Positions 1-64,000 of a stretch of DNA of 64,000 nt are shown in pieces. Source of the DNA: Segetibacter aerophilus (GTDB lineage: Bacteria; Bacteroidota; Bacteroidia; Chitinophagales; Chitinophagaceae). The notes below the pieces were generated by a model that was given only the letters and a program-made list of their open reading frames with translations, was not told the origin of the DNA and did not search any database. The DNA is taken from the NCBI RefSeq assembly GCF_007991655.1, contig NZ_BJYT01000002.1, positions 248,001 to 312,000 on the forward strand. The letters run 5' to 3'. The position numbers were made by a program, and so were the translations under genes. How positions within the stretch are numbered: the first letter of the stretch is position 1; each line of letters begins with the position of its first letter.

Positions 1-543
1 AATCATTGTTATGGATGCGATATAAATGATAGGGATAATGGCTAAAAGCCAATGGCCCTGTAGTGCAAGTGGAATGATGCTTATTCCTAATAAAAGATTT
101 AAACCTCTGCATAGTCCCATGTTGACCGGCCCTAGCAGCCGATGATGTTTTCCTAATTTGTCGTATACAAGCGCTGACACCGTAATGCAAAAAGCCAGTA
201 AGCCGGCGATAACGCTAACAAGAAAAGCAAGGATAATACCTGCAGCCAGTAAAACAATTCCCAGAGTGGCTGCTTCTTTTTTTGTAATAAGTCCGCTGGG
301 AATTGGACGTTCGGGGCGTTCAACCCTGTCTAGTTCAGCATCAAAAACGTCATTGAAAACTACACCACCTCCGTATAAACCAATGGTGGACAGACACAAC
401 AAGACAACAGGAACGAGGTTTTGAAGTTGATTGGTTTGATGTAGAAAATAGCCTGAAATAGCAACACCAGCTAAGACATCGGCAATGGATGTAACAATGT
501 TAGCAGGTCGCATTAACCGTAAATAGCCTGATGTTTTGTTCAC
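1..543 (-). CDS. eboC: UbiA-like prenyltransferase EboC (partial, 3' end outside window)
   Basis: Membrane prenyltransferase-like protein of the UbiA superfamily, the EboC component of the ebo cluster. Reading the minus strand from a GTG at 541-543 gives an open frame to the window edge (181 codons). It shows an N-terminal LRLMRPANIVTS, the first Asp-rich motif NDVFDAELD typical of UbiA enzymes, a conserved VERPERPIPSG and a later NMGLCRGLNLLLG, among hydrophobic segments. The second Asp-rich region would lie beyond the edge. An ATG at 511-513 is the alternative start but would remove conserved N-terminal residues. EboC is known to be needed for moving the scytonemin monomer to the periplasm in Nostoc; its substrate here is unknown. 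It follows eboA and eboB on the same strand, 135 bp after eboB, and a dispersed repeat sits in that gap. Confidence 0.85.
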   Translation of the reverse strand, partial: MNKTSGYLRLMRPANIVTSIADVLAGVAISGYFLHQTNQLQNLVPVVLLCLSTIGLYGGGVVFNDVFDAELDRVERPERPIPSGLITKKEAATLGIVLLAAGIILAFLVSVIAGLLAFCITVSALVYDKLGKHHRLLGPVNMGLCRGLNLLLGISIIPLALQGHWLLAIIPIIYIASITMI

Positions 544-621
544 TATAGTTGAAAGCTGTTTGGAATAAGAAAAGCGCTTTTAATATTCAGACTGAAGCTG
601 CTTGAGGCGTTGCCGATAAAC

Positions 622-640
622 GGAATGCGACGCAACGATG
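622..640 (+). repeat. Dispersed repeat copy, CGACGCAACGATG form
   Basis: The core TGCGACGCAACGATG is at 626-640, in the eboB-eboC spacer and antisense to those genes. Only the 3' half of the family consensus is kept. Confidence 0.7.
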
Positions 641-678
641 CAGGTGTAAGAACGAATGTTTGTAACCAACATTTTCTC

Positions 679-1665
679 TTAACTGATAATGATAGATGCC
701 TTGTCAATGCGTGGCTGTTGACCTCCACGTAACACCGTGTTGCCTTCGAACTTCACTGACTGGTCGATATTCTTAATTGACACAAAATCTTCCTCATTTA
801 TCTGCCCGCTCTTACCGAAAGCCGTGATGGCATTTTGGTAGGTAACCAAATGAATGTCGTGATTGCTGATGCCACGTTGCTTCATTAAGGCGGCAGTTTT
901 GGGGACCGCAAGTGGGTCGCTGATGCCCCAGTCTGCAGCGGAGTTAATCATGATTCGTTCTGAGCCGTATTGTTTTACAATCTCAACCATCCGCTCGTTA
1001 CCCATTTTTGTGAAAGGGTAGATGGTGAAGGCCGTCCAAAAACCGCGATCAAGGACTTCTTTTACTGTTTCTTCGTTGTTGTGGTCAACCACAACCATAT
1101 CAGGACTTAATCCATGCTCAATAGCAATGTCCATGCTTCTGCGCGTGCCCCTTTTCTTGTCTCTATGAGGCGTATGAATTTGGACGGGAAGTCCTGCATC
1201 TTTCGCCAGTTCCAATTGCTGGCGGTAATATTTTTCTTCGGCTGCGGTCTGGTCGTCAAAGCCAATTTCACCTATACCCACGACGCCTTCTTTCATTATA
1301 AATAACGGAAGGATTTCCATTACCTGCTCTGCAAGAGTTTCGTTATTTGCTTCGCGAGAGTTGAGGCCTATTGTGCAATAATGTTTTATGCCAAATTGAG
1401 ATGAGCGAAATCTTTCCCAGCCGATAAGGCTGCTATAATAATCGCGGAAACTATCGATTCCTGTTCTTGGCTGCCCGAGCCAAAAAGCCGGCTCTATCAG
1501 TGCGACTACGCCTGCATCGTACATCGCCTGGTAATCGTCGGTAGTACGCGAGGTCATGTGCACGTGTGGGTCAAAAAAACGCATTCCTTTGATACCTTCT
1601 AAATCAACAGGCGTTGAGGCATCTGTCGAATTTCTGTTCTCACCGTCATTAGAACTGCAACACAT
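679..1665 (-). CDS. eboB: TatD family metal-dependent hydrolase EboB
   Basis: Amidohydrolase-fold protein of the TatD type, the EboB member of the ebo cluster. It has the N-terminal HxH metal site (FFDPHVHM, about residues 30-37), a central GVVGIGEIGFD with the metal-binding Glu, VQIHTPHRD, VVVDHNNEE and a late MINSAADWG carrying the usual Asp. The 328-residue frame starts 27 residues before the conserved MRFFDPHVHM; a start at that Met (codon 1585-1587) would give a length nearer to other TatD proteins, so the N-terminus is uncertain. The substrate of EboB is not known. The gene lies 32 bp after eboA and before eboC, in the A-B-C order seen in other ebo clusters. Confidence 0.85.
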   Translation of the reverse strand: MCCSSNDGENRNSTDASTPVDLEGIKGMRFFDPHVHMTSRTTDDYQAMYDAGVVALIEPAFWLGQPRTGIDSFRDYYSSLIGWERFRSSQFGIKHYCTIGLNSREANNETLAEQVMEILPLFIMKEGVVGIGEIGFDDQTAAEEKYYRQQLELAKDAGLPVQIHTPHRDKKRGTRRSMDIAIEHGLSPDMVVVDHNNEETVKEVLDRGFWTAFTIYPFTKMGNERMVEIVKQYGSERIMINSAADWGISDPLAVPKTAALMKQRGISNHDIHLVTYQNAITAFGKSGQINEEDFVSIKNIDQSVKFEGNTVLRGGQQPRIDKASIIIS

Positions 1666-1697
1666 ATGGCAGAGATAAATAAGTTAATAAATGGGAA

Positions 1698-2567
1698 CTA
1701 TAAAGTGTTCCAGTTAAGTGTATTTTCTGTTATAGCCTTTTTCAAATCCGGTTCTTTTTCAACCAACTGCTTTGCGGGCTTGTAAGCACTGAAATAACAA
1801 GCAAGTGCGGCTGCCTTTCTCTCAGAGGTTTCACTGTTTTTGAAAGCTTTTTCCAGGTTACTGAAATTACTTTCATTTATAAAAGGTGATACGAGCCGCC
1901 ACAACTGGGGGTTAACCAGGCGGTGCGCAGCCCAGCGCTCATTGGCATAATCAATTAAGATAGATGCCAATTCTTCATTTGCTCTTTCGTCTAAACCAAT
2001 AATTCTCTTTACATCTTTATCGGTAAAAAAAGCTTTCATCACCAGTTGGTTCCAAGCTTGCTCACTTAAATATTGATAAGGATAAGGATTGTTGTACATG
2101 ATTGCTTCCAGCACAACACCAATATTACTTCTGATGCCTTCGCTGCATTGCTTTTGCCAATCTTCAGCATAATTAAAAGCTGGCAAAGCAGAGTAGAGGG
2201 CGACTTGTTCGTTCATTTCTGCTGCCCTAAAAAGATTTTCTAACTTCTTAAAGTAGATTTCCTTGTCTGACGAATTTACTTGCAATAATATCCAAACCCT
2301 GCAAAGTCTGTCGATGGTCCAGTCATTAATGTTAAATTCAGGATGTATTTGTTTTAATTTTTCTTGTTCCCCCGGAAGCACCTTAATTAATTGCCTGCCT
2401 GTTTTACGCGGAACTGCTACAAAAGCAAGGTTTAATTGTAAAGCGTTTTTCTCTTCTTGTACCTGCGAAGCCTTTTCCTGCAGCCAGCTGTTAATGTCAG
2501 AGGATACATTGTATTGTAAAATATCGCCAAATACTTCTTTTAAAAAGTCGCCTTTATTCTGCTGCAT
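1698..2567 (-). CDS. eboA: EboA domain-containing protein
   Basis: First gene of the ebo cluster (289 residues from the chosen start). The C-terminal half carries what I recognise as the EboA signature: NEQVALYSALPAF, EGIRSNIGVVLEAIMYNNPYP, AWNQLVMKAFF, IIGLDERANEELA and YANERWAAHR. The protein looks soluble and helical and has no catalytic motif I can name. I chose the ATG at 2565-2567, one base after the TGA of the upstream TMEM220-like gene. The longer frame to 2618 would overlap that gene by 50 bp and only adds residues translated from its membrane-coding sequence. The tight spacing implies one transcript for TMEM220-like, eboA, eboB and eboC. The biochemical role of EboA is unknown. Confidence 0.88.
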   Translation of the reverse strand: MQQNKGDFLKEVFGDILQYNVSSDINSWLQEKASQVQEEKNALQLNLAFVAVPRKTGRQLIKVLPGEQEKLKQIHPEFNINDWTIDRLCRVWILLQVNSSDKEIYFKKLENLFRAAEMNEQVALYSALPAFNYAEDWQKQCSEGIRSNIGVVLEAIMYNNPYPYQYLSEQAWNQLVMKAFFTDKDVKRIIGLDERANEELASILIDYANERWAAHRLVNPQLWRLVSPFINESNFSNLEKAFKNSETSERKAAALACYFSAYKPAKQLVEKEPDLKKAITENTLNWNTL

Positions 2568-2568
2568 A

Positions 2569-2949
2569 TCAGGAATGAAGATTATTAACGGCAAAATAGT
2601 TAATAGCCAAAGCGGCACTTATTATAATGAGACCAAAAAATTCTCTCGTCTTTTCAATATACGGTTTAGTCGCCTGCATGCTCTCTACAATACTGGGCTT
2701 ATTGTATTTCATGATCCAATCTCTGACCCCGTCTTTGGCAAAAAAAAGTTTGATAGCATACACAATGTAGAATGTGATAGCAATAAGGTAGATAAGCGGG
2801 TAATATAGATGAAAAGCTGCCAGCCCACAGCAGATGGCTGCAACCATGTAAATAGGTACCCAAAGCCAGGAGTCGTTGTCGTTGAGATTTACATAAGCGA
2901 ATAAAATAAAAGCTATACAAAAGAAGCCGTTTAAAATACTTAGAAACAT
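2569..2949 (-). CDS. TMEM220-like small membrane protein
   Basis: 126-residue membrane protein with about four hydrophobic helices: residues 3-20, then the stretch VPIYMVAAICCGLAAFHLYY, then LIYLIAITFYIVYAIKLFF, and a C-terminal LIIISAALAINYFAV. The opening FLSILNGFFCIAFILFAYVN with LNDNDSWLWVPIYM matches the transmembrane 220 family known in bacteria and eukaryotes, which has no assigned function. Its TGA is one base from the eboA ATG, so it is translationally linked to the ebo genes and is probably the first gene of their transcript. A -7 type box (TATTTTTG on the minus strand, 2990-2997) lies about 40 bp upstream. Confidence 0.75.
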   Translation of the reverse strand: MFLSILNGFFCIAFILFAYVNLNDNDSWLWVPIYMVAAICCGLAAFHLYYPLIYLIAITFYIVYAIKLFFAKDGVRDWIMKYNKPSIVESMQATKPYIEKTREFFGLIIISAALAINYFAVNNLHS

Positions 2950-2989
2950 GGGATTTTATTTAGCAATCATTACAGGATAATTTCTAAAG

Positions 2990-2997
2990 CAAAAATA
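2990..2997 (-). promoter_or_regulatory. Candidate Bacteroidota -7 promoter box for TMEM220-ebo genes
   Basis: Reads TATTTTTG on the minus strand, matching the TAnnTTTG -7 consensus of Bacteroidota. It would start transcription about 34 bp before the TMEM220-like ATG. A clear -33 TTTG at the expected spacing is not evident. Confidence 0.35.
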
Positions 2998-3141
2998 GAA
3001 TGTAATAGTGAGAAATATTCTTTCAACGTTCCAACTTTTGAAAGTAACGGACGGACGAGTAATACAATTATAATTGTCATCAATTTCAGAATTTGTTTTG
3101 TTTACAGATCAATTAACACTTATACCACTTCCGGGGCTTCT

Positions 3142-3169
3142 ACTTGTGTACTTCTACTCTTGTACTTCC
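3142..3169 (-). repeat. Degenerate dispersed repeat, two 5' halves
   Basis: On the minus strand AAGTACAAGAGT is followed directly by AGAAGTACACAAGT. This looks like two copies of the AAGTACAAG half of the family without the GCAACGATG half. Confidence 0.4.
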
Positions 3170-3387
3170 AAATTGTAATTAACCTGGTACTATTATAATA
3201 TTTTATAAAAAATATTTAGGACCGAGGTGCAGCAAAACAGTCTAAAAAGAAATCTTAAACTGAGGCTTCTAATAACCATTCTTCAAAATTTTTAAAAAGC
3301 CATGCTTTAGATCAAATAAAGTATCAAGACAGTTTGAGAAATTGGTTTATAACAAAAAAAAGTTAAAGAAATACCAACAATAATTTA

Positions 3388-3405
3388 AAAAGTACATGTA
3401 CTTTT
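3388..3405. promoter_or_regulatory. 18-bp perfect palindrome upstream of susC
   Basis: AAAAGTACATGTACTTTT is a perfect palindrome ending 23 bp before the susC ATG. Its place and symmetry suit an operator for a dimeric regulator, but no regulator is encoded next to it. Confidence 0.35.
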
Positions 3406-3428
3406 AACACAATAAACTCTACTGCTAT

Positions 3429-6386
3429 ATGAAAGAAATTAAACTCTTACTATGCCTTGTTATTCTGGTATGTGTGTCTGTATTCTCTTTTGGGCAATCC
3501 AGAACGGTTACGGGACAGGTGACAGATAGTAAGGATAATTCTCCACTTGTTGATGCGACAGTTTCAGTTGTCGGAAAATCAGTCAGCACAAAAACGAAAG
3601 CAGATGGAAGTTTTTCCATCAATGTACCTTCAGGTTCTAACCAATTAAGGATTACCTATATTGGTTTCCAGGACCAAACGGTAAGCATTACCGGAAGTAA
3701 TGTCACCATTTCTATGGCTGCATCAACAGAAAATCTTACCGATGTTGTTGTAGTAGGTTATGGTACTGCAAGAAGAAAAGACCTTACAGGCTCTGTCGCT
3801 TCTGTAAAAGAGAAAGATTTTAATAAGGGTGTTTTTACATCACCTGACCAGTTGATCCAGGGTAAAGCTGCAGGCGTATTGGTCATCAACAATACCGGAC
3901 AACCCGGCGGTTCTACAACAGTAAGAATCCGCGGGGCCTCTTCTATCAGATCCGGAAACCAGCCATTATTTGTCGTAGATGGCGTGCCTCTATCAGGCGG
4001 TTCTGCCCGTCCCGGTGGAGCTGGTTCAGGTTCTTATGGTAATGATGCCGGAAATCCTTTGAACTTTATAAATCCTAGTGACATTGCCGGTATCGAGATA
4101 TTAAAAGACGCCTCTGCGACTGCAATTTATGGCTCCCGCGGCGCAAACGGCGTTGTATTAATTACTACTAAGAGAGGCAAATCAGGCGCTCCTCAAGTAG
4201 ATGCAAGTGCTTCAACCAGTGTTAGTTCTCTTATTAAAACATTGAAAGTGTTGAATGGGGATGAATACAGAGCTGCATTGAAGGATTACGGGCTTACAAG
4301 CGGAGATTTTGGAGGCAACGTTAATGCTTTTGATGCCATTACCCGTAAAGGTATTACTCAAAATTACAGCACAGCAATAGGCGGTGGTACTGAAAATGGA
4401 CGATATAGAATATCCGCTGGTTACCTTAATCAGCAGGGCATTATTAAAACTTCTAATTTAAAAAAGTTTACCGCTAATCTTACCAGTAATTTCAGGTTCT
4501 TAGAAAGTAAAAAATTAGGCCTTGATATAAACATATTGGTTAGTCAAACTGATGAGCAAATTGCACCTATTTCAGCTTTTGTTGGTTTTGAAGGTAATCT
4601 CATTTCGCAAGCCTTACAGTGGAATCCTACTCATCCATTAATAAAACCCGGGACTGACTCAGCCTGGATCGACCCCCTTGCCGGAGAAACGACCATTAAT
4701 CCTCTTGCCCAACTAAGATACTTTGATGATAGAGCGAAGGTAAATTCTATCATAGCCAGTATATCGCCCTCGTATAAAATTACAAAGGATCTTGAGTATA
4801 AGTTTCTTTATAGCGTTAACAGGCAGGTGGGAGTAAGACGAGGTCAGGTAAACCGGTTATTAAATGCTTCGGGGATTGTTAACAGAGGTGCCGCTTTTAT
4901 AAGCAACTCGGAGCAAACGAATACTCAAATAACTAATACACTCAATTATAATAAGCAGCTTACTTCTGATTTTAATCTAAATGCTGTGGTAGGACACGAA
5001 TGGCTCACCTTCGACTCAAGAGGAAATTCTTTAAACGGTCAGGATTTTACCAATGTAGGGTTGAATTATTATGATTACATCGGATATTCTGCTCAAAACA
5101 CCCGCGGAATTGGTTCCTCTGCCTCACCTACAACTGAGTTACAGTCTTACTTTGGCAGGGCGATAATTAATTATAAAGACAGGTACTTGATAACCGGAAC
5201 ATTCAGGGCAGATGGCTCTACGCGGTTCGGAGAGAACAATAAGTACGGTTATTTTCCCTCAGTAGGAGTAGCGTGGAACGCTTCCAGCGAAAACTTTTTA
5301 AAGAACAATACTTTTATAAACAATCTTAAGGTGCGTGCCAGTTGGGGTAAAACGGGTAACCAGGAGTTTCCTTCCGGAGCTTCGTTAAACAGGTTTGGAT
5401 TTGGTCAGCAATCTATTTCCCGGGCAGCTTTTGGAAACCCAGACCTGAAGTGGGAGACCTCAACAACAACAAACGCTGGTATAGACTTTAGTATCCTGGG
5501 GAATAGGATCTTTGGATCGGTAGATTATTTTTATAAAAAGACTACCGACGTTTTATTTGAACAAACTATTGCGCAACCTGCGCCTTCGGGAAGAATATGG
5601 ATTAACCTTCCCGGATATGTTCTAAATAAAGGGGTTGAAATCTCATTAACTGGCTCAGTACTTCAAAGCAAGGATTTAAACTGGAACATTGGTGGTAATG
5701 CTTCTTTTCTGCAAAATGATGTGCAAGGTTTAAAAGGTTTCTATGAAACTGGTGTATTAAGAGGACAAGGTTTTTCTGATGTAAGAGGTCAGCGTCTTAT
5801 AAACGGACAACCATTGAATGTCTGGTATTTAAGAAGATTCGAAGGAATTGATAAAACGACAGGGCAAAGTATATATACGGATGGGGGTAATACCCTTTTC
5901 TACTCTGGCAGTCCAAATCCAAAAATGTTGTTAGGGTTGACAACTGACTTCAATTATAAAAAGTTAACCGCTACCGTTAACATGAACGGAACTTTTGGAC
6001 ATTACTTGTTTAACAACACAGCAGCCTCAGTGTTAGGCATTGGAAACCTGGGAACAAGGAATATTGCCAAAAACCTAGTAGGAACAGGTATCAAAGAAGC
6101 CGTCTCTAATGCTCCATCCCCATCTACCCGTAACCTCGAAAAAGGGAATTATATTAAAATGGCTAACGCAACCATTAGTTATAGAATCGGGAATATTGGA
6201 AACAGTATCAGGAATTTAAATATTTCGTTAACAGGCCAAAACCTGTTTGTAATAACCAAGTACAGCGGATTTGATCCTGAAGTAAATACAGATGCCGGTC
6301 TTGACGGCATACCTTCATTGGGGGTTGAATATATTCCTTACCCTTCTGCAAGAACATTCCTTTTAGGGTTAAACTTCTCTTTATAA
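3429..6386 (+). CDS. SusC/RagA family TonB-linked outer membrane protein
   Basis: TonB-dependent outer-membrane transporter of the SusC class (985 residues, normal length). A signal peptide (about 1-22, ending SFGQ) leads into a carboxypeptidase-regulatory-like beta-sandwich (about 26-98, VTGQVTDSKDNSPLVDATV). The plug begins with LTDVVVVGYGTARRKDLTGS and contains the signature GIEILKDASATAIYGSRGA and GVVLITTKRGK near residues 223-250. The rest is a 22-strand-type barrel ending in Phe-Ser-Leu. It is followed 8 bp later by its SusD partner, so the two form the usual lidded import complex. The genes downstream suggest a sugar or glycoside as substrate, which is inference. A palindrome lies just upstream. 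Confidence 0.95.
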   Translation: MKEIKLLLCLVILVCVSVFSFGQSRTVTGQVTDSKDNSPLVDATVSVVGKSVSTKTKADGSFSINVPSGSNQLRITYIGFQDQTVSITGSNVTISMAASTENLTDVVVVGYGTARRKDLTGSVASVKEKDFNKGVFTSPDQLIQGKAAGVLVINNTGQPGGSTTVRIRGASSIRSGNQPLFVVDGVPLSGGSARPGGAGSGSYGNDAGNPLNFINPSDIAGIEILKDASATAIYGSRGANGVVLITTKRGKSGAPQVDASASTSVSSLIKTLKVLNGDEYRAALKDYGLTSGDFGGNVNAFDAITRKGITQNYSTAIGGGTENGRYRISAGYLNQQGIIKTSNLKKFTANLTSNFRFLESKKLGLDINILVSQTDEQIAPISAFVGFEGNLISQALQWNPTHPLIKPGTDSAWIDPLAGETTINPLAQLRYFDDRAKVNSIIASISPSYKITKDLEYKFLYSVNRQVGVRRGQVNRLLNASGIVNRGAAFISNSEQTNTQITNTLNYNKQLTSDFNLNAVVGHEWLTFDSRGNSLNGQDFTNVGLNYYDYIGYSAQNTRGIGSSASPTTELQSYFGRAIINYKDRYLITGTFRADGSTRFGENNKYGYFPSVGVAWNASSENFLKNNTFINNLKVRASWGKTGNQEFPSGASLNRFGFGQQSISRAAFGNPDLKWETSTTTNAGIDFSILGNRIFGSVDYFYKKTTDVLFEQTIAQPAPSGRIWINLPGYVLNKGVEISLTGSVLQSKDLNWNIGGNASFLQNDVQGLKGFYETGVLRGQGFSDVRGQRLINGQPLNVWYLRRFEGIDKTTGQSIYTDGGNTLFYSGSPNPKMLLGLTTDFNYKKLTATVNMNGTFGHYLFNNTAASVLGIGNLGTRNIAKNLVGTGIKEAVSNAPSPSTRNLEKGNYIKMANATISYRIGNIGNSIRNLNISLTGQNLFVITKYSGFDPEVNTDAGLDGIPSLGVEYIPYPSARTFLLGLNFSL

Positions 6387-6394
6387 TTTAAAAA

Positions 6395-7927
6395 ATGATG
6401 GCTATGAAATATATAAAATTATTCTTTTGTTTTTTCTTAACGCTACTAGTCTTTTCTTGTACCAAGCTGGAAGAGAACTTCCGGAGTCAACTTGAAGAAA
6501 GTAACTCCGGTACAATCTCTGCTGCTCAATTATTAATTAGTGCATATAATTCTCTTAATACCTTTCAAAACGGCAATATCTGGCATGTTAACCAGCATAC
6601 TACCGATGAAACAATAGCTCCAACACGGGGTCCGGATTGGGATGACAATGGCCAATGGAGAGCGCTGCACGCACACACATGGAACGCTGACCAGGGCCAG
6701 ATAAGAAATGCCTTTAATGATTTACTAAGTGCACAGTTTGCCGCCTCAAATGTACTCCAATTCAACCCCACGCCTCAGCAAGCTGCAGAAGCGAGATTTA
6801 TCAGGGCATTATCAATGTATATGGTACTTGACGGTTGGGGACAAGTGCCTTACAGAGAAAATCTGACCGACTACAGAATAACACCCACGACATTGAAAGG
6901 CACTGAGGCGACAGACCTTATTATTTCTGAATTAACCAGCATTATTTCTACCCTTCCTGAGAATAGTGAAGCTTACGTTGCAAACAAAAATGCAGCCCGT
7001 GCTTTATTAATGAAAGTTTATTTAAACAAGGGAGCGTACGTTAATCGGGCTGCACCGACTTTCGACGCGGCAGATATGACAAAGGTAATTTCACTTGCTG
7101 ATGAAATAATCGGAAGCAATAAGTACTCGTTGGATGATAATTTCTTTGACAACTTTGCTCCTGACAATAACACTAAATCCGCAGAAAATATTTATACCCT
7201 TTATAATCAAAATGGCGACCGCGGTGGTGGAGTTGCAAATTCAGCAATCCAGGGCTTTCATTATAATATGAGTCCCAGAGGCAATAATGGATTTTCAACA
7301 CTATCTGATTTCTATGACAAGTTTGAGGCAACAGATCAACGAAGAGGTATTTATTATAATTATGCTGCAGGGCTACCTAACCCTGGCAAAAGGATAAACG
7401 TTGGGTTTCTGGAAGGGCAACAGTACAATTTGACTACTGACGCTCCTTTGCAAGATAGGAAAGGCAACCCTTTAATCTTTTTCCGGGAGGTGAAAATTAG
7501 AGAAACGGACCCAAATATGCTGGAAAGAACAGGTATCAGGGTAGTTAAATATCCCTACGACTATCCTCATCTAAATCAACAGAGCGATAACGATTGGGCA
7601 ATCTTCAGGTACGCCGATGTACTGTTAATGAAGGCGGAAGCTCAACTTCGTTCAGGAAATACAGCGGGTCCTTTGGTAATTGTAAATAGTGTACGTCAGA
7701 AAAGAGGTGCTACTCCAATGGCTTCTGTTGATCTCGCTAAGTTGCTGGATGAACGTGGCCGCGAAATGTATTGGGAAGGATGGAGAAGACAGGATTTGAT
7801 CCGTTACGGAAAATTTTTGCAGCCTTGGCAAGAAAAACCAGCTGATGATCCTAAAAACCTATTATTTCCAATCCCCAGTTCCCAACTTGCAGTTAACCCA
7901 AACCTAACTCAAAACCCTGGCTATTAA
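6395..7927 (+). CDS. SusD/RagB family nutrient-binding outer membrane lipoprotein
   Basis: Surface lipoprotein that closes over the SusC channel and binds ligand (510 residues). A lipobox VFSC places the acylated Cys at residue 22. The helical TPR-like SusD fold is supported by AARALLMKVYLNKG in the middle, WAIFRYADVLLMKAEAQLR, and the C-terminal RGREMYWEGWRRQDLIRYGKF. Three Met codons (6395, 6398, 6404) crowd the start; MKYIKLFF at 6404 makes the most typical signal peptide. It is translationally close to susC and ends before a strong hairpin terminator at 7951-7979, so the pair forms a two-gene unit. Confidence 0.95.
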   Translation: MMAMKYIKLFFCFFLTLLVFSCTKLEENFRSQLEESNSGTISAAQLLISAYNSLNTFQNGNIWHVNQHTTDETIAPTRGPDWDDNGQWRALHAHTWNADQGQIRNAFNDLLSAQFAASNVLQFNPTPQQAAEARFIRALSMYMVLDGWGQVPYRENLTDYRITPTTLKGTEATDLIISELTSIISTLPENSEAYVANKNAARALLMKVYLNKGAYVNRAAPTFDAADMTKVISLADEIIGSNKYSLDDNFFDNFAPDNNTKSAENIYTLYNQNGDRGGGVANSAIQGFHYNMSPRGNNGFSTLSDFYDKFEATDQRRGIYYNYAAGLPNPGKRINVGFLEGQQYNLTTDAPLQDRKGNPLIFFREVKIRETDPNMLERTGIRVVKYPYDYPHLNQQSDNDWAIFRYADVLLMKAEAQLRSGNTAGPLVIVNSVRQKRGATPMASVDLAKLLDERGREMYWEGWRRQDLIRYGKFLQPWQEKPADDPKNLLFPIPSSQLAVNPNLTQNPGY

Positions 7928-7950
7928 ATAACGAACTAAATTTTAAAAAT

Positions 7951-7979
7951 AAAAAGGTCATGTAATAGTGACCTTTTTT
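7951..7979 (+). terminator. Rho-independent terminator after susC-susD
   Basis: Stem AAAAAGGTCA/TGACCTTTTT with an 8-nt loop, followed by a T-run, 24 bp after the susD stop codon. Confidence 0.85.
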
Positions 7980-8183
7980 CGTTTTGTACTGAATGGTTGC
8001 TTTCGATAAAAGGTTAAGTGCCGCTAGAACAGGAATGCAGACAAAGGAAACTTTTACCACTTTTACATGCGGAACTGGTAGGTGTTGTACAAACAATACA
8101 ATCGGCTAGTTGGAGAAGTAATAGAAAACTTTAAATAGATTTGACACGGAAGAAAGATCAACAATAATTTACGGATAATGTGA

Positions 8184-8199
8184 TTGCGCCGCAACGATG
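8184..8199 (+). repeat. Dispersed repeat copy abutting a start codon
   Basis: TTGCGCCGCAACGATG, one base different from the CGACGCAACGATG core, ends 5 bp before the ATG of the ASPIC/UnbV gene. It is in frame with that gene and would read as MRRND. Confidence 0.65.
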
Positions 8200-8204
8200 A
8201 CACC

Positions 8205-11200
8205 ATGAAAACTAACGTTGGTATAAAAAAAAATACAGGAAGCTTAATAATCCATGCTTTTGTAAAAGATATTAGAAAGAGGTTTTTCAGGACTATTAAA
8301 AATAGAAACCGCTTCATTATACATTCAATACTGGTAATTTCATTTTGTATTTCATGTAAATCTAAACCCGCTGTTCCGCCAATGTTTGCAGTGCTGGATA
8401 ACAACAGAACGGGTCTTAACTTCTCCAACCAACTTACCGCAACGGACACTTTCAACATGTTGAAGTACATGTACTTTTATAATGGTGCTGGAGTGGGTGC
8501 AGGCGATTTTAATAATGATGGAAAGATCGATTTATTTTTCTCTTCGAACCAAGGCAACAATAGTCTGTATTTGAACACAGGAGAGTTGCATTTTAAGGAT
8601 GTTACTGATGAAGCGGAAATACCAAAAGAAAATGCGTGGAACTCAGGCGTTTCTATTGTAGACATAAATAATGATGGTTTTCTTGACATTTATATCTCCA
8701 GGGTCGGAAAGTATGAGATTCTAAATAGCAGAAACGAATTGTTGATTTGCAAAGGGATTAATAAAAACGGAATTCCACAGTATGTTGATAAAGCACATGA
8801 ATATGGCCTTGATTTTTCAGGCTTTAGCACACAAGCGGCTTTTCTTGATTATGACATGGACGGTGACCTCGATATGTTTTTATTAAACCATTCTGTTCAC
8901 GAAAACGGGTCATTTCGCCCGAGAAAAGATTTTATCGGCACATACAGTGAGTTGTCTGGAGATAGGATGTTTCGTAATGACGGAAATCGTTTTACAGATG
9001 TTACTCATTATACAGGAATTAACAGTTCTGCCATTAGTTATGGATTAGGAGTAGTCGTAGCAGATATTAACCTTGATGGCTATCCTGATATGTATATAGG
9101 AAACGATTTTCATGAAAATGACTATTTATACATTAATCAGAAAAACAGCACTTTTAAAGAAGAAATTAATAATGAAATAATGCACACCAGCAAGTTTACG
9201 ATGGGTGTAGATGCTGCTGATGTTAATAATGATGGCTACCCTGAAATTATTTCCGTGGATATGTTGCCATCAGATCCTCACGTTTTAAAAAGCTCTTTTG
9301 GAGAAAATGAATATGATATCTATAACCTTAAGATAAAGCATGGTTATAATTACCAGTATACACGTAACAACTTTCAATTCAACCGAAAGAATGCAATGTT
9401 TAGTGAGATAGGTTTGTATTCTGGAATTGCTGCCACTGATTGGTCATGGGCTCCTTTATGGGTTGATTTTGATAATGATGGCCTTAAAGACCTGTTTATT
9501 TCTAACGGAATACCAAAGCGGATGAATGACATTGATTATGTCAATTTTATTTCTGACCAGGAAGTACAACAAAAGATACAGGACAAAAAAATTTATGGAA
9601 ACGATGCGACACTCATGAATGAGTTTCCTAAAATAAAAATACCAAATAAGTTTTTTAAAAACACGGGACAGCTACTGTTCTCTGATATGGAACAAAATAT
9701 CAGTAACGATAGATCCACTTATTCGAATGGTGCTGTTTATGCTGATTTTGATAATGACGGAGATTTGGATATAGTTGTAAATAACATAGATGAGCCCGCA
9801 CTGTTATATGAGAATAAAAATAATAATTTACACCAGAAAAAAGCGCTCGAAATAGCTTTAAAGGGAGATGTAAAAAATATTAATGGAGTTGGAGCTAAAG
9901 TGATTGTTTATGCAGATAAAGGCATTCGGATTTATGAAAAAAATGCAGTACATGGCTTCCTTTCAAGTATGGAAATACCTATGCACATAGGCCTTGATAA
10001 AACTACTATAGATTCTATTTTTCTTGTTTGGCCCGATAATACCTATCAGTCTATACAAATTCCCGGCGATACATCTTTACTTAAGCTGACCTATCGGACT
10101 AACTTACCCCAATTTGATTACAGCAAAATTACTTCTTTTAAAAAGCCTGAAAGTTTTCCTATGGCGGATATTACCGCTGCTACGGGGCTTACTTTTAAAC
10201 ATGAAGAAAATTCTTTTAACGAATTCGACCGCGAACCTTTAATACCGCACATGCTATCCACTGAAGGGCCGGGGCTAGCAGTAGCTGACATCAATCATGA
10301 CGGACTTGACGATGTCTTTATCGGTTCTTCGAAAGGAAAAAAGAGCGCGGTTTTTATTCAAAATAAGCAGGCAAAATTTAATAAAATAGATATACCTGTT
10401 TTAGATAATGATAGTACCTATGAAGATGTAGATGCTTGCTGGACAGATGTAAATAACGATGGCAATACAGATCTTGTCGTGGCAAGTGGGGGAAACGAAT
10501 ATTATGGCGAGGATAAATATTTAAGTCCCCGTGTTTATCTAAACGATGGAAAGGCACATTTTACTGTTTTGAATAATGCTTTTAATCATTTGTTCGTTAA
10601 TGCTTCCACAATTGCTCCATGTGATTTTAATGGTGATGGATTTATTGATTTGTTTATCGGTGGACGTTCTGTCCCTATGAGTTATGGTGAAGTTCCTCAC
10701 TCGTATCTTTTGCTCAACGATAAAACCGGCAGGTTCAAAGACATTACTTCTTTTTATGCAAAAGAATTGCATGATGTAGGATTTGTGACACACGGTATAT
10801 GGCTCGATTTGGATAAAGACGGCGACAAAGACCTGGTTCTCTCACTTGAATGGGACCGTATTATTGCATTCATCAATGAAAAGGGAAGTTTTAGAAAGAA
10901 GTTATTAACCGAAAAGAAAGGATGGTGGAATTTTATTACCCCTTGTGATATTGATAATGATGGAGATATTGACCTAATAGCAGGTAATCTAGGTCGAAAC
11001 AGCAGGTTAAAAGCTTCCGAAAAAGAAGAGGTAAAGCTTTACTATAACGATTTTGATGAAAATGAAAGAAAGGAACAGGTGCTGACATATTATCTAAACG
11101 GAAAAGAAATTCCTTTCGCGAACAAAGCGGAATTAGAAAAGCAAATGCCTTTTCTTAAGAAGAAATTCCTGTATGCAAGAGATTTTGCTGACGCCTCACT

Positions 11201-11630
11201 TGGTGAGATTTTTTCTGATCAAAAACTGAGTGAAGCCAATCTTTTTACTGCAAATTATTTATCCAACGCTGTTCTTATGAATGATGGAAAGATGGCTTTT
11301 AAGATTCAGGATTTACCATGGAATGCCCAGTTTTCTTCTTACCGCGACGCAGCCGTTGTCAATGCGAACGGAGATAATCTTCCCGACATTCTGCTGGTTG
11401 GTAATTACTATGAAAGCAACGTTGAAATGGGAAGATATGACGCTGATTTTGGCACGCTGTTGTTAAACAAAGGCGCGGGTACTTTTGCAGTCGAAAGCTT
11501 TAATGGCGTAAAAGTAAAAGGTCAGGTTCGAAACATTTCTTCAATTAATATAGCAAAAAAGGAAGCATATATCTTAGCAAGAAATAACGATAGTACGATG
11601 ATTATTAGTTTCAAAGACAGCCGCAGGTAG
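8205..11630 (+). CDS. FG-GAP/VCBS repeat lipoprotein with ASPIC/UnbV domain
   Basis: Large exported lipoprotein (1141 residues). Many FG-GAP calcium-type repeats are visible: DFNNDGKIDLFF, DINNDGFLDIYI, DYDMDGDLDMFL, DINLDGYPDMYI, DFDNDGLKDLFI, DFDNDGDLDIVV. An ASPIC/UnbV module follows at about residues 550-640 (GVGAKVIVYADKGI, IFLVWPDNT), then a second repeat set (DVNNDGNTDLVVASGG, DFNGDGFIDLFIGGR, DIDNDGDIDLIAGN). The family commonly accompanies SusC/SusD systems in Bacteroidota; its function is not established. The lipobox ISFCISC puts the acylated Cys at residue 51, so the N-region is unusually long, but no nearer Met exists. A TTG start at 8184 would come from the dispersed repeat and is rejected. 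Confidence 0.88.
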   Translation: MKTNVGIKKNTGSLIIHAFVKDIRKRFFRTIKNRNRFIIHSILVISFCISCKSKPAVPPMFAVLDNNRTGLNFSNQLTATDTFNMLKYMYFYNGAGVGAGDFNNDGKIDLFFSSNQGNNSLYLNTGELHFKDVTDEAEIPKENAWNSGVSIVDINNDGFLDIYISRVGKYEILNSRNELLICKGINKNGIPQYVDKAHEYGLDFSGFSTQAAFLDYDMDGDLDMFLLNHSVHENGSFRPRKDFIGTYSELSGDRMFRNDGNRFTDVTHYTGINSSAISYGLGVVVADINLDGYPDMYIGNDFHENDYLYINQKNSTFKEEINNEIMHTSKFTMGVDAADVNNDGYPEIISVDMLPSDPHVLKSSFGENEYDIYNLKIKHGYNYQYTRNNFQFNRKNAMFSEIGLYSGIAATDWSWAPLWVDFDNDGLKDLFISNGIPKRMNDIDYVNFISDQEVQQKIQDKKIYGNDATLMNEFPKIKIPNKFFKNTGQLLFSDMEQNISNDRSTYSNGAVYADFDNDGDLDIVVNNIDEPALLYENKNNNLHQKKALEIALKGDVKNINGVGAKVIVYADKGIRIYEKNAVHGFLSSMEIPMHIGLDKTTIDSIFLVWPDNTYQSIQIPGDTSLLKLTYRTNLPQFDYSKITSFKKPESFPMADITAATGLTFKHEENSFNEFDREPLIPHMLSTEGPGLAVADINHDGLDDVFIGSSKGKKSAVFIQNKQAKFNKIDIPVLDNDSTYEDVDACWTDVNNDGNTDLVVASGGNEYYGEDKYLSPRVYLNDGKAHFTVLNNAFNHLFVNASTIAPCDFNGDGFIDLFIGGRSVPMSYGEVPHSYLLLNDKTGRFKDITSFYAKELHDVGFVTHGIWLDLDKDGDKDLVLSLEWDRIIAFINEKGSFRKKLLTEKKGWWNFITPCDIDNDGDIDLIAGNLGRNSRLKASEKEEVKLYYNDFDENERKEQVLTYYLNGKEIPFANKAELEKQMPFLKKKFLYARDFADASLGEIFSDQKLSEANLFTANYLSNAVLMNDGKMAFKIQDLPWNAQFSSYRDAAVVNANGDNLPDILLVGNYYESNVEMGRYDADFGTLLLNKGAGTFAVESFNGVKVKGQVRNISSINIAKKEAYILARNNDSTMIISFKDSRR

Positions 11631-11712
11631 TTGGTGATCTTACGTAACAGTTATTTATAGTAACAATAAAAAGAGGTATTTTTTTTCAGACCTACCGCTC
11701 CTCTGTATCTAG

Positions 11713-11738
11713 CATTCTTGCGTGGCACTCTTGTACAG
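11713..11738 (-). repeat. Diverged dispersed repeat copy
   Basis: On the minus strand GTACAAGAGTGCCACGCAAG followed by AATG, close to the GTACAAG...TGCGACGCAACGATG consensus. It lies between two convergent genes. Confidence 0.6.
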
Positions 11739-11774
11739 TTTATTCTATATGCACTTGCCGAACACCTTATTTTA

Positions 11775-12719
11775 TTACACAATAGGAATGTATATTTTAG
11801 TAATCCATTTAGTACTGTCTGTTTCTTTAGACCTGTCTGTAATCAGTGATTGCCAATCAATAACACGACTTGAGAGATTGTAATCCTTCATATACATGTT
11901 TAACTCTTTGTACGCTTTTTTGATGTTTTGAACGCCTCCTTTTACTTCTGTTGTTAATGTTTTGTCTTTATCAGACATCAATATTTTAAAAGCAATATTA
12001 CCATTGTCAGGAAGAACTTTATTTGTCGGAATGGCTACCATTGTTGTATACTCAATGCTATCGTTAGTGGTAACGTTTAGCATGGGATAGTTTGTTTTAC
12101 TGGCTCCCCGGCTTTCAATATATTTTTTTAGAGTTTCAACTAAATTGTAAATTTCTGTTGTTGAAGGATAATGGGTTGTGGTTAGTTTAGCTGCAACTAA
12201 AAAAGTGTCTTTTACTGTAGTCCTTTGAATATTGCACGCATAAACTCTCTGTTCGTTTTCACTAAAAGATTTTAGGCTATCAAGTATTACCCGCATATTG
12301 TTTTTAATCCTTTTAGCCTGCTGATAGCTTAAAATTTTATTCAGAGGATTATTGCCTGTTGTTAAGGTGCTTTCCCATTTTACAGCAATTGAGTCAGGAG
12401 CAATTGGTGTTAATATAATATCCCCTGTAAACGCCTTATTTCCCATCACCATGTTTACTTCTATTGCGTTGTAGAGTTTTTTCGTTAGCTCGTAATTATA
12501 CCCATTGAATGAAAAATAGCCTTTTCGAAGATCCTCTTTTATTTGAGATGGCCACCACTTTGTCCAATTGTTTTGGTCTGATAGATTTCTGAATGTGGCG
12601 TTTTCATTTGCCTTCATTATAGATATTGAGGAAACTGATAATTGCCCTGGTATTAAAATGAAAGTAGCTATAGAGGAGAGTGCTACAATTATAAGTAACC
12701 CCACCATGATTTTTCTCAT
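11775..12719 (-). CDS. Membrane-anchored SRPBCC/GyrI-like domain protein
   Basis: 314-residue protein with one N-terminal membrane segment (about residues 5-24). A START/SRPBCC-like part follows (about 28-150: ISIMKANENATFRNLSDQNNW, then KWWPSQ). The C-terminal half (about 160-310) resembles the GyrI/effector-binding fold seen in similar two-part Bacteroidota proteins. The order of anchor, SRPBCC and effector-binding domain is common in Chitinophagaceae, but no ligand is known. It is a single gene convergent with the ASPIC/UnbV gene, with a repeat copy between them. The assignment rests on overall pattern rather than on catalytic motifs. Confidence 0.6.
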   Translation of the reverse strand: MRKIMVGLLIIVALSSIATFILIPGQLSVSSISIMKANENATFRNLSDQNNWTKWWPSQIKEDLRKGYFSFNGYNYELTKKLYNAIEVNMVMGNKAFTGDIILTPIAPDSIAVKWESTLTTGNNPLNKILSYQQAKRIKNNMRVILDSLKSFSENEQRVYACNIQRTTVKDTFLVAAKLTTTHYPSTTEIYNLVETLKKYIESRGASKTNYPMLNVTTNDSIEYTTMVAIPTNKVLPDNGNIAFKILMSDKDKTLTTEVKGGVQNIKKAYKELNMYMKDYNLSSRVIDWQSLITDRSKETDSTKWITKIYIPIV

Positions 12720-12914
12720 AAAAAAATAAATTGAACAAATGATGCAAAGTAATGCAAGAGCATCTTTACCATGACATTTCCTAGTAAAAGTTTAACGGTA
12801 GTATTATTATTTGATAAACTAATAGTGCATTTTTTAATAGCTACTTCTTTCAATTCAGGATTCGTTGTGCCTTCTATTCTTTTATTACTGGTTCATGTTA
12901 CTGATTAAAAATAA

Positions 12915-13271
12915 TTGCTAATGCTTATTACAGTGTCCGAAAGCCCTTTGCCGGTAATGGCTCAGCTATTGCCGGTATTTGGTATCCTAGCAAATGATCT
13001 AAACAAGGATGGCAGACAGGATCTTTTTCTTGCTGGAAACTTCTTTGGCCTGAAGCCTCAAACCGGCCGTTTTGATGCTTCTTATGGTAGTACTTTTTTG
13101 GGTGCTGGGGGCAATACCTTTAACTATGTACATCCGGCAATAAGTGGATTGTTAGTGAAAGGTGAAGCGCGGGATATTGCGACAATAAGAGGCGCCAATG
13201 GGGCAGAGTATATAGCTGTAGCAATCAACAACGACAAACTGTGTTTATTTAAAAGAAAAAGTAATCGATAG
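12915..13271 (+). pseudogene. C-terminal remnant of an ASPIC/UnbV (VCBS) protein
   Basis: A 118-codon frame whose protein matches only the last ~100 residues of the FG-GAP/ASPIC family: LPVMAQLLPVFGILANDLNK, DGRQDLFLAGNFFG, GRFDASYGSTFL, GLLVKGEARDIATI, VAINNDKLCLF. The intact neighbour ending at 11630 has the same pattern in its tail (DILLVGNYYES, GRYDADFGTLLLNKG, VKVKGQVRNI). There is no signal peptide and no upstream repeats, and the 5' end enters non-coding sequence. The simplest reading is the surviving 3' end of a deleted paralogue. A small stand-alone gene is possible but less likely. Confidence 0.7.
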
Positions 13272-13631
13272 AGAAATCTAAGACGTCGAGCATTAACCGG
13301 ACGACGCTCGAATGGTTAGACATTTTAGTTCTGTATAAATTGAATGGACATGATACAAGTGGAATATTGTAGAAATTATTTGTAATAATGTTATTCGGTA
13401 AATCATAACTTTCAACTTTAATTTCAACGATTATTTAAAATTTCCTTTTATGCCTGCCTTTCATTCAAAGTGTGTTTTCTCCCGCATTCGCCTTGCGAAT
13501 GCAACTTATAAAATCACAAGTGCTGCCTTGGATATCGATTAGAGTGAATTTCGAAAATTTCCATTGTTTCCACGTAAGTTTTTCAAACAATAAAACTATT
13601 TACATCATTAATTATAATCAATTTGAAACAC
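13272..13631. other. 360-bp spacer before the DUF1080/cytochrome genes
   Basis: No supported gene. It contains a perfect 8-bp hairpin with a 3-nt loop at 13484-13502 (GCATTCGC/GCGAATGC) and an imperfect stem near 13286-13310. The hairpin lacks a T-run, so it is not a standard terminator; it may be a transcript leader structure. Confidence 0.45.
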
Positions 13632-15482
13632 ATGAAGTTTCCATTTTCTTGTTTTCCGCCGGGATTGAAACGAGTGACTAATGCAAAGGCAATTCTACTT
13701 TTTGCCGGCGCTTTCGGTTACAATGTTTTAGCAGCGCAAACTACTTTACCGCTTACAGACCTTTCCTTTTTTAAAAGCCCCGGCTCTACCTGGAAACTTG
13801 CCGGAGATGTAAAGGGAGATCTTGAAAAAAACGGAGTGCTCACTCTGACCCCGGGAACCGGGGTGCTTGCAAACATCACTGATTTCAATAATCCCGGGCA
13901 AGACCTTGTGTCGAACATGCAGCATGGCGACGTCGATCTTGAGCTGGACTACATGATGGCTAAAGGCTCTAACTCGGGAATTTATTTGCAAGGCCGTTAT
14001 GAGATTCAATTGTTAGATAGCTGGGGAGTAGTAAACCCTAAAGCGGGCGACAATGGAGGAATTTACGAGCGTTGGAATGAAGGAAAGCCAGAGGGGCAAA
14101 AGGGATATGAAGGACACGCTCCAAGGCAGAATGCGAGCCGCGCACCAGGTTTATGGCAACACATTAAAATATCTTTTCAGGCACCACGCGTAAATAGTAA
14201 TGGACTAAAGCTGGAGGGCGCAAAAATCTTACGTGTAGAGTTGAACGGTGTTTCTATACAAGAGAATGTCGAACTGTCGGGCCCTACAAGAGGTGCGTTA
14301 GGCAATGATGAAGTAGCCTCAGGGCCTTTGCGTCTGCAGGGAGATCACGGCTCTGTTGCCTTTAGAAACATTAAACTAACAACTTATGATAAGCCTCGCC
14401 CTGAATTAATTGACTTGAAGTATAAAGTGTATAAAGGAAAGTTTGAAACGCAACCTGATTTTAAAAAGTTGCCTCCTGATGCTGAGGGTTCTTCTGTAAT
14501 TCTTTCGTCTAATATTAGTAAGCTAGAGAATGAGTTTACGATAGTTTATACAGGTACGCTTAGAGTTAAAGAGGCTGGTGATTACAATTTCAATCTAAGT
14601 CTTTTGGCGGGCCGCGGGTCCATGACCATTAATAACAATGTGGCAGTAAATGTAGGCCAGCAGAGGGGGCGGGGAAAAGTGACTTTGCCTGCTGGCGACC
14701 TTCCGTTTCAGCTTATTTATTCAAAAATCTTCGATTTTGCTAAACCCGCTTTAGGCCTTGCTATTGCCGGTCCTGGAATAAGAGAATACCTGATTAGTGA
14801 CGCCAATGTGGCTTCCGGTGATCCGATTGATCCTATCTTAATAAATGCACCCGTTAACACCATCCTTCGCAGCTTCATGGATGTTGACACAGTACGAGTA
14901 ACGCATGCTGTAAATGTTGGAAGTCCATCAGAGGTTAATTACACCTATGACCTGGACAAAGGGATGATTGTGCAGGCATGGCGTGGACGGTTTCTGGATG
15001 CGACACCTATGTGGCATTCGAGAGGCGACGGGTCGTCAAGACCTTCGGGCTCGTTACTAAAATTTGGAAAGCCGATTATGGCTTTACAAACGCTGAGCTC
15101 TCCTACGGCATCCTGGTCGTTTGATACTGCAGGCACTGGTTATCGTCCAAAGGGATACATTCTTGATGCTAGTGACCGACCCACTTTTCGCTACCAGATT
15201 TACAACGCAATGGTAAACGACGTAACGAGGATAATGGATAAAAACGAAGGCCTTCACCGCGAGATATCTGTGGTTGGAGCTGTTCCAAACTTGTATATGC
15301 GACTAGCTGAAGGTTTTAAAATCGAAACATCCGCCGAAAATCTTTACCTCGTAAATGACAAATCATACTATTTAAGAATAGATGATAGTGGAACAGGTAA
15401 GGCAATAATAAGAGACTCTAATGGGCATAAAGAATTGTTGGTGCCTGTTCAAAGTAAAATAAGTTATTCTATCCTTTTTTAA
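13632..15482 (+). CDS. DUF1080 (3-keto-glycoside hydrolase type) protein with PA14-like domain
   Basis: Exported 616-residue protein. A signal peptide (about 1-36, ending VLAAQ) leads into a DUF1080 lectin-like sandwich (about 45-255): GDVDLELDYMMAKGSNSGIYL, QGRYEIQLLDSWG, GGIYERWNEGKP, PGLWQHIKISFQAPR, GPLRLQGDHGSVAFRNI. A PA14-like segment follows (about 270-390, FTIVYTGTLRVKEAGDYNFN), then a C-terminal module found in cytochrome-associated proteins. DUF1080 members are linked to hydrolysis of 3-keto-disaccharides or glycosides; the exact substrate cannot be read here. I use the ATG at 13632 rather than the TTG at 13623. The next gene starts 12 bp downstream, so they share a transcript. Confidence 0.8.
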   Translation: MKFPFSCFPPGLKRVTNAKAILLFAGAFGYNVLAAQTTLPLTDLSFFKSPGSTWKLAGDVKGDLEKNGVLTLTPGTGVLANITDFNNPGQDLVSNMQHGDVDLELDYMMAKGSNSGIYLQGRYEIQLLDSWGVVNPKAGDNGGIYERWNEGKPEGQKGYEGHAPRQNASRAPGLWQHIKISFQAPRVNSNGLKLEGAKILRVELNGVSIQENVELSGPTRGALGNDEVASGPLRLQGDHGSVAFRNIKLTTYDKPRPELIDLKYKVYKGKFETQPDFKKLPPDAEGSSVILSSNISKLENEFTIVYTGTLRVKEAGDYNFNLSLLAGRGSMTINNNVAVNVGQQRGRGKVTLPAGDLPFQLIYSKIFDFAKPALGLAIAGPGIREYLISDANVASGDPIDPILINAPVNTILRSFMDVDTVRVTHAVNVGSPSEVNYTYDLDKGMIVQAWRGRFLDATPMWHSRGDGSSRPSGSLLKFGKPIMALQTLSSPTASWSFDTAGTGYRPKGYILDASDRPTFRYQIYNAMVNDVTRIMDKNEGLHREISVVGAVPNLYMRLAEGFKIETSAENLYLVNDKSYYLRIDDSGTGKAIIRDSNGHKELLVPVQSKISYSILF

Positions 15483-15494
15483 AATATAGTAAAA

Positions 15495-17528
15495 ATGATT
15501 CGTTTTAATAAGAAGAATGTCTTCAGTAAAATGCTCCCTGTTGTGTTGCTGACGCTGGCAATATCAGGACTGAAGACTGAAGGATGGGCACAGGCAGAAA
15601 GTGCTAAAGAAGAAGATTACTTCAAAATAATGAGGGTGCCAGCACCGGAAGGTATTATACTCGAAGTAGGCGGTCTTTGTACGTTGCCTAATGGAGACGT
15701 AGGCGTCACGACGAGGCGCGGCGACGTGTTTATTGTGGAAAATCCGACAAGCCAACGTCCGTACTTTAGAAAATTTGCAAGTGGCATGCACGAAGTCTTG
15801 GGACTGGTGTATAAAGAGGGTGCATTGTATTGTGCCCAACGGGGAGAGCTAACAAAACTGGTTGATACAGATATGGATGGTAAAGCGGATGTATACGAAA
15901 CAGTGTATGCATGGCCGGTATCCGGAAATTACCATGAATATAGTTTCGGACCAAAGCTAGCGCCGGACGGTTCTTTCTTTGTGACACTGAATTTAGGCTT
16001 TCCCGAGGATTGGTGGCACCCAAGAAGTTTTGTGCCATGGAGAGGTTGGGCGCTTAATATTAAGGAGGATGGCAGCATGGAGCCATGGGCAACCGGTCTG
16101 CGTTCTCCCTGTGGCATAAGCATGATAGACGGTGAGTTGTGGTATACCGATAACCAGGGCGACTGGGTAGGGTCCGGCAGCTTGAAGCCAATAAGAAAAG
16201 GCGCTTTTCTAGGTCATCCTGCCGGTCTGGTTTGGGCTAATTTACCAAACTCACCTGTAAAGGTTAAGCAGGAGCAGATATTGTCGAAAATAAATCCGAG
16301 GTTGGATGTAGATAAAGAGGGCCGTCCTGTTAAGCCAGCAAATATCGTGAACGAACAGTTTATGACGCAAGCGGATATGAAGCAATTCGTACCTGAACTG
16401 CAGGCAGCTGCTGTATGGCTGCCCCACGGTATTCTAGGAATTTCCAATTCTGAAATCGTAAAAATACCGGAAGGTTCTTTTGGACCTTTTGCCGGACAGC
16501 TGTTGGTTGGTGACCAGGGGCAAAGTATTATTGATCGCGTCTTTATGGAAAAAGTTAACGGCGAATACCAGGGAGCTTCATGGGCATTTCGAAGTGGCTT
16601 TCAATCAGGTATCGTTCGTTTGGCGTGGGCGAAAGACGGGTCATTAATGGTTGGTGAAACAAATCGCGGCTGGGGATCAGCAGGCGAAGCCACAGAAGGA
16701 CTTCAGCGACTTGTTTGGAACAATTCAATTCCATTTGAAATGAGAGCAGTTCGTGCAATGCCTGATGGATTTGAAATTGAGTTCACGAAACCTGCCGATC
16801 AGAAAACAGCAGAAGATATAGCTTCTTATTCGGTAGAAAGTTATACTTATAAATATCATGCAGTCTACGGCAGTCCTCCTGTAAATACGGAAAAGTGTAC
16901 GATTACTGGCGTAAAGGTGTCAGATGATGGAATGAAGGCAAGAATAGTAGTTAGTAACCTCCGTAAAAATTTCATCCATACAATTACGATTAACGGCGTT
17001 CAGGATAAAGAAACTTTTTTTTCACTGGTTCACCCGGTAGCTTATTACACCTTGAATAATATCCCTGAGGGTAAAAAACTGCTTCCAAGTGAAGTAAGTA
17101 CAAAGAACTCGGGCAAGGGTGGGAAGGGTTCTTCACTTCCTTCAAAAAGTACCGTCCCTGTCCGCTACAAAAATACAAAAGGCGCGGCTGCAAATCCTGC
17201 CACCTCTGACCAGACACCCACTACAGCAACGCCAGTTTCATCAAAAACAAAAGCAACGAAAGCTCCATCATTTGCAGAAGTTAAAAATCTGCTGCAAAAG
17301 AACACTTGTCTCGCTTGTCACAATCCTGATACAAGACAAGTAGGTCCTGCCTACAAGGATGTTGCAAAACGTAAGTATACCGTTGCTCAAATCATAGATT
17401 TAATTCATAATCCAAAGCCAGAGCATTGGCCTGATTATTCAACGCCAATGCCTCCGATGCCGCAGGTGCCAAATGCGGAGGCACGTAAAATTGCAGAGTG
17501 GATTAACTCTTTGAATAAGTCGAAGTAA
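15495..17528 (+). CDS. Glucose/sorbosone dehydrogenase-like beta-propeller with C-terminal cytochrome c
   Basis: Exported 677-residue protein. After a signal peptide (to about residue 32) comes a six-bladed-propeller region similar to PQQ-linked sugar dehydrogenases and the membrane-bound dehydrogenase domain: EVGGLCTLPNGDVGVTTRRG, GLRSPCGISMIDGELWYTDN, LLVGDQGQSIIDRV. A low-complexity Ser/Thr/Lys linker (about 540-590) leads to a cytochrome c domain with CLACH near residues 605-609 and a Met-rich MPPMPQVP near 653 as probable axial ligand. It lies between two DUF1080 genes, which suggests oxidation of a sugar coupled to 3-keto-glycoside cleavage; that coupling is inference. Whether PQQ is bound cannot be read from the sequence. 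Confidence 0.82.
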   Translation: MIRFNKKNVFSKMLPVVLLTLAISGLKTEGWAQAESAKEEDYFKIMRVPAPEGIILEVGGLCTLPNGDVGVTTRRGDVFIVENPTSQRPYFRKFASGMHEVLGLVYKEGALYCAQRGELTKLVDTDMDGKADVYETVYAWPVSGNYHEYSFGPKLAPDGSFFVTLNLGFPEDWWHPRSFVPWRGWALNIKEDGSMEPWATGLRSPCGISMIDGELWYTDNQGDWVGSGSLKPIRKGAFLGHPAGLVWANLPNSPVKVKQEQILSKINPRLDVDKEGRPVKPANIVNEQFMTQADMKQFVPELQAAAVWLPHGILGISNSEIVKIPEGSFGPFAGQLLVGDQGQSIIDRVFMEKVNGEYQGASWAFRSGFQSGIVRLAWAKDGSLMVGETNRGWGSAGEATEGLQRLVWNNSIPFEMRAVRAMPDGFEIEFTKPADQKTAEDIASYSVESYTYKYHAVYGSPPVNTEKCTITGVKVSDDGMKARIVVSNLRKNFIHTITINGVQDKETFFSLVHPVAYYTLNNIPEGKKLLPSEVSTKNSGKGGKGSSLPSKSTVPVRYKNTKGAAANPATSDQTPTTATPVSSKTKATKAPSFAEVKNLLQKNTCLACHNPDTRQVGPAYKDVAKRKYTVAQIIDLIHNPKPEHWPDYSTPMPPMPQVPNAEARKIAEWINSLNKSK

Positions 17529-17591
17529 AAAGGGCAAAAATAGTTTTTCGACAAAATAACAATGAACAGTTTTATAGTTTTTAAACACAAA

Positions 17592-18371
17592 ATGGAAATG
17601 AAACAATTTCTAATCTTAGCACTTCTCCTACCAGGTTTAACTCTTACCTCCGCGGCCCAAGAGCCCCAGAGAGCTAAGCCTGAGGAAACGGAATATTATT
17701 CGCCGGTACCTCCCGTAGTTACACCCGGTGCAGGTTTTAGTGATGCGCCATCTGACGCGATCATCTTATTTGATGGGAAGAATTTGGATCAATGGATTAA
17801 TTCAAAAGACTCAACTGCAGCGAAATGGACGCTTGGCGATAATGCGATGACGGTAAATAAAAGTGTAGGCGACATTCAAACCCGCAGTTCTTTCACGGAT
17901 TATCAACTCCATATCGAATACCGTATTCCCTCTAACATTACCGGTTCCGGGCAGGCCCGTGGTAATAGCGGAATCTTCTTAGCAGCACTTCCATGGGGAG
18001 CCGGTGGATACGAACTGCAGGTGCTGGACAACTATAAAAATACCACCTACGTAAACGGGCAGGTAGGAAGCATGTATAAGCAGGCTGTTCCATTAGCCAA
18101 CGCTTCGAAGAAGCCGGGTGAGTGGCAGACGTACGACGTAGTTTGGGTTGCACCGAAGTTCGACGATCATGGCATTTTGAAATCGATGGCAAGGGTTACA
18201 GTTTTTCACAACGGCGTGCTTGTACAAAACAACACATCGCTGCTGGGTGATACTCCTTATATCGGTCAACCCTCTTATAGAAAACATGGCGCAGCACCAA
18301 TTAAGTTACAATCGCATGGAGACAAGAGCGAGCCAATTAGTTATAGAAATATTTGGTTGAGACTTTTGTAA
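17592..18371 (+). CDS. DUF1080 (3-keto-disaccharide hydrolase type) secreted protein
   Basis: 259-residue single-domain DUF1080 protein with a signal peptide (LALLLPGLTLTSAAQ). Domain marks: DAIILFDGKNLDQWIN, FTDYQLHIEYRIP, GNSGIFLAALPWGAGGYELQV, GQVGSMYKQAVPLANASKKP, GEWQTYDVVWVAPKF, and the closing PIKLQSHGDKSEPISYRNIW. It is the second DUF1080 protein of the locus and lacks the extra modules of the first. The ATG at 17592 (MEMKQF) fits a signal peptide better than the ATG at 17562. It follows the cytochrome gene by 63 bp and is followed by a hairpin at 18397-18432. Confidence 0.85.
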   Translation: MEMKQFLILALLLPGLTLTSAAQEPQRAKPEETEYYSPVPPVVTPGAGFSDAPSDAIILFDGKNLDQWINSKDSTAAKWTLGDNAMTVNKSVGDIQTRSSFTDYQLHIEYRIPSNITGSGQARGNSGIFLAALPWGAGGYELQVLDNYKNTTYVNGQVGSMYKQAVPLANASKKPGEWQTYDVVWVAPKFDDHGILKSMARVTVFHNGVLVQNNTSLLGDTPYIGQPSYRKHGAAPIKLQSHGDKSEPISYRNIWLRLL

Positions 18372-18396
18372 GAATTGAAGACATATTTCATAAATC

Positions 18397-18432
18397 GAAG
18401 AAAAGCTGTTACAGATGTGGCAGCTTTTCTTC
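18397..18432 (+). terminator. Hairpin terminator after the DUF1080 gene
   Basis: Perfect 12-bp stem GAAGAAAAGCTG/CAGCTTTTCTTC with a 12-nt loop, 25 bp after the stop codon. The T-rich descending arm stands in for a T-tail. Confidence 0.65.
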
Positions 18433-18587
18433 TTGAAGGCAATTGTCTAAGAAGCTGGTTATATAGTTCTGACAATTTTGCGTCAGCATCAACAGCACAA
18501 GTTGCTGGCCGGGGCAAACAAATATTTGATTTTTTGGTTTTTGTATTTAAAAACATTTGAAGTACCGTTCCTTAAAACTTAACCCGA

Positions 18588-20621
18588 ATGCACATAAAAT
18601 CACGCCTTTTACTTTTTTGTCTTTTTAATCTCCTGCTGAAAACCGGTAGTGCCCAAGACACCTGGACCATTAAGGCATCATCAATAAATCCTTCTAACTA
18701 CTTTGGAGAAACGGTGGCAAACGGAATGATTGGCATTGTCTCTTCTCCTGAGCCCTTTAAAGTAAAAGACATTGTTTTAAACGGTGCATTCGATTTATAT
18801 GGCCGCGGCAGGGTTAGCAATATTCTGAAGACTTTCAATTTCGTAAACATGTACCTGGAAGTGGATGGTGCAAGAATAGAAAATTTTGGCCAGGTTCAAA
18901 ACGTACAGCAGGTGCTTGACATGAAACACGCTAATATGACAACTACTTTCAGTTATGGTGATAAAGCAACTGTCAGTTATACTCATTATTCTTTGCGCCA
19001 CCTGCCTTACACTGCTTTGGTTGATGTGACAATTGTTGCAAAAAAAGATATTGAGATAACTCCGGCAAGCGTAATGGAGGCACCAGATATGCTGAAGGAT
19101 GTACAGAACTATTACAACGAAATTGACCGGCCTCACATTCGTATATCCTTACTCACTTCGACAGCTAAAAGCCCTACAGGAAAATTGTTAATGGCTGCAT
19201 CAAACAGTTTTTTGTTTGATGAACAACATGGAAGCGAGCCTTCGGTCATTCATGAAATGTGGGATAACAACATGCACCTGTTGAAATTTAAAAAGAAATT
19301 GAAAGCAGGTCAAACATATCATTTTGCTGTCGTTGGTTCGGCTATTACTTCTGCTCATCATGATGATCCATTAAACGAAGCCGAACGCCTAACCATTTTT
19401 GCAAAGCTTGAGGGACGAGACCGATTGCTTCAATTTCATAATAAGGCATGGGACGAACTTTGGAAAAGCGATATAATTATACAGGGAGACGATGCTTCCC
19501 AACGTGAAGTGCGAAGTATGATTTACCATTTATATTCCTTTGCAAGAGAAGGCACAGCTTATAGTTTATCTCCGATGGGCCTCAGTGGTCTTGGTTATAA
19601 TGGTCATGCTTTTTGGGACACAGAACTGTGGATGTATCCTTCTTTGCTATTACTTCAACCAGGGATAGCAAAGTCTTTACTTGAGTACAGGTACCAACGT
19701 TTACAAACTGCAAAGCACAACGCTTTTTCACATGGCTATAAAGGCGCCATGTTTCCGTGGGAGAGTGCCGCTAGTGGTAACGAGGAAACACCCGTTTGGG
19801 CGCTTAGTGGACCTTTTGAGCATCACATCACTGCTGACGTCGCGATAGCCACCTGGAACTATTATTCCGTTACTCACGATAAGGAATGGTTACGAGAGAG
19901 AGGTTACCCGTTGCTAAAAGAAACGGCAGACTTTTGGGCCAGCCGGGTAGAAAGAAACGGCCCCGGAAAATACGAAATTAAAAATGTGGTGGCAGCAGAT
20001 GAATGGGCTGAAAACGTAGACAATAATGCCTTTACGAATGCCGCTGCAAAAGCAAATTTAAAGTATGCGACGGATGCAGCTACTATACTTGGTCTTACAC
20101 CTGATCCGGATTGGATGAATGTTTATAAAAATATTCCTATTCTAAAATTTGCAGATGGCGTAACAAAAGAACATGAAGCATACAGAGGTGAAAAGATTAA
20201 GCAAGCTGATGTAAACCTGCTAGCTTATCCATTGAAAGAAATCACAGACCCTGGAGCCGTTAGAAGAGACCTTGAATATTATGAACCTAGAGTAGGTGAG
20301 GGGCCAGCTATGACCCATGCCATTTTTACTATTTTGCACGAACGTTTGGGAAATCCGGAAAAGGCTTTCAAAGCTTTTAAAGTAGGATATACTCCTAATA
20401 TGCGTCCACCTTTTGGTGTCATTGCCGAAACAGCGACAGGTAACAACCCTTATTTCGCAACAGGAGCTGGCGGAATGATTCAGGCGATGCTAAACGGATT
20501 TGGAGGACTTGAAATAACACCCGGAGGTATTGTGCGGTTGCCAACAAAGCTGCCTCCTCACTGGAAGTCTTTACAATTAACAGGAATTGGTCCGGAGAAA
20601 AAAACATTCATCGTAAAGTAA
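18588..20621 (+). CDS. Glycoside hydrolase family 65 protein (alpha-glucoside hydrolase or phosphorylase type)
   Basis: 677 residues with a signal peptide (to about 22, TGSAQ), so it acts in the periplasm. The (alpha/alpha)6 barrel of GH65 is shown by GYNGHAFWDTELWMYPSLLL, YRYQRLQTAKHNA, GYKGAMFPWESA and the catalytic-acid segment VAADEWAENVDNNAFTN, placing the general acid at Glu472. A later GEGPAMTH contains Glu571, a candidate base if it is a hydrolase. The family includes phosphorylases for maltose, trehalose and kojibiose, and exported hydrolases such as a Flavobacterium johnsoniae kojibiose hydrolase. Export argues for hydrolysis, since phosphorolysis is mostly cytosolic. It probably feeds on the same substrate as the SusC/SusD and DUF1080 genes upstream. 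Confidence 0.85.
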   Translation: MHIKSRLLLFCLFNLLLKTGSAQDTWTIKASSINPSNYFGETVANGMIGIVSSPEPFKVKDIVLNGAFDLYGRGRVSNILKTFNFVNMYLEVDGARIENFGQVQNVQQVLDMKHANMTTTFSYGDKATVSYTHYSLRHLPYTALVDVTIVAKKDIEITPASVMEAPDMLKDVQNYYNEIDRPHIRISLLTSTAKSPTGKLLMAASNSFLFDEQHGSEPSVIHEMWDNNMHLLKFKKKLKAGQTYHFAVVGSAITSAHHDDPLNEAERLTIFAKLEGRDRLLQFHNKAWDELWKSDIIIQGDDASQREVRSMIYHLYSFAREGTAYSLSPMGLSGLGYNGHAFWDTELWMYPSLLLLQPGIAKSLLEYRYQRLQTAKHNAFSHGYKGAMFPWESAASGNEETPVWALSGPFEHHITADVAIATWNYYSVTHDKEWLRERGYPLLKETADFWASRVERNGPGKYEIKNVVAADEWAENVDNNAFTNAAAKANLKYATDAATILGLTPDPDWMNVYKNIPILKFADGVTKEHEAYRGEKIKQADVNLLAYPLKEITDPGAVRRDLEYYEPRVGEGPAMTHAIFTILHERLGNPEKAFKAFKVGYTPNMRPPFGVIAETATGNNPYFATGAGGMIQAMLNGFGGLEITPGGIVRLPTKLPPHWKSLQLTGIGPEKKTFIVK

Positions 20622-20715
20622 AATGTACATGGACCAAGTTTCCGGGCAGATCGTCTTAAAAATTTTTAATACTTTTTGCCCGTAACTGTAGAATAAGTAT
20701 TTTTCCTAAAGATTT

Positions 20716-21282
20716 GTGAAACAACTTGCTGCCATATTATTGATTTCTATTTTCCTCTTTAATCTTTTTGGTTATAGGCTACTCTTCAATTACGCTCAAC
20801 AGCAATCGGACACGAGACTTGAAGCATCATTTGATAAGAACGATTTTAATGAAGCTGAGCTTGTCGCCATAAAAATTCCTCTTTCTCTTCCTTACCTAAA
20901 CAACCAGCAAAACTTTGAGCGGGTGGATGGCGAGATTACCGTAAAAGGTAAAATTTACAAGTATGTAAAAAGGAAGATTGCTGATGGCAACCTGGTTTTG
21001 TTATGCTTGCCCGATAATAATAAAATGAGGATTGAGTCTGCCAAGCACGACTTTTTCAAAAATACAAATGACATCGCGCAAAACGACAATTCTAAAAAGT
21101 CGAACAATTCAAAAGGATTTTTTAAAAACCTTGTTGGAGAGTATGATTGTCATACAAGCATTTCAGCGCCTGCAATTTTAATTTTAAGTAACCGCATTTA
21201 TTCTATAAAGGAACAGTTAAGCTGCCTTCCTTCTTCACCCCATTCTTCCCCTGAGCAGCCGCCCGAGCTGACGTTGCTATAA
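20716..21282 (+). CDS. Exported hypothetical protein of Bacteroidota
   Basis: 188-residue protein read from a GTG start, with an N-terminal hydrophobic segment (LAAILLISIFLFNLFGYRLL) that acts as signal or anchor. The middle has VAIKIPLSLPYLNNQQNFERVDGEITVKGKIYKYVKRKI, written here only as landmarks: IPLSLPYL, then GEITVKGKIY, then YVKRKIADGNLVLLCLP. A basic Asn/Ser/Lys patch (about 120-135) follows, and the tail is Pro-rich (SSPEQPPEL). I recall similar proteins placed before TonB-dependent receptors in Chitinophagaceae; no receptor follows here. No function can be given. Confidence 0.65.
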   Translation: MKQLAAILLISIFLFNLFGYRLLFNYAQQQSDTRLEASFDKNDFNEAELVAIKIPLSLPYLNNQQNFERVDGEITVKGKIYKYVKRKIADGNLVLLCLPDNNKMRIESAKHDFFKNTNDIAQNDNSKKSNNSKGFFKNLVGEYDCHTSISAPAILILSNRIYSIKEQLSCLPSSPHSSPEQPPELTLL

Positions 21283-21558
21283 AGGCACACATTATACTTG
21301 TTTGGCAGGTCGATCTTATTATCATGATAATTTAAACCTGGCTTGATCAACTTTCTACTGCTTGCTGCATTTTGCTTTGTTTCCAAAAATGTGCTCGAAT
21401 CCTTTAAAGGGAAACTTAGTAACATTGGAAAGAGCTTCCCTTAGAAACCGCAGAGAAAATCCAGAGAAAGTTGAAGTGTGCGACGCAACGATGTTGCCCT
21501 TATTGATACCGTTGGCAACAAAAAAATTTTAAAAGAATTCATCGTATTTAAAGACCTT
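21283..21558. other. Spacer with a possible gene remnant and a dispersed repeat
   Basis: 276 bp without a supported gene. A short frame from about 21340 to 21441 reads like the start of an exported protein (LINFLLLAAFCFVSKN) and then stops, which may be a decayed partner of the preceding gene. A repeat copy is at 21471-21496. Confidence 0.4.
21471..21496 (+). repeat. Dispersed repeat copy, CGACGCAACGATG form
   Basis: GTTGAAGTG-type 5' half joined to TGCGACGCAACGATGTTG. It ends 62 bp before the haloperoxidase ATG and, read in frame from 21478, adds a false MRRNDV to that protein. Confidence 0.8.
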
Positions 21559-22908
21559 ATGAGGATAATTCTTTTCGTTGTAATATTTATGGTTCTGCTA
21601 CAGGCATGCAAGAATTCAGGAGAATATGCAAAGGTTACACACGACCCTCTCCTGTATAGCAAGACTGTTAAAAAGCTCAATGACATAGTGCTGGAAAACA
21701 ATTTTCCCCCGATGATTGCTGCGCGTAATTACGCCTACGCCAATATTGCCGCTTACGAAGTAATAGCTGCCGGGGATAAAAGTTATCCATCTCTTGCCGG
21801 GCAAATACATGGTCTTACAACTATACCCAAACCTGTCGCGCCAAACAAAGTAGACTTTCCGTTTGCAGCTTTGCTGTCATTTTGCAAAGTCGGCAACGCC
21901 GTTACTTTTCCTGAGGGTAGTATGGATGTTTACGTGAATGAATTGAAAAAAAAGGCAAAAGATGCGGGAATGCCTTCGGATATTTTTGAAGGCAGCGTAA
22001 GCTATGCCAGTCTGGTTGCTGACAGCATTATGAGCTGGAGCAAAAAAGACAACTACGCCAAAATACGTAGTTCAAGCAAATTTACGGTTACGAACGAGGA
22101 TGGCAGGTGGATACCAACGCCGCCCATGTATGCCCAGGCCGTTGAGCCGCACTGGATGGAAGTAAGAACCCTTGTGCTTGATTCTTGTTCTCAATTTAAA
22201 CCTGTTCGTCCGCCTAAGTACGACCCAAAAAACATTTCGAGTACTTTCTACAATGCGATGATGCTGGTGAAGAAGGCAGTTGACAGCCTTACTCCCGAAC
22301 AAAAGCACATGGCGGATTTTTGGGATGACAATTCTTTTAAATTAAATGTAAACGGTCACGTAATGTATGCCACTAAGAAGTTTTCTCCCGGCGGCCATTG
22401 GATGAACATTGTAGGTATCATAGCAGCAAACAAAAAATCAGATTTTAATACGACCGTTTCGGCCTATGCTCAAACGTCTATTGCTTTGTTTGATGCATTC
22501 ATTAGCTGTTGGGACGAGAAATTCAGAAGCAATTATATCAGGCCCGAAACTGCAATTAACAAGTACGTCGATCCTGAATGGCAGCCATATATTCAAACTC
22601 CACCGTTTCCTGAATATACTAGTGGACACGCAGTTATTTCAGCAGCCGCAGCAGAGGTGATGACTCATTACTTTGGAGATAACATCAACTACACCGATAC
22701 TTCTGAGCTCGAATTTGGTATACCCAGTCGTTCATTTGAATCTGTTCGTGCAGCAGCAAACGAAGCGGGAATGTCAAGAGTATTTGGAGGAATCCATTTC
22801 AAACACTCCTGCGAAGTTGGGCGCGACATGGGCATTAAGGTTGGAGAACTGGTTTTACAACGTCTTAAAATGAAGGACCTTAAAAAAGGTTTCTTGGCAA
22901 AAAACTAA
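21559..22908 (+). CDS. Vanadium-dependent haloperoxidase / PAP2-type lipoprotein (first)
   Basis: 449-residue lipoprotein (lipobox LLQAC) of the vanadium haloperoxidase/PAP2 superfamily. The three active-site motifs are readable: KX6RP as K321-FRSNYI-RP, SGH at 355-357 in PEYTSGHAV, and SRX5H as SRVFGGIH with the vanadate- or phosphate-binding His at 413. The Asp normally three residues after that His plus one (HX3D) is Ser417 here. The family either oxidises halides with peroxide or acts as an acid phosphatase; sequence alone does not settle which. The ATG at 21559 is chosen because upstream codons come from the dispersed repeat and would bury the lipobox. It starts a four-gene run with two barrels and a second haloperoxidase. 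Confidence 0.85.
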   Translation: MRIILFVVIFMVLLQACKNSGEYAKVTHDPLLYSKTVKKLNDIVLENNFPPMIAARNYAYANIAAYEVIAAGDKSYPSLAGQIHGLTTIPKPVAPNKVDFPFAALLSFCKVGNAVTFPEGSMDVYVNELKKKAKDAGMPSDIFEGSVSYASLVADSIMSWSKKDNYAKIRSSSKFTVTNEDGRWIPTPPMYAQAVEPHWMEVRTLVLDSCSQFKPVRPPKYDPKNISSTFYNAMMLVKKAVDSLTPEQKHMADFWDDNSFKLNVNGHVMYATKKFSPGGHWMNIVGIIAANKKSDFNTTVSAYAQTSIALFDAFISCWDEKFRSNYIRPETAINKYVDPEWQPYIQTPPFPEYTSGHAVISAAAAEVMTHYFGDNINYTDTSELEFGIPSRSFESVRAAANEAGMSRVFGGIHFKHSCEVGRDMGIKVGELVLQRLKMKDLKKGFLAKN

Positions 22909-22938
22909 ACTAACACAAACGATCAAAACATAAAGATT

Positions 22939-24015
22939 ATGAAAAAAAAATTATCTATACTAATTACTTCTTTCTCTATCATATTTACTGCGAATCAAGC
23001 GAGTGCACAAGGTTGTGTGGCTATTCGCAGCACCGGGGGATATTGCAGCATGCAACAAGCTGACAGCAGCAAATGGCAGCTCAGCATTAATAACAGGTAC
23101 TTTAAATCTTTTAGGCACTTTGTCGGAACTGATGAACAAAAGCAAAGAATGGAATTGGGTACTGAAGTAATCAATCATTCAACAGCTACTGATATTGCTA
23201 TTACCCGCAAGCTCAATTCAAGATGGTCGCTTATGTTAGATATGCCCATTCTTTCTAACGCAAGGTCTTCGTTATATGAGCACGCAAACTTGGGTAGAAA
23301 CACAACACATTCATTTGGTCTTGGTGACATGCGTATTGCTCTATACAGTTGGTTATGGAACCCTGAAAAATTGTATAAAGGAAACATACAAGTTGGCTTG
23401 GGTATTAAATTGCCAACAGGTGCTTACAATTACCAGGACTACTTCAAGGTAACAGATAGTACAAAGAGATTAGGACCTGTTGACCAATCGATTCAACTAG
23501 GTGATGGTGGAACAGGATTGACTCTTGAAATAAACGGCTTCTATAATGTAACCCATTCTGTAGGGCTCTATGGTAACTTTTATTACCTAAGCAATCCAAG
23601 AGAACAAAACGGCGTATCTACTGCAAGAGGTGGTACTCCATCTGCAACTGCAGTATTCAACGGCAGTGATGTGATGAGCGTTCCTGACCAAATGATGATA
23701 AGGGCAGGTGTAAATTACATGATACATCGCCTGACTGTTTCTGCAGGTCTGCGTGAAGAAGTGTTACCGGTGTATGACTTAATCGGGGGAAGCAATGGCT
23801 TTAGAAGGCCAGGTAGAATTTTGACAGTTGAGCCCGGTATTACTTATAGCCTGCCTAAGGTTAGTCTCTTTGCTTATGTGCCTACGGCTCTTTCACGCAA
23901 CCGTACTCAAAGTGTACCAGACAAAATATCAACTGCTCGTACAGGAAAGTTCACTCAGGGCGACGCTGCTTTTGCTGACTACAGTATAAATGTTGGTGCT
24001 TCTTTCAAGTTTTAA
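22939..24015 (+). CDS. Outer-membrane beta-barrel protein (first of pair)
   Basis: 358 residues with a signal peptide (about 1-24, ANQASAQ) and a mature N-terminus with two Cys (GCVAIRSTGGYC). The remainder alternates polar and hydrophobic residues in strands typical of channel-type barrels of the MetA-pathway phenol-degradation class: WQLSINNRYFKSFRHF, RWSLMLDMPIL, GLGDMRIALYSWLW, IQVGLGIKLPTGAYN. It ends in a terminal Phe (ASFKF), the outer-membrane assembly signal. It lies 30 bp after the first haloperoxidase and 49 bp before a second barrel. A role in substrate or product passage for the haloperoxidases is inferred from position only. Confidence 0.7.
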   Translation: MKKKLSILITSFSIIFTANQASAQGCVAIRSTGGYCSMQQADSSKWQLSINNRYFKSFRHFVGTDEQKQRMELGTEVINHSTATDIAITRKLNSRWSLMLDMPILSNARSSLYEHANLGRNTTHSFGLGDMRIALYSWLWNPEKLYKGNIQVGLGIKLPTGAYNYQDYFKVTDSTKRLGPVDQSIQLGDGGTGLTLEINGFYNVTHSVGLYGNFYYLSNPREQNGVSTARGGTPSATAVFNGSDVMSVPDQMMIRAGVNYMIHRLTVSAGLREEVLPVYDLIGGSNGFRRPGRILTVEPGITYSLPKVSLFAYVPTALSRNRTQSVPDKISTARTGKFTQGDAAFADYSINVGASFKF

Positions 24016-24064
24016 ATCTTTTCGGATCATTTTTCGATTTTAACCAAACTTAATACTCACTTAT

Positions 24065-25027
24065 ATGAGAATTATATCCAAGGGCAAGCTTCCTGCTTCC
24101 CTTATAATACTTCTTTGCATCCTTTCTTTTAAACAACTGCAAGCTCAAACTGATATTGATGCTATAATGATGGCAAAAAGAAATATCTGTGTTGGGCCGG
24201 CTTACAGCTATAGCAGTTGGACAAATTACTGGGAAGGCACTTATAAAAGGGACAACCGCAACCTTGGAAGAGTTAGTACGCAGATGTTTGCAGTAATGGG
24301 GAATTACGGAATTACGAATAACCTAAACGTTTTGTTTTCTGTTCCATATGTAAAGACAAAGGCGTCAGAAGGAACCATGCGAGGAATGGAAGGCTTCCAG
24401 GATTTGTCGCTTTGGTTGAAGTGGAGAGCGCTAAAAATAAAAATGGACAAAGGAACTTTCTCCCTCTTTGGTATTACCGGTTTATCTGTTCCACTATCTA
24501 ACTATGTAGCCGACTATCTGCCCTTGTCTATTGGTTTGCATAATAAGAGCCTTTCCGCAAGGGTAATGGCGGACTATCAAACAGGAAAGTTTTTTGTAAC
24601 GGGATCCGGCACTTACACCAGGAGAAGTAATGTTAGCGTAGACCGTACATCCTACTACACTACTGATGCCCATCTTACTAACCAGGTGGAAATGCCAGAT
24701 GTTGCTTCTGCTAACTTCAGAACCGGGCTTAGAAGTAAGTATCTTATAGCAGAGGTAGTACTGGCCAACATGACAACTCTTGGTGGTTTTGATATAAGAA
24801 GAAACGACATGCCTTTTCCCTCCAACAAAATGATTGCAACTACGGCCGGTGTTAATATGAAATATACAGTTGAGAAAGTACGTGGCCTGGAGTTAACTGC
24901 GGGCGCCAACCAGGTGATAGCAGGCAGAAATGTCGGACGCGCATTAACGGTAAACGGAGGGGTTTTCTATATTATCGATTTTTCTTACAAGACAAAAAAA
25001 GTTATTTCTAATACTCAAGCCCTTTAG
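24065..25027 (+). CDS. Outer-membrane beta-barrel protein (second of pair)
   Basis: 320 residues with a signal peptide (ending KQLQAQT). Strand-rich pattern: GRVSTQMFAVMGNYGITNNL, VLFSVPYVKTKAS, FQDLSLWLKWRALK, FSLFGITGLSVPLSNY, GGVFYIIDFSYKTKK. It resembles its neighbour in layout (model barrel fed by a GITNNLNV-type turn) but is not a close copy. The start of the second haloperoxidase is one base after its stop codon, so co-expression is very likely. The last residues (NTQAL) do not end in an aromatic residue, unlike the first barrel. The solute is unknown. Confidence 0.68.
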   Translation: MRIISKGKLPASLIILLCILSFKQLQAQTDIDAIMMAKRNICVGPAYSYSSWTNYWEGTYKRDNRNLGRVSTQMFAVMGNYGITNNLNVLFSVPYVKTKASEGTMRGMEGFQDLSLWLKWRALKIKMDKGTFSLFGITGLSVPLSNYVADYLPLSIGLHNKSLSARVMADYQTGKFFVTGSGTYTRRSNVSVDRTSYYTTDAHLTNQVEMPDVASANFRTGLRSKYLIAEVVLANMTTLGGFDIRRNDMPFPSNKMIATTAGVNMKYTVEKVRGLELTAGANQVIAGRNVGRALTVNGGVFYIIDFSYKTKKVISNTQAL

Positions 25028-25028
25028 T

Positions 25029-26579
25029 ATGAAAAGAGTTATTCTCCCTATCACAATACTGGTAGTAGCATCTACCTTACTATACACCTCCTGCTCAAAA
25101 GCTGTAAAGGGCCGTACTGACGATATACCCGCCCTAAGCCCATCAAATAATGATCTAAACGCAGGAACCTGGAAAACAATTTTATTATCGAAGCCCAACC
25201 AGTTCGACGTCGCTGCACCTGTGGCTACTAATTCTCCCGGCTATGTTGGAGAGTTAAATGAGATCAAAGGACTCCAGCAAAATTTATCAGATGACCAAAA
25301 GAACAGCATTAGTTATTGGAGCGCCGGTTGTGTGCTGCGCTGGAATGAAATATTAAGAGAATTGGTAGCAAAACACAATTTGCCTCCTTACCAAAATGAA
25401 GATGGTTCCTATCCCTTACCCAACGCAGCTAACCCATTTTCATATCCTGAGTTTCCATTTTCCAATCCACCTTATGCTGCTCGTGCTTATGCTTACATTA
25501 GTGCTGCTCAATATGACGCATTGGTAGCAGCATGGCATTACAAAAAGGTATATAACAGGGCTGCTCCTTATAAATTTGATCCTTCGATCAAAACATTGGT
25601 TCCAACAAGTGATCTGCCTTCTTACCCATCTGAAGATGCAGTGGTTGCCGGTGTAATGGCTGAAATGATGAAACTGTTTTTCCCTACCGAAGTAGCGTAT
25701 ATAGAACAAAGGGCAGCGGAAGCCACAAAAAGCCGTATGATGGCAGGTGCTAATGTTCGTAGTGAAATTGCCGCCGGAGAAGCTTTGGGAAGAGCTGTAG
25801 CACAAGCCTTTGCTGCACGCGGCAGAACTGATAATACTGGTAAAGCAGTTGGAACACAGGCAGATTGGTCGAAGCTGGAAATGGACTGTATAGCGAAAGG
25901 CGAAAAGCCTTGGTTAAGTCTTGAAACCCCTATCAGGCCGCCCATGCTTCCGTTTTATGGAAAAGTAAAGGCCTTCTTATTTGACTCTGCCACATGCGTC
26001 GCCCTTCGCCCGGGCCCACCGCCTGCAACAGGTAGTGACTTAATGAAAAAAGAAACAGAAGAAATTTATCAGTTTGTAAAGAATCCTTCGAGAGAACAAA
26101 TAAGGATCGTTCATTATTGGGCTGATGGAGCTGGTACTTACACTCCTCCCGGTCATTGGAATGCGATAGCCGCAGAAGATTTTATACCAAGAAATTATAG
26201 TGAAATTCGATGGGCGCGTAACCTGGCATTATTGAACATGGCGCTAATGGATGCTGCAATTGTATGCTGGGAAACGAAGTACTATTATTTTAATCCACGA
26301 CCCTCCCAAATGAACCCGGCTATAAAAACCATTACCGGCATCCCTAATTTTCCCGCTTATATTTCAGGTCATTCAACTTTCAGCGGAGCGGCAGCTGAAG
26401 TTCTGGGTTATATGATTCCCGAGAGATCCGCTGCTTACCAAAGCTTGGCACAGGAAGCATCAGTATCGAGAATGTATGGTGGCATACACTACAGAAGCGA
26501 TTGTGAAGCCGGGCTTGTAACTGGTAAAAAGGTCGGCCTTTTCGCTGTTTCAAGGGCCCGGACCGATGGTGCTGACTAG
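25029..26579 (+). CDS. Vanadium-dependent haloperoxidase / PAP2-type lipoprotein (second)
   Basis: 516-residue lipoprotein (lipobox LLYTSCSK). All three motifs of the family are complete: KX6RP at K417-YYYFNP-RP425, SGH at 446-448 in PAYISGHSTFSGAAAE, and SRX5HX3D from S480, with the metal-oxo-binding His487 and Asp491. It is larger than the first haloperoxidase and keeps the Asp that one lacks. It follows the second barrel gene directly and ends 27 bp before a strong terminator, so 21559-26579 forms one unit. Whether the metal is vanadate or the enzyme is a phosphatase needs biochemistry. Confidence 0.87.
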   Translation: MKRVILPITILVVASTLLYTSCSKAVKGRTDDIPALSPSNNDLNAGTWKTILLSKPNQFDVAAPVATNSPGYVGELNEIKGLQQNLSDDQKNSISYWSAGCVLRWNEILRELVAKHNLPPYQNEDGSYPLPNAANPFSYPEFPFSNPPYAARAYAYISAAQYDALVAAWHYKKVYNRAAPYKFDPSIKTLVPTSDLPSYPSEDAVVAGVMAEMMKLFFPTEVAYIEQRAAEATKSRMMAGANVRSEIAAGEALGRAVAQAFAARGRTDNTGKAVGTQADWSKLEMDCIAKGEKPWLSLETPIRPPMLPFYGKVKAFLFDSATCVALRPGPPPATGSDLMKKETEEIYQFVKNPSREQIRIVHYWADGAGTYTPPGHWNAIAAEDFIPRNYSEIRWARNLALLNMALMDAAIVCWETKYYYFNPRPSQMNPAIKTITGIPNFPAYISGHSTFSGAAAEVLGYMIPERSAAYQSLAQEASVSRMYGGIHYRSDCEAGLVTGKKVGLFAVSRARTDGAD

Positions 26580-26606
26580 TATCTTTTTAACCTTCTTTAT
26601 ATTCAC

Positions 26607-26638
26607 TGCCTCCTGCGAAAACAGGAGGCAATTTTTTT
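26607..26638 (+). terminator. Rho-independent terminator closing the haloperoxidase operon
   Basis: Perfect 9-bp stem TGCCTCCTG/CAGGAGGCA with a 6-nt loop and a run of seven T, 27 bp after the second haloperoxidase. Confidence 0.92.
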
Positions 26639-26744
26639 AAGTGTTCGAATGAAGGGGTTAAAAAAATCGTATCAATAAAGTTTGTTTGGAGGATAGCTTT
26701 TCCTTTCACTGCAATAATGTAGATTAGTCTCTTAACCTTTGTAT

Positions 26745-28052
26745 ATGAGAAAACTTTTTCTGTCGTCCTTCCTCGTGATCTCGCTTACTTCATTTGCCCA
26801 GAACGATGCACGAAGAGCTAAGGTAGCAAGCGCTGCCGGTCAGCTTGAGCAAAAGGTTATCGCTTGGCGCCGCGACTTTCATGAACACCCCGAGCTTGGT
26901 AATAATGAAATTCGAACTGCTGACATCATCGCAAAGCATCTGAAATCGCTTGGAATTGAAGTGAAAACAGGCGTCGCAAAAACCGGCGTTATCGGAATAT
27001 TAAAGGGCGGCAAGCCTGGTCCTGTTGTCGCCCTAAGGGCCGACATGGATGGACTTCCGGTGATAGAAAGAACGCCCGTTCCTTTCGCCTCGAAAGTGAA
27101 AGCGACTTACAATGGCCAGGAAGTAGGAGTGATGCACGCATGTGGACACGATACGCACGTAGCCATCCTTATGGGAGTAGCCCGGCTTCTTTTATCGATG
27201 AAAAATGATTTAAAGGGAACGGTGAAGTTTATTTTTCAACCTGCAGAAGAAGGTGCCCCCGCAGGCGAAACGGGAGGAGCTGAACGTATGATAAAGGAAG
27301 GTGCACTTGAAAATCCAACGGTTAATGTAATATTTGGCTTACACATCAATTCGCAGACAGAGGTTGGAAAAATTACTTATCGCCCGGGGGGAACTATGGC
27401 AAGTGTAAACGATATGAAGATTACTGTAAAGGGACGATCTGCACACGGCGCTTATCCATGGTCATCAATTGATCCGATAGTTGTTTCGGCTCAGATCATT
27501 AACAACTTACAGTCAATCGTCAGCCGTAATTTAAATGTAACTGAAAACGCCGGTGTGGTAACAATCGGTACCATTCACGGAGGTAATCGCTCTAACATCA
27601 TTCCTGAGCAGGTCGAAATGATGGGAACAGTAAGAACGCTAAGTGCCGCAGATGAGAAAATGTTTGTTGAACGAATTAAGCAGGTAGTTACCAAGACGGC
27701 CGAAAGTGCCGGCGCCACCGCTGAAGTTCTCATTCCATATTCAAACCATTACCCTGTTACCTTCAATAATATTGCTTTGACCGAAAAAATGCTACCGTCT
27801 TTACAGAAGACAGCGGGTACCGAAAATGTGCAGTTAAAGGCTGCAGTTACAGGTGCTGAAGACTTTTCTTTCTTCCAGGAAAAAGTACCGGGGCTTTTCT
27901 TCTTCCTTGGCGGTATGCCCAAGGGCGCCAATCCGTTAACCGCGCCATCTCACCATACTCCTGATTTTTTTATAGATGATAGCGGGCTGCTGTTGGGAGT
28001 AAAGGCACTAGCAAACCTTACCCTGGATTATATGGAGATGCCGGCCAGGTAA
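26745..28052 (+). CDS. M20 family amidohydrolase (hippurate / IAA-amino acid hydrolase type)
   Basis: Zinc aminoacylase of peptidase family M20D (435 residues), exported by a signal peptide (LSSFLVISLTSFAQ). Family marks: RRDFHEHPELGNNE near the N-terminus, VVALRADMDGLPV, the metal-binding MHACGHDTHVAIL, FIFQPAEEGAP with the catalytic Glu pair, FGLHINSQTEVG, the dimerisation insert beginning VKGRSAHGAYPW, and a late AVTGAEDFSFF. Such enzymes remove acyl groups from N-acyl amino acids; the acyl group is not predictable. I take the ATG at 26745 over the TTG at 26739. It is monocistronic and convergent with the kinase gene 38 bp away. Confidence 0.88.
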   Translation: MRKLFLSSFLVISLTSFAQNDARRAKVASAAGQLEQKVIAWRRDFHEHPELGNNEIRTADIIAKHLKSLGIEVKTGVAKTGVIGILKGGKPGPVVALRADMDGLPVIERTPVPFASKVKATYNGQEVGVMHACGHDTHVAILMGVARLLLSMKNDLKGTVKFIFQPAEEGAPAGETGGAERMIKEGALENPTVNVIFGLHINSQTEVGKITYRPGGTMASVNDMKITVKGRSAHGAYPWSSIDPIVVSAQIINNLQSIVSRNLNVTENAGVVTIGTIHGGNRSNIIPEQVEMMGTVRTLSAADEKMFVERIKQVVTKTAESAGATAEVLIPYSNHYPVTFNNIALTEKMLPSLQKTAGTENVQLKAAVTGAEDFSFFQEKVPGLFFFLGGMPKGANPLTAPSHHTPDFFIDDSGLLLGVKALANLTLDYMEMPAR

Positions 28053-28090
28053 CAACCTTTTTGATACCGTTTCTTACAGAAGCAAATATG

Positions 28091-29041
28091 TCATTTGAAG
28101 ATATCGCTGCTTAAATGTTTGAAAGCTTCCATTGCGCCCATGTACTCACACGTGCGAGCACCAGCTTTGTTAGCGTTGTACATGATTTGCCGCCATTCAT
28201 CTAACAGCATAGCCTTGATTCCGGTAAGTGTTTTATCGCTTAACTGGTGTAGCACAGCGCCAACAAAGGCATCGCCGGCACCGGTAGTATCTACAGGTTT
28301 AACTACAATGCTCTCTATGATATGAGTCGTGTTATTAAATCCCAGCATAGTCCCTTCTTTACCAAGAGTGATGGCAAACACACCATCCGTTTTTTGAAGC
28401 AGCGCGTGGGCTGCATCTTTCACCGTAAGTTTACCCGTTAACAACATGGCTTCCTCATCGCTTAGTTTGAAAAAGTGACAGCTTTTTAGAAAATTCCAGG
28501 ATTGGTCGATAAAGCTTTGCTGGTTGTGCTGAAACAGCAGGTTTCTGTAGTTTGGATCAAAACTGATGAAAATCTCCTGCTGCAGACATTTTTGCAGCAA
28601 GCCCTGGTAAGCCGCCTGAAGTGGGCCAGGTAAAAAAGCGGTTGCCGATCCAAAATGAACTATAGAGAATGAGCCAAGATCAATGTCTTCGATTTCCTGT
28701 CTTTTTAACTGTCCGTCAGCTCCGCGGTTAAAATAAAAATCTCTTTCCCCGTTTTCCATCAGAGATACAAAAGCGAAAGTGGTAAAGTTGTTTTCATCTT
28801 TAAGCATCCATGCAGTACCAACGCCAAACGATTTCATTACATCAACTAAGTGATGCCCGAAAGGATCAGCGCCAATTTTTGCTGCAAGTTCAACTTTGCC
28901 TCCAAGTGCAGCAATTGCAGCGGCAACATTAGCGGGTGCACCGCCCGCTTTTTTTAAAAAATGTTGACCTTCTACCAGGGAGGTTCCAACGTCGGTGCAG
29001 ATCATATCAATCAGCGCCTCGCCAATGCAAAGAATTTTCAT
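28091..29041 (-). CDS. PfkB family carbohydrate kinase (fructokinase-like)
   Basis: 316-residue ribokinase-fold kinase. N-terminal CIGEALIDMI and the PfkB signature region AGGAPANVAAAIAALGG are clear. The C-terminal signature PVDTTGAGDAFVGAVL holds the catalytic Asp and the GAGD anion hole. The overall pattern, including FFKLSDEEAMLL, is closest to fructokinases. It phosphorylates a sugar with ATP in the cytosol. The gene stands alone on the minus strand; its upstream spacer holds an inverted pair of dispersed repeats (29084-29215). Confidence 0.88.
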   Translation of the reverse strand: MKILCIGEALIDMICTDVGTSLVEGQHFLKKAGGAPANVAAAIAALGGKVELAAKIGADPFGHHLVDVMKSFGVGTAWMLKDENNFTTFAFVSLMENGERDFYFNRGADGQLKRQEIEDIDLGSFSIVHFGSATAFLPGPLQAAYQGLLQKCLQQEIFISFDPNYRNLLFQHNQQSFIDQSWNFLKSCHFFKLSDEEAMLLTGKLTVKDAAHALLQKTDGVFAITLGKEGTMLGFNNTTHIIESIVVKPVDTTGAGDAFVGAVLHQLSDKTLTGIKAMLLDEWRQIMYNANKAGARTCEYMGAMEAFKHLSSDIFK

Positions 29042-29083
29042 ATGGTTGTTTTTGTTACCGGCATCAAACCGTTATTGGGTCTT

Positions 29084-29110
29084 TTGTTGTGTCACTCACT
29101 TGTACCTTTT
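29084..29110 (-). repeat. Dispersed repeat copy, GAGTGACACAAC form
   Basis: On the minus strand GGTACAAGTGAGTGACACAA followed by CAAAAG. The 3' GATG is lost. It lies 80 bp from an oppositely oriented copy. Confidence 0.8.
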
Positions 29111-29190
29111 ATGCTTTATTCAACAAAAATTCATGTTATATGATTCCTCTCATCGTTATGCGCGCATCGCGGTTGATGCAGAAAACTCAG

Positions 29191-29215
29191 GCACAAGAGT
29201 GCGACGCAACGATGT
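29191..29215 (+). repeat. Dispersed repeat copy, CGACGCAACGATG form
   Basis: GCACAAGAGTGCGACGCAAC followed by GATGT. Together with 29084-29110 it makes a head-to-head pair of the two main forms in one spacer. Confidence 0.85.
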
Positions 29216-29290
29216 CTAATAAAACTTTTAATGTCGGGTAAAAAGAAAAAACCCAGTTGATTAGAGATTTTAGCTTTACAGCAAAAACCG

Positions 29291-30163
29291 TTAATAAACA
29301 TTGTTTTTAAGGGTAACTAAAAAGCCGATAATCCTGTTAGCAACCGCATCGTCTCTATACAAGCTATGACCCAAGCCCTCAGTTATCATAAATTCACAGT
29401 GTGGTAGATCGAGCTCCGTCAAATGCTTCATGTCTTCGTAAGGAGTAATGCGATCTTTTATGTCATGCAACCAAAGTGTCGGTACGGAGATAGATTTAAT
29501 CGCTCTCGAAACCGAATACCACGAAGGAGGCTGCCCTCCAATTTGCACGATTAGTTTTTCCATTTCCCGCCTCACTGCCGGGCTTATTTTTAAGTGGCGG
29601 CAAAAGTCATTTACAGATCGGGTCGTTTCTGTAGCAGGTGCAATTAGAATCAGCCTTTTTGGAAGATCCTCTTTCATTTCTTCAATAGCTAGCGTTACCG
29701 CTATTCCTCCAAAAGAGTGAGCCATCAAACCACTAAAAGGCCTGTAGGAGTGGATAACCTTTTGGATCATTTCTTTGTACAGCAGTGCATTAATGGTTCT
29801 GCCTGTACTTAATCCATGCGCCGGCGCATCGAAAGCATACACTTCAAAGCCCTGATTTAACAGCGGATCAATATATCGCTCGAACCGGTAACTATTGCTA
29901 TCAAAGCCGTGGCAGATCAAAACCTTGTGACCGTTCGGAACTTTAGGTTTCCACGAAAAGCCATGTATATCGTGCTGTTCGAAAGCGAAAGACAATTTTT
30001 CCGCGTGTGTAAAAACAGCTGGCGCTTCATAGGTTTTCCTTGTGGAGTAAGGTGTACAAAACAACTGGAAAGCAGACCTTGCAGCTCTTGCCGGAGATGC
30101 CAGCTCTAATACTTTAATCTTAGTGATATAATATGCAAGGAAGATTCTTTGTGTTAATTTCAT
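29291..30163 (-). CDS. Alpha/beta hydrolase
   Basis: 290-residue alpha/beta-hydrolase-fold protein. The oxyanion region HGFDSNSYRFERY, strand FEVYAFDAPAHGLS and nucleophile elbow AHSFGG (nucleophile Ser) are present. A later Asp is in TLWLHDIKDRITPYE and the catalytic His in ITEGLGHSLYRDD. There is no signal peptide, so it is probably cytosolic; the N-terminal ~45 residues precede the fold. The substrate is unknown. It is divergent from the DUF2520 gene with only 24 bp between the start codons, and a TAAATTTG box on its strand lies in that gap. Confidence 0.85.
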   Translation of the reverse strand: MKLTQRIFLAYYITKIKVLELASPARAARSAFQLFCTPYSTRKTYEAPAVFTHAEKLSFAFEQHDIHGFSWKPKVPNGHKVLICHGFDSNSYRFERYIDPLLNQGFEVYAFDAPAHGLSTGRTINALLYKEMIQKVIHSYRPFSGLMAHSFGGIAVTLAIEEMKEDLPKRLILIAPATETTRSVNDFCRHLKISPAVRREMEKLIVQIGGQPPSWYSVSRAIKSISVPTLWLHDIKDRITPYEDMKHLTELDLPHCEFMITEGLGHSLYRDDAVANRIIGFLVTLKNNVY

Positions 30164-30178
30164 CAGTTGTAATTAATT

Positions 30179-30186
30179 CAAATTTA
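30179..30186 (-). promoter_or_regulatory. Candidate -7 box for the alpha/beta hydrolase gene
   Basis: TAAATTTG on the minus strand, an exact TAnnTTTG match, 16 bp before the ATG. It touches the start of the divergent DUF2520 gene, so any -33 element would lie inside that gene. Confidence 0.35.
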
Positions 30187-30187
30187 G

Positions 30188-30961
30188 ATGAAAGTTGTTA
30201 TTATAGGTTCCGGAAATGTTGCAACAGTACTGGGCAAAAAAATACTTAGATCAGAACACGAGATAATACAGGTAGCAAGCAGAAGCGCTCCTCAGGTCGA
30301 AGCGCTAGCTGCTTCTTTACACACTAAATACACAACCGATTTATCGAACATTAATCGTTCGGCCGATATTTATATAGTTGCTGTTTCTGACGCAGCTATT
30401 AGTTCTGTTGCTTTACAATTAGAATTGGGCGATAAATTGGTTGTACATACTGCAGCTGCTGTATCTAAAGATGTATTGGCTCAAACATCAAACTTTTACG
30501 GAGTTCTATATCCGGTTCAAACGCTAAAAAAGGAGGTAATTACAACACCTGCAATCCCAATTCTAATTGATGGTAATAGCAATGAGACAAAAGAACTACT
30601 AACACAATTTGCCAAAGGGTGGGCTGATGATGTGTCTATAGCAAACGATGAGGAGAGATTACAACTGCACGTTGCGGCTGTGTTCGCCAACAATTTTACT
30701 AATCATTTGATTGCAGTTGCGGAACAACTCTGCGATAAAAACTCAATTCAGTTCAACCTTTTGAAGCCCTTAATCAAAGAAACAATAGCAAGAATAGAAG
30801 GACATAGGGCAGAGGATGTACAAACAGGTCCAGCCATTAGGAAAGATTTTGGAACAATTGCCAAACATGAAAAAGTGCTTGAAAAACATCCAAAGGCTCT
30901 CGGCCTATATAAAGCCGTTACTAGTAGCATTATTCGGTTCTACCATTTAGACAAAGAGTAG
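30188..30961 (+). CDS. DUF2520 Rossmann-fold dehydrogenase-like protein
   Basis: 257-residue protein beginning with a dinucleotide-binding motif (VVIIGSGNVATVLG, GxGxxxxxLG type). The N-terminal NAD(P)-binding part is followed by VHTAAAVSKDVL and YGVLYPVQTL, marks of the DUF2520/ProC-like family, and a helical C-terminal domain (HVAAVFANNFTNHLIAVAEQL). Relatives resemble pyrroline-5-carboxylate and 3-hydroxyisobutyrate dehydrogenases but have no assigned reaction. It is transcribed alone and ends before a strong two-way terminator at 30988-31029. Confidence 0.85.
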   Translation: MKVVIIGSGNVATVLGKKILRSEHEIIQVASRSAPQVEALAASLHTKYTTDLSNINRSADIYIVAVSDAAISSVALQLELGDKLVVHTAAAVSKDVLAQTSNFYGVLYPVQTLKKEVITTPAIPILIDGNSNETKELLTQFAKGWADDVSIANDEERLQLHVAAVFANNFTNHLIAVAEQLCDKNSIQFNLLKPLIKETIARIEGHRAEDVQTGPAIRKDFGTIAKHEKVLEKHPKALGLYKAVTSSIIRFYHLDKE

Positions 30962-30987
30962 GATTAATAGGATGTGACTAAGTTATA

Positions 30988-31029
30988 AAACTAAAAGAGG
31001 CTGCTTTCTAAGGCAGCCTCTTTTAGTTT
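30988..31029. terminator. Bidirectional terminator between convergent genes
   Basis: 17-bp stem AAACTAAAAGAGGCTGC pairing with GCAGCCTCTTTTAGTTT around an 8-nt loop. It serves the DUF2520 gene on the plus strand and the CHRD gene on the minus strand. Confidence 0.92.
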
Positions 31030-31048
31030 AAATGTTTCTAGCAAGTTT

Positions 31049-33142
31049 TTATTGTCTGCTAAAAGTTTCTTGTAAAACAGTACTGTTTGTTTTTACAACC
31101 AGTTTATACATTCCTTTAGAAAGCTTGCTAACGTTTACGAAATTATTAAGTAAAGTTGAAGCTGACTGTTTGTGTACAATCCTTCCGCTGAAATCAATTA
31201 TAGAAATCTCAGCTTTTTGATTATTATTAGCCAAACCTGATACAGTAAATCCTAATGTACCATTTACAACAGGGTTAGCCAGTAAGTTAAGAGCCGCTTT
31301 CGTTTGAGAATAGTTGATACGGATAATAGATGAGTAGGTTACTGTTCCTTGTAAATCAACCATTTTCAATCTGTACAATATGAACTCTTTAGTACCAATT
31401 GCAGGCATATCGTCAAAACGATATTTAGCTGATGTACTTCCGCCAGTTGCAGCAACGGTGCCTTTCTTAATCCATTCGCCTGTTTCCTGGTTAAACTGCT
31501 CTACTTCATAATTCTTCACATTAACCTCCTGCGCAGATTCCCATATTAACGCTACCGTGTTACGGTCTTTGTAGCCGTTGAAGTAAGCCAATTTCACTGG
31601 TAGAACCAAGTCTCCAAGTTGGGCACGTATTTCTCCCGCAGGATAATTAGTAGTATGAATGTTCAAGTAAGAGAAACCATTGATAATTGAGTCAGCCAAT
31701 GTTGCAGAAATAACTGTATCTACAGGGCCGGTAACTGTACCAGATGTTGTTCCAGGAACGAAATACAATTGAATTGAAACTGGACCGTTAGTTCCGGCAG
31801 CTCCTCTGTGAATGTGTGAGTTTGTTATACCACTTGTTAAACCTGAATAATTTGCAGTTACATAAATTTTCCTCGTCGCTTTATCAAGTAAAACTGTAGT
31901 GGTACCTGTACCTGATGATACTACTGCAGGAGTAGCGACAGACTGTGCGGCAGAAAATCTACCTGTGATATATTCTGTTTGTCCACTGGTAGACGGCAAC
32001 AATTGTGCTCTTATTTCCCCGTTAGGAAAAGTGGTAGAATGAACGTTCACGTAAGTGTTACCTGCAAGAAGATCTGTTTCCTGAGCTTCTGTAATTGTTA
32101 TTGATGCGGTCAATGTTCCCATTGTGCCTCCTGTGTTTGTAACATCATATAATACAGGTGCAGTAGTGGTTGGTGTTGCAGGGCCATGAATATGAGAGCC
32201 GCTTATGGTAGCAGATAACCTCTGGTAATCCCCGGTCAACTCTAGCAAATTAGTAACTGTGTTATACCTGACAATGACAGTTCCTCTGGCTGGTGACGTA
32301 TTTGCCGGTACTTCTTTAGCTCCATTAAGCGCGCCTGCAAAGTAACGAAGCTCGCTTAGCATAGATAGTTGTCCTCTAACTTCTCCATTGCTATAAGTGC
32401 CAGTGTGAATATCTACGTAAACGTTTCCATTAACATAAAGATCAACATCAGCTGCTGTAAGCTGTTTTATTGTGTTTAGTGTTCCAGAGGTACTAGGACT
32501 ATAATTTATTGTAGTAAGAGATGCACCACTGGTATTAGGCGCACCGTTGTGCAAGTCTGCAAAATTAGCTGCCGCTGTAAGGTTATTGTAACTACCTGTT
32601 AAATATAGCCGATTGGTTGATTTATCTATAATTGAATAAACATTACCGCTTGCAACAGAGCCATTAGGAGGATCTGCTTGGGCACCTTGTAGTCTTGATG
32701 AGAAAAATAGAGTCTGCCCGTCAGCAGTAACCGTCAATTGCGCTCTTATTTCACCTGCAGGGAAGGCACTTGTATGTACATCAGTATACATATTTCCAGC
32801 AAGCAAGTCTGTTTCCTGTGCAGCTGTTAAAACTTGTGAACCCATCAGCGTTCCATCTGTTCCACCTGAATTCGCTAATGTCATTACAATAGGTCCATCG
32901 ACATTAATGCCTCCTGTATGTATGTGAGCACTAGAGACTGGAGCGGACAAGCCACGGTAATTACCAAAGTGCTGTAGTACTTTAGTTGTTGTGTTGTATT
33001 TGACGATTATTATCCCACTTCCACTAGAAGAGGAGGGGGTCGCAACTTGCCCTGCATTTAGCTGGCCTCTCAAATACCGCATTTGAGCATTCGCCGCAAT
33101 AGTGACGATTAAGAGTAGACTGAGTGTAAAAATTTTTCTCAT
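31049..33142 (-). CDS. Four-domain CHRD protein with type IX secretion C-terminal domain
   Basis: 697-residue exported protein. A signal peptide (MRKIFTLSLLLIVTIAANAQ) precedes four CHRD domains, each with the marks SAHIHTG or SHIHG, TDLLAGNxY-like, and AGEIRAQL or NGEVRGQL (about residues 20-135, 135-255, 257-375 and 375-500). A linker with VALIWESAQEVNVKNYEVEQ is the fibronectin-like strand pattern usual before a T9SS tail. The C-terminus (AALNLLANPVVNGTLGF, SGRIVHK, GMYKLVVKT) is a type A sorting domain. CHRD domains are named from chordin; bacterial copies have no proven role. I use the ATG at 33140-33142 because the longer frame adds residues ahead of the signal peptide. Confidence 0.88.
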   Translation of the reverse strand: MRKIFTLSLLLIVTIAANAQMRYLRGQLNAGQVATPSSSSGSGIIIVKYNTTTKVLQHFGNYRGLSAPVSSAHIHTGGINVDGPIVMTLANSGGTDGTLMGSQVLTAAQETDLLAGNMYTDVHTSAFPAGEIRAQLTVTADGQTLFFSSRLQGAQADPPNGSVASGNVYSIIDKSTNRLYLTGSYNNLTAAANFADLHNGAPNTSGASLTTINYSPSTSGTLNTIKQLTAADVDLYVNGNVYVDIHTGTYSNGEVRGQLSMLSELRYFAGALNGAKEVPANTSPARGTVIVRYNTVTNLLELTGDYQRLSATISGSHIHGPATPTTTAPVLYDVTNTGGTMGTLTASITITEAQETDLLAGNTYVNVHSTTFPNGEIRAQLLPSTSGQTEYITGRFSAAQSVATPAVVSSGTGTTTVLLDKATRKIYVTANYSGLTSGITNSHIHRGAAGTNGPVSIQLYFVPGTTSGTVTGPVDTVISATLADSIINGFSYLNIHTTNYPAGEIRAQLGDLVLPVKLAYFNGYKDRNTVALIWESAQEVNVKNYEVEQFNQETGEWIKKGTVAATGGSTSAKYRFDDMPAIGTKEFILYRLKMVDLQGTVTYSSIIRINYSQTKAALNLLANPVVNGTLGFTVSGLANNNQKAEISIIDFSGRIVHKQSASTLLNNFVNVSKLSKGMYKLVVKTNSTVLQETFSRQ

Positions 33143-33678
33143 TTGTACATTTTTTTGAAAGTGATTAACAATCGTTAACACAAAGATTGAATAAAGATTA
33201 ATGGTGTTTTAATAGAATTTTAATTTTGTAAAAATAATATTAAAGGTGAAAAAAGTCGGAACTAAGCAGTATTGTATTGGAAGTGTTAGGTTATAAAAAT
33301 TAGGATTATTTAAAAAAAGGTTAAACATGCGGACAAAAATAGGTAATTAGGGTACAACAAATTCAACTAGACCGATTATTTTTTTAACCAATATCAGTCG
33401 TAGGACGATAGATTTATTGGACAATGTTTTTCTCTTTTTCAATGCCTGGAGTTGTAAAAAAGTTAGTACTAAGGTGAATACGGGTTGCGGGGAACTGTTC
33501 AAAAAACACTCTTTTAATGTTTTTATAAGTAATTTTTCAAATTCCAATAGTTTGCTCGAAACTATTAGATGTTCTTTGTGGTTTAGAAATGAGCTAGTGT
33601 ATCCAATTTTTCCGATGCTTTTGAATTTCAATGAATTTAGCCACTGTTTTCTAATACTTTTGCAGGCAAAGAAGGAAT
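33143..33678. other. 536-bp AT-rich spacer before ferredoxin
   Basis: Short overlapping frames exist on both strands here (33347-33688 and 33417-33692), but neither shows signal, motif or coding-like composition. I see only the candidate -7 box at 33655-33662 near the ferredoxin start. Confidence 0.5.
33655..33662 (+). promoter_or_regulatory. Candidate -7 box for the ferredoxin gene
   Basis: TACTTTTG matches TAnnTTTG and ends 16 bp before the ATG, giving a short leader. No convincing -33 element is seen. Confidence 0.35.
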
Positions 33679-34014
33679 ATGTACACAATTAAATTCAGGT
33701 TTGAGGAGAAAGGACGTGAACCGGTGACCTTGTCAAATATAGAACCTGATCAAAGTATACTGGAGGTTGCATTATTAAACGATATAGAGCTTCATCATAA
33801 TTGCGGTGGTGTATGCGCATGCAGTACCTGCCATGTTTACATCAATAAAGGCGAAGACTATCTTGAAGAGCTAAGTGACAAAGAAGAGGACTTTATTGAT
33901 CGCGCCGTAAACCCACGAATCAACTCCCGGCTTGGATGCCAGTGTGTATTGTTAGAAGGTGACGGAGAAGTAGAAGTCACTTTACCTGACCAAACCCAAT
34001 TTCTTGGAGAATAA
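33679..34014 (+). CDS. fdx: 2Fe-2S ferredoxin, adrenodoxin/Isc type
   Basis: 111-residue plant/vertebrate-fold ferredoxin. Cluster ligands follow the adrenodoxin pattern C-x5-C-x2-C-x35-C: Cys42, Cys48, Cys51 and Cys87 (in HNCGGVCACSTCHVY and RLGCQC), with extra Cys46 and Cys89. An acidic stretch (EELSDKEEDFID) matches the partner-binding helix of Isc ferredoxins. It donates electrons in the cytosol, probably for Fe-S cluster assembly since iscX follows 44 bp downstream. The other isc genes (iscS, iscU, hscA) are not in the window. Confidence 0.9.
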   Translation: MYTIKFRFEEKGREPVTLSNIEPDQSILEVALLNDIELHHNCGGVCACSTCHVYINKGEDYLEELSDKEEDFIDRAVNPRINSRLGCQCVLLEGDGEVEVTLPDQTQFLGE

Positions 34015-34058
34015 CCTTTAAAGCTTCCCCGATTAAAAATCAATTAACTTAAATTTCT

Positions 34059-34298
34059 ATGGCTCAATATGAACCGCCAATCAACTGGAACGACTACGAA
34101 GACATTGCACTTAAATTGTATGAGCGCTTCGGTGATGCATTTAACGAAGGGAAAATTTATAGAATTCGTTTCACTGATTTACTTGAGTATGTTCTACAGA
34201 TCCCAAACTTTCACGGTACCCGGGAACAGAGTACAGAAGGGCACTTGGAAATGATCCAAAGTTCATGGGTGTACGAATGGAGAGATAACCAGAAGTAG
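34059..34298 (+). CDS. iscX: Fe-S cluster assembly protein IscX
   Basis: 79-residue acidic helical protein of the IscX/YfhJ family: INWNDYEDIALKLYERFGD, RIRFTDLLEYVLQIPNF and a tail with EGHLEMIQSSWVYEW. IscX binds the cysteine desulfurase IscS and iron and tunes cluster assembly. Pairing with the ferredoxin upstream repeats the fdx-iscX end of the proteobacterial isc operon, here without the rest of it. The length is slightly longer than the ~66 residues usual in Enterobacteria. Confidence 0.87.
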   Translation: MAQYEPPINWNDYEDIALKLYERFGDAFNEGKIYRIRFTDLLEYVLQIPNFHGTREQSTEGHLEMIQSSWVYEWRDNQK

Positions 34299-34374
34299 TT
34301 GCACGCGTTTCACTAGTCATTGTATGATTCACCTGAGATATTTTAGTTTAATCATTCATGTTCATATTTAGGCG

Positions 34375-34403
34375 AAGTACAAGTGAGTGACACAACAGAT
34401 GTT
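34375..34403 (+). repeat. Dispersed repeat copy, GAGTGACACAAC form
   Basis: AAGTACAAGTGAGTGACACA, then ACAGATGTT, with one inserted A relative to the consensus ACGATGTT. It lies 100 bp before kdsC. Confidence 0.85.
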
Positions 34404-34502
34404 TTATTGAAAATATAAAAGCTTGTTACAAAAGGTTAAAACTATCGTAGCACGTTGACTGCTACATCTTCTGCTCTTTTTTTAGAATTCCAATTGACTT
34501 AT

Positions 34503-35024
34503 ATGAAGCTTCTTGAAAAGTTTAAAGCAGTTACAACATTTGTTTTTGATGTAGACGGGGTGCTGACAGATGGAACTCTAACTGTTTTACCTCGAGGTGT
34601 TATGGCGAGGAAGATGAATGTAAAGGATGGATATGCTTTGCAACTTGCCGTTAAGAGAGGTTATGAGATAGTAGTGATCTCCGGCGGAGCATCGGAAGAG
34701 GTTGCTGATCGCCTGCACAAACTGGGTGTTTCGGAAGTTTTTATGAGGGTAACAGATAAGGCAGACGTGTTGAAAAATTATCTTCAAAAAAAAGGTCTTC
34801 GCTGGGATGAAGTATTGTTTATGGGTGATGATATTCCCGATTTGGTTGTAATGAAAAAAGTCGGGTTTGCGTGCTGTCCCGCTGATGCAGTTCAGGAGAT
34901 TAAGGAAATTTCCGCCTACATCTCTCCGTTAAATGGCGGTTTTGGTTGTGGACGGGATGTAATTGAAAAGGTTTTGAAGATGAGGGGAAACTGGAACGAG
35001 GACGCTCACATACCGTCTGCCTAA
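34503..35024 (+). CDS. kdsC: KdsC-type HAD phosphatase (KDO-8-phosphate phosphatase)
   Basis: 173-residue HAD-superfamily enzyme of the cap-less C0 class. Motif I is FVFDVDGVLTDG with nucleophile and acid Asp, motif II VVISGG, a Lys at DKADVLKNYL, and motif IV FMGDDIPDL. It removes phosphate from 3-deoxy-D-manno-octulosonate 8-phosphate in lipopolysaccharide-core synthesis; tetramer formation and length fit. The ATG at 34503 is used because the 16 codons before it are not conserved in the family. It is followed by the UbiA prenyltransferase and maf, an arrangement I recognise from other Bacteroidota. Confidence 0.88.
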   Translation: MKLLEKFKAVTTFVFDVDGVLTDGTLTVLPRGVMARKMNVKDGYALQLAVKRGYEIVVISGGASEEVADRLHKLGVSEVFMRVTDKADVLKNYLQKKGLRWDEVLFMGDDIPDLVVMKKVGFACCPADAVQEIKEISAYISPLNGGFGCGRDVIEKVLKMRGNWNEDAHIPSA

Positions 35025-35078
35025 ATAAATATCTCGTTTAAGGTTCAATTATTATTTTGTGTGTAAATCAATATTGGC

Positions 35079-36020
35079 TTGAGACTTACTCCTGCATTTC
35101 TACGGCTCGTTCGATGGCCGAATTTATTATTTTTTGCACTTACTCAAATCCTTTTTGTGTATTGCATTATTCACCCAATTATGTTTGCCGGCGGTGCCGT
35201 TCCTAACATAAAAGGGGTGTATTGCCTGCTGTTGGTTTTGTCTTACGTGCTTATTTATGCAGAAGGATATGTCATCAACGATTACTTTGACCTTAATATA
35301 GACCAGATAAATAAACCGGATAAAGTAGTCGTCGAAAAAATTATTTCACGTAGGTGGGTTATCTTTTGGCATGTCATTCTTAGTGTGTTTGGAGTTGCTT
35401 TAGGATTCTACATCGACTGGAAAACAGACGTGCGTTTCCTTGGATTGTTAAATATGGGTATTGTCGGACTCTTGTTTGTCTATTCGATTTCGCTGAAGAA
35501 AAAGCTATTGGTCGGAAATATTCTCGTTTCCGTTTTAACTGCATGGGCTATTCTTGTGATTACTTTTTGTGAGACTTCCAACCTTTTACACCTTGATGTT
35601 TCCGGTTCTTATACCCAAAAGATAACGCGGATTTCATTTCTCTACACTGCTTTTGCGTTTGTAATTTCTTTAATAAGAGAAGTAGTAAAAGATATGGAAG
35701 ACGTAGATGGCGATAGACGATATGGTTGTAACACCATGCCAATTGCCTGGGGTATTCAATCTACAAAGGTCTTTGTTTCTGTATGGCTTGTCGTATTGAT
35801 CGCCATGCTGCTTGTAGTACAGTTTTATGTGCTTATTTTGAATTGGTGGTGGAGTGCCGCATACTCTCTTGTGCTGATTATCGTTCCTTTAATCTATATC
35901 TTCAAATTACTGGTTAGTGCAAAGACCAGTAAAGATTACCATCACTTGAGTACACTTATTAAGATGGTAATGTTTGCAGGCATTCTATCAATGCTGTTCT
36001 TTCGCATCTATTTACGCTAA
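35079..36020 (+). CDS. UbiA prenyltransferase, geranylgeranylglycerol-phosphate geranylgeranyltransferase-like
   Basis: 313-residue integral membrane prenyltransferase with about nine helices. Both Asp-rich motifs are present: NDYFDLNIDQINKP after helix 2 and REVVKDMEDVDGDRRYG after helix 5, which bind Mg-diphosphate of the prenyl donor. Bacteroidota members at this locus are usually named digeranylgeranylglyceryl phosphate synthase-like, but the true acceptor is not established. The frame must begin at TTG 35079 since no ATG occurs before the first helix. It lies 54 bp after kdsC and 46 bp before maf. Confidence 0.82.
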   Translation: MRLTPAFLRLVRWPNLLFFALTQILFVYCIIHPIMFAGGAVPNIKGVYCLLLVLSYVLIYAEGYVINDYFDLNIDQINKPDKVVVEKIISRRWVIFWHVILSVFGVALGFYIDWKTDVRFLGLLNMGIVGLLFVYSISLKKKLLVGNILVSVLTAWAILVITFCETSNLLHLDVSGSYTQKITRISFLYTAFAFVISLIREVVKDMEDVDGDRRYGCNTMPIAWGIQSTKVFVSVWLVVLIAMLLVVQFYVLILNWWWSAAYSLVLIIVPLIYIFKLLVSAKTSKDYHHLSTLIKMVMFAGILSMLFFRIYLR

Positions 36021-36066
36021 TTACCGCCAAACTCATTTAAAATCGGCATTTGGAATAGATTTGCAC

Positions 36067-36669
36067 ATGCAAAAAATTATACTTGCGTCGCAATCTCCCC
36101 GAAGAAAGCAATTATTAGAGTGGGCAGAAATTCCATTTGAAATTGTGGTAAAGAGCACAGAAGAAACATACCCCGAAGATTTACCTATAGAAGAAATTCC
36201 GATACACATTGCCAGGCAAAAAGCGATTGTGGTGACTGAAACAATTACTAAAATGGTAAAGCTTTCGCAAGAACCAAAAATTATTCTTGCGGCAGACACG
36301 GTAGTAGTACTTGGCGATAAGATAATTGGGAAGCCTGTAGACAGGCAAGACGCAATTGACATACTTATATCTCTTTCAGGGAATTTGCACAGAGTGATAA
36401 CAGGGGTGGTAATTCAGCAGGGCGATCAGGAAATCGCTTTTTCCGATATTACTTCCGTTCAGTTTCATGAGCTAACGAAACAACAAATAGAATTTTATGT
36501 CGATAAATACAAGCCCTACGATAAGGCAGGCGCTTATGCTATCCAGGAATGGATAGGAGTTGTTGGAATAAAATCTGTGTCGGGAGATTTCTACAATGTA
36601 ATGGGACTGCCTGTGAGTAGGGTGGTTCAAGAACTAGAAAAGTTGAAACGAAAAGAACTAAAGGAGTAA
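36067..36669 (+). CDS. maf: Maf family nucleotide pyrophosphatase
   Basis: 200-residue Maf/YhdE-type protein. It opens with ILASQSPRRKQLLEWAEIPF, the phosphate-binding SxSPRR motif. Later signatures are ILAADTVVVLGDKIIGKP, LSGNLHRVITGV and DKAGAYAIQEWIG, with the catalytic Asp in AADTVV and the substrate-binding E/K residues. These enzymes hydrolyse non-canonical or bulk nucleoside triphosphates (dTTP, UTP, or modified bases) to monophosphates. The ATG at 36067 is chosen over an upstream in-frame start that lies within the preceding gene. Confidence 0.92.
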   Translation: MQKIILASQSPRRKQLLEWAEIPFEIVVKSTEETYPEDLPIEEIPIHIARQKAIVVTETITKMVKLSQEPKIILAADTVVVLGDKIIGKPVDRQDAIDILISLSGNLHRVITGVVIQQGDQEIAFSDITSVQFHELTKQQIEFYVDKYKPYDKAGAYAIQEWIGVVGIKSVSGDFYNVMGLPVSRVVQELEKLKRKELKE

Positions 36670-36725
36670 GAGTTACACTTTTGCAGTTATCATAATATAA
36701 AATTATATTTAGATAATAGGCATTT

Positions 36726-38015
36726 ATGAATGAGCGCTTACTTCAATACATTTGGCAATTTCAATACTTTAATAAAACTGCATTGAAGGTAGAGCAGGGA
36801 CAAGAGTTGACCATTATTCATCCCGGCACCTACAATACTCACCAAGGGCCTGACTTTCTTGATGGAAAAGTAACTATCGGAAATACAACCTGGGCAGGTA
36901 ACATCGAAATTCATATAAATTCTTCTGATTGGATAAAGCATACGCACGGTAATGATATAAATTATTCAAACGTTATTCTTCACGTCGTCTGGAACAATGA
37001 TGGCGATATAGCTTATTACAACGGCTCAATCCTTCCTACACTTGAGTTACATAATCTCGTCTCGAAGTTATTATTAGATAGGTTTAGAGATCTAATGGCC
37101 CGAAAAGCTTTTGTACCATGCGAAGCCTACCTGCCAGTATTTAACGAAATGAAATGGACGGCGTGGAAAGAACGGATGATAATAGAAAGATTGCAGCGAA
37201 AGTCGGCTTTTGTATTAGAGCTTTTGAAAGAAGCTAAAAATCACTGGGAAGAAGTTTTTTGGTGGATGCTAGCAAGAAACTTTGGAATTAGGGTAAATGC
37301 AGACATCTTTGAAGCAATTGCTAAAAGTCTTCCTTTAAACATTGTCGGTAGGCACAAAAATCAAATTCATCAACTAGAAGGTTTTTTACTGGGACAAGCG
37401 GGTCTCCTTAATCACGAATTTTCGGAAGACTATCCCAACCTTTTGAAGAAAGAATATCTTTTTTACCAGAAGAAATACCAGTTAAAGCGGGTTTTTATTA
37501 AACCGTTTTTTCTTAGGATGAGACCAGCCAATTTTCCAACTATAAGATTAGCTCAGTTGGCGATGCTGGTTCATAAGTCCTCTCATCTTTTTTCAAAAAT
37601 AAAAGAGACTGATTCTGTTACAGAGATAAAGAAGTTGCTGAACGTGACAGCAAATGATTACTGGCATTACCATTATTTACTTGATGAGCCGGGTGATTAT
37701 CATCCAAAACAGCTGGGTAAGCAGATGGTGGAAAATATCATTATCAATACTGTGACACCTGTCTTGTTTGCCTATGGTTTATTAAACGGCGACACTCTTC
37801 TCAAAGACAAAGCGCTCGAGTGGCTGGCAGAACTCTCCCCTGAAAAAAATAGCATTACACAAACATGGACTTCGTTTGGTGTAACTAGCAATAGTGCTTT
37901 GGAAAGCCAGGCACTAATCGAGCTTAAAAATAGTTATTGCAATAAAAAGAGATGTTTGGAATGTGCTGTAGGGAACAGCATTTTAAAAGGGCACGAACTC
38001 ATTAGAAGTTACTAG
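36726..38015 (+). CDS. DUF2851 family protein
   Basis: 429-residue cytosolic protein of DUF2851, a family confined mostly to Bacteroidota. It begins with NERLLQYIWQFQYFN, followed by LTIIHPGTYNTHQGPDFLDG, GNIEIHINSSDWIKH and VILHVVWNND, the conserved N-terminal core. A C-terminal Cys cluster (NSYCNKKRCLECAVGN) is typical and may bind metal. The His and Asp residues in the N-terminal core suggest an enzyme, but no activity is known. It follows maf by 56 bp on the same strand. Confidence 0.87.
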   Translation: MNERLLQYIWQFQYFNKTALKVEQGQELTIIHPGTYNTHQGPDFLDGKVTIGNTTWAGNIEIHINSSDWIKHTHGNDINYSNVILHVVWNNDGDIAYYNGSILPTLELHNLVSKLLLDRFRDLMARKAFVPCEAYLPVFNEMKWTAWKERMIIERLQRKSAFVLELLKEAKNHWEEVFWWMLARNFGIRVNADIFEAIAKSLPLNIVGRHKNQIHQLEGFLLGQAGLLNHEFSEDYPNLLKKEYLFYQKKYQLKRVFIKPFFLRMRPANFPTIRLAQLAMLVHKSSHLFSKIKETDSVTEIKKLLNVTANDYWHYHYLLDEPGDYHPKQLGKQMVENIIINTVTPVLFAYGLLNGDTLLKDKALEWLAELSPEKNSITQTWTSFGVTSNSALESQALIELKNSYCNKKRCLECAVGNSILKGHELIRSY

Positions 38016-38062
38016 ATAAATTTCGACAAAAGAAAATAGGCACCTACAAACCTCCTAACCTT

Positions 38063-38467
38063 CTACCACTTAAATTCTACATCCTTTTTCAAGTCCGGGT
38101 GGAGGCTTTCAAACACGGGACAAGTCATCGCTGCTCTTTCAATAATCGCACGCTGTTTTTCATCGGTTTCTAAACTTTTAGGAAAATTTATGACAACTTT
38201 TATTTCGCCGATTCTGCGTGGGTTAGCAACCATAATTTTTGTTACATCTATCTGTGTTCCTTCCAGGTCTATTTTCATATCTCTTGCCTTGATTCCCATG
38301 ATAGTTAGCATGCAATTTCCCAATGCTGTAGCCACAAGATCAGTTGGTGAAAAACGCTCTCCTTTGCCTTGGTTATCAGTAGGTGCATCGGTTTCTATAA
38401 CCGTTCCACTTTGCAAATGAGTGGCAACTGTTCTTAAATTTCCTTCGTATATTATATGGGATGTCAT
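38063..38467 (-). CDS. OsmC family peroxiredoxin-like protein
   Basis: 134-residue OsmC/Ohr-superfamily protein. The two redox cysteines are Cys52 in ATALGNCML and Cys116 in AAMTCPVF, at the usual distance. RFSPTDLVATALG is the family's conserved central helix. Members reduce organic or fatty-acid hydroperoxides. The subgroup is YhfA/OsmC-like rather than Ohr by pattern. It is divergent from an exported barrel-like gene with 40 bp between start codons. Confidence 0.88.
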   Translation of the reverse strand: MTSHIIYEGNLRTVATHLQSGTVIETDAPTDNQGKGERFSPTDLVATALGNCMLTIMGIKARDMKIDLEGTQIDVTKIMVANPRRIGEIKVVINFPKSLETDEKQRAIIERAAMTCPVFESLHPDLKKDVEFKW

Positions 38468-38507
38468 TGATTGCGATTTTGCATTAAATTTACAGGTATC
38501 AAATCAA

Positions 38508-39314
38508 ATGAAAGTGAAGAATATAGTTTTAGTGGCAATCTCTACCCTTATTGTTACGGTTAGTTACAGTCAGGCTAAGGATTTGAAACAACAGAAAAAA
38601 GCAGAGAAAAGAGAGCAAATAAACCGCATGATTAGCCAGGAGGAAGAGGGGGCAATCATATTTCAAAAACAAACTGTATTTGGGGTTAAGTTAAATACAG
38701 ATGGTTACGGAATGTTTTTAGAAATGGGCCGAATGAAAACTGCAAGAAAGGCAAATTTATACAGCCTTGAAATAGGTGAAAGAAAACATTCAAAGGAGGA
38801 GAAACTTTCTACCATTACTGGTACCTATTTGAGTAATCCCTACATCTACGGAAAAATAAATAACTTTTATTACGCCAAACTTGGCTACGCACAACAACGT
38901 TTAATAGGCAACAAAGGAAACAAAAATGGAGTTGCAGTTTCAGCGATTTATGGTGGAGGTCTAAGCGCGGGTTTATTAAAACCGTATTATTTAAAAGTGG
39001 CTGGTCGCCAAGGCAACTCGACAACCGATGTTAAATACAATAACAACGACTCTATTTTCTTAGACAACCCTGGTTATGTACTCGGCTCCTCTGGTTTTTC
39101 AAAAGGTTTTGGAGAAATTAAATTCACACCGGGATTGTATGCAAAGACAGCACTTCGCTTCGATTACGGTCGCTATAACGAGTTAGTCAGCGCTATTGAA
39201 GTTGGTATAAACCTTGAGTTTTATAGCAAGAAGATGCGGTGGATGTTAGAGCAAAAACAAAAGCAGATGTTTTTTCAGGCATACGCGGCAATTGAATTTG
39301 GAAAGAGGAAGTAG
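38508..39314 (+). CDS. Exported hypothetical protein, possible outer-membrane protein
   Basis: 268-residue protein. A signal peptide (VLVAISTLIVTVSYSQ) is followed by a charged coiled segment (LKQQKKAEKREQINRM) and then strand-like stretches: TVFGVKLNTDGYGMFLEMG, NLYSLEIGERKH, NNFYYAKLGYAQQ, AVSAIYGGGLSAGLL, AAIEFGKRK. It probably forms a small outer-membrane barrel. I know similar proteins in Chitinophagaceae but no function. The ATG at 38508 fits the signal peptide; the longer frame overlaps the divergent OsmC gene. Confidence 0.65.
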   Translation: MKVKNIVLVAISTLIVTVSYSQAKDLKQQKKAEKREQINRMISQEEEGAIIFQKQTVFGVKLNTDGYGMFLEMGRMKTARKANLYSLEIGERKHSKEEKLSTITGTYLSNPYIYGKINNFYYAKLGYAQQRLIGNKGNKNGVAVSAIYGGGLSAGLLKPYYLKVAGRQGNSTTDVKYNNNDSIFLDNPGYVLGSSGFSKGFGEIKFTPGLYAKTALRFDYGRYNELVSAIEVGINLEFYSKKMRWMLEQKQKQMFFQAYAAIEFGKRK

Positions 39315-39389
39315 CGAGGCAACTTGCAAAAAGTTCTAGTTGGTTTAATAGAAAATAAAGGTGTTCTTTTTCCCTGCGTTTCACCAGCC

Positions 39390-39420
39390 TCAACATCGTT
39401 GTGTCACTCACTTGTACTTT
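39390..39420 (-). repeat. Dispersed repeat copy, GAGTGACACAAC form, near full length
   Basis: On the minus strand AAAGTACAAGTGAGTGACAC continues as AACGATGTTGA. It is among the most complete copies and lies between the barrel-like gene and lipA. Confidence 0.9.
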
Positions 39421-39573
39421 CCACTCTTTGATGTGCTTTTTGCCAAATTTCCTTAGACTCCAATTGGATTCTAGCTTTTTTACGGTTGAAATATAAGACC
39501 TTTGCTGCCTCGTACTTGCCAGTACAAAGAATTCAAGTAAGACAATTATCATTATTAATCTCATTGGTACTCC

Positions 39574-40509
39574 ATGATAGAATTACCTGTAGTAGCGAAG
39601 ATCGATCCTGCAAATTCAAAGATTAAAAAACCTGATTGGCTTAGGGTTAAGCTGCCAATCGGCGAAAGCTATAAACATGTTCGTGGCCTCGTTGACACGC
39701 ATAAGCTTCACACAATTTGTGAGAGTGGCAATTGCCCTAATATGGGTGAGTGCTGGGGCGAGGGAACAGCTACATTTATGATCCTGGGTAATACCTGCAC
39801 GCGTAGTTGTGGCTTTTGTGCGGTGGCAACCGGTCGTCCTGACCCTGTTGATTGGGATGAGCCGCAAAGGGTTGCGGAAGCAATCAATTTGATGAGGGTG
39901 AAACATGCTGTTTTAACCAGTGTAGATCGTGACGAGCTGAAAGACGGAGGTTCAATAATTTGGTATAATACAATTAAAGCCGTTAAAACCTTAAATCCTG
40001 AAACCACTTTAGAAACCTTAATACCTGACTTTAAAGGATATGCTGACCAGGTGCAAAGAATAATTGATGCAGCACCCGACGTAGTAAGCCATAATATGGA
40101 AACGGTTGAAAGGTTAAGCCGCCAGGTTAGAATCCAGGCTAAGTATCGAAGAAGTCTCGAAGTACTTCGTATGTTGAAGGAGGGAGGGATGAGAACAAAA
40201 ACCGGTATTATGTTAGGGCTGGGCGAAAAAAAGGACGAGGTTGTCCAAAGCATGCAGGATCTTGTAGCGGTAGGTGTAGACGTACTCACCCTCGGTCAGT
40301 ACTTGCAACCAACTAAAAAACATTTACCAGTTGAAAGATTTGTTCATCCTAATGAGTTCGCTGAACTAAGGGAGATCGGGTACGAACTAGGATTTGATTA
40401 TGTAGAGAGCGGACCGCTCGTACGTTCTTCATACCACAGTGAAAAGCATGTTATCAAAGGTTATGGCCGCAAAAAGTATGAGGAAGAAAAAGAGATGATG
40501 TTGGCTTAA
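39574..40509 (+). CDS. lipA: Lipoyl synthase
   Basis: 311-residue radical-SAM enzyme inserting two sulfurs into octanoyl groups on lipoyl domains. The auxiliary cluster ligands are Cys49, Cys54 and Cys60 ([12 protein letters not shown]), and the radical-SAM cluster ligands Cys75, Cys79 and Cys82 (CTRSCGFC). The C-terminal RSSYHS supplies the Ser ligand of the auxiliary cluster. TRDELKDGG-type and ETLIPDF segments are also present (as [10 protein letters not shown]). Length and motifs are standard. It is a single gene ending in a strong terminator at 40532-40566. Confidence 0.97.
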
Positions 40510-40531
40510 GTAACGTTTCAAGTAATATTTG

Positions 40532-40566
40532 AAAAAGCGGTAGATCCCTAGATCTATCGCTTTTTT
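40532..40566 (+). terminator. Rho-independent terminator after lipA
   Basis: 14-bp stem AAAAAGCGGTAGAT/ATCTATCGCTTTTT with one G-T pair, a 6-nt loop and a T-run, 22 bp after the lipA stop. Confidence 0.9.
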
Positions 40567-40692
40567 ATTTTGTGCTTTATCGTTGTTGAAAGCTTTAAAC
40601 CTTTGGAGCACAGTTTTATTAAGACGTCAAACTAAAATGAGTATTTGCCGGAATTTAAGTTTGGTGCCTAAAAAGCTCAATAGTAAGGTGCG

Positions 40693-40720
40693 GTTGAAGT
40701 GAGTGACACAACGATGTTGA
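40693..40720 (+). repeat. Dispersed repeat copy, GAGTGACACAAC form
   Basis: GTTGAAGT joined to GAGTGACACAACGATGTTGA. It lies between the convergent lipA and YCII-like genes. Confidence 0.9.
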
Positions 40721-40749
40721 GTAGAAATTCGAGGTTTATCCCCAAAAAA

Positions 40750-41055
40750 TTAATTCATCTGTAACGCCGGGAGGCGATAAGTCTGTCCATCGTACACGAA
40801 CAACTCGTCTATTTCAAAAGTCCAGTATTTAAAGAGGGGAGACTTGCGGAGATACTCTCTCACTTCATCCTTGCTTTCAGCAGTCATCATTATCCAGCTA
40901 CGATAGCTTTCCATACTAACGGCGTAGGAGTCAATAATGCCTTTATTAATTAAGTAATTAATGTAGGTGCGATGCGGAGGAACCAAAGTCATAAATTGAT
41001 CATCCATAAAAAAGTTTATGGTGACAATAAATTTTTTAAGGTTTGAGTCCTCCAT
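40750..41055 (-). CDS. YCII/muconolactone-isomerase-like small protein
   Basis: 101 residues from the ATG at 41053-41055, chosen because it lies 11 bp after the mtaB stop; the longer frame overlaps mtaB. The ferredoxin-like alpha/beta pattern FIVTINFFMDDQFMTLVPPH, INYLINKGIIDSYAVS, SWIMMTAESKDEVREYLRKS and FEIDELFVYDG resembles YCII-related and muconolactone-isomerase-like domains. No catalytic residue can be assigned. It is co-transcribed with mtaB, which has no obvious functional link. Confidence 0.65.
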   Translation of the reverse strand: MEDSNLKKFIVTINFFMDDQFMTLVPPHRTYINYLINKGIIDSYAVSMESYRSWIMMTAESKDEVREYLRKSPLFKYWTFEIDELFVYDGQTYRLPALQMN

Positions 41056-41066
41056 TTTGTAATGAA

Positions 41067-42338
41067 TTATATTCTCCAATCTACGATTTGATTAACCCAA
41101 TCTTTATTGTAAGGGGCGTTAATTTTAATATAATTATCAGTGTAGCCTTCCATCATTCCACTTTTTGAATTTGCTTCAAAAAGAACTTTTCTTGTTTCGC
41201 CAATATGGCGTCTCGTATGCTCGCTCATCTTCATATAACTGAGGTTACGAAGCTTCTTGTTTCTTTCATTTCTCACCTGAATTGGTACAATCTCTTTCAT
41301 CTCTACAGCTAAGGTGTTAGGTCTTTCGCTGTACGTAAAAACATGCAGGTAAGAAATATCAAGATCATGTAAAAACTCAAATGTCTCAGTAAAGTGTCCG
41401 TCGGTCTCTCCCGGAAAGCCTACAATTACGTCCACTCCTATAGCACAATGCGGCATTAGCGTCTTTATCAGCTTTACTCTTTCTGCATACAGTTCTCTTT
41501 TGTACCGTCTTCTCATTAAACCAAGAATAGTATTGCTGCCACTCTGTAGCGGAATATGAAAATGAGGCATGAATTTGTCGCTATTTGCTACCAACTCAAT
41601 AATCTCGTTTGTTAGCAAATTTGGTTCGATGGAAGAGATCCGATAGCGTTCAATTCCTTCAATTTTTTCCAAAGCCTTAACCAGCTCCAAAAAGTTTTCA
41701 TCATGTTTTTTGTTTCCATCCGGCCCTTTACCGAAATCGCCCAAATTCACTCCCGTTAGAACTATTTCTTTAACACCTGTACTTGCTATCTTGTTTATAT
41801 TATTGACAACATTCTCAACATTATCGCTGCGGCTTTTGCCTCGAGCCATTGGAATTGTGCAGAAGGAACAATTATAATCGCACCCGTCCTGAACCTTCAG
41901 AAACGTACGTGTTCTATCGTTTATAGAAAAAGATGTATTGAAACCCGTCACTTCCGAAATGTCGCAGCTGCAAATTTTTGCACTGTCATTTTTAGTTAAC
42001 TCCCGCAGATGTTCAGCAATGTTAAATTTTTCTGCAGCTCCCAAAACAAGGTCCACACCCTCAATTTCAGCAATTTCTTTAGACTTTAGTTGCGCATAAC
42101 AACCTGTTACTACCACCAAACTTTCAGGAGCTTTACGCTGAATGCGTCGAACTAATTGACGACATTCTTTGTCAGCGTTATCGGTAACGGAACAAGTGTT
42201 AATGACATACACGTCCGCCTTGTCATCAAATTCTTTCTTTTCAAAACCTTCGTTTTCAAGTAACCTTGATAGGGTAGAAGTTTCTGAAAAGTTGAGTTTG
42301 CAACCTAGCGTGTGAAATGCAACTGAACGTTTTTCCAT
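41067..42338 (-). CDS. mtaB: tRNA (N6-L-threonylcarbamoyladenosine-C2) methylthiotransferase MtaB
   Basis: 423-residue radical-SAM methylthiotransferase. The N-terminal UPF0004 domain holds three cluster Cys (FHTLGCKLN, VINTCSVT, VVTGCYAQ). The radical-SAM site is CDYNCSFCTIPMARG, and a C-terminal TRAM-like region follows. The opening TLGCKLN and the order of motifs match the MtaB (formerly YqeV) branch rather than MiaB or RimO. It converts t6A37 of certain tRNAs to ms2t6A. The ATG at 42336-42338 is used since the seven earlier codons are not conserved. Confidence 0.92.
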   Translation of the reverse strand: MEKRSVAFHTLGCKLNFSETSTLSRLLENEGFEKKEFDDKADVYVINTCSVTDNADKECRQLVRRIQRKAPESLVVVTGCYAQLKSKEIAEIEGVDLVLGAAEKFNIAEHLRELTKNDSAKICSCDISEVTGFNTSFSINDRTRTFLKVQDGCDYNCSFCTIPMARGKSRSDNVENVVNNINKIASTGVKEIVLTGVNLGDFGKGPDGNKKHDENFLELVKALEKIEGIERYRISSIEPNLLTNEIIELVANSDKFMPHFHIPLQSGSNTILGLMRRRYKRELYAERVKLIKTLMPHCAIGVDVIVGFPGETDGHFTETFEFLHDLDISYLHVFTYSERPNTLAVEMKEIVPIQVRNERNKKLRNLSYMKMSEHTRRHIGETRKVLFEANSKSGMMEGYTDNYIKINAPYNKDWVNQIVDWRI

Positions 42339-42446
42339 AAGCGGGCAAAGATAGTGCAAGTGCAGAATTAAGGTGGACGTTAAAGAAGACCAGACACAGG
42401 GTAAGACTGTTTTATGTTTTTAAAGCTGGTGATTTAACTTTCGCTT

Positions 42447-42896
42447 ATGAAACTGAAGAAAATACTTCCTGTGCTGCTATTAGCTATAATGGCGGTAATG
42501 GCGATTTCAATGAGAAGGTGTAATACTACCAGCACCAATAGTAGTCAAACCAGTCCATCACAAAGGAGAACGCCCCCTGTTTCCAATTCAAGAAAACCCC
42601 TCGAAAAAGATGTAAACTTCGACCGGAATACAACAAATCTATATTTTACAAAACACGCCAAGTGTCGCATGAAGTGCAGGCACATAACACAGCAGGAAGT
42701 AAAAGACATTTTATCGAAAGGAACGGTGAACTATAACAAAAGCGATTTGCAAGATCCGAAAGGGCCAACATATGCAGTGGAAGGAATGACCGATGATCGC
42801 CAACATGTGAGAATTATTTTCGCCCCCAAACAACAACATCTAACAGTAGTAACAGTGATAGATCTGGATGAAGAATATAAATGCAATTGTACGTAA
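42447..42896 (+). CDS. DUF4258 domain-containing exported protein
   Basis: 149-residue protein with an N-terminal membrane segment (ILPVLLLAIMAVMAISM) followed by a Ser/Thr/Pro-rich linker (about 28-58). The DUF4258 domain (about 62-146) starts LYFTKHAKCRMKCRHITQQE and ends in HLTVVTVIDLDEEYKCNC. DUF4258 resembles RelE/toxin-type folds, but this copy is exported and has no antitoxin beside it. It is a single gene divergent from mtaB. Confidence 0.8.
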   Translation: MKLKKILPVLLLAIMAVMAISMRRCNTTSTNSSQTSPSQRRTPPVSNSRKPLEKDVNFDRNTTNLYFTKHAKCRMKCRHITQQEVKDILSKGTVNYNKSDLQDPKGPTYAVEGMTDDRQHVRIIFAPKQQHLTVVTVIDLDEEYKCNCT

Positions 42897-42910
42897 GCAT
42901 TGTTCGAAAC

Positions 42911-43561
42911 TTAAGTGGTTGCTTTCAACTGGGCTATTGCACCAATCGGATCAGCAGACTTAAAAACAGTACTGCCCGCAATCAACACATCAGCGCCAGC
43001 TTCAACAATCGTGGCTGCATTTTCAAGCGTTACACCGCCGTCAATTTCAATCAGCACCTTCAAGCCTCGTTCGTCAATTATTCTACGCAACTGTCTTATT
43101 TTTTCAAGGGTAAACTCAATAAATTTTTGTCCACCAAAACCCGGGTCTACACTCATTAAGTTTACTACATCAATATCATGAAGAATGTCGCTTAAAAAAC
43201 ATATGGGCGTATGTGGATTCACGGCAACGCCAGCCTTCATCCCCAGGCTTTTAATTTGTTCTATATTCCGATGGAGGTGAGGGCACGCTTCTATATGTAC
43301 CGATAAAATATCTGCACCAGCGTTCTTAAAAGCTTCAATATACTTTTCAGGTTCTACAATCATCAGGTGTACGTCGCAGACCTTTGTAGTTGTTTTTCTT
43401 ATCTGTTCAATTACTGGCAACCCAAAACTAATGTTGGGAACAAACCTTCCATCCATTACATCCAGATGAAACCATTCAGCCTCACTCTTATTTAGCATAG
43501 TACATTCATCAGCAAGGTGTAAAAAGTCAGCAGCTAGTAATGAAGGAGCGATAATGGGCAT
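42911..43561 (-). CDS. rpe: Ribulose-phosphate 3-epimerase
   Basis: 216-residue TIM-barrel epimerase interconverting ribulose 5-phosphate and xylulose 5-phosphate. It carries IAPSLLAADFLHLADE, EWFHLDVMDGRFVPNISFG with the metal and catalytic Asp, DVHLMIVEPEKYI, LMSVDPGFGGQKFIE with the second catalytic Asp, and IDGGVTLENAATIVEAGADV for phosphate binding. Length is normal. It converges on the DUF4258 gene with a 14-bp gap. Confidence 0.96.
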   Translation of the reverse strand: MPIIAPSLLAADFLHLADECTMLNKSEAEWFHLDVMDGRFVPNISFGLPVIEQIRKTTTKVCDVHLMIVEPEKYIEAFKNAGADILSVHIEACPHLHRNIEQIKSLGMKAGVAVNPHTPICFLSDILHDIDVVNLMSVDPGFGGQKFIEFTLEKIRQLRRIIDERGLKVLIEIDGGVTLENAATIVEAGADVLIAGSTVFKSADPIGAIAQLKATT

Positions 43562-43680
43562 GGTGGATGATTAATTGTCTTATTGTAGAACTAGTATGTT
43601 GGAGATGACTTGCGCGTTTTGAAACTTTTGAACATTGTTTTCGTAATTGAAGAAACAATAATACAATCAACAGAGCCTAA

Positions 43681-44475
43681 TTACTCCAATCTCTTAACTG
43701 CCTCTGCAGCTTCTTTCAATTGTTTATCGAGACCTAAAGATCGTTTATAGTCTATCAGGGCTTCTTGCTTATTTCCAATCGCTTCATTGCATTTAGCTTT
43801 CCAATAATAGGCATCTGCATAAGTTTTGTTCACACTTAAAGCAGTCTCAAAAACATTCAAAGCCTTGGGATAATTTTTACTGTCGTAATAGATAAATCCT
43901 TTCTCCATATAGGCTTCCATCAATGTATAGTTGTCGTTAATTGCCTTATCAAATAATTGCAGCGCTTGTTTTTTATCCCCAACTCTCGCAAAGTACACAC
44001 CTGCGATAAAATTACAAGTAGCATCAGCTTCTCTCCCAAGACCCATTGCCATTACGTTTTTGCATATCATCAAGGCTTTTGCATTTCTCGTTTCGGCAAA
44101 TAGGTTTGCGAGACTTAATTGCGATTCGACAGAAGGATATATACTTAACGCCCTCTCATAGCTCCGTATGGCTCCAACCGTATCTTTACTATCTTCCTGT
44201 AATTGCCCTTTTGTAAACCATAAACCATTGTTGACACTATCCCTTTTTATGAGGCTATCTGTTTGGATAATCGCTTCCTCATACATGTGCAGGCTATCAT
44301 AGGTATTAATGAGTTTCATTCTTAGTCCCGCGCTATCAGGGTGTTCTTTAACTCTTTCAGTCAGGTCGCCTATCACTTTGAGTTGGGCCTCACTCACGGG
44401 ACTTATTTTCTTGTCATCTCCATTACATGAAACAATGAAAGAAGCTACAGCGAAAATGAAAAGAGATTTTTTCAT
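43681..44475 (-). CDS. TPR-repeat lipoprotein
   Basis: 264-residue lipoprotein (lipobox SFIVSCNG). Tetratricopeptide helices fill the rest: GAIRSYERALSIYPSVESQL, CNFIAGVYFARVGDKKQALQ, EKGFIYYDSKNYPKALNVFE, AYYWKAKCNEAIGNKQEALI. Such proteins usually scaffold envelope complexes; no partner is suggested by neighbours. A -7 box lies directly before the ATG, so the transcript may have almost no leader. Confidence 0.8.
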   Translation of the reverse strand: MKKSLFIFAVASFIVSCNGDDKKISPVSEAQLKVIGDLTERVKEHPDSAGLRMKLINTYDSLHMYEEAIIQTDSLIKRDSVNNGLWFTKGQLQEDSKDTVGAIRSYERALSIYPSVESQLSLANLFAETRNAKALMICKNVMAMGLGREADATCNFIAGVYFARVGDKKQALQLFDKAINDNYTLMEAYMEKGFIYYDSKNYPKALNVFETALSVNKTYADAYYWKAKCNEAIGNKQEALIDYKRSLGLDKQLKEAAEAVKRLE

Positions 44476-44479
44476 TCGA

Positions 44480-44508
44480 CAAAAATAAATGCGTCAGCCT
44501 GCTTTCAA
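44480..44508 (-). promoter_or_regulatory. Candidate promoter of the TPR lipoprotein gene
   Basis: On the minus strand TTG (44508-44506) is followed after 18 bp by TATTTTTG (44487-44480). This fits Bacteroidota TTTG-N19-TAnnTTTG and would place the start of transcription at or next to the ATG at 44475. Confidence 0.4.
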
Positions 44509-44680
44509 CATAAATTTTAAAAAGCAGTGAAATTGCAACAATCTTTTAATAAACATTCTAACCTTAATGAAGCAGCGCCATTCTTATTATGATATGTAAA
44601 TAGAATTTCTCCTTGTAATCGAAATGCAAACTGTTGAAAGTCTTTAAACCCTAATTTTGGCGAAATTTAAATATCTAGTT

Positions 44681-45151
44681 ATGTACCAGGGTCTACTGCA
44701 TTTGCACAATGTTGGTCGTTGGGTTGTTATCATTTTATTATTGACTGCACTTATAAAGGCAATATCAGGTTTGTCTGGAGACAAACCTTTTACATCGGGT
44801 GACAAAAAAGTAGGATTATTCTTAATGATCGCTGCACACATAATGCTGCTAATTGGTTTATACCAATGGTTTGCCGGACCGTGGGGCTTACAAAATATAC
44901 AGAGTAAAGGAATGAAGGCAATCATGCAAGACAATGTGTTTAGATTTTGGGCCGTCGAGCACATTACCGGAATGCTCATTGCAATCATTTTGATAACGAT
45001 TGGGAAGGGTTCCGCTAAGAAAAACATCAGCGATAAGGCAAAGCACAGGCGCTCGTTCTGGTTTTATTTTATTGCCTTAGTAATCATTCTTGCTACAGTT
45101 CCCTGGCCGTTTAGGGAAGTAGCCAGACCGCTGTTCCCAGGTATGCAGTAG
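44681..45151 (+). CDS. Small four-helix membrane protein (cytochrome b-like)
   Basis: 156-residue protein with four hydrophobic helices: RWVVIILLLTALIKAI, VGLFLMIAAHIMLLIGLYQW, EHITGMLIAIILITIGKG and FWFYFIALVIILATVPW. Several His residues lie in or near helices (LLHLHNVGRW, AHIMLL, VEHITG), so heme binding is plausible and similar proteins are often labelled cytochrome b. The ATG at 44681 is preferred to the TTG at 44657. Single gene; function unknown. Confidence 0.65.
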   Translation: MYQGLLHLHNVGRWVVIILLLTALIKAISGLSGDKPFTSGDKKVGLFLMIAAHIMLLIGLYQWFAGPWGLQNIQSKGMKAIMQDNVFRFWAVEHITGMLIAIILITIGKGSAKKNISDKAKHRRSFWFYFIALVIILATVPWPFREVARPLFPGMQ

Positions 45152-45204
45152 TTTTTAAAACGTAGTGAATGATTCTGTACCAGGCAGAATAAACACGCGC
45201 AGCA

Positions 45205-45230
45205 GTTGTTGCGTCGCACTCTTGTACTTT
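45205..45230 (-). repeat. Dispersed repeat copy, CGACGCAAC form
   Basis: On the minus strand AAAGTACAAGAGTGCGACGC, then AACAAC. The GATG end is changed. It lies between convergent genes. Confidence 0.85.
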
Positions 45231-45324
45231 AATTGTTTATTCAGCCATTTTCATTTTTTAGCCTTTTTGCTATAGCTCAGAAACTGCAACAACAGCAGCA
45301 AATTGAAGGAGATTTACGAAGTGC

Positions 45325-46023
45325 TCACAACCTTTTTCTTCTTGTTCTTTTTTGCCAAAATAAGTTGACAAGTGAAGAAATAAACACGCCTATTAAAATG
45401 CCCGAAATAAGAGAAACTTCCATTGCCCTACCTCCCCTTGAGTAAGTAGATCGTATCATTAAAACAATTATTGTAACTGCAAGGGTGAGAAACCAAAAGG
45501 ACAAAATGTTTTGTCTGGGTACCGAGCTTTTTGGTAGTTTCCATATAATAAATGCAATTACCACTGCACCGGCAATACTATTTACGTCCCAGTAAATGGG
45601 ATAGTAGTCCATCGGCTCTTCTATCAGTCGGACGCTTCGATGTAAAAATTTATCCCAGAATAGGTGAGATACGATACCTATCAACAAAGACGTAAAAATG
45701 ATGAGAAGCTTTTCCTTATAGTAGATCGTTGTCTCCGGTCTTCTGAACTTGTTAACTCTACTTCTTATAATTCGCGGTAAGCTATCGATCAATTCGTTCT
45801 TTACAATTCTATTATAGGTAACATAAAGTAGAATTGATACCGGCAGATTGAACCAAAAAACTCCCAGCCAAGTATGACTATAGTTGCTTTGTTGTTGGAA
45901 GTTAGCAAAGTATTCAAAGTCAGGGGTAATACTTCCAATGGTAAGCGCGGTTACCGAAAACTTTCTTTTGTCTATGTATGTAAGCGGTAGAACAACCGCA
46001 GGATGTGAAAAGGTAAAGGGCAC
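45325..46023 (-). CDS. DUF4184 family membrane protein
   Basis: 232-residue membrane protein of DUF4184. The N-terminal MPFTFSHPAVVLPLTY and LTIGSITPDFEYF are diagnostic. Later come THTWLG-like (YSHTWLGVFWFNLP), LIGIVSHLFWDKFLH, and several helices. The spaced His and Asp residues (SHP, TPDFEY, SHLFWDKFLH) recall metal-dependent membrane hydrolases of the YdjM/zinc phospholipase group, but activity is unproven. Single gene. Confidence 0.88.
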   Translation of the reverse strand: MPFTFSHPAVVLPLTYIDKRKFSVTALTIGSITPDFEYFANFQQQSNYSHTWLGVFWFNLPVSILLYVTYNRIVKNELIDSLPRIIRSRVNKFRRPETTIYYKEKLLIIFTSLLIGIVSHLFWDKFLHRSVRLIEEPMDYYPIYWDVNSIAGAVVIAFIIWKLPKSSVPRQNILSFWFLTLAVTIIVLMIRSTYSRGGRAMEVSLISGILIGVFISSLVNLFWQKRTRRKRL

Positions 46024-46339
46024 TGTGTTGGTTTGAAAAATTCCGGCAAAAATGAAGATATAAATTCATTTATTATGATTCCGTTTTTCGTTTATCAATT
46101 CAACACATTTCCAACAAAGCTTTGGTGTATGTCTAGTAAAGCAAAATCAGTAGACTTATTTATAAAGAAGTAAGTAAGGTGGAATCTAGCGCCTTTAAGA
46201 CTCTAAAAATTAAAATTATTTGATTTACTTTTAGTGAAAGCTTTTAGACCAAAAACCGTTGTTTGGAAAACAAGACCTATGAAGAGAGCTATCTCATTTT
46301 TGGTTTAATCTATTTTGAAAAAAAGAATGCTAAAGCCAG
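46024..46339. other. 316-bp spacer before the DUF1553 gene
   Basis: AT-rich divergent spacer. I see no gene, repeat copy or clear promoter match in it. Confidence 0.4.
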
Positions 46340-49045
46340 ATGAAAAAGCAGTTTAAAAAAGTTGCATCTAAAAAAAGATTGCTGGTTGTTGCACTGGTTA
46401 TTGTTTTAGTATTTGTTCTCAATCCTTTTTTCATATTAAATTCTTACGCCGGCGATGCACCTTTAGCTGCCTCGGGCGAAGCACCACTTTCAACTGCATC
46501 TAATTCTTTCTGGCTTTGGAATTTTTTAGCGCGCCTTCATCCGCTAACGGTACACTTTCCGGTAAGTCTCCTTCTGTTTGCGGCTATTTTAGAATTATTC
46601 ACGCTTAAAAATTTTCATTCTAAACTAAGACCGGGAATAAATATACTGCTGGCAGCAGGAGTTGCTACAGCAACTGTTTCAATTATATTTGGCTTGCTCC
46701 TTGGTCGGGGTGGAGACTATAACGAAGACACGTTAAGCCTGCATCAATGGACCGGTATTTCCACTGCTACATTGGGTGCTGTTGCACTATTTCTTCTTTT
46801 TAAGATATCACGAAATAACGAGCTCAAATTAATCAAACCCTACCGCGCAATACTCATCGTTTCTGCAATTGGGGTTTGTGTCGCAGGCCACCTTGGGGCT
46901 GCATTGACACATGGCAGCGATTATCTTTCATCTACACTTCCATGGAGCAAAGACTATGAAGCTACGCCTGTAAAAAACGTAGATTTTGCTTCCTACAAAA
47001 ATGATACTGTAAAACTTAGTAAGCAGGAGGAGCAGGAATTAAACATGCAGGTAAAGACCATTTTGGCCCATAATTGCTATAAGTGCCACGGACCTGAAAA
47101 GATAAAAGGCGAGTTGCGTTTGGATAGCAAAAAAATGATTTTTAAGGGAGGTGAAGATGGGCCGGTGATTGTTGCAGGAGACCCCTTAAAAAGCGATTTG
47201 TTCAGACGAATTAGCTTGCCGGCAAATCACAAAGATGTAATGCCTTCAAAAGGAAAAAAATTATCTGAGGGAGATATTGCCACCATAAAATTTTGGATCC
47301 AAAAAGGTGCACCTTATTCTGAGGGAAAGAATGAGGAGACCAATTATCGCGTTGCTAAATTAGAACCTAGAAACCCATCGCTTCCCCAGGCTTCCACGGA
47401 CTTGCAAAATCCAATCGATCTATGGGTAAACGAGTACTTTAAAAAGAATAAAATAAGCTGGACTGCTGTAGTTGATGATAGAACTTATCTGAAGAGGATT
47501 TACCTCGACATACTTGGGTTGCTTCCCTCTCCTGAAGACTTAAATAATTTCGCAAGAGATCCAAGACCGGATAAAAGATCAGTGTGGGTAAGGCAACTTT
47601 TGAACAGGAATGATGATTATGCAATGAATTGGTTGACATTCTGGAACGATGCCTTGCGCAACGATTACACGGGGACTGGGTATATTACAGGAGGGCGCTT
47701 TGATATTTCCAACTGGCTGTATAATTCTTTAAAGACTAACAAGTCTTATAATCAATTCGTAAAAGAGTTGGTAAGTCCGGGCAAAGATTCGAGAGGGTTT
47801 ATTGCAGGTATTAAATGGCGTGGAGTAATCAACGCAAGCCAGCGAACCGAGATGCAGGCAGCTCAGAACGTTTCGCAGGTCTTTTTTGGTTTGAACTTAA
47901 AGTGTGCTTCCTGCCATAATAGTTTTATAAGCGATTGGAAGCTGGATGATGCCTATGGTTTCGCTAATATATTCGCAGATTCTTCTCTTGAAATAAATCG
48001 TTGTGATAAGCCTTCGGGTAAGTTTACTAGTGCCAGACTGCTCTGGAAAGAACTGGGAACTATCAACAGCACAGCCGCCGCGGCTATAAAACAGCAGCAA
48101 CTTGCGGAGTTGATGACAAAGCCTGCAGATGGACGTTTGTATCGTACCCTCGTAAATCGAATATGGGCGCAAATGATGGGACGAGGTATTGTTGAACCAG
48201 TAGATTTAATGGATAACGAACCGTGGAGCCAGGACTTGCTCGATTGGTTGGCTTTTAATTTTGAGCAGCGGGGAGCTGATATAAAAGAACTGATCTTTCT
48301 AATTGCTACATCTAAAACATACCAATTGCCTTCTGTTGGTTTTAAAGAACCAAACCAGTTGTTTGCAAAAGATTACAAGTTTAAAGGAATGTTGAAGCGG
48401 CGGTTAAGTGCGGAGCAATTCGCTGATGCCGTCAGTTCTATTGTAGCGCCCATGTATCCTGATTCACTGGTAAAGTTTGTTCCTTTTATTGAGACTCCTG
48501 CGGAGAAAAGTGTAGAGGCGAAACCCGTTGAGAAAAAAGCTGCGCCTACTCTAACCCCTGCTCAAAAAGCAGCAGCAGATAAGATAGCTGCGGAAAAAAG
48601 GAAAGCTGCAAAAAAATTGGCTGAAGAAAGAGCAGAGGCGGGGCGATTAGTTGCTTACAAGTTGTTTACAAACAAATCCATTCTTCTTTATCCTCGCGCA
48701 TCTTTAGTAATCAATAACAAATTCCTTACGGCACTGGGCAGGCCTAACAGGGAAACTGTATCTACCAGCCGGGAGTCGCAGGCGAATTTATTGCAGGCAT
48801 TAGAGTTAACGAATGGTGACCGGTTTAATGCTACTTTAAAAACAGGAGCAGAAAATTGGAAGAGGAAATACGGAAATGGAGATGTGTTAATTAAAGAGAT
48901 GTACAGGAAAACTTTGGGACGTGAACCACAACAAAAGGAGTTTGCAGTCGCTAAAAAAATGCTTGGACCAACGCCGGGTACAGAAAGCATTCAAGATCTA
49001 TTCTGGTCAATTTTGTTGCTTCCTGAATTCCAGATAATATACTAG
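46340..49045 (+). CDS. DUF1549/DUF1553 protein with membrane domain and planctomycete-type cytochrome c
   Basis: 901-residue protein. An N-terminal membrane region (about 15-200) with HPLTVHFPVSLLLFAAILEL resembles DUF2231. A PSD1 cytochrome c domain follows with CYKCH at 246-250 and KGELRLDS, RRISLPANHKDVMPSKG. The DUF1549 domain (about 365-560) includes LKRIYLDILGLLPSPEDL and a second CxxCH at 522-526 (CASCH). DUF1553 (about 590-890) begins RLYRTLVNRIWAQMMGRGIV and is interrupted by an Ala/Lys/Glu-rich stretch near 720-765. Such proteins are numerous in Planctomycetes and pair with DUF1501 proteins, as here (next gene). Both hemes would be on the periplasmic side; the substrate is unknown. 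Confidence 0.9.
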   Translation: MKKQFKKVASKKRLLVVALVIVLVFVLNPFFILNSYAGDAPLAASGEAPLSTASNSFWLWNFLARLHPLTVHFPVSLLLFAAILELFTLKNFHSKLRPGINILLAAGVATATVSIIFGLLLGRGGDYNEDTLSLHQWTGISTATLGAVALFLLFKISRNNELKLIKPYRAILIVSAIGVCVAGHLGAALTHGSDYLSSTLPWSKDYEATPVKNVDFASYKNDTVKLSKQEEQELNMQVKTILAHNCYKCHGPEKIKGELRLDSKKMIFKGGEDGPVIVAGDPLKSDLFRRISLPANHKDVMPSKGKKLSEGDIATIKFWIQKGAPYSEGKNEETNYRVAKLEPRNPSLPQASTDLQNPIDLWVNEYFKKNKISWTAVVDDRTYLKRIYLDILGLLPSPEDLNNFARDPRPDKRSVWVRQLLNRNDDYAMNWLTFWNDALRNDYTGTGYITGGRFDISNWLYNSLKTNKSYNQFVKELVSPGKDSRGFIAGIKWRGVINASQRTEMQAAQNVSQVFFGLNLKCASCHNSFISDWKLDDAYGFANIFADSSLEINRCDKPSGKFTSARLLWKELGTINSTAAAAIKQQQLAELMTKPADGRLYRTLVNRIWAQMMGRGIVEPVDLMDNEPWSQDLLDWLAFNFEQRGADIKELIFLIATSKTYQLPSVGFKEPNQLFAKDYKFKGMLKRRLSAEQFADAVSSIVAPMYPDSLVKFVPFIETPAEKSVEAKPVEKKAAPTLTPAQKAAADKIAAEKRKAAKKLAEERAEAGRLVAYKLFTNKSILLYPRASLVINNKFLTALGRPNRETVSTSRESQANLLQALELTNGDRFNATLKTGAENWKRKYGNGDVLIKEMYRKTLGREPQQKEFAVAKKMLGPTPGTESIQDLFWSILLLPEFQIIY

Positions 49046-49110
49046 GTCTTGTAGAGGTCGAACTGATGAATAATTTATCCAAAAAAGAAAAATTGTCGAA
49101 AAAAGAATGA

Positions 49111-49139
49111 AAGTAAAAGGGTGCGACGCAACGATGTTA
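49111..49139 (+). repeat. Dispersed repeat copy, CGACGCAACGATG form
   Basis: AAGTAAAAGG joined to GTGCGACGCAACGATGTTA. It lies between the DUF1553 and DUF1501 genes, 70 bp before the latter. Confidence 0.88.
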
Positions 49140-49208
49140 AGCAATGTTTTACCGCTCGCTACAAAAGGCCAATACTACTTATTCCCTTTTCGATCTAAAT
49201 AAGATCTT

Positions 49209-50633
49209 ATGGCTACGAATTGGAACCGAAGAGATTTTTTAAAGAATACGAGCGCAGCAACGCTTGCTGCCATGGCTGCTGGTACCCCCATGACCAGCTT
49301 GTTAACCTCGTGCAACAGTAAGAGAAATAATGCAAAGGCCGATTCTGTTATTTTGCTTTGGATGGCTGGAGGCATGGCGCACACAGACACTTTTGATCCT
49401 AAAAGATATACTCCCTTCACAACTGGCATGGATGCAAATAGTGTCCTAAGCACCTTTAAACCAGTGCCTACTGTTCTTGATGGAATTTCTTTTTCCGAAG
49501 GGCTACAGTCAATAGGGAAGGTGATGGATAAGGGAACTTTGATAAGATCATATGTAGCGGCAGACATGGGTTTTATTTTGCATTCCCGCCACCAGTACCA
49601 TTGGCATACCTGCTACAAGCCGCCTCAGTCTGTTGCGGCTCCGCACCTAGGAGCCTGGATTGCAAAAGAATTAGGGCCTAAAAACCCGGTTATACCTGCT
49701 TTTATTGACATTGGCCAACGCTTGACTTTAGGTGAGGGAGAGGAATTGAAAGCTTTTCATAGCGCCGGCTTCTTGGGAAATGAATACGGACCTTTTATGA
49801 TACCTGATCCCTCTGCAGGTCTCGATAGCGTAAAGCCTCCGGTTGGGATGTCGTACGAAAGATTTGAGAAGCGCAACCAGTTATATAAGGAGTTGGTGAA
49901 CCAGAGTCCGTTAGGTGAATATGGCAGCGACTATCAAAAGGAATCGCTCCAGAGATCGATGGAGCAAGCGTATATACTTCTGAATTCTCCCGAAGCAAAA
50001 GCGTTTGACTTAACGAAAGAACCTAAAGAAAGCTATGACATTTATAATACCGGCAAATTTGGATTGGGATGTTTAATGGCTCGCCGACTAGTGGAGCAGG
50101 GTGCAAGGTTTATTAGTGTAACAACAGAGTATGAACCTTTTAAGGGATGGGATACCCATGAGAACGGGAACACGAGGGCTAAGGAGATGAAACAACTAAT
50201 AGATGCGCCGGTAGCTCAATTGGTAAAAGATCTTGATCGCTCAGGTCATCTTGATCGCACTATTGTAATTCTCGCAAGTGAATTTAGCCGTGACATGATG
50301 GTGGAAGGTCGCCCGGATTTAAAGGTGCAGGAGCAGGTTCAACAACCGGATGTCATACAGGACATAAAGAACTACGGTATGCACAGGCATTTTACTGATG
50401 GATGTTCGGTTCTAATGTTTGGAGGGGGAATTAAAAAAGGACATGTGTATGGGAAAACTGCCGATGAACGTCCTTGTAAAACAATTGAAAGTCCTATCGT
50501 CATCGATCAAATTCATCAATCGATTTATCACGCTCTTGGCATTGCTGAAGATGCGCATTATGTGATTGAGAAACGTCCATTCTACACTACACAAGACGGG
50601 CTTGGTAAAGCTGAGCTGAAACTGTTCTCGTAA
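49209..50633 (+). CDS. DUF1501 protein with Tat signal
   Basis: 474-residue protein of DUF1501, an alkaline-phosphatase/sulfatase-like superfamily. The Tat signal NRRDFLKNTSAATLAAMAA is followed by a Cys (LLTSCNS) that may be lipidated. Family marks: SVILLWMAGGMAHTDTFDPK, HSRHQYHWHTCYKP, LGCLMARRLVEQGARFISVT, GWDTHENGN, VILASEFSRD, HRHFTDGCSVLMFGGGIKKG. The Asp and His residues in these blocks probably bind metal. It is the usual partner of DUF1553 cytochromes, and export by Tat implies folding with a cofactor before transport. Confidence 0.92.
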   Translation: MATNWNRRDFLKNTSAATLAAMAAGTPMTSLLTSCNSKRNNAKADSVILLWMAGGMAHTDTFDPKRYTPFTTGMDANSVLSTFKPVPTVLDGISFSEGLQSIGKVMDKGTLIRSYVAADMGFILHSRHQYHWHTCYKPPQSVAAPHLGAWIAKELGPKNPVIPAFIDIGQRLTLGEGEELKAFHSAGFLGNEYGPFMIPDPSAGLDSVKPPVGMSYERFEKRNQLYKELVNQSPLGEYGSDYQKESLQRSMEQAYILLNSPEAKAFDLTKEPKESYDIYNTGKFGLGCLMARRLVEQGARFISVTTEYEPFKGWDTHENGNTRAKEMKQLIDAPVAQLVKDLDRSGHLDRTIVILASEFSRDMMVEGRPDLKVQEQVQQPDVIQDIKNYGMHRHFTDGCSVLMFGGGIKKGHVYGKTADERPCKTIESPIVIDQIHQSIYHALGIAEDAHYVIEKRPFYTTQDGLGKAELKLFS

Positions 50634-50747
50634 TGACGTGCTCGTATCGGTTGACAAATTTCCTTCATCCTTTCAACTTTACACGGTCTGATATTTTATT
50701 AAACTTAGGTAGGCCTTTATCCTGTCTTTAATTCTTTTTACCGATCT

Positions 50748-50781
50748 ATTGGGGCAGTTCGAAATTTCAAAATTACTTTTG
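50748..50781 (+). promoter_or_regulatory. Candidate promoter for the TonB-dependent receptor gene
   Basis: ATTG (50748-50751) and TACTTTTG (50774-50781) separated by 22 bp, near the Bacteroidota consensus. The start of transcription would be about 30 bp before the ATG. Confidence 0.45.
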
Positions 50782-50819
50782 CCGGCCTGTTAATGCTTTT
50801 TTAAGGTTAATTCTTTTTA

Positions 50820-53576
50820 ATGATAAGATTTCTACTTTCTGCCATTTTTGGCTTAATAATCTCCTTTTCTTCTTTTGCCCAACAAACCAGGACAATCACG
50901 GGTACTGTTACTGATACAGCAGGTGCGGCATTAAACGATGTGTATGTAAAACTGCTTGCAGGAAAAGACAGCATTACCACAACGACCAATGCAAGTGGTG
51001 TCTTTCACTTTGCAAAAGTTGCCTTTTCTAATTTTACTTTAAGCGTAACAAGGATAGGCTTTCAAACATTTTCACACAATTATTCAATAACAGCAAAAGA
51101 CAATAACACCTACACTGTTGAGACTATAAGATTGGCTACACAAGATAATCGTCTAACGGATGTGGTAGTGGTTGCAATCAATCCTGTAATTGTAAAAGAA
51201 GATACCGTTGAGTATAAAGCAAGCGCATATAAAGTGAGGGAAGGCGCACCGGTGGAGGACGTGATAAAAAAACTACCGGGTGTAACCGTTGACAAAGACG
51301 GCAAGGTAACAGCACAAGGGAAGGCGGTGGCAAGGATTAGGGTAAATGGTAAGGACTATTTTGGAGGCGATGTACAAACTGCTACACAAAACTTGCCCGC
51401 CGATATGATCGAAAACATCCAGATCATAGATGACTATGGTGACAGGGCAAATGTGACAGGTATAAAGGAGGGAGAGCCGGAAAAGATCTTAAACATAACT
51501 ATTCAAAAAGGTAAGAACAAAGGCAACTTTGGTAATGCAACACTCGGTGCCGGTACCCAAAGCCGTTATGTTGCCAGATTATCTGCAAACAACTTTAATG
51601 AAGACCGTCAAATCTCTGTCTTAGGTTCAGTTAATAACACGAACGCCAATATTTTTAACTTCAACGGAGGAGGAAGGGGTGGCGGTGCCAGGGGCGCGAA
51701 CTTTGGTGGTGCTGAACGAACAATAGGCGGAGACGGTATCAACATTGTAAAATCGCTCGGTTTAAACTACAGAAATAAATGGGGTAAAAAGATTACCTCA
51801 TATGGTAGCTACAGTTTCTCAGGCAACAGTAATTATCTGACCGGCACTTCTTTTCAACAAGATTTCAATCCTAAAAATATCAGTACTACCGGTCGCAGCA
51901 GTACGAACAATACCAGCAATAGCAATCATAGGGTCACCTGGAATGTTGAGTACAATATGGATACTGCGAACTTTTTCAAGATCTCGCCTTATTTCTCATA
52001 CGGCACTTCTCAAAATAGTGGCAAGAGTATCTCTGAAATTAGCAGGCAGAAGTATTACACCCTAAACAATAGCGTCTACTCCAATAACTCGACTTCACCA
52101 TCCGGGGGTACTGAGTTTTTCTTCAATCATAAGTTTGGAAAACGCGGGAGAAACTTTAGCTTAAACACCAACATTGACTACTCAGAACGAAGCCAGGATA
52201 GAAATTCGAATAACAATTATCATGACATTGACTCGACGATGCCGAATTACCTGGTGAAGGATAGCAACCGGGTACAATTTATTGTAAACGAAAGCCGTAA
52301 TACAACTACTAACGTGCGCATATCTTACGCAGAACCTATATCTAAATTTTCATCTGTTGAGGTGAGTTATAACAGGAACAATTCTGTTACGCAGAGCCTG
52401 AAAAACGTGGATGACGTCGATCCAATCTTTGGTGGAAAAGTGAGAAACTTAAAGCAGAGTAACGACTATAACTACGGGTTCACGACCAACCGCTATGGCA
52501 TTAGCCTTCGAACATTCAAGCAGAAATACAATTATGTGCTTGGCTTTGTTGCCCAGCCTACTAACCTAACTGGTAATGATCTGGGACGAAAAATAACCAC
52601 GACCAATCGCAACTTTTACATTATTCCAAATGCAAGATTCGTTTACAATTTTGCCCGTAGTAACAACCTTACCATTACATATGGTGGAGGAAGCCGAGAG
52701 CCTAATTTTCTACAGTTGCAGCCAATTAGTGATAGTACTAACCTGAGGAACATTGTTATTGGAAACCCGAATCTGAAGGCTGAATTTACTAACAGGTTAG
52801 GAGCACAATACAATAAGGTGGGAATACTAACAGGCACTTCTTTTTTTGCAAACGTATCTTTCGATCAGTCGCAGAACAGGATAGTTACAGCACGCTTCAA
52901 CGATCCCAGGGGAACGGGGAGAACGATTACCTATCTAAACACGAACGGTTTTTATGGTTTCAACGGAAACTTTGCGTTTACAAAGCCATTCGCCCAACGC
53001 AAGTTTTACGCAACCATTAGCACCTCTGCAAGTTTTGACAACAACATTTCTTACACAGACAATTTCAGGAATAATGGGCAGAACTGGGTTATACGACCAG
53101 GAGCACGCCTTCGTCTCGATCTTGAAAATATAATTGACGTTGATGTCAACTCAAACTACAACATCAACAAAACGGTTACTCAGTATATTGATACGGCTAT
53201 CTCTACCCAGGTTAAATCTTTAACCATCGGCCTGAATGGTAAAAATTATTTCTTTAAGAACTGGACAATTGGCTACGACCTTACGAAGATTATGAATAGT
53301 GGTTATCTGAACACTAAGAATTCAAATCCTACGTTGCTGAATATGTTTGCCGAACGCAGGTTCTTAAAAAACAACAAGGCTACTATTCGCCTGCAGGCCT
53401 TTGATCTTTTCAATCAAAACACAGGCATCTCAAGGGATGTAAATGGTACGACAGTCACCGATGTTCAAAATAACCGGTTGGGTCGATACCTGCTGTTGAC
53501 GTTTAATATCAGGCTGCAAAAATTTACGGGGAAGGCCCTACAGCGCTACCAGGAGAGCAGGGGTGGAAATCGCTAG
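50820..53576 (+). CDS. TonB-dependent receptor of the OMP beta-barrel type
   Basis: 918-residue outer-membrane receptor. A signal peptide (about 1-21, SSFAQ) precedes a carboxypeptidase-regulatory-like domain (about 25-100, ITGTVTDTAGAALNDVYVKL). The plug has LTDVVVVAINPVIVKEDTVE, VEDVIKKLPGVTVDKDGKV, RIRVNGKDYFGGD and TATQNLPADMIENIQIIDDY. A Gly-rich loop GGGRGGGARGANFGG lies near 281-295, and the barrel fills the rest. This is the TonB-receptor branch without a SusD partner, often of unknown substrate. It follows the DUF1501 gene by 186 bp with its own promoter candidate. Confidence 0.92.
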   Translation: MIRFLLSAIFGLIISFSSFAQQTRTITGTVTDTAGAALNDVYVKLLAGKDSITTTTNASGVFHFAKVAFSNFTLSVTRIGFQTFSHNYSITAKDNNTYTVETIRLATQDNRLTDVVVVAINPVIVKEDTVEYKASAYKVREGAPVEDVIKKLPGVTVDKDGKVTAQGKAVARIRVNGKDYFGGDVQTATQNLPADMIENIQIIDDYGDRANVTGIKEGEPEKILNITIQKGKNKGNFGNATLGAGTQSRYVARLSANNFNEDRQISVLGSVNNTNANIFNFNGGGRGGGARGANFGGAERTIGGDGINIVKSLGLNYRNKWGKKITSYGSYSFSGNSNYLTGTSFQQDFNPKNISTTGRSSTNNTSNSNHRVTWNVEYNMDTANFFKISPYFSYGTSQNSGKSISEISRQKYYTLNNSVYSNNSTSPSGGTEFFFNHKFGKRGRNFSLNTNIDYSERSQDRNSNNNYHDIDSTMPNYLVKDSNRVQFIVNESRNTTTNVRISYAEPISKFSSVEVSYNRNNSVTQSLKNVDDVDPIFGGKVRNLKQSNDYNYGFTTNRYGISLRTFKQKYNYVLGFVAQPTNLTGNDLGRKITTTNRNFYIIPNARFVYNFARSNNLTITYGGGSREPNFLQLQPISDSTNLRNIVIGNPNLKAEFTNRLGAQYNKVGILTGTSFFANVSFDQSQNRIVTARFNDPRGTGRTITYLNTNGFYGFNGNFAFTKPFAQRKFYATISTSASFDNNISYTDNFRNNGQNWVIRPGARLRLDLENIIDVDVNSNYNINKTVTQYIDTAISTQVKSLTIGLNGKNYFFKNWTIGYDLTKIMNSGYLNTKNSNPTLLNMFAERRFLKNNKATIRLQAFDLFNQNTGISRDVNGTTVTDVQNNRLGRYLLLTFNIRLQKFTGKALQRYQESRGGNR

Positions 53577-53642
53577 GCCTCCGGCGTATATAATTTATAC
53601 GGTATTAGACCTTTTTGTAGCCAGCCAATCTTTTCATAGCAT

Positions 53643-53666
53643 CATCGTTGCTACGCTCAGTTCAAC
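53643..53666 (-). repeat. Dispersed repeat copy, GAGCGTMGCAAC form
   Basis: On the minus strand GTTGAACTGAGCGTAGCAAC then GATG. It matches the copy at 56990-57013 at 21 of 24 positions. Confidence 0.75.
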
Positions 53667-53787
53667 TGTCAGTAAATCAGTCAGCCTATCAAGCTTTGTG
53701 ATGATTGCTTTTACAGCGCGTTTCGTTTGTTGCTAGCGAAGGAGATAGAAGGCAGGTAACAGTTTGAGATGGAGCTATAAAAAAAAT

Positions 53788-53813
53788 GGCTCCTCCGTAG
53801 AAACGGAGCAGCC
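53788..53813 (-). terminator. Minus-strand hairpin terminator
   Basis: Stem GGCTGCTCCGT/ACGGAGGAGCC with one mismatch and a 4-nt loop, followed on the minus strand by a run of T. It is too far (about 550 bp) from mgtE to be an ordinary 3' end of that gene. Confidence 0.75.
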
Positions 53814-54290
53814 TCTAACGATTGCTTGCCATATGAAAATCTTAAATATCTTGATCGGCTAAAAGCCTCTTAATTTCTTGTTCTTGTAATAGCGTGTTAT
53901 CAATTAGTAATGATATCCTGTTATTATTCCTCAAAAGTAAAAGCTTCTATCAAGCGTTTTAATCTAATAATTGGTTATTTAATTATCGCTAATTCCTTCG
54001 GAATCTCTTAAAACCCTTGCTGGTAGTGTATTTTCTACACATTCCTCTATTATCGCCAAGCTTAAAAAAAACTTAATAGATTATGAATCATTAGCGAATT
54101 TTCGTGCAGTTTACTTTCTCATTTTCTATTCGAGCTTAATTTATGGCGTTCACGGAGATTGTCGCGCTCGATCGGTGGCCAATACAAATGGTGATGCCGT
54201 TGCCCGCCGTTGTTGGTTGCTTAACCAACAGCTAGTTTTCACTATGCTGCCACAACTAGGTGTACGCTAATTAAGCTCAATAAAGATTTG

Positions 54291-54320
54291 TAGTAAAAGG
54301 GAGTGACACAACGATGTTGA
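54291..54320 (+). repeat. Dispersed repeat copy, GAGTGACACAAC form
   Basis: TAGTAAAAGG joined to GAGTGACACAACGATGTTGA. It lies 46 bp past the 3' end of mgtE. Confidence 0.88.
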
Positions 54321-54366
54321 CTAATATTTAAATGCTTGCTCCAAAAAAATTACAAATCATTACTGC

Positions 54367-55758
54367 TTACAATAGCAATCCTTTAAGAAACATGTAAGCA
54401 AAACTGAAATAGATAATTAAGCCGGTCACGTCAACAAGGGTAGCAACGAATGGTGCAGAAGAAACCGCGGGATCAAAGCCTAGTTTCTTTAAAAGCATCG
54501 GCAACATAGATCCACTTAGAGTTCCCCATAAGACAACTCCAACTAACGATAGGCCGACGGTTAAAGCTATGGGAGCCCAATGTTCTCCATAGATGTGAGA
54601 AAACTGTTGCCATATTAAAATTCTTATGAAACCGATTACTCCTAATATAGATCCAAGCATTACCCCGCTTAACAATTCCCGTTTCATAACCCGCCACCAT
54701 TCCTCAACCGTTATTTCGCCTACCGCCATTGCCTGTATAATAAGTGTAGATGCCTGTGATCCGCTGTTGCCACCACTTGATATAATTAAAGGGATAAAAA
54801 GTGCAAGAACTGTTGCCTTTGCTATCTCATCTTCAAAATAACGCATAACAGTAGCTGTTAGCATTTCACCAATAAACAATACAACCAGCCAACCTATTCT
54901 TTTTCGAAAGAGTTTTAGCAACGGCATTTCAAGGTAAGGTTCATCGAGGGCAGCAGTACCTCCCATCTTTTGCATGTCTTCGCTGAACTCTTCTGTGGCC
55001 ACCCAAAGAATATCGTCAATAGTAATGATGCCCAGTAAAACATTGTTATCATCAACTACCGGAAGGGCATAACGATTGTTCATTTTAAAGACCTGGTTGG
55101 CGTGCTCCTGGTCGTCTTTTGCATTTAGAGCAATTACTCTTCCATCCATCAGTTCATTTACCAGGGTGTTAGGTGCTGCAAGAATAAATTCCTTTATTCT
55201 CAGGTCATCCATCAACTGCCCCTTGTCGTTGATCACATAGATAACATCGATGGTTTCTGTGTTCTTGGCAAATTTTCTAATGATTTGAAAAACCTCTTCC
55301 ACCGTATTGTGTTCATATACATACACGTAATCCGGTGTCATCAAACGGCCTACACTATCCTCGGGATAACCAAGTAAAGAAAGTGTAACCAACCTTTCTT
55401 CAGGATCGAGAAGTTTTATTAAATCTCTTAAAACCTCTTTAGGCAAGTCTTCCAAAAAGTCCGTACGGTCATCGGCCTGCAACTCATTTAGTAACTCAGC
55501 AGTTTTAAAGGAAGGAAGCTGCGATACAATGCTTTTTTGCGTTGGGAAGTCTAAAATCTTAAAAGTACTGGCAGCGCGATGTATAGATAAATTAGCAATG
55601 ATTTGAGATTCGTAGTCAGGATATTCGTTTATTAGGTCGGCGACATCTGCAATATTCTGATCATCTAAAAATTCCCGGATGGCTAATTTGTCCTCAGTTG
55701 CTATCAATTGTTCAAACTGTTCCTGTATACTTTGCTCTTCAATATTCTCAATTGCCAT
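54367..55758 (-). CDS. mgtE: Magnesium transporter MgtE
   Basis: 463-residue Mg2+ channel. The N-terminal superhelical domain (about 10-135: IADVADLINEYPDYE, LLNELQADDRTDFLEDLP, DPEERLVTLSLLGYPEDS) is followed by two CBS domains (about 140-265, VGRLMTPDYVYVYE and LVNELMDGRVIALN). Five transmembrane helices then fill about 285-463, with LIISSGGNSGSQASTLI as the conserved pore region. The cytosolic domains sense Mg2+ and close the channel. Length and order are standard. Single gene on the minus strand; no Mg riboswitch is apparent. Confidence 0.95.
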   Translation of the reverse strand: MAIENIEEQSIQEQFEQLIATEDKLAIREFLDDQNIADVADLINEYPDYESQIIANLSIHRAASTFKILDFPTQKSIVSQLPSFKTAELLNELQADDRTDFLEDLPKEVLRDLIKLLDPEERLVTLSLLGYPEDSVGRLMTPDYVYVYEHNTVEEVFQIIRKFAKNTETIDVIYVINDKGQLMDDLRIKEFILAAPNTLVNELMDGRVIALNAKDDQEHANQVFKMNNRYALPVVDDNNVLLGIITIDDILWVATEEFSEDMQKMGGTAALDEPYLEMPLLKLFRKRIGWLVVLFIGEMLTATVMRYFEDEIAKATVLALFIPLIISSGGNSGSQASTLIIQAMAVGEITVEEWWRVMKRELLSGVMLGSILGVIGFIRILIWQQFSHIYGEHWAPIALTVGLSLVGVVLWGTLSGSMLPMLLKKLGFDPAVSSAPFVATLVDVTGLIIYFSFAYMFLKGLLL

Positions 55759-55837
55759 GGCTGCAAATTAAGTATTTTGAAAGCTTAAATTTTATTACTG
55801 TGTTTCAATTTCTTTAACTTGCCCGCAAGAATTTAAT

Positions 55838-56221
55838 ATGCTGTTACCCCACCTTGTTATTGCACCTTCCGAAAATCGTGGAAGGGGTGTTTTTACAACT
55901 AAAAATATTCCTGCAAATACAGTTATTGAAATTTCTCCTATTATAGAATTGTCTCCCAAAGACCGAAAGCAGATTGAGGGTACGAAGCTTTTTCACTACA
56001 TTTTTGAATGGGGCAAAAGTAAGCGCAAAGCTGCAGTGGCACTTGGTTACGTATCTATGTACAACCACTCTTTTCAGCCAAATTGCGAATACGAAATGGA
56101 CTATGAAAATGGCAATATGACTGTGCGTACGATTAAACCAGTAAGAAAAGGAGAGGAGCTGTGCTTTAGTTACAATGGAGATCCTAATGACCAATCGCCC
56201 TTGTGGTTTAAGACAGTATAA
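55838..56221 (+). CDS. Minimal SET-domain protein
   Basis: 127-residue SET-domain protein. It opens VIAPSENRGRGVFTTKNIPA, the first SET motif, and has YVSMYNHSFQPNCEYEMDYE (the NHSxxPN pseudoknot motif) and RKGEELCFSYNGDP with the catalytic-region Tyr. It lacks pre-SET and post-SET Cys clusters. The fold binds S-adenosylmethionine and methylates lysines in eukaryotes; bacterial short forms have unknown targets. It is divergent from mgtE and has no obvious partner. Confidence 0.88.
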   Translation: MLLPHLVIAPSENRGRGVFTTKNIPANTVIEISPIIELSPKDRKQIEGTKLFHYIFEWGKSKRKAAVALGYVSMYNHSFQPNCEYEMDYENGNMTVRTIKPVRKGEELCFSYNGDPNDQSPLWFKTV

Positions 56222-56273
56222 GGGGTCGGAAATCGCAAGTTGTTGTCGAAAGTCGCTAGGTTTAGCTTCCTGA
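56222..56273. repeat. Imperfect direct repeat between convergent genes
   Basis: GTCGGAAATCGCAAG near 56225 is followed by GTCGAAAGTCGCTAG near 56245. It is a short two-unit repeat of the GTCG-A-rich-CGC type. Confidence 0.4.
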
Positions 56274-56939
56274 TCACAGATGCTTCATTGCTTCTTTTTG
56301 GCTTAATGGCGCGAGTTCGTGTTCGTTTACAAATATTCTTACCCACTGTGGATTTGACTTTGCGTATTCTCTTAACACCCAGCCAATCGCTTTTTGTATA
56401 AAAAATTCTTTCGACGAAGCAAGCTGGAATATGTAGGAGGAGAGTAGCGTACAGTCTGTGTCGTTTTTATAAGATTTTTGAAACAACAAACTGCTTCTTT
56501 GAAGCCAAATATTTTCCGAAGTGTTCCATTCCCCGGTTATACTTTTAATAGATTCAGGGAAGGTTCTAAAATAGCTACCTGCGCAATCATAGGCCAACGG
56601 ATCTACGGTATCCCACCAGCTTTTCGTTGTGATTAAGTACTCAATTATTTCTATTGTTTGCTCGTCCCAAAGCTTTTTGTAGTGCAACAATGTTTCCAAT
56701 CCGCAATACTGAAACTCTCGTTCCGCTAATCCCCACAATTCTTTTACAATAGCAACTAAGTCGTGACTATCTTTTATGACGTGCTGCTTAAGATGTATTT
56801 TAAATATCTCCCGCCTTTCAGGTGTTGGAATTCCTAAAAATTCAAATTGATTTTTTAGGTACGCTTTCATTGCTACAGCTTTCTTAGCATCTTTAATTTC
56901 ATTCAGTTCAGCTGCTAAAAATGTGTTGTAAGGATGCAT
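56274..56939 (-). CDS. DNA alkylation repair protein, AlkD-like
   Basis: 221-residue all-helical HEAT-like protein of the AlkD/DNA_alkylation family. Recognisable blocks: FEFLGIPTPERREIFK, ELWGLAEREFQYCGLETLLH, TTKSWWDTVDPLAYDC with the Trp and Asp of the lesion pocket, and KAIGWVLREYAKSNPQWV. AlkD-type glycosylases remove N3- and N7-alkylpurines without flipping the base. The match to the common Bacteroidota form is good, but activity on DNA is assumed. Single gene convergent with the SET gene. Confidence 0.85.
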   Translation of the reverse strand: MHPYNTFLAAELNEIKDAKKAVAMKAYLKNQFEFLGIPTPERREIFKIHLKQHVIKDSHDLVAIVKELWGLAEREFQYCGLETLLHYKKLWDEQTIEIIEYLITTKSWWDTVDPLAYDCAGSYFRTFPESIKSITGEWNTSENIWLQRSSLLFQKSYKNDTDCTLLSSYIFQLASSKEFFIQKAIGWVLREYAKSNPQWVRIFVNEHELAPLSQKEAMKHL

Positions 56940-56989
56940 GATGCAGTAAGAGTTATTTTAAGTTTACAGGCAGTTGGTTAAGCTGGTAG

Positions 56990-57013
56990 CATTGTTGCGA
57001 CGCTCCGTTCAAC
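56990..57013 (-). repeat. Dispersed repeat copy, GAGCGTMGCAAC form
   Basis: On the minus strand GTTGAACGGAGCGTCGCAAC then AATG. It lies in the spacer between the AlkD-like gene and the aconitase gene. Confidence 0.75.
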
Positions 57014-57110
57014 TTCAGTTCATTGTTTTAATGTTTTTTGTAGAGAATTTCTAAATAGCAATATTGGGAAGTGTAATGTTCAAATTAAGAGGAAATTGGT
57101 GAAAATAAAA

Positions 57111-57133
57111 GAGGTTATCTTTTGGATAACCTC
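57111..57133 (-). terminator. Rho-independent terminator after aconitase
   Basis: Perfect 9-bp stem GAGGTTATC/GATAACCTC with a 5-nt loop, followed on the minus strand by a T-rich stretch, 26 bp past the aconitase stop. Confidence 0.88.
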
Positions 57134-57158
57134 TGGTAACAATCAAGAATAAGTTCTA

Positions 57159-59438
57159 TTAGGAATTAGCAGCAGCCAAAGCATTTTTGCGAATGATATT
57201 TAGTGCAGCCCCTGCCTTAAACCACTCAATCTGTTGTTCGTTATAAGTATGGTTTACTATGATGCTTTCAGAAGATCCGTCCGCATGATGCAACACAAGC
57301 GTTAACGGTGTGCCGGGTGCGAAGTGATTTAATCCCTCAATGTCAATAGTGTCATCTTCAAGAATTTTTTCATAGTCCTCTTTGTGCGCAAAGGTCAAAG
57401 CCAACATACCTTGCTTCTTCAGGTTTGTTTCATGAATACGGGCGAAAGATTTTACCAGGATCGCACGTACACCAAGATGACGTGGTTCCATGGCAGCATG
57501 CTCTCTTGAAGATCCTTCACCGTAGTTTTCATCACCTACGACAATGCTTCCTAAACCTGCAGCTTTATAAGCTCGTGCAGTTGCAGGCACTGGTCCGTAT
57601 TCTCCGGTCAACTGGTTTTTAACTTTATCAGTGCTATCATTGAAATAGTTTAAAGCACCAATCAGCATGTTGTTTGAAATGTTGTCAAGATGTCCCCTGA
57701 ACTTCAACCATGGACCAGCCATAGAGATGTGGTCAGTAGTACATTTTCCTCTTGCTTTTATTAACAGGCGCAAACCTTTAATATCAGTTCCTTCCCATGC
57801 AGGAAACGGTTCGAGTAACTGAAGGCGCTGAGAGTCGGGACTGACCAAAACCTGCACATTACTTGGATCTTCTGCCGGAGCCTGATAGCCTGGATCTTCT
57901 ACAGAAAAGCCTTTTGGAGGTAACTCGTATCCTTTAGGTTCATCTAACTTAACCTGCTCTCCATCTTCATTTAATAAAGTGTCGGTTAACGGGTTGAAAG
58001 TAAGATCGCCTGCGAGTGCAAAGGCGGTAACAATTTCAGGAGAGGCGACAAACGCATGTGTGCCGGGAAAGCTATCGTTACGCTTTGCAAAATTCCGGTT
58101 GAAAGAAGTGATGATAGAGTTTTTACGGGTAGGATCATCAATATGACGGGCCCACTGTCCGATACACGGACCGCAGGCGTTAGCTAATACAAGTCCGCCC
58201 ATATTGTCGTAGGCTTTTAACCAACCATCTTTTTCTACAGTATATCTTACCAACTCACTACCGGGAGAAATTGTAAACTCAGCTTTTGCTTTCAGGTTTT
58301 TGTCTACAGCCTGTTGAGCAATTGATGCAGAACGGCTAATGTCTTCATAAGAACTGTTAGTGCAAGATCCAATCAATGCTACTTCCAGTTTCTCAGGCCA
58401 GTTGTTTGCTTTTACCGCTTCAGCAAAACGGCTGATAGGCCATGCTAAGTCAGGAGTATAAGGGCCATTTACATGTGGCTCCAGTTCATTTAGATTTATT
58501 TCTATGACCTCGTCATAGTACTTTTTGGGAGCAGCAATAACCTGCGTATCAGCACGAAGATGTTCTTTTATGCCATCCGCCAATTCAGCTATGTCAGCCC
58601 TATCTGTTGATTTCAAATAAGCGCTCATTCTATCGTCGTATCCAAAAATTGAACAGGTAGCTCCAATTTCAGCACCCATATTGCAAATAGTTGCTTTACC
58701 CGTTGCGCTGATTGCGTCAGCACCTTCACCAAAATATTCGACGATCGCACCTGTTCCACCTTTTACGGTAAGGATACCTGCAACTTTAAGAATAATATCT
58801 TTAGGAGCGGTCCAGCCACTCATCTTACCAGTAAGTTTAACACCTATTAATTTAGGCCATTTAAGTTCCCATGCAAGACCTGCCATCACATCGCTCGCAT
58901 CAGCTCCACCTACACCAATGGCGACCATTCCTAACCCACCGGCATTAGGCGTATGACTGTCGGTACCAATCATCATTCCCCCGGGGAAAGCATAGTTTTC
59001 TAAAACAACCTGGTGAATAATGCCTGCACCGGGTTTCCAGAAACCAAGGCCATATTTATTACAAACGGAGGCTAAAAATTCGTAAACTTCTTTATTCGTA
59101 TTTAATGCGGTATGTAAGTCTTCAGCTGCTCCTGTTTTCGCCTGTATCAGGTGATCACAGTGAACAGTACTAGGCACAGCAACCTGAGGACGACCTGCTT
59201 GCATAAATTGCAGCAAAGCCATTTGGGCAGTGGCATCTTGCATGGCAACACGGTCTGGAGCAAAATCTACGTAATGGACACCACGCTCAAAATTTTCCAG
59301 CTTCATATCCGTATGCAAATGTGCAAAGAGTATTTTTTCTGCGAGGGTTAGTGGTCTTCCGACCGCCGTGCGCGCTGCTTCAATTTTGCCGGGAAGTTCT
59401 TCGTAGACTTTTCTAATCATTTCTATGTCAAATGCCAT
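57159..59438 (-). CDS. Aconitate hydratase (mitochondrial-type)
   Basis: 759-residue aconitase converting citrate to isocitrate in the TCA cycle. Cluster ligands are in [18 protein letters not shown] and [16 protein letters not shown]. Other active-site blocks are [36 protein letters not shown]-like ([20 protein letters not shown]) and [19 protein letters not shown] with the catalytic Ser-Arg. The length and [20 protein letters not shown] place it with the mitochondrial-type AcnA branch, not AcnB. Single gene with a -7 box candidate upstream and a clear terminator. Confidence 0.95.
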
Positions 59439-59476
59439 GTCTAAAGATGATTTTAAGGTGTGAAAAAAAAGTTCAG

Positions 59477-59484
59477 CAAAATTA
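59477..59484 (-). promoter_or_regulatory. Candidate -7 box for aconitase
   Basis: TAATTTTG on the minus strand, an exact TAnnTTTG match, 39 bp before the ATG. No clear -33 partner. Confidence 0.38.
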
Positions 59485-59589
59485 CGTCAAAACTACTCTC
59501 AAGCGAAATAGATTTCTATCTCCGTGATTATTAATTTCTCTAAATTGCAGGGCAGATCTGAATACGGCAAAGGATTAAAAACTCATGCT

Positions 59590-59811
59590 ATGAAAAGTGT
59601 AAGGGAAATAATAGAGGTACATGCATTTGGTGTTTGCTCAGCCATAGGAGAGAAGATGGGAATAGCATCTACAAGAATCCGTATGTGGTTTATTTATATC
59701 TCCTTCTTGACCTTAGGTTCCCCCCTGATTATCTATATGGTTCTTGCCTTCTGGATTAATATCAAAAACTATATTTACTCCGCGAAAAGAAATCCTTTAC
59801 GTTATTTGTAG
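59590..59811 (+). CDS. PspC domain membrane protein
   Basis: 73-residue protein from the ATG at 59590, with a PspC core: GVCSAIGEKMGIASTRIRMW, then FIYISFLTLGSPLIIYMVLAF as the membrane helix. The earlier start at 59524 adds 22 residues not typical of the family. PspC domains sense envelope stress through the phage-shock system in Proteobacteria; in Bacteroidota such small proteins have unproven roles. It lies 14 bp before the first AraC regulator, so the two may be one transcript. Confidence 0.82.
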   Translation: MKSVREIIEVHAFGVCSAIGEKMGIASTRIRMWFIYISFLTLGSPLIIYMVLAFWINIKNYIYSAKRNPLRYL

Positions 59812-59825
59812 CAAAATTAAGTGCG

Positions 59826-60815
59826 TTGGTAAAAATTGAATTTGATCATACAGACTATGCTGAGTTATTAGACTACTACGCAGCAGCATTTAAAACAAAA
59901 GTAAAGAACAATAAACTCGAATTACCTTCAGATGTAGGTACAGGCTTTATAAAACTTATTGAACTTCCTAATGGCCTCCAGGGCCTTGTTTCTGATTACA
60001 CAGTGAGTCAGGATATGCTGCTCACCCGCTCAAAAATTAATAAGGATTATTTTACTCTACGCTTCGACGAAGTCATCATTCCAGATGCTGCTGCTATCGA
60101 CACAGTAGACGCGTCAATGCCTGAAATAAATCCTGTTCGCTCTGCTGTGTTTTTAGGAAGTACAAAGTTTGACTGGATGTTTCTTAGCACAAAAGGAACA
60201 CGGGTGAAGGGCGTAAATATTTTATTTAGTAAAGAGTGGCTTGAGCAATTTTTAGAAGTAGAAAGCGTTGGAGACTTAATAAAGAAGTACCTGAGTTTGA
60301 AGATGAGCGCGTTTAATTACGAGCCCATGGATATGGAGTATAAGAGAATTCTGGCTGAAATAGTTGAAACTAACGTTGACCCGGCTTTTGAAACATTGAT
60401 TATCCAGAATAGAGTAATGCTCTTGCTTGAGAGGTTTTTTACGAGGATCTATTACAAGATGAGTGATATGCACTTCGACGTGAAGCTGAGCAACGAGGAT
60501 ATCAACCGGCTAAAGATGATAGAAAAGGAGCTTGTTAAAGACTTTTCAATTGAACCTCCGGGAATAACTAAACTTGCCAGGCTAGCTGCGATGAGCCCTA
60601 GTAAACTTAAAAACAGTTTCAAAGAGATTTATGGTTTGCCGGTGTATCAATATTTTCAGAAGCACCGGATGAACAAGGCAAAGGCGATGCTGCTGAGCAG
60701 AAAGTATTCGGTAAGAGAAGTAGGTATAGAACTGGGCTACAGCAACCTAAGTAATTTCGCCAAGGCTTTCAAAAAATCATTTGACCAGTTGCCGAGCGAT
60801 CTTTTGGACAGGTAA
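59826..60815 (+). CDS. AraC family transcriptional regulator (first of tandem pair)
   Basis: 329-residue regulator read from a TTG start 14 bp after the PspC gene. The C-terminal AraC domain (about 240-328) has two helix-turn-helix units: ITKLARLAAMSPSKLKNSFK and VREVGIELGYSNLSNFAKAF with the FKKSFDQLPS ending. The N-terminal ~230 residues have no cupin motif I recognise but share pattern with the next regulator (ELLDYYAA.. and QNRVMLLLERFFTRIY). Ligand and target genes are unknown. Confidence 0.88.
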   Translation: MVKIEFDHTDYAELLDYYAAAFKTKVKNNKLELPSDVGTGFIKLIELPNGLQGLVSDYTVSQDMLLTRSKINKDYFTLRFDEVIIPDAAAIDTVDASMPEINPVRSAVFLGSTKFDWMFLSTKGTRVKGVNILFSKEWLEQFLEVESVGDLIKKYLSLKMSAFNYEPMDMEYKRILAEIVETNVDPAFETLIIQNRVMLLLERFFTRIYYKMSDMHFDVKLSNEDINRLKMIEKELVKDFSIEPPGITKLARLAAMSPSKLKNSFKEIYGLPVYQYFQKHRMNKAKAMLLSRKYSVREVGIELGYSNLSNFAKAFKKSFDQLPSDLLDR

Positions 60816-60920
60816 AGTGATAGTTGATAGAGATAAAAAAATCTGTTGAAATATAGAACTTGTTTAAAATTTATTGAAAGCTGTAGCATTAAACGACGTT
60901 GCAAAGAGATCTGCAGACGA

Positions 60921-60941
60921 AGTGCTTGCGACGCAACGATG
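60921..60941 (+). repeat. Dispersed repeat copy, CGACGCAACGATG form
   Basis: AGTGCTTGCGACGCAACGAT then G, with a shortened 5' half. It lies between the two AraC genes. Confidence 0.8.
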
Positions 60942-61026
60942 CCGCCACATTTTTTAATGCTGGTACCGGGAAATAAGTTTTAAAAAGCGTCTTAAAAGAA
61001 TAGTTCACTACTAGTAAAAATCCTAT

Positions 61027-62022
61027 ATGCAGTTGGAAAAGCCAGACTTTGTTGAGTTATTGCATTTGCTTGCCCCAGATTTTAAAGCGAGGGTTGCAAA
61101 CAACCAGATTGCTGTAAACGCCCAGATTGGAAAGGGGTATTGTTGGGCAGAAAAACTTCCTTCGGGGATCACTATTTTAGTTTCTGATACATGCCTAAAA
61201 GAAAGTGTAGTTGTAGAACGACCAGAAGGAGAAGAGCATTATTTTACCCTGCAGTTCAACGAAGAAGCGGCCGACGAAACTGACGTAGCCACCAAACCTC
61301 GTCGCAACGTGGAAGAGTTTGAGTCGTTCGTGAAACTAAGTCACACCCTCATTCCCGAGACTTTTGTATTTCCAAAAACTAAACGATTGCGGTCGGTAAA
61401 GTTTTTTTTCAACAAAGAACATTTGTCGACACTTGTGGGCAAGCAGGCTTTTGAAGAGGTGCTTAGCCAATACTTTCCCGTGGTGATGAGTACTGAGAAC
61501 CTCGAGCCAATTGCGACCGAATATCGTGTAATGCTGGATGACCTTTGGACTGATAAATTGAACCAGCCGCTAAGGTTGAACTACATTCAGAACAGGGTGC
61601 TGTTATTATTGGAAAAGTACATTGTGAAGTTGTACGAGCGAAGAGATCTGAAAGGAAAAAAAGTGAAGCGAAGTGACGATGAGACGCTACGGCTGATGAA
61701 AGTCGAAGCTTTGCTGGTGAAGAACTTTGCTGTTGCCCCGCCTACCATCGATGAGCTTTCAAGGATTTCAGCCATGAGTCCAACAAAACTTAAAAATGAT
61801 TTTAAAGCTCTTTACGGTTTACCTATCTACGAGTATTACCAAAAAAACCGAATCCTAAAGGCTAAGTCTTTATTGGTACTTGCGAAATACACTATTAAGG
61901 AAGTTGGTATCAGGGTAGGATATTCAAACCTCAGCCATTTTGCAAATACTTTTAAAAAAGAGTTTGGTTACCTGCCAAGTGAAATCGCGGCAAAAGATGG
62001 GGTGTTAGTTTATAGTAAATAA
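61027..62022 (+). CDS. AraC family transcriptional regulator (second of tandem pair)
   Basis: 331-residue paralogue of the preceding regulator. The DNA-binding domain has IDELSRISAMSPTKLKNDFK and IKEVGIRVGYSNLSHFANTF, nearly the same order of residues as the first. The N-terminal part also aligns (ELLHLLAPDFKARVANNQ; YIQNRVLLLLEKYIVKLYE). The acidic insert near 85-105 (EEAADETDVATKPRR) differs. Tandem duplication is the simplest origin; different inducers are likely. Confidence 0.88.
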   Translation: MQLEKPDFVELLHLLAPDFKARVANNQIAVNAQIGKGYCWAEKLPSGITILVSDTCLKESVVVERPEGEEHYFTLQFNEEAADETDVATKPRRNVEEFESFVKLSHTLIPETFVFPKTKRLRSVKFFFNKEHLSTLVGKQAFEEVLSQYFPVVMSTENLEPIATEYRVMLDDLWTDKLNQPLRLNYIQNRVLLLLEKYIVKLYERRDLKGKKVKRSDDETLRLMKVEALLVKNFAVAPPTIDELSRISAMSPTKLKNDFKALYGLPIYEYYQKNRILKAKSLLVLAKYTIKEVGIRVGYSNLSHFANTFKKEFGYLPSEIAAKDGVLVYSK

Positions 62023-62128
62023 ACCTGGTTTGTTGTACAGAAATGTGGTCTTAAAGGTTTAGACCTTTTGGAGGCATATTCTTGTACCGACTAAAGTCTC
62101 TCAAGCTTTTATAAACCTTAACCACATA

Positions 62129-63376
62129 TTATTCTGGTTGATAAACAATCCTTACTACGGCATTTTTCTGTTCGGTTGAAGTAACGAAGAGCTCGTATCG
62201 TTGAGTGCCTGCTGTAACAATCATCAGGGCAGTATTTGGAGGGATAGAACCAAGGTTTTCTGCCACCATAACAAATTCGTGAACCGCTGTACCTTCATCA
62301 GCCTTTATTGTAAAACTGATGGGTTTATCGGTAAGGGTCTTATTTGAAACAATCAATTGGTTATTGTGGTAAACAGTTATCCGGTCGCCATCAATCTCTC
62401 CGTTATCGTATAAATCTATTTTAAACTCTTTCGCGCGGGTAGTAATTGTTTTTACAATTTCATTTTCCCTGCTTTTTAAGATTTCAGGCTTTGGAATATT
62501 TTTAATAACAGGAGGCTTTATGGCTTCAGCCGGCTGTTCCTTTTTTGGAATCACGACGGTTTCTGGCGCAGAAGGAAGCGTTTTTCTTTCTGGTTTTGGT
62601 ATTAGGTTTTGTTCAGCACCAGGTTTTATCGCAGGCTTTTTAGGAGCGGGAGCTTTTGCAAGAGAAGGCTTGTTTGAACTTGGAGCCTTAACTGCGGCAG
62701 ACTTAGTTCTTTTCTTCAACTCATTTTCCCGCTTGATAACAAATTCCTCTTTATAAAAATCGCTTGTAGGCTTTTTTTCCAAGTACACTTTACCAGTGCC
62801 ACAATCGCCTTTGTCATTCGCATTACGACTTGAATAGGTTCCCGTCAAAGTTTCAAGCTCACCCATTTTATTATATTCCAGGTAACAAGTCATGAGGCAT
62901 GGTTCGCTCTTCTCGGTAATCTTTAAGTCCACCAACTTCAGCTCGTTCAAAATAATATTATTGGTCTTTGTTGTATTGATGCCTTTGGCTTCGGCCTTAC
63001 CGTAGAAGACGGTTGTTTTGTAGGAGTAGGTTACTCCATTCAAAGCGTCATTTGGCAACTGTGCTAGTTGTACTTCGAAACGATAGCGGTCTTCAATAAA
63101 GCCAAAAGAGTTTGAAACGAAATACCCTTTCCAGATGCCGGTAACGTTATTCTTAGCACTCGACTCTGTCGACACATCGTCCGTAACAGAGCTTAAGTTG
63201 CTCTTGTTTGCATTTGGACTACCCTGCTTTTTGCTGTTTAAAGTAGTTCCTTTTTTAGGCGGGTAACTACTTTTATTTTTTGAAGTTAGACCCAACTTTT
63301 GGGTACTCTTTGTTTGAGCAACCAGTGAATTTATAGTAAGGAGTAAAATTGAAAACAGAGTAAAAATTAACTTCAT
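62129..63376 (-). CDS. Exported Lys/Pro-rich hypothetical protein
   Basis: 415-residue protein with a signal peptide (LIFTLFSILLLTINSLVAQ) from the ATG at 63374-63376. After a basic Ser/Lys/Asn stretch comes a domain (about 78-205) beginning VTGIWKGYFVS and containing CLMTCYLEYNKMGELETLTG. A Lys/Pro/Ala-rich linker (about 225-305, with APAPKKPAIKP) leads to a C-terminal beta domain (about 310-415: FKIDLYDNGEIDGDRITVYH, TAVHEFVMVAENLGSIPPN). The C-terminal domain is one I associate with secreted Bacteroidota proteins, but its function is unknown. Confidence 0.72.
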   Translation of the reverse strand: MKLIFTLFSILLLTINSLVAQTKSTQKLGLTSKNKSSYPPKKGTTLNSKKQGSPNANKSNLSSVTDDVSTESSAKNNVTGIWKGYFVSNSFGFIEDRYRFEVQLAQLPNDALNGVTYSYKTTVFYGKAEAKGINTTKTNNIILNELKLVDLKITEKSEPCLMTCYLEYNKMGELETLTGTYSSRNANDKGDCGTGKVYLEKKPTSDFYKEEFVIKRENELKKRTKSAAVKAPSSNKPSLAKAPAPKKPAIKPGAEQNLIPKPERKTLPSAPETVVIPKKEQPAEAIKPPVIKNIPKPEILKSRENEIVKTITTRAKEFKIDLYDNGEIDGDRITVYHNNQLIVSNKTLTDKPISFTIKADEGTAVHEFVMVAENLGSIPPNTALMIVTAGTQRYELFVTSTEQKNAVVRIVYQPE

Positions 63377-63483
63377 AAAACAAATGTAACCTGCATTGCG
63401 CAATTAGGGTATAAAGAACAGTTAAGGTTTATAGTCCGAATAAATGAAATCTGTTTTAGAAAAAGAACAGGCAGCGTTGGTTG

Positions 63484-64000
63484 TTACGGAGTATCAAAAA
63501 CTTGCATTCGGGTAGGGATTTCGGATTTGACCAACTTACATTCCCAGCCTTTTGTTTTTAGAATATTGTAAATGTTCTGGTGCTTCCATGGCTCCATGTA
63601 AGGATGTGTTACGATGGAAAAATCAAGGTCATGAAGACTTTTAAGGGAGAGCTCAAAAAATGAATAAGTCTTATTATTGTTGTTTTGCATGGCAAGAAAC
63701 CGGAACTCTTCCTCATGCTTGTAACTAAGGTCCTTTAGAAAACCTTTAAAACGATGACCTGCATTTTTTAAACCCGAATCGTTAGGGTCAAAAGGAGAGA
63801 TCTTGAAGTACTCTACCTTTCCATGAACCAACAAATCAAAGTCTTGATTCTCTAAGTTGCGGCAAGATTCTATGATGGTGTTACAAAGACCGTCGGGATT
63901 AAATTTTAGAGCAACACTGTCTTTATTAGAATAGGTATCCCACATCGCCAGCGACTCTCTTACTCCGACATACCAGCAACTTGCGAAATAAGTTTTTTGA
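63484..64000 (-). CDS. DUF2971-like protein (partial, 5' end outside window)
   Basis: The minus-strand frame stays open to the window edge, so the gene is longer than the 153 residues from the internal Met at 63945. The upstream part reads ASCWYVGVRESLAMWDTYS, the conserved C/W-rich block of DUF2971, which also explains the following KDSVALKFNPD. The domain has no known activity but is found near phage-defence and metabolic genes alike. Only the C-terminal ~170 residues can be judged. Nothing in the visible neighbourhood suggests a defence role. Confidence 0.65.
   Translation of the reverse strand, partial: QKTYFASCWYVGVRESLAMWDTYSNKDSVALKFNPDGLCNTIIESCRNLENQDFDLLVHGKVEYFKISPFDPNDSGLKNAGHRFKGFLKDLSYKHEEEFRFLAMQNNNNKTYSFFELSLKSLHDLDFSIVTHPYMEPWKHQNIYNILKTKGWECKLVKSEIPTRMQVFDTP

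Follow-up and report, generated by a model that had tools for sequence, protein, structure and literature searches.

The question raised by the window, the 64-kb stretch of DNA analysed here, is what kind of sequence recurs in its spacers in both orientations. A preliminary description listed 15 copies in three forms plus a degenerate copy. The copies seem to belong to a family of small genomic repeats that is ancient and so far undescribed, resembles REP elements and has a core unusually well preserved in evolution. Literature text searches on the core strings and on Chitinophagaceae or Chitinophaga repeats found no published description of this non-coding repeat, which is very abundant in a large family of Bacteroidota, and none of the papers found on Bacteroidetes intergenic repeats concerns it, judging by title. 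The repeat separates two questions that are mixed in REPs, namely spread without a linked transposase and lasting constraint on the core and on neighbour orientation. Sister species with hundreds versus few or no copies make both questions testable.

All 15 listed copies were present in the sequence. Searching the window at E<0.01 with an nhmmer profile seeded with them gave exactly those 15 copies (Table 1), a recovery that is partly by construction. The string CAACGATG, whose count is independent of the profile seeds, occurred 10 times in the window versus 1.57 expected. The degenerate copy may be a site near 36098 on the minus strand, which matches a looser matrix only and overlaps ORFs.

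Table 1. Repeat arms in the 64-kb window.
Coordinates	Strand	Arm	nhmmer E	Remarks
623..669	+	A/D-type core (AATGCGACGCAACGATG)	4.3e-5	
8180..8229	+	variant core GCGCCGCAACGATG	0.0039	
11679..11736	-	degenerate A-type core	5.9e-4	
21470..21523	+	A-type	1.2e-8	
29050..29105	-	B-type	1.3e-7	left half of head-to-head doublet 29050-29244; partner found
29191..29244	+	A-type	9.1e-10	right half of doublet 29050-29244; partner found
34377..34433	+	B-type	1.6e-8	orthologous spacer in G006 shorter, without match
39370..39417	-	B-type	9.7e-7	upstream of lipA
40693..40746	+	B-type	9.5e-8	downstream of lipA; also in G006, G005
45173..45227	-	A-type	2.5e-7	ortholog in G006
49113..49166	+	A-type	9.4e-11	B-type at same place in G006
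53613..53666	-	C-type (GAGCGTAGCAACGATG)	2.8e-4	same rare core in G006
54293..54346	+	B-type	2e-10	conserved in G006
56961..57013	-	C-type (GAGCGTCGCAACAATG)	0.0022	conserved in G006
60919..60967	+	D-type (GAAGTGCTTGCGACGCAACGATG)	4.5e-5	conserved in G006, G009

Abundance was examined in a 1.25-Mb sample of the G000 genome (C1:1-800000 plus C2:1-452000, window included). With a cut-off of E<0.01 the profile gave 189 matches there and 0 in the reversed sequence (204 versus 2 at E<1), a frequency above chance, as the preliminary description required. Extrapolation from this sample suggests roughly 900 copies per G000 genome. The claims of spacer location and of both orientations held as well. 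Only 6/199 matches (E<0.05) were more than half inside genes called by our own gene caller, which classed 84–87% of the sequence as coding, and the two orientations numbered 64/60 in C1 and 45/30 in C2. Among spacers of at least 100 bp there were 38 elements in 75 convergent, 124 in 388 co-directional and 30 in 144 divergent spacers; elements were commoner in convergent than in divergent spacers (Fisher p 1.2e-5). Orientation relative to the genes in co-directional spacers was 73 versus 51, a weak preference at most. The median distance to the stop codon on the outer-box side was 39 bp.

The repeated unit was longer than first described. The shared core was borne out, and it lies within an arm of ∼75 bp that comprises a weak GCYGAATAAAG box, the 24-bp core and a GCYNGNNACAAAA box, the last ∼42 bp in and the weak box ∼18 bp before. 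Forms A, B and C were recovered, but the exact 20-mers given for them are consensus strings and many window copies match in the core only. There is also a fourth form, D (with ATTGCGACGC or CTTGCGACGC), to which the copy at 60920 belongs. In many cases A and B represent the two kinds of arm in a single larger inverted unit. Positions 12 and 16 covary in 144 aligned copies (T-A 72, C-G 69, other 3); a local dyad inferred from this was dropped, as the covariation largely restates arm types A versus B. A motif search in G000 for an element extending further left gave box 1 alone, and k-mers past box 1 were weak. Similarity between copies in G090 begins mostly at -50 to 0 and stops mostly at +30 to +70, so the unit there may be about 100 bp.

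Arms less than 400 bp apart in G000 were inverted in 15/15 pairs, 12 of them head-to-head, and 7/12 head-to-head pairs had 85–101 bp between the facing ends. Among the 147 best matches in G013, neighbours less than 300 bp apart were head-to-head in 12/12 cases. Doublets measured 174–263 bp overall in the relatives read. Head-to-head pairs combined an A and a B arm in 7/12 (G000), 4/8 (G095), 2/2 (G090) and 2/3 (G034) cases. A+A doublets made up 10/12 in G013 and 7/7 in G020, thus mixed pairing is not general. Arm types in G000 matched less often than chance below 400 bp (2/15 same, 0.33 expected) and more often at 400–1500 bp (8/13), compared with 9/27 to 15/36 otherwise among inverted pairs. 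Solo arms outnumbered paired arms 169 to 30 and were equally conserved (median 28.4 versus 25.9 bits for doublet arms, p 0.28), with core pairwise identities of 0.699 for singlets and 0.700 for doublets.

A classical DDE-transposase MITE with long terminal inverted repeats would resemble the doublets of G013 and G020, which have long inverted arms and AT-rich outer ends. It is nonetheless an improbable source, given the excess of solo arms in G000 and two further results. First, target-site duplications, expected of a MITE, were not in excess: direct repeats across 20 doublets, whose outer boundaries are approximate, had a mean of 4.2 versus 4.5 in mismatched flanks. Second, a scan for an autonomous element in all 18 G000 genes that stand singly between inverted arms no more than 3.5 kb apart yielded none; 16 had Pfam matches, none to a transposase. 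Three G013 ORFs between arms matched nothing. The RAYT check proposed in the preliminary description was run on 59 genomes, and PF01797 did not track copy number, which speaks against RAYT as the mobiliser, although carriers may have had one in the past. RAYT-associated REPs need a RAYT gene in their carriers, whereas G007 and G033 have at least 80 copies each and no PF01797 match (E 0.001), and G010 has a PF01797 match and zero copies.

The closeness of arms to 3' ends, at the median distance given above, could point to a transcribed regulatory RNA, riboswitch, promoter or terminator, an explanation that other observations make very unlikely. No consensus pairs were found over 82 arms, Rfam had no match over the window, and at the doublets it found just a tRNA and one below-cut-off match, both outside the arms. 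There was also no strict orientation rule, and strong hairpins adjoined the outer box in 5/144 copies versus 1 in shuffles. Terminator targeting, which seemed likely by eye at some G013 and G020 doublets, was unsupported in G000. Folded as single-stranded DNA, one paired G013 unit outdid most shuffles (z -2.3), which the window doublet did not (z -1.0).

Copy number across the family was tallied with the A core alone. Exact A cores ranged from 0 to 963 per genome in 117 family genomes, 50 of which had none, and congeners contrasted sharply (0/195, 147/0, 81/0, 0/29). In the parts of G034, G095 and G090 that were read, there was one arm per 2.6–3.1 kb. Since copy number varies within the family, even between congeners, the repeat behaves as dispensable, spreading DNA. 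Two sets of contig starts in G020 have near-identical arms with differing outer flanks (C66/C67 share 53 bases, C85/C86 likewise), which points to recent copying there. The repeat seems to be confined to the Chitinophagaceae, or nearly so: a strict 17-mer pattern matched 0/194 genomes outside the family, and the profile matched 0/23 genomes of other families of the same order. One named match was to a record labelled Sphingobacteriales, which may or may not belong to the Chitinophagaceae. A plasmid collection gave no match to one window copy. Viral contigs had an A/B-form core in 28 stretches and a form D core in none.

The absence of copies from many member genomes makes a family-wide role in uptake or chromosome organisation, both raised in the preliminary description, unlikely. 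A DNA-uptake signal maintained by biased transformation would be expected to have high copy number, both orientations, a conserved core and variable flanks, all seen here. However, 193/199 matches are not mostly in genes and sister species have few or no copies. Known uptake signals are also far shorter than the arm, and we give this reading very little credence.

The repeat is probably old in this genus, because no pair among the 144 aligned copies exceeded 78% identity and most tested sites are common to G000 and a relative. A counterpart of the arm upstream of lipA, matching in position and orientation, is present in 5/9 congeners and is A-type in 3/5. The spacer of arm 56961..57013 has an opposite arm in G009 and G005. 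G005 and G007 lack the arm at 60919..60967, and their aligned spacers are shorter by 161 and 137 bp, respectively. No clean empty site was obtained among the orthologous spacers compared with relatives. Substitutions at orthologous sites affected 20/189 (11%) core positions versus 232/814 (29%) flank positions (p 7.6e-8). The core is thus constrained, so single copies may have a regulatory role.

Neighbours within 3 kb were inverted in 55/58 cases in G000. Some of the inverted pairs flank single genes encoding Hsp70, a gyrase B-type protein, a ketoacyl synthase, a KH-domain GTPase, LpxB and lipoyl synthase. In the relatives read, no gene inversion was seen between the inverted pairs at lipA and aconitase. 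The rule is not well explained by mere deletion of dispensable DNA between direct repeats, because essential-looking genes commonly have inverted pairs around them and hardly ever direct ones. The arms might instead be live sites of a Chitinophagaceae enzyme or architectural protein that acts on pairs, such that sites within ∼3 kb must be inverted and direct pairs are excised or harmful. We regard this as unlikely; if true, the genome bears many inverted pairs bracketing one or two, often essential-looking, genes. A host DNA-protein system, in which a chromosome-structuring or insulating protein binds the core and inverted site pairs flank genes, would agree with this arrangement, with a core constrained where the flanks are not, and with solo arms as conserved as doublets. 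It too is doubtful, as many family genomes, including congeners of rich genomes, lack copies and the orientation preference relative to genes is weak at most.

Of the options in the preliminary description, the REP/MITE-like one fits best in view of the spacer location, the inverted pairs and the high-or-nil copy number. We consider it probable that the repeat is a dispersed non-coding REP/REPIN-like family of the Chitinophagaceae, with a mobiliser that was not found. The replicating unit is likely a head-to-head doublet, in which two inverted ∼75-bp arms have their GCYGGTWACAAAA ends outward. It would have spread through copying in trans by an enzyme that it does not encode, and insertions would survive mainly in spacers, above all between convergent genes. 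Most copies in the genus would then be old solo arms, whose 24-bp core may still be bound by a protein and be conserved for that reason.

Mobilisers of the ERIC-like intergenic repeat units of enterobacteria are, to our knowledge, likewise unknown. In the parts of the source relevant here, these units are non-coding, 103–168 bp long and found within one bacterial family (PMC2759123). The likeness, by description and not by sequence alignment, is that of a non-coding intergenic repeat common within one family; the difference is that the present repeat occurs mostly as solo 75-bp arms plus doublets. REP, REPIN and BIME sequences are described, in the sections bearing on their organisation, as high-copy and extragenic, with inverted doublets as the unit, heterodimers common and head-to-tail dimers absent or under-represented (PMC3116915, PMC3733652, PMC2817692). 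Each of these features is common to the present repeat. Like RAYT-associated REPs, it is extragenic with more than 100 copies (189 in 1.25 Mb), and like REPINs its doublets are inverted (15/15 in G000, 12/12 in G013). It differs in arm length (∼75 bp versus 20–40 bp) and in lacking the internal stem of the REP imperfect palindrome. REPs have a GTAG tag at the stem end, whereas here the column consensus is GTACAAG with no adjoining stem. REPIN singlets are less conserved than doublets in the account given (PMC3116915), unlike the singlets here, which are not decayed. REP distances above 200 bp are described as random, with no inverted rule to 3 kb in the text concerned, whereas the rule here reaches 3 kb. 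CGTC-tagged REPs are, in the main text on them, without a dedicated transposase and mostly head-to-head dimers, with Bacteroidetes among their phyla and no mention of Chitinophaga (PMC3733652). The present repeat resembles them in its head-to-head pairs without a linked transposase, but they are defined there by an 8–9 bp stem beside the tag, which the arms lack. CGTC does occur in the A core, on its reverse strand.

All 15 sites of the preliminary description, which had proposed an abundant intergenic repeat, are present in the window, and a profile seeded with them returned precisely those 15 there (E<0.01), an outcome partly built in by the seeding. In the window the 8-mer CAACGATG appears 10 times, with 1.57 expected. 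Two regions of the Segetibacter aerophilus genome (G000) were searched, one of 800 kb and one of 452 kb that includes the window (C2:248001-312000). A count in these two regions, bearing on the chance-frequency check that had been named in advance for the full genome, gave 189 matches at E<0.01 and none in a backwards-read control; at E<1 the numbers were 204 and 2. An even extrapolation yields about 890 copies per 5.89 Mb. The second check, spacer against coding sequence, also bore the description out, as 6/199 matches (E<0.05) have over half their length within called genes, although called coding sequence makes up 87% and 84% of the two regions by our own, approximate, hexamer gene caller. 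A degenerate D-like core at window 36098 (-), overlapping ORFs, was visible solely with a loose matrix.

In each copy, here called an arm, a weak GCYGAATAAAG box near -18 is followed by AAAA, the 24-bp core GTACAAGNGWGYGACRCAACRATG and, near +42, GCYNGNNACAAAA. In G000 little further common sequence lies to the left and AT-richness alone to the right; in the comparison genome G090 similarity extends left to about -45. Among 144 aligned copies mean likeness was 75% in the core and 35-36% in the left and middle segments, with pairwise identity across arm columns of at most 78%. Positions 12 and 16 covary (T-A or C-G in 141/144 copies), which was not used as separate evidence because it largely restates the A and B arm types. 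RNAalifold over 82 arms gave 0 base pairs.

Core types among 199 profile matches in the G000 two-region sample
Core type	Motif	Matches
A	GCGACGC	64/199
B	GTGACAC	92/199
C	GCGTCGC or GCGTAGC	17/199
D	ATT or CTT before GCGACGC	13/199
Other		13/199

Neighbouring arms less than 3 kb apart in G000 are inverted in 55/58 cases (p 2e-13), and those farther apart in 76/139 (p 0.31). Close neighbours are also mostly inverted in G095 (32/41), G090 (14/16), G034 (10/11) and, among the best 147 hits, G013 (23/25). One palindrome read twice was ruled out as the cause, since no two matches overlap. Within 6 kb, inverted and direct neighbours numbered 17/0 with no gene between them, 19/3 with one, 25/4 with two, 13/9 with three and 12/8 with four. 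Inverted arms within 3.5 kb bracket 18 single genes in G000, and direct arms just two. Pfam matches of the bracketed genes include Hsp70, a gyrase B-type protein, ketoacyl synthase, a KH-domain GTPase (presumably Era-like), a GHMP kinase (presumably IspE-like), LpxB and lipoyl synthase, several of which we take to be essential. Loss of direct pairs merely by deletion between the arms fits poorly, because it would leave such pairs around essential genes and they are nearly missing there too. G035 (L158, 1560-2246) shows a rare direct arrangement, in which two arms on the same strand, separated by about 275 bp, lie beside a tandem repeat of 290 bp (2.4 copies, 92% match).

The closest pairs form doublets. 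In the family relatives G013 and G020 the arms stand head to head with their GCYGG..AAAA ends outward, and the 20 doublets read measure 174-263 bp overall; among the best 147 hits of G013, 12/12 neighbours within 300 bp are head to head. Their centres (L173-L182, L193-L202) vary between copies and several hold palindromes of their own. Pairs within 400 bp in G000 comprise 12 head-to-head, 3 tail-to-tail and no direct pairs, with facing ends 85-101 bp apart in 7/12 head-to-head pairs. Such pairs combine A with B in G000 (7/12), G095 (4/8), G090 (2/2) and G034 (2/3), and A with A in G013 (10/12) and G020 (7/7). Forms A and B of the preliminary description are therefore often paired as arms of a single element. 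Solo arms (169) and paired arms (30) scored similarly, with respective medians of 28.4 and 25.9 bits (p 0.28).

In a pattern scan that gave organism names, 11 stretches came up, from genomes called Segetibacter, Flaviaesturariibacter, Chitinophagaceae bacterium and one Sphingobacteriales bacterium. With strict filters, and per-genome counts reaching 80 read as at least 80, the profile matched 27/59 genomes: 10/10 of the genus (G000 included), 17/26 other members of the Chitinophagaceae and 0/23 from other families of the order. A 17-mer pattern was found in 0/194 genomes outside the family and in 2/4 family members of the same draw. The exact A core GTGCGACGCAAC, counted alone among forms A to D in 117 family genomes, was absent from 50 and reached 963, 805 and 781, while reversed controls never exceeded 3. 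This count in sister genomes, also named in advance, thus runs from 0 to 963 and differs between congeners (0/195, 147/0, 81/0 and 0/29); two of the zero members, G012 and G015, had no profile match either, and the other two are zero by the A-core count alone. Abundance in one species alongside scarcity or absence in a congener marks the repeat as dispensable and spreading.

The doublet is probably the unit that once spread, through an enzyme that would act in trans. A RAYT (REP-associated transposase), the enzyme suggested for checking at the outset, was rejected as mobiliser: across the 59 genomes PF01797 does not track copy number, with at least 80 copies each and no PF01797 match in G007 and G033, and a match but no copies in G010. 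Some PF01797 match occurs in 44/59 genomes, and G000 has three such matches. Pfam identified no transposase among the 18 bracketed G000 genes (2 lacked any match), three G013 ORFs between arms had no match, and the flanks of the 20 doublets share no more sequence than mismatched flanks. Two sets of G020 contig starts, C66/C67 with 53 shared bases and C85/C86 similarly, bear near-identical arms with differing outer flanks, which makes recent copying there probable. G020 contigs C28, C46, C66, C67, C79, C85 and C86 start inside or just before an arm, and the repeats seem to break the assembly.

According to excerpts of PMC2817692, PMC3116915 and PMC3733652, REPs are extragenic and form alternating or inverted dimers; head-to-tail dimers are missing or under-represented, and heterodimers are common for no obvious reason. 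CGTC-type REPs appear in PMC3733652 without a dedicated transposase. The Chitinophagaceae repeat, as far as those excerpts go, shares this extragenic organisation in inverted dimers and heterodimers. Unlike those of REPs, its arms have neither the stem nor the tag, and no RAYT tracks them; unlike in REPINs, its singlets are not decayed. For these reasons we file it as REP/REPIN-like in kind and outside any known REP family. Text search of the open-access literature found no earlier description.

Set against spacers of at least 100 bp, there were 38 elements per 75 convergent, 124 per 388 co-directional and 30 per 144 divergent spacers (convergent versus divergent, p 1.2e-5). Because these are element counts, a spacer can contribute two, and some of the elements sit in spacers below that length. 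Co-directional spacers hold 73 antisense and 51 sense elements. The GCYGG side lies a median 39 bp from stops and 72 bp from starts; the opposite side is farther (76 and 132).

For nine window sites an orthologous spacer was read in the congener G006, and 8/9 contain a copy oriented as in G000, the exception being 34377. Copies near 38010 (G006, G005, G009) and 62022 (G006, G009) are absent from G000. At the eight shared sites the core has 20/189 substitutions against 232/814 for the flanks (odds ratio 0.30, p 7.6e-8), a count that takes in just sites with both copies detectable; this selection bias is limited, not removed, because 8/9 sites were detectable at about 29% flank divergence. From the core constraint alone we infer that a protein may bind the core. 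The rare forms C at 53665 and D at 60920 are inherited. At one place and orientation, the lipA 5' spacer holds B in G000, G006 and G009, A in G005, G001 and G002, and no copy in the remaining four congeners. Site 49113 is A in G000 versus B in G006, and in an aconitase-adjoining spacer the arm of G009 and G005 is opposite to that of G000 and G006.

Twenty-eight IMG/VR stretches (L203-L230) from contigs labelled viral carry an A or B core, several contigs with two or three; these may come from host DNA flanking proviruses, or be phage-carried arms. Between two arms, window 53720-54060 is non-coding and strongly conserved in G006. It had no Rfam match at E 1, holds a CTCCGTAGAAACGGAG hairpin and a AAGCTTAAAA block, and is a possible small RNA.
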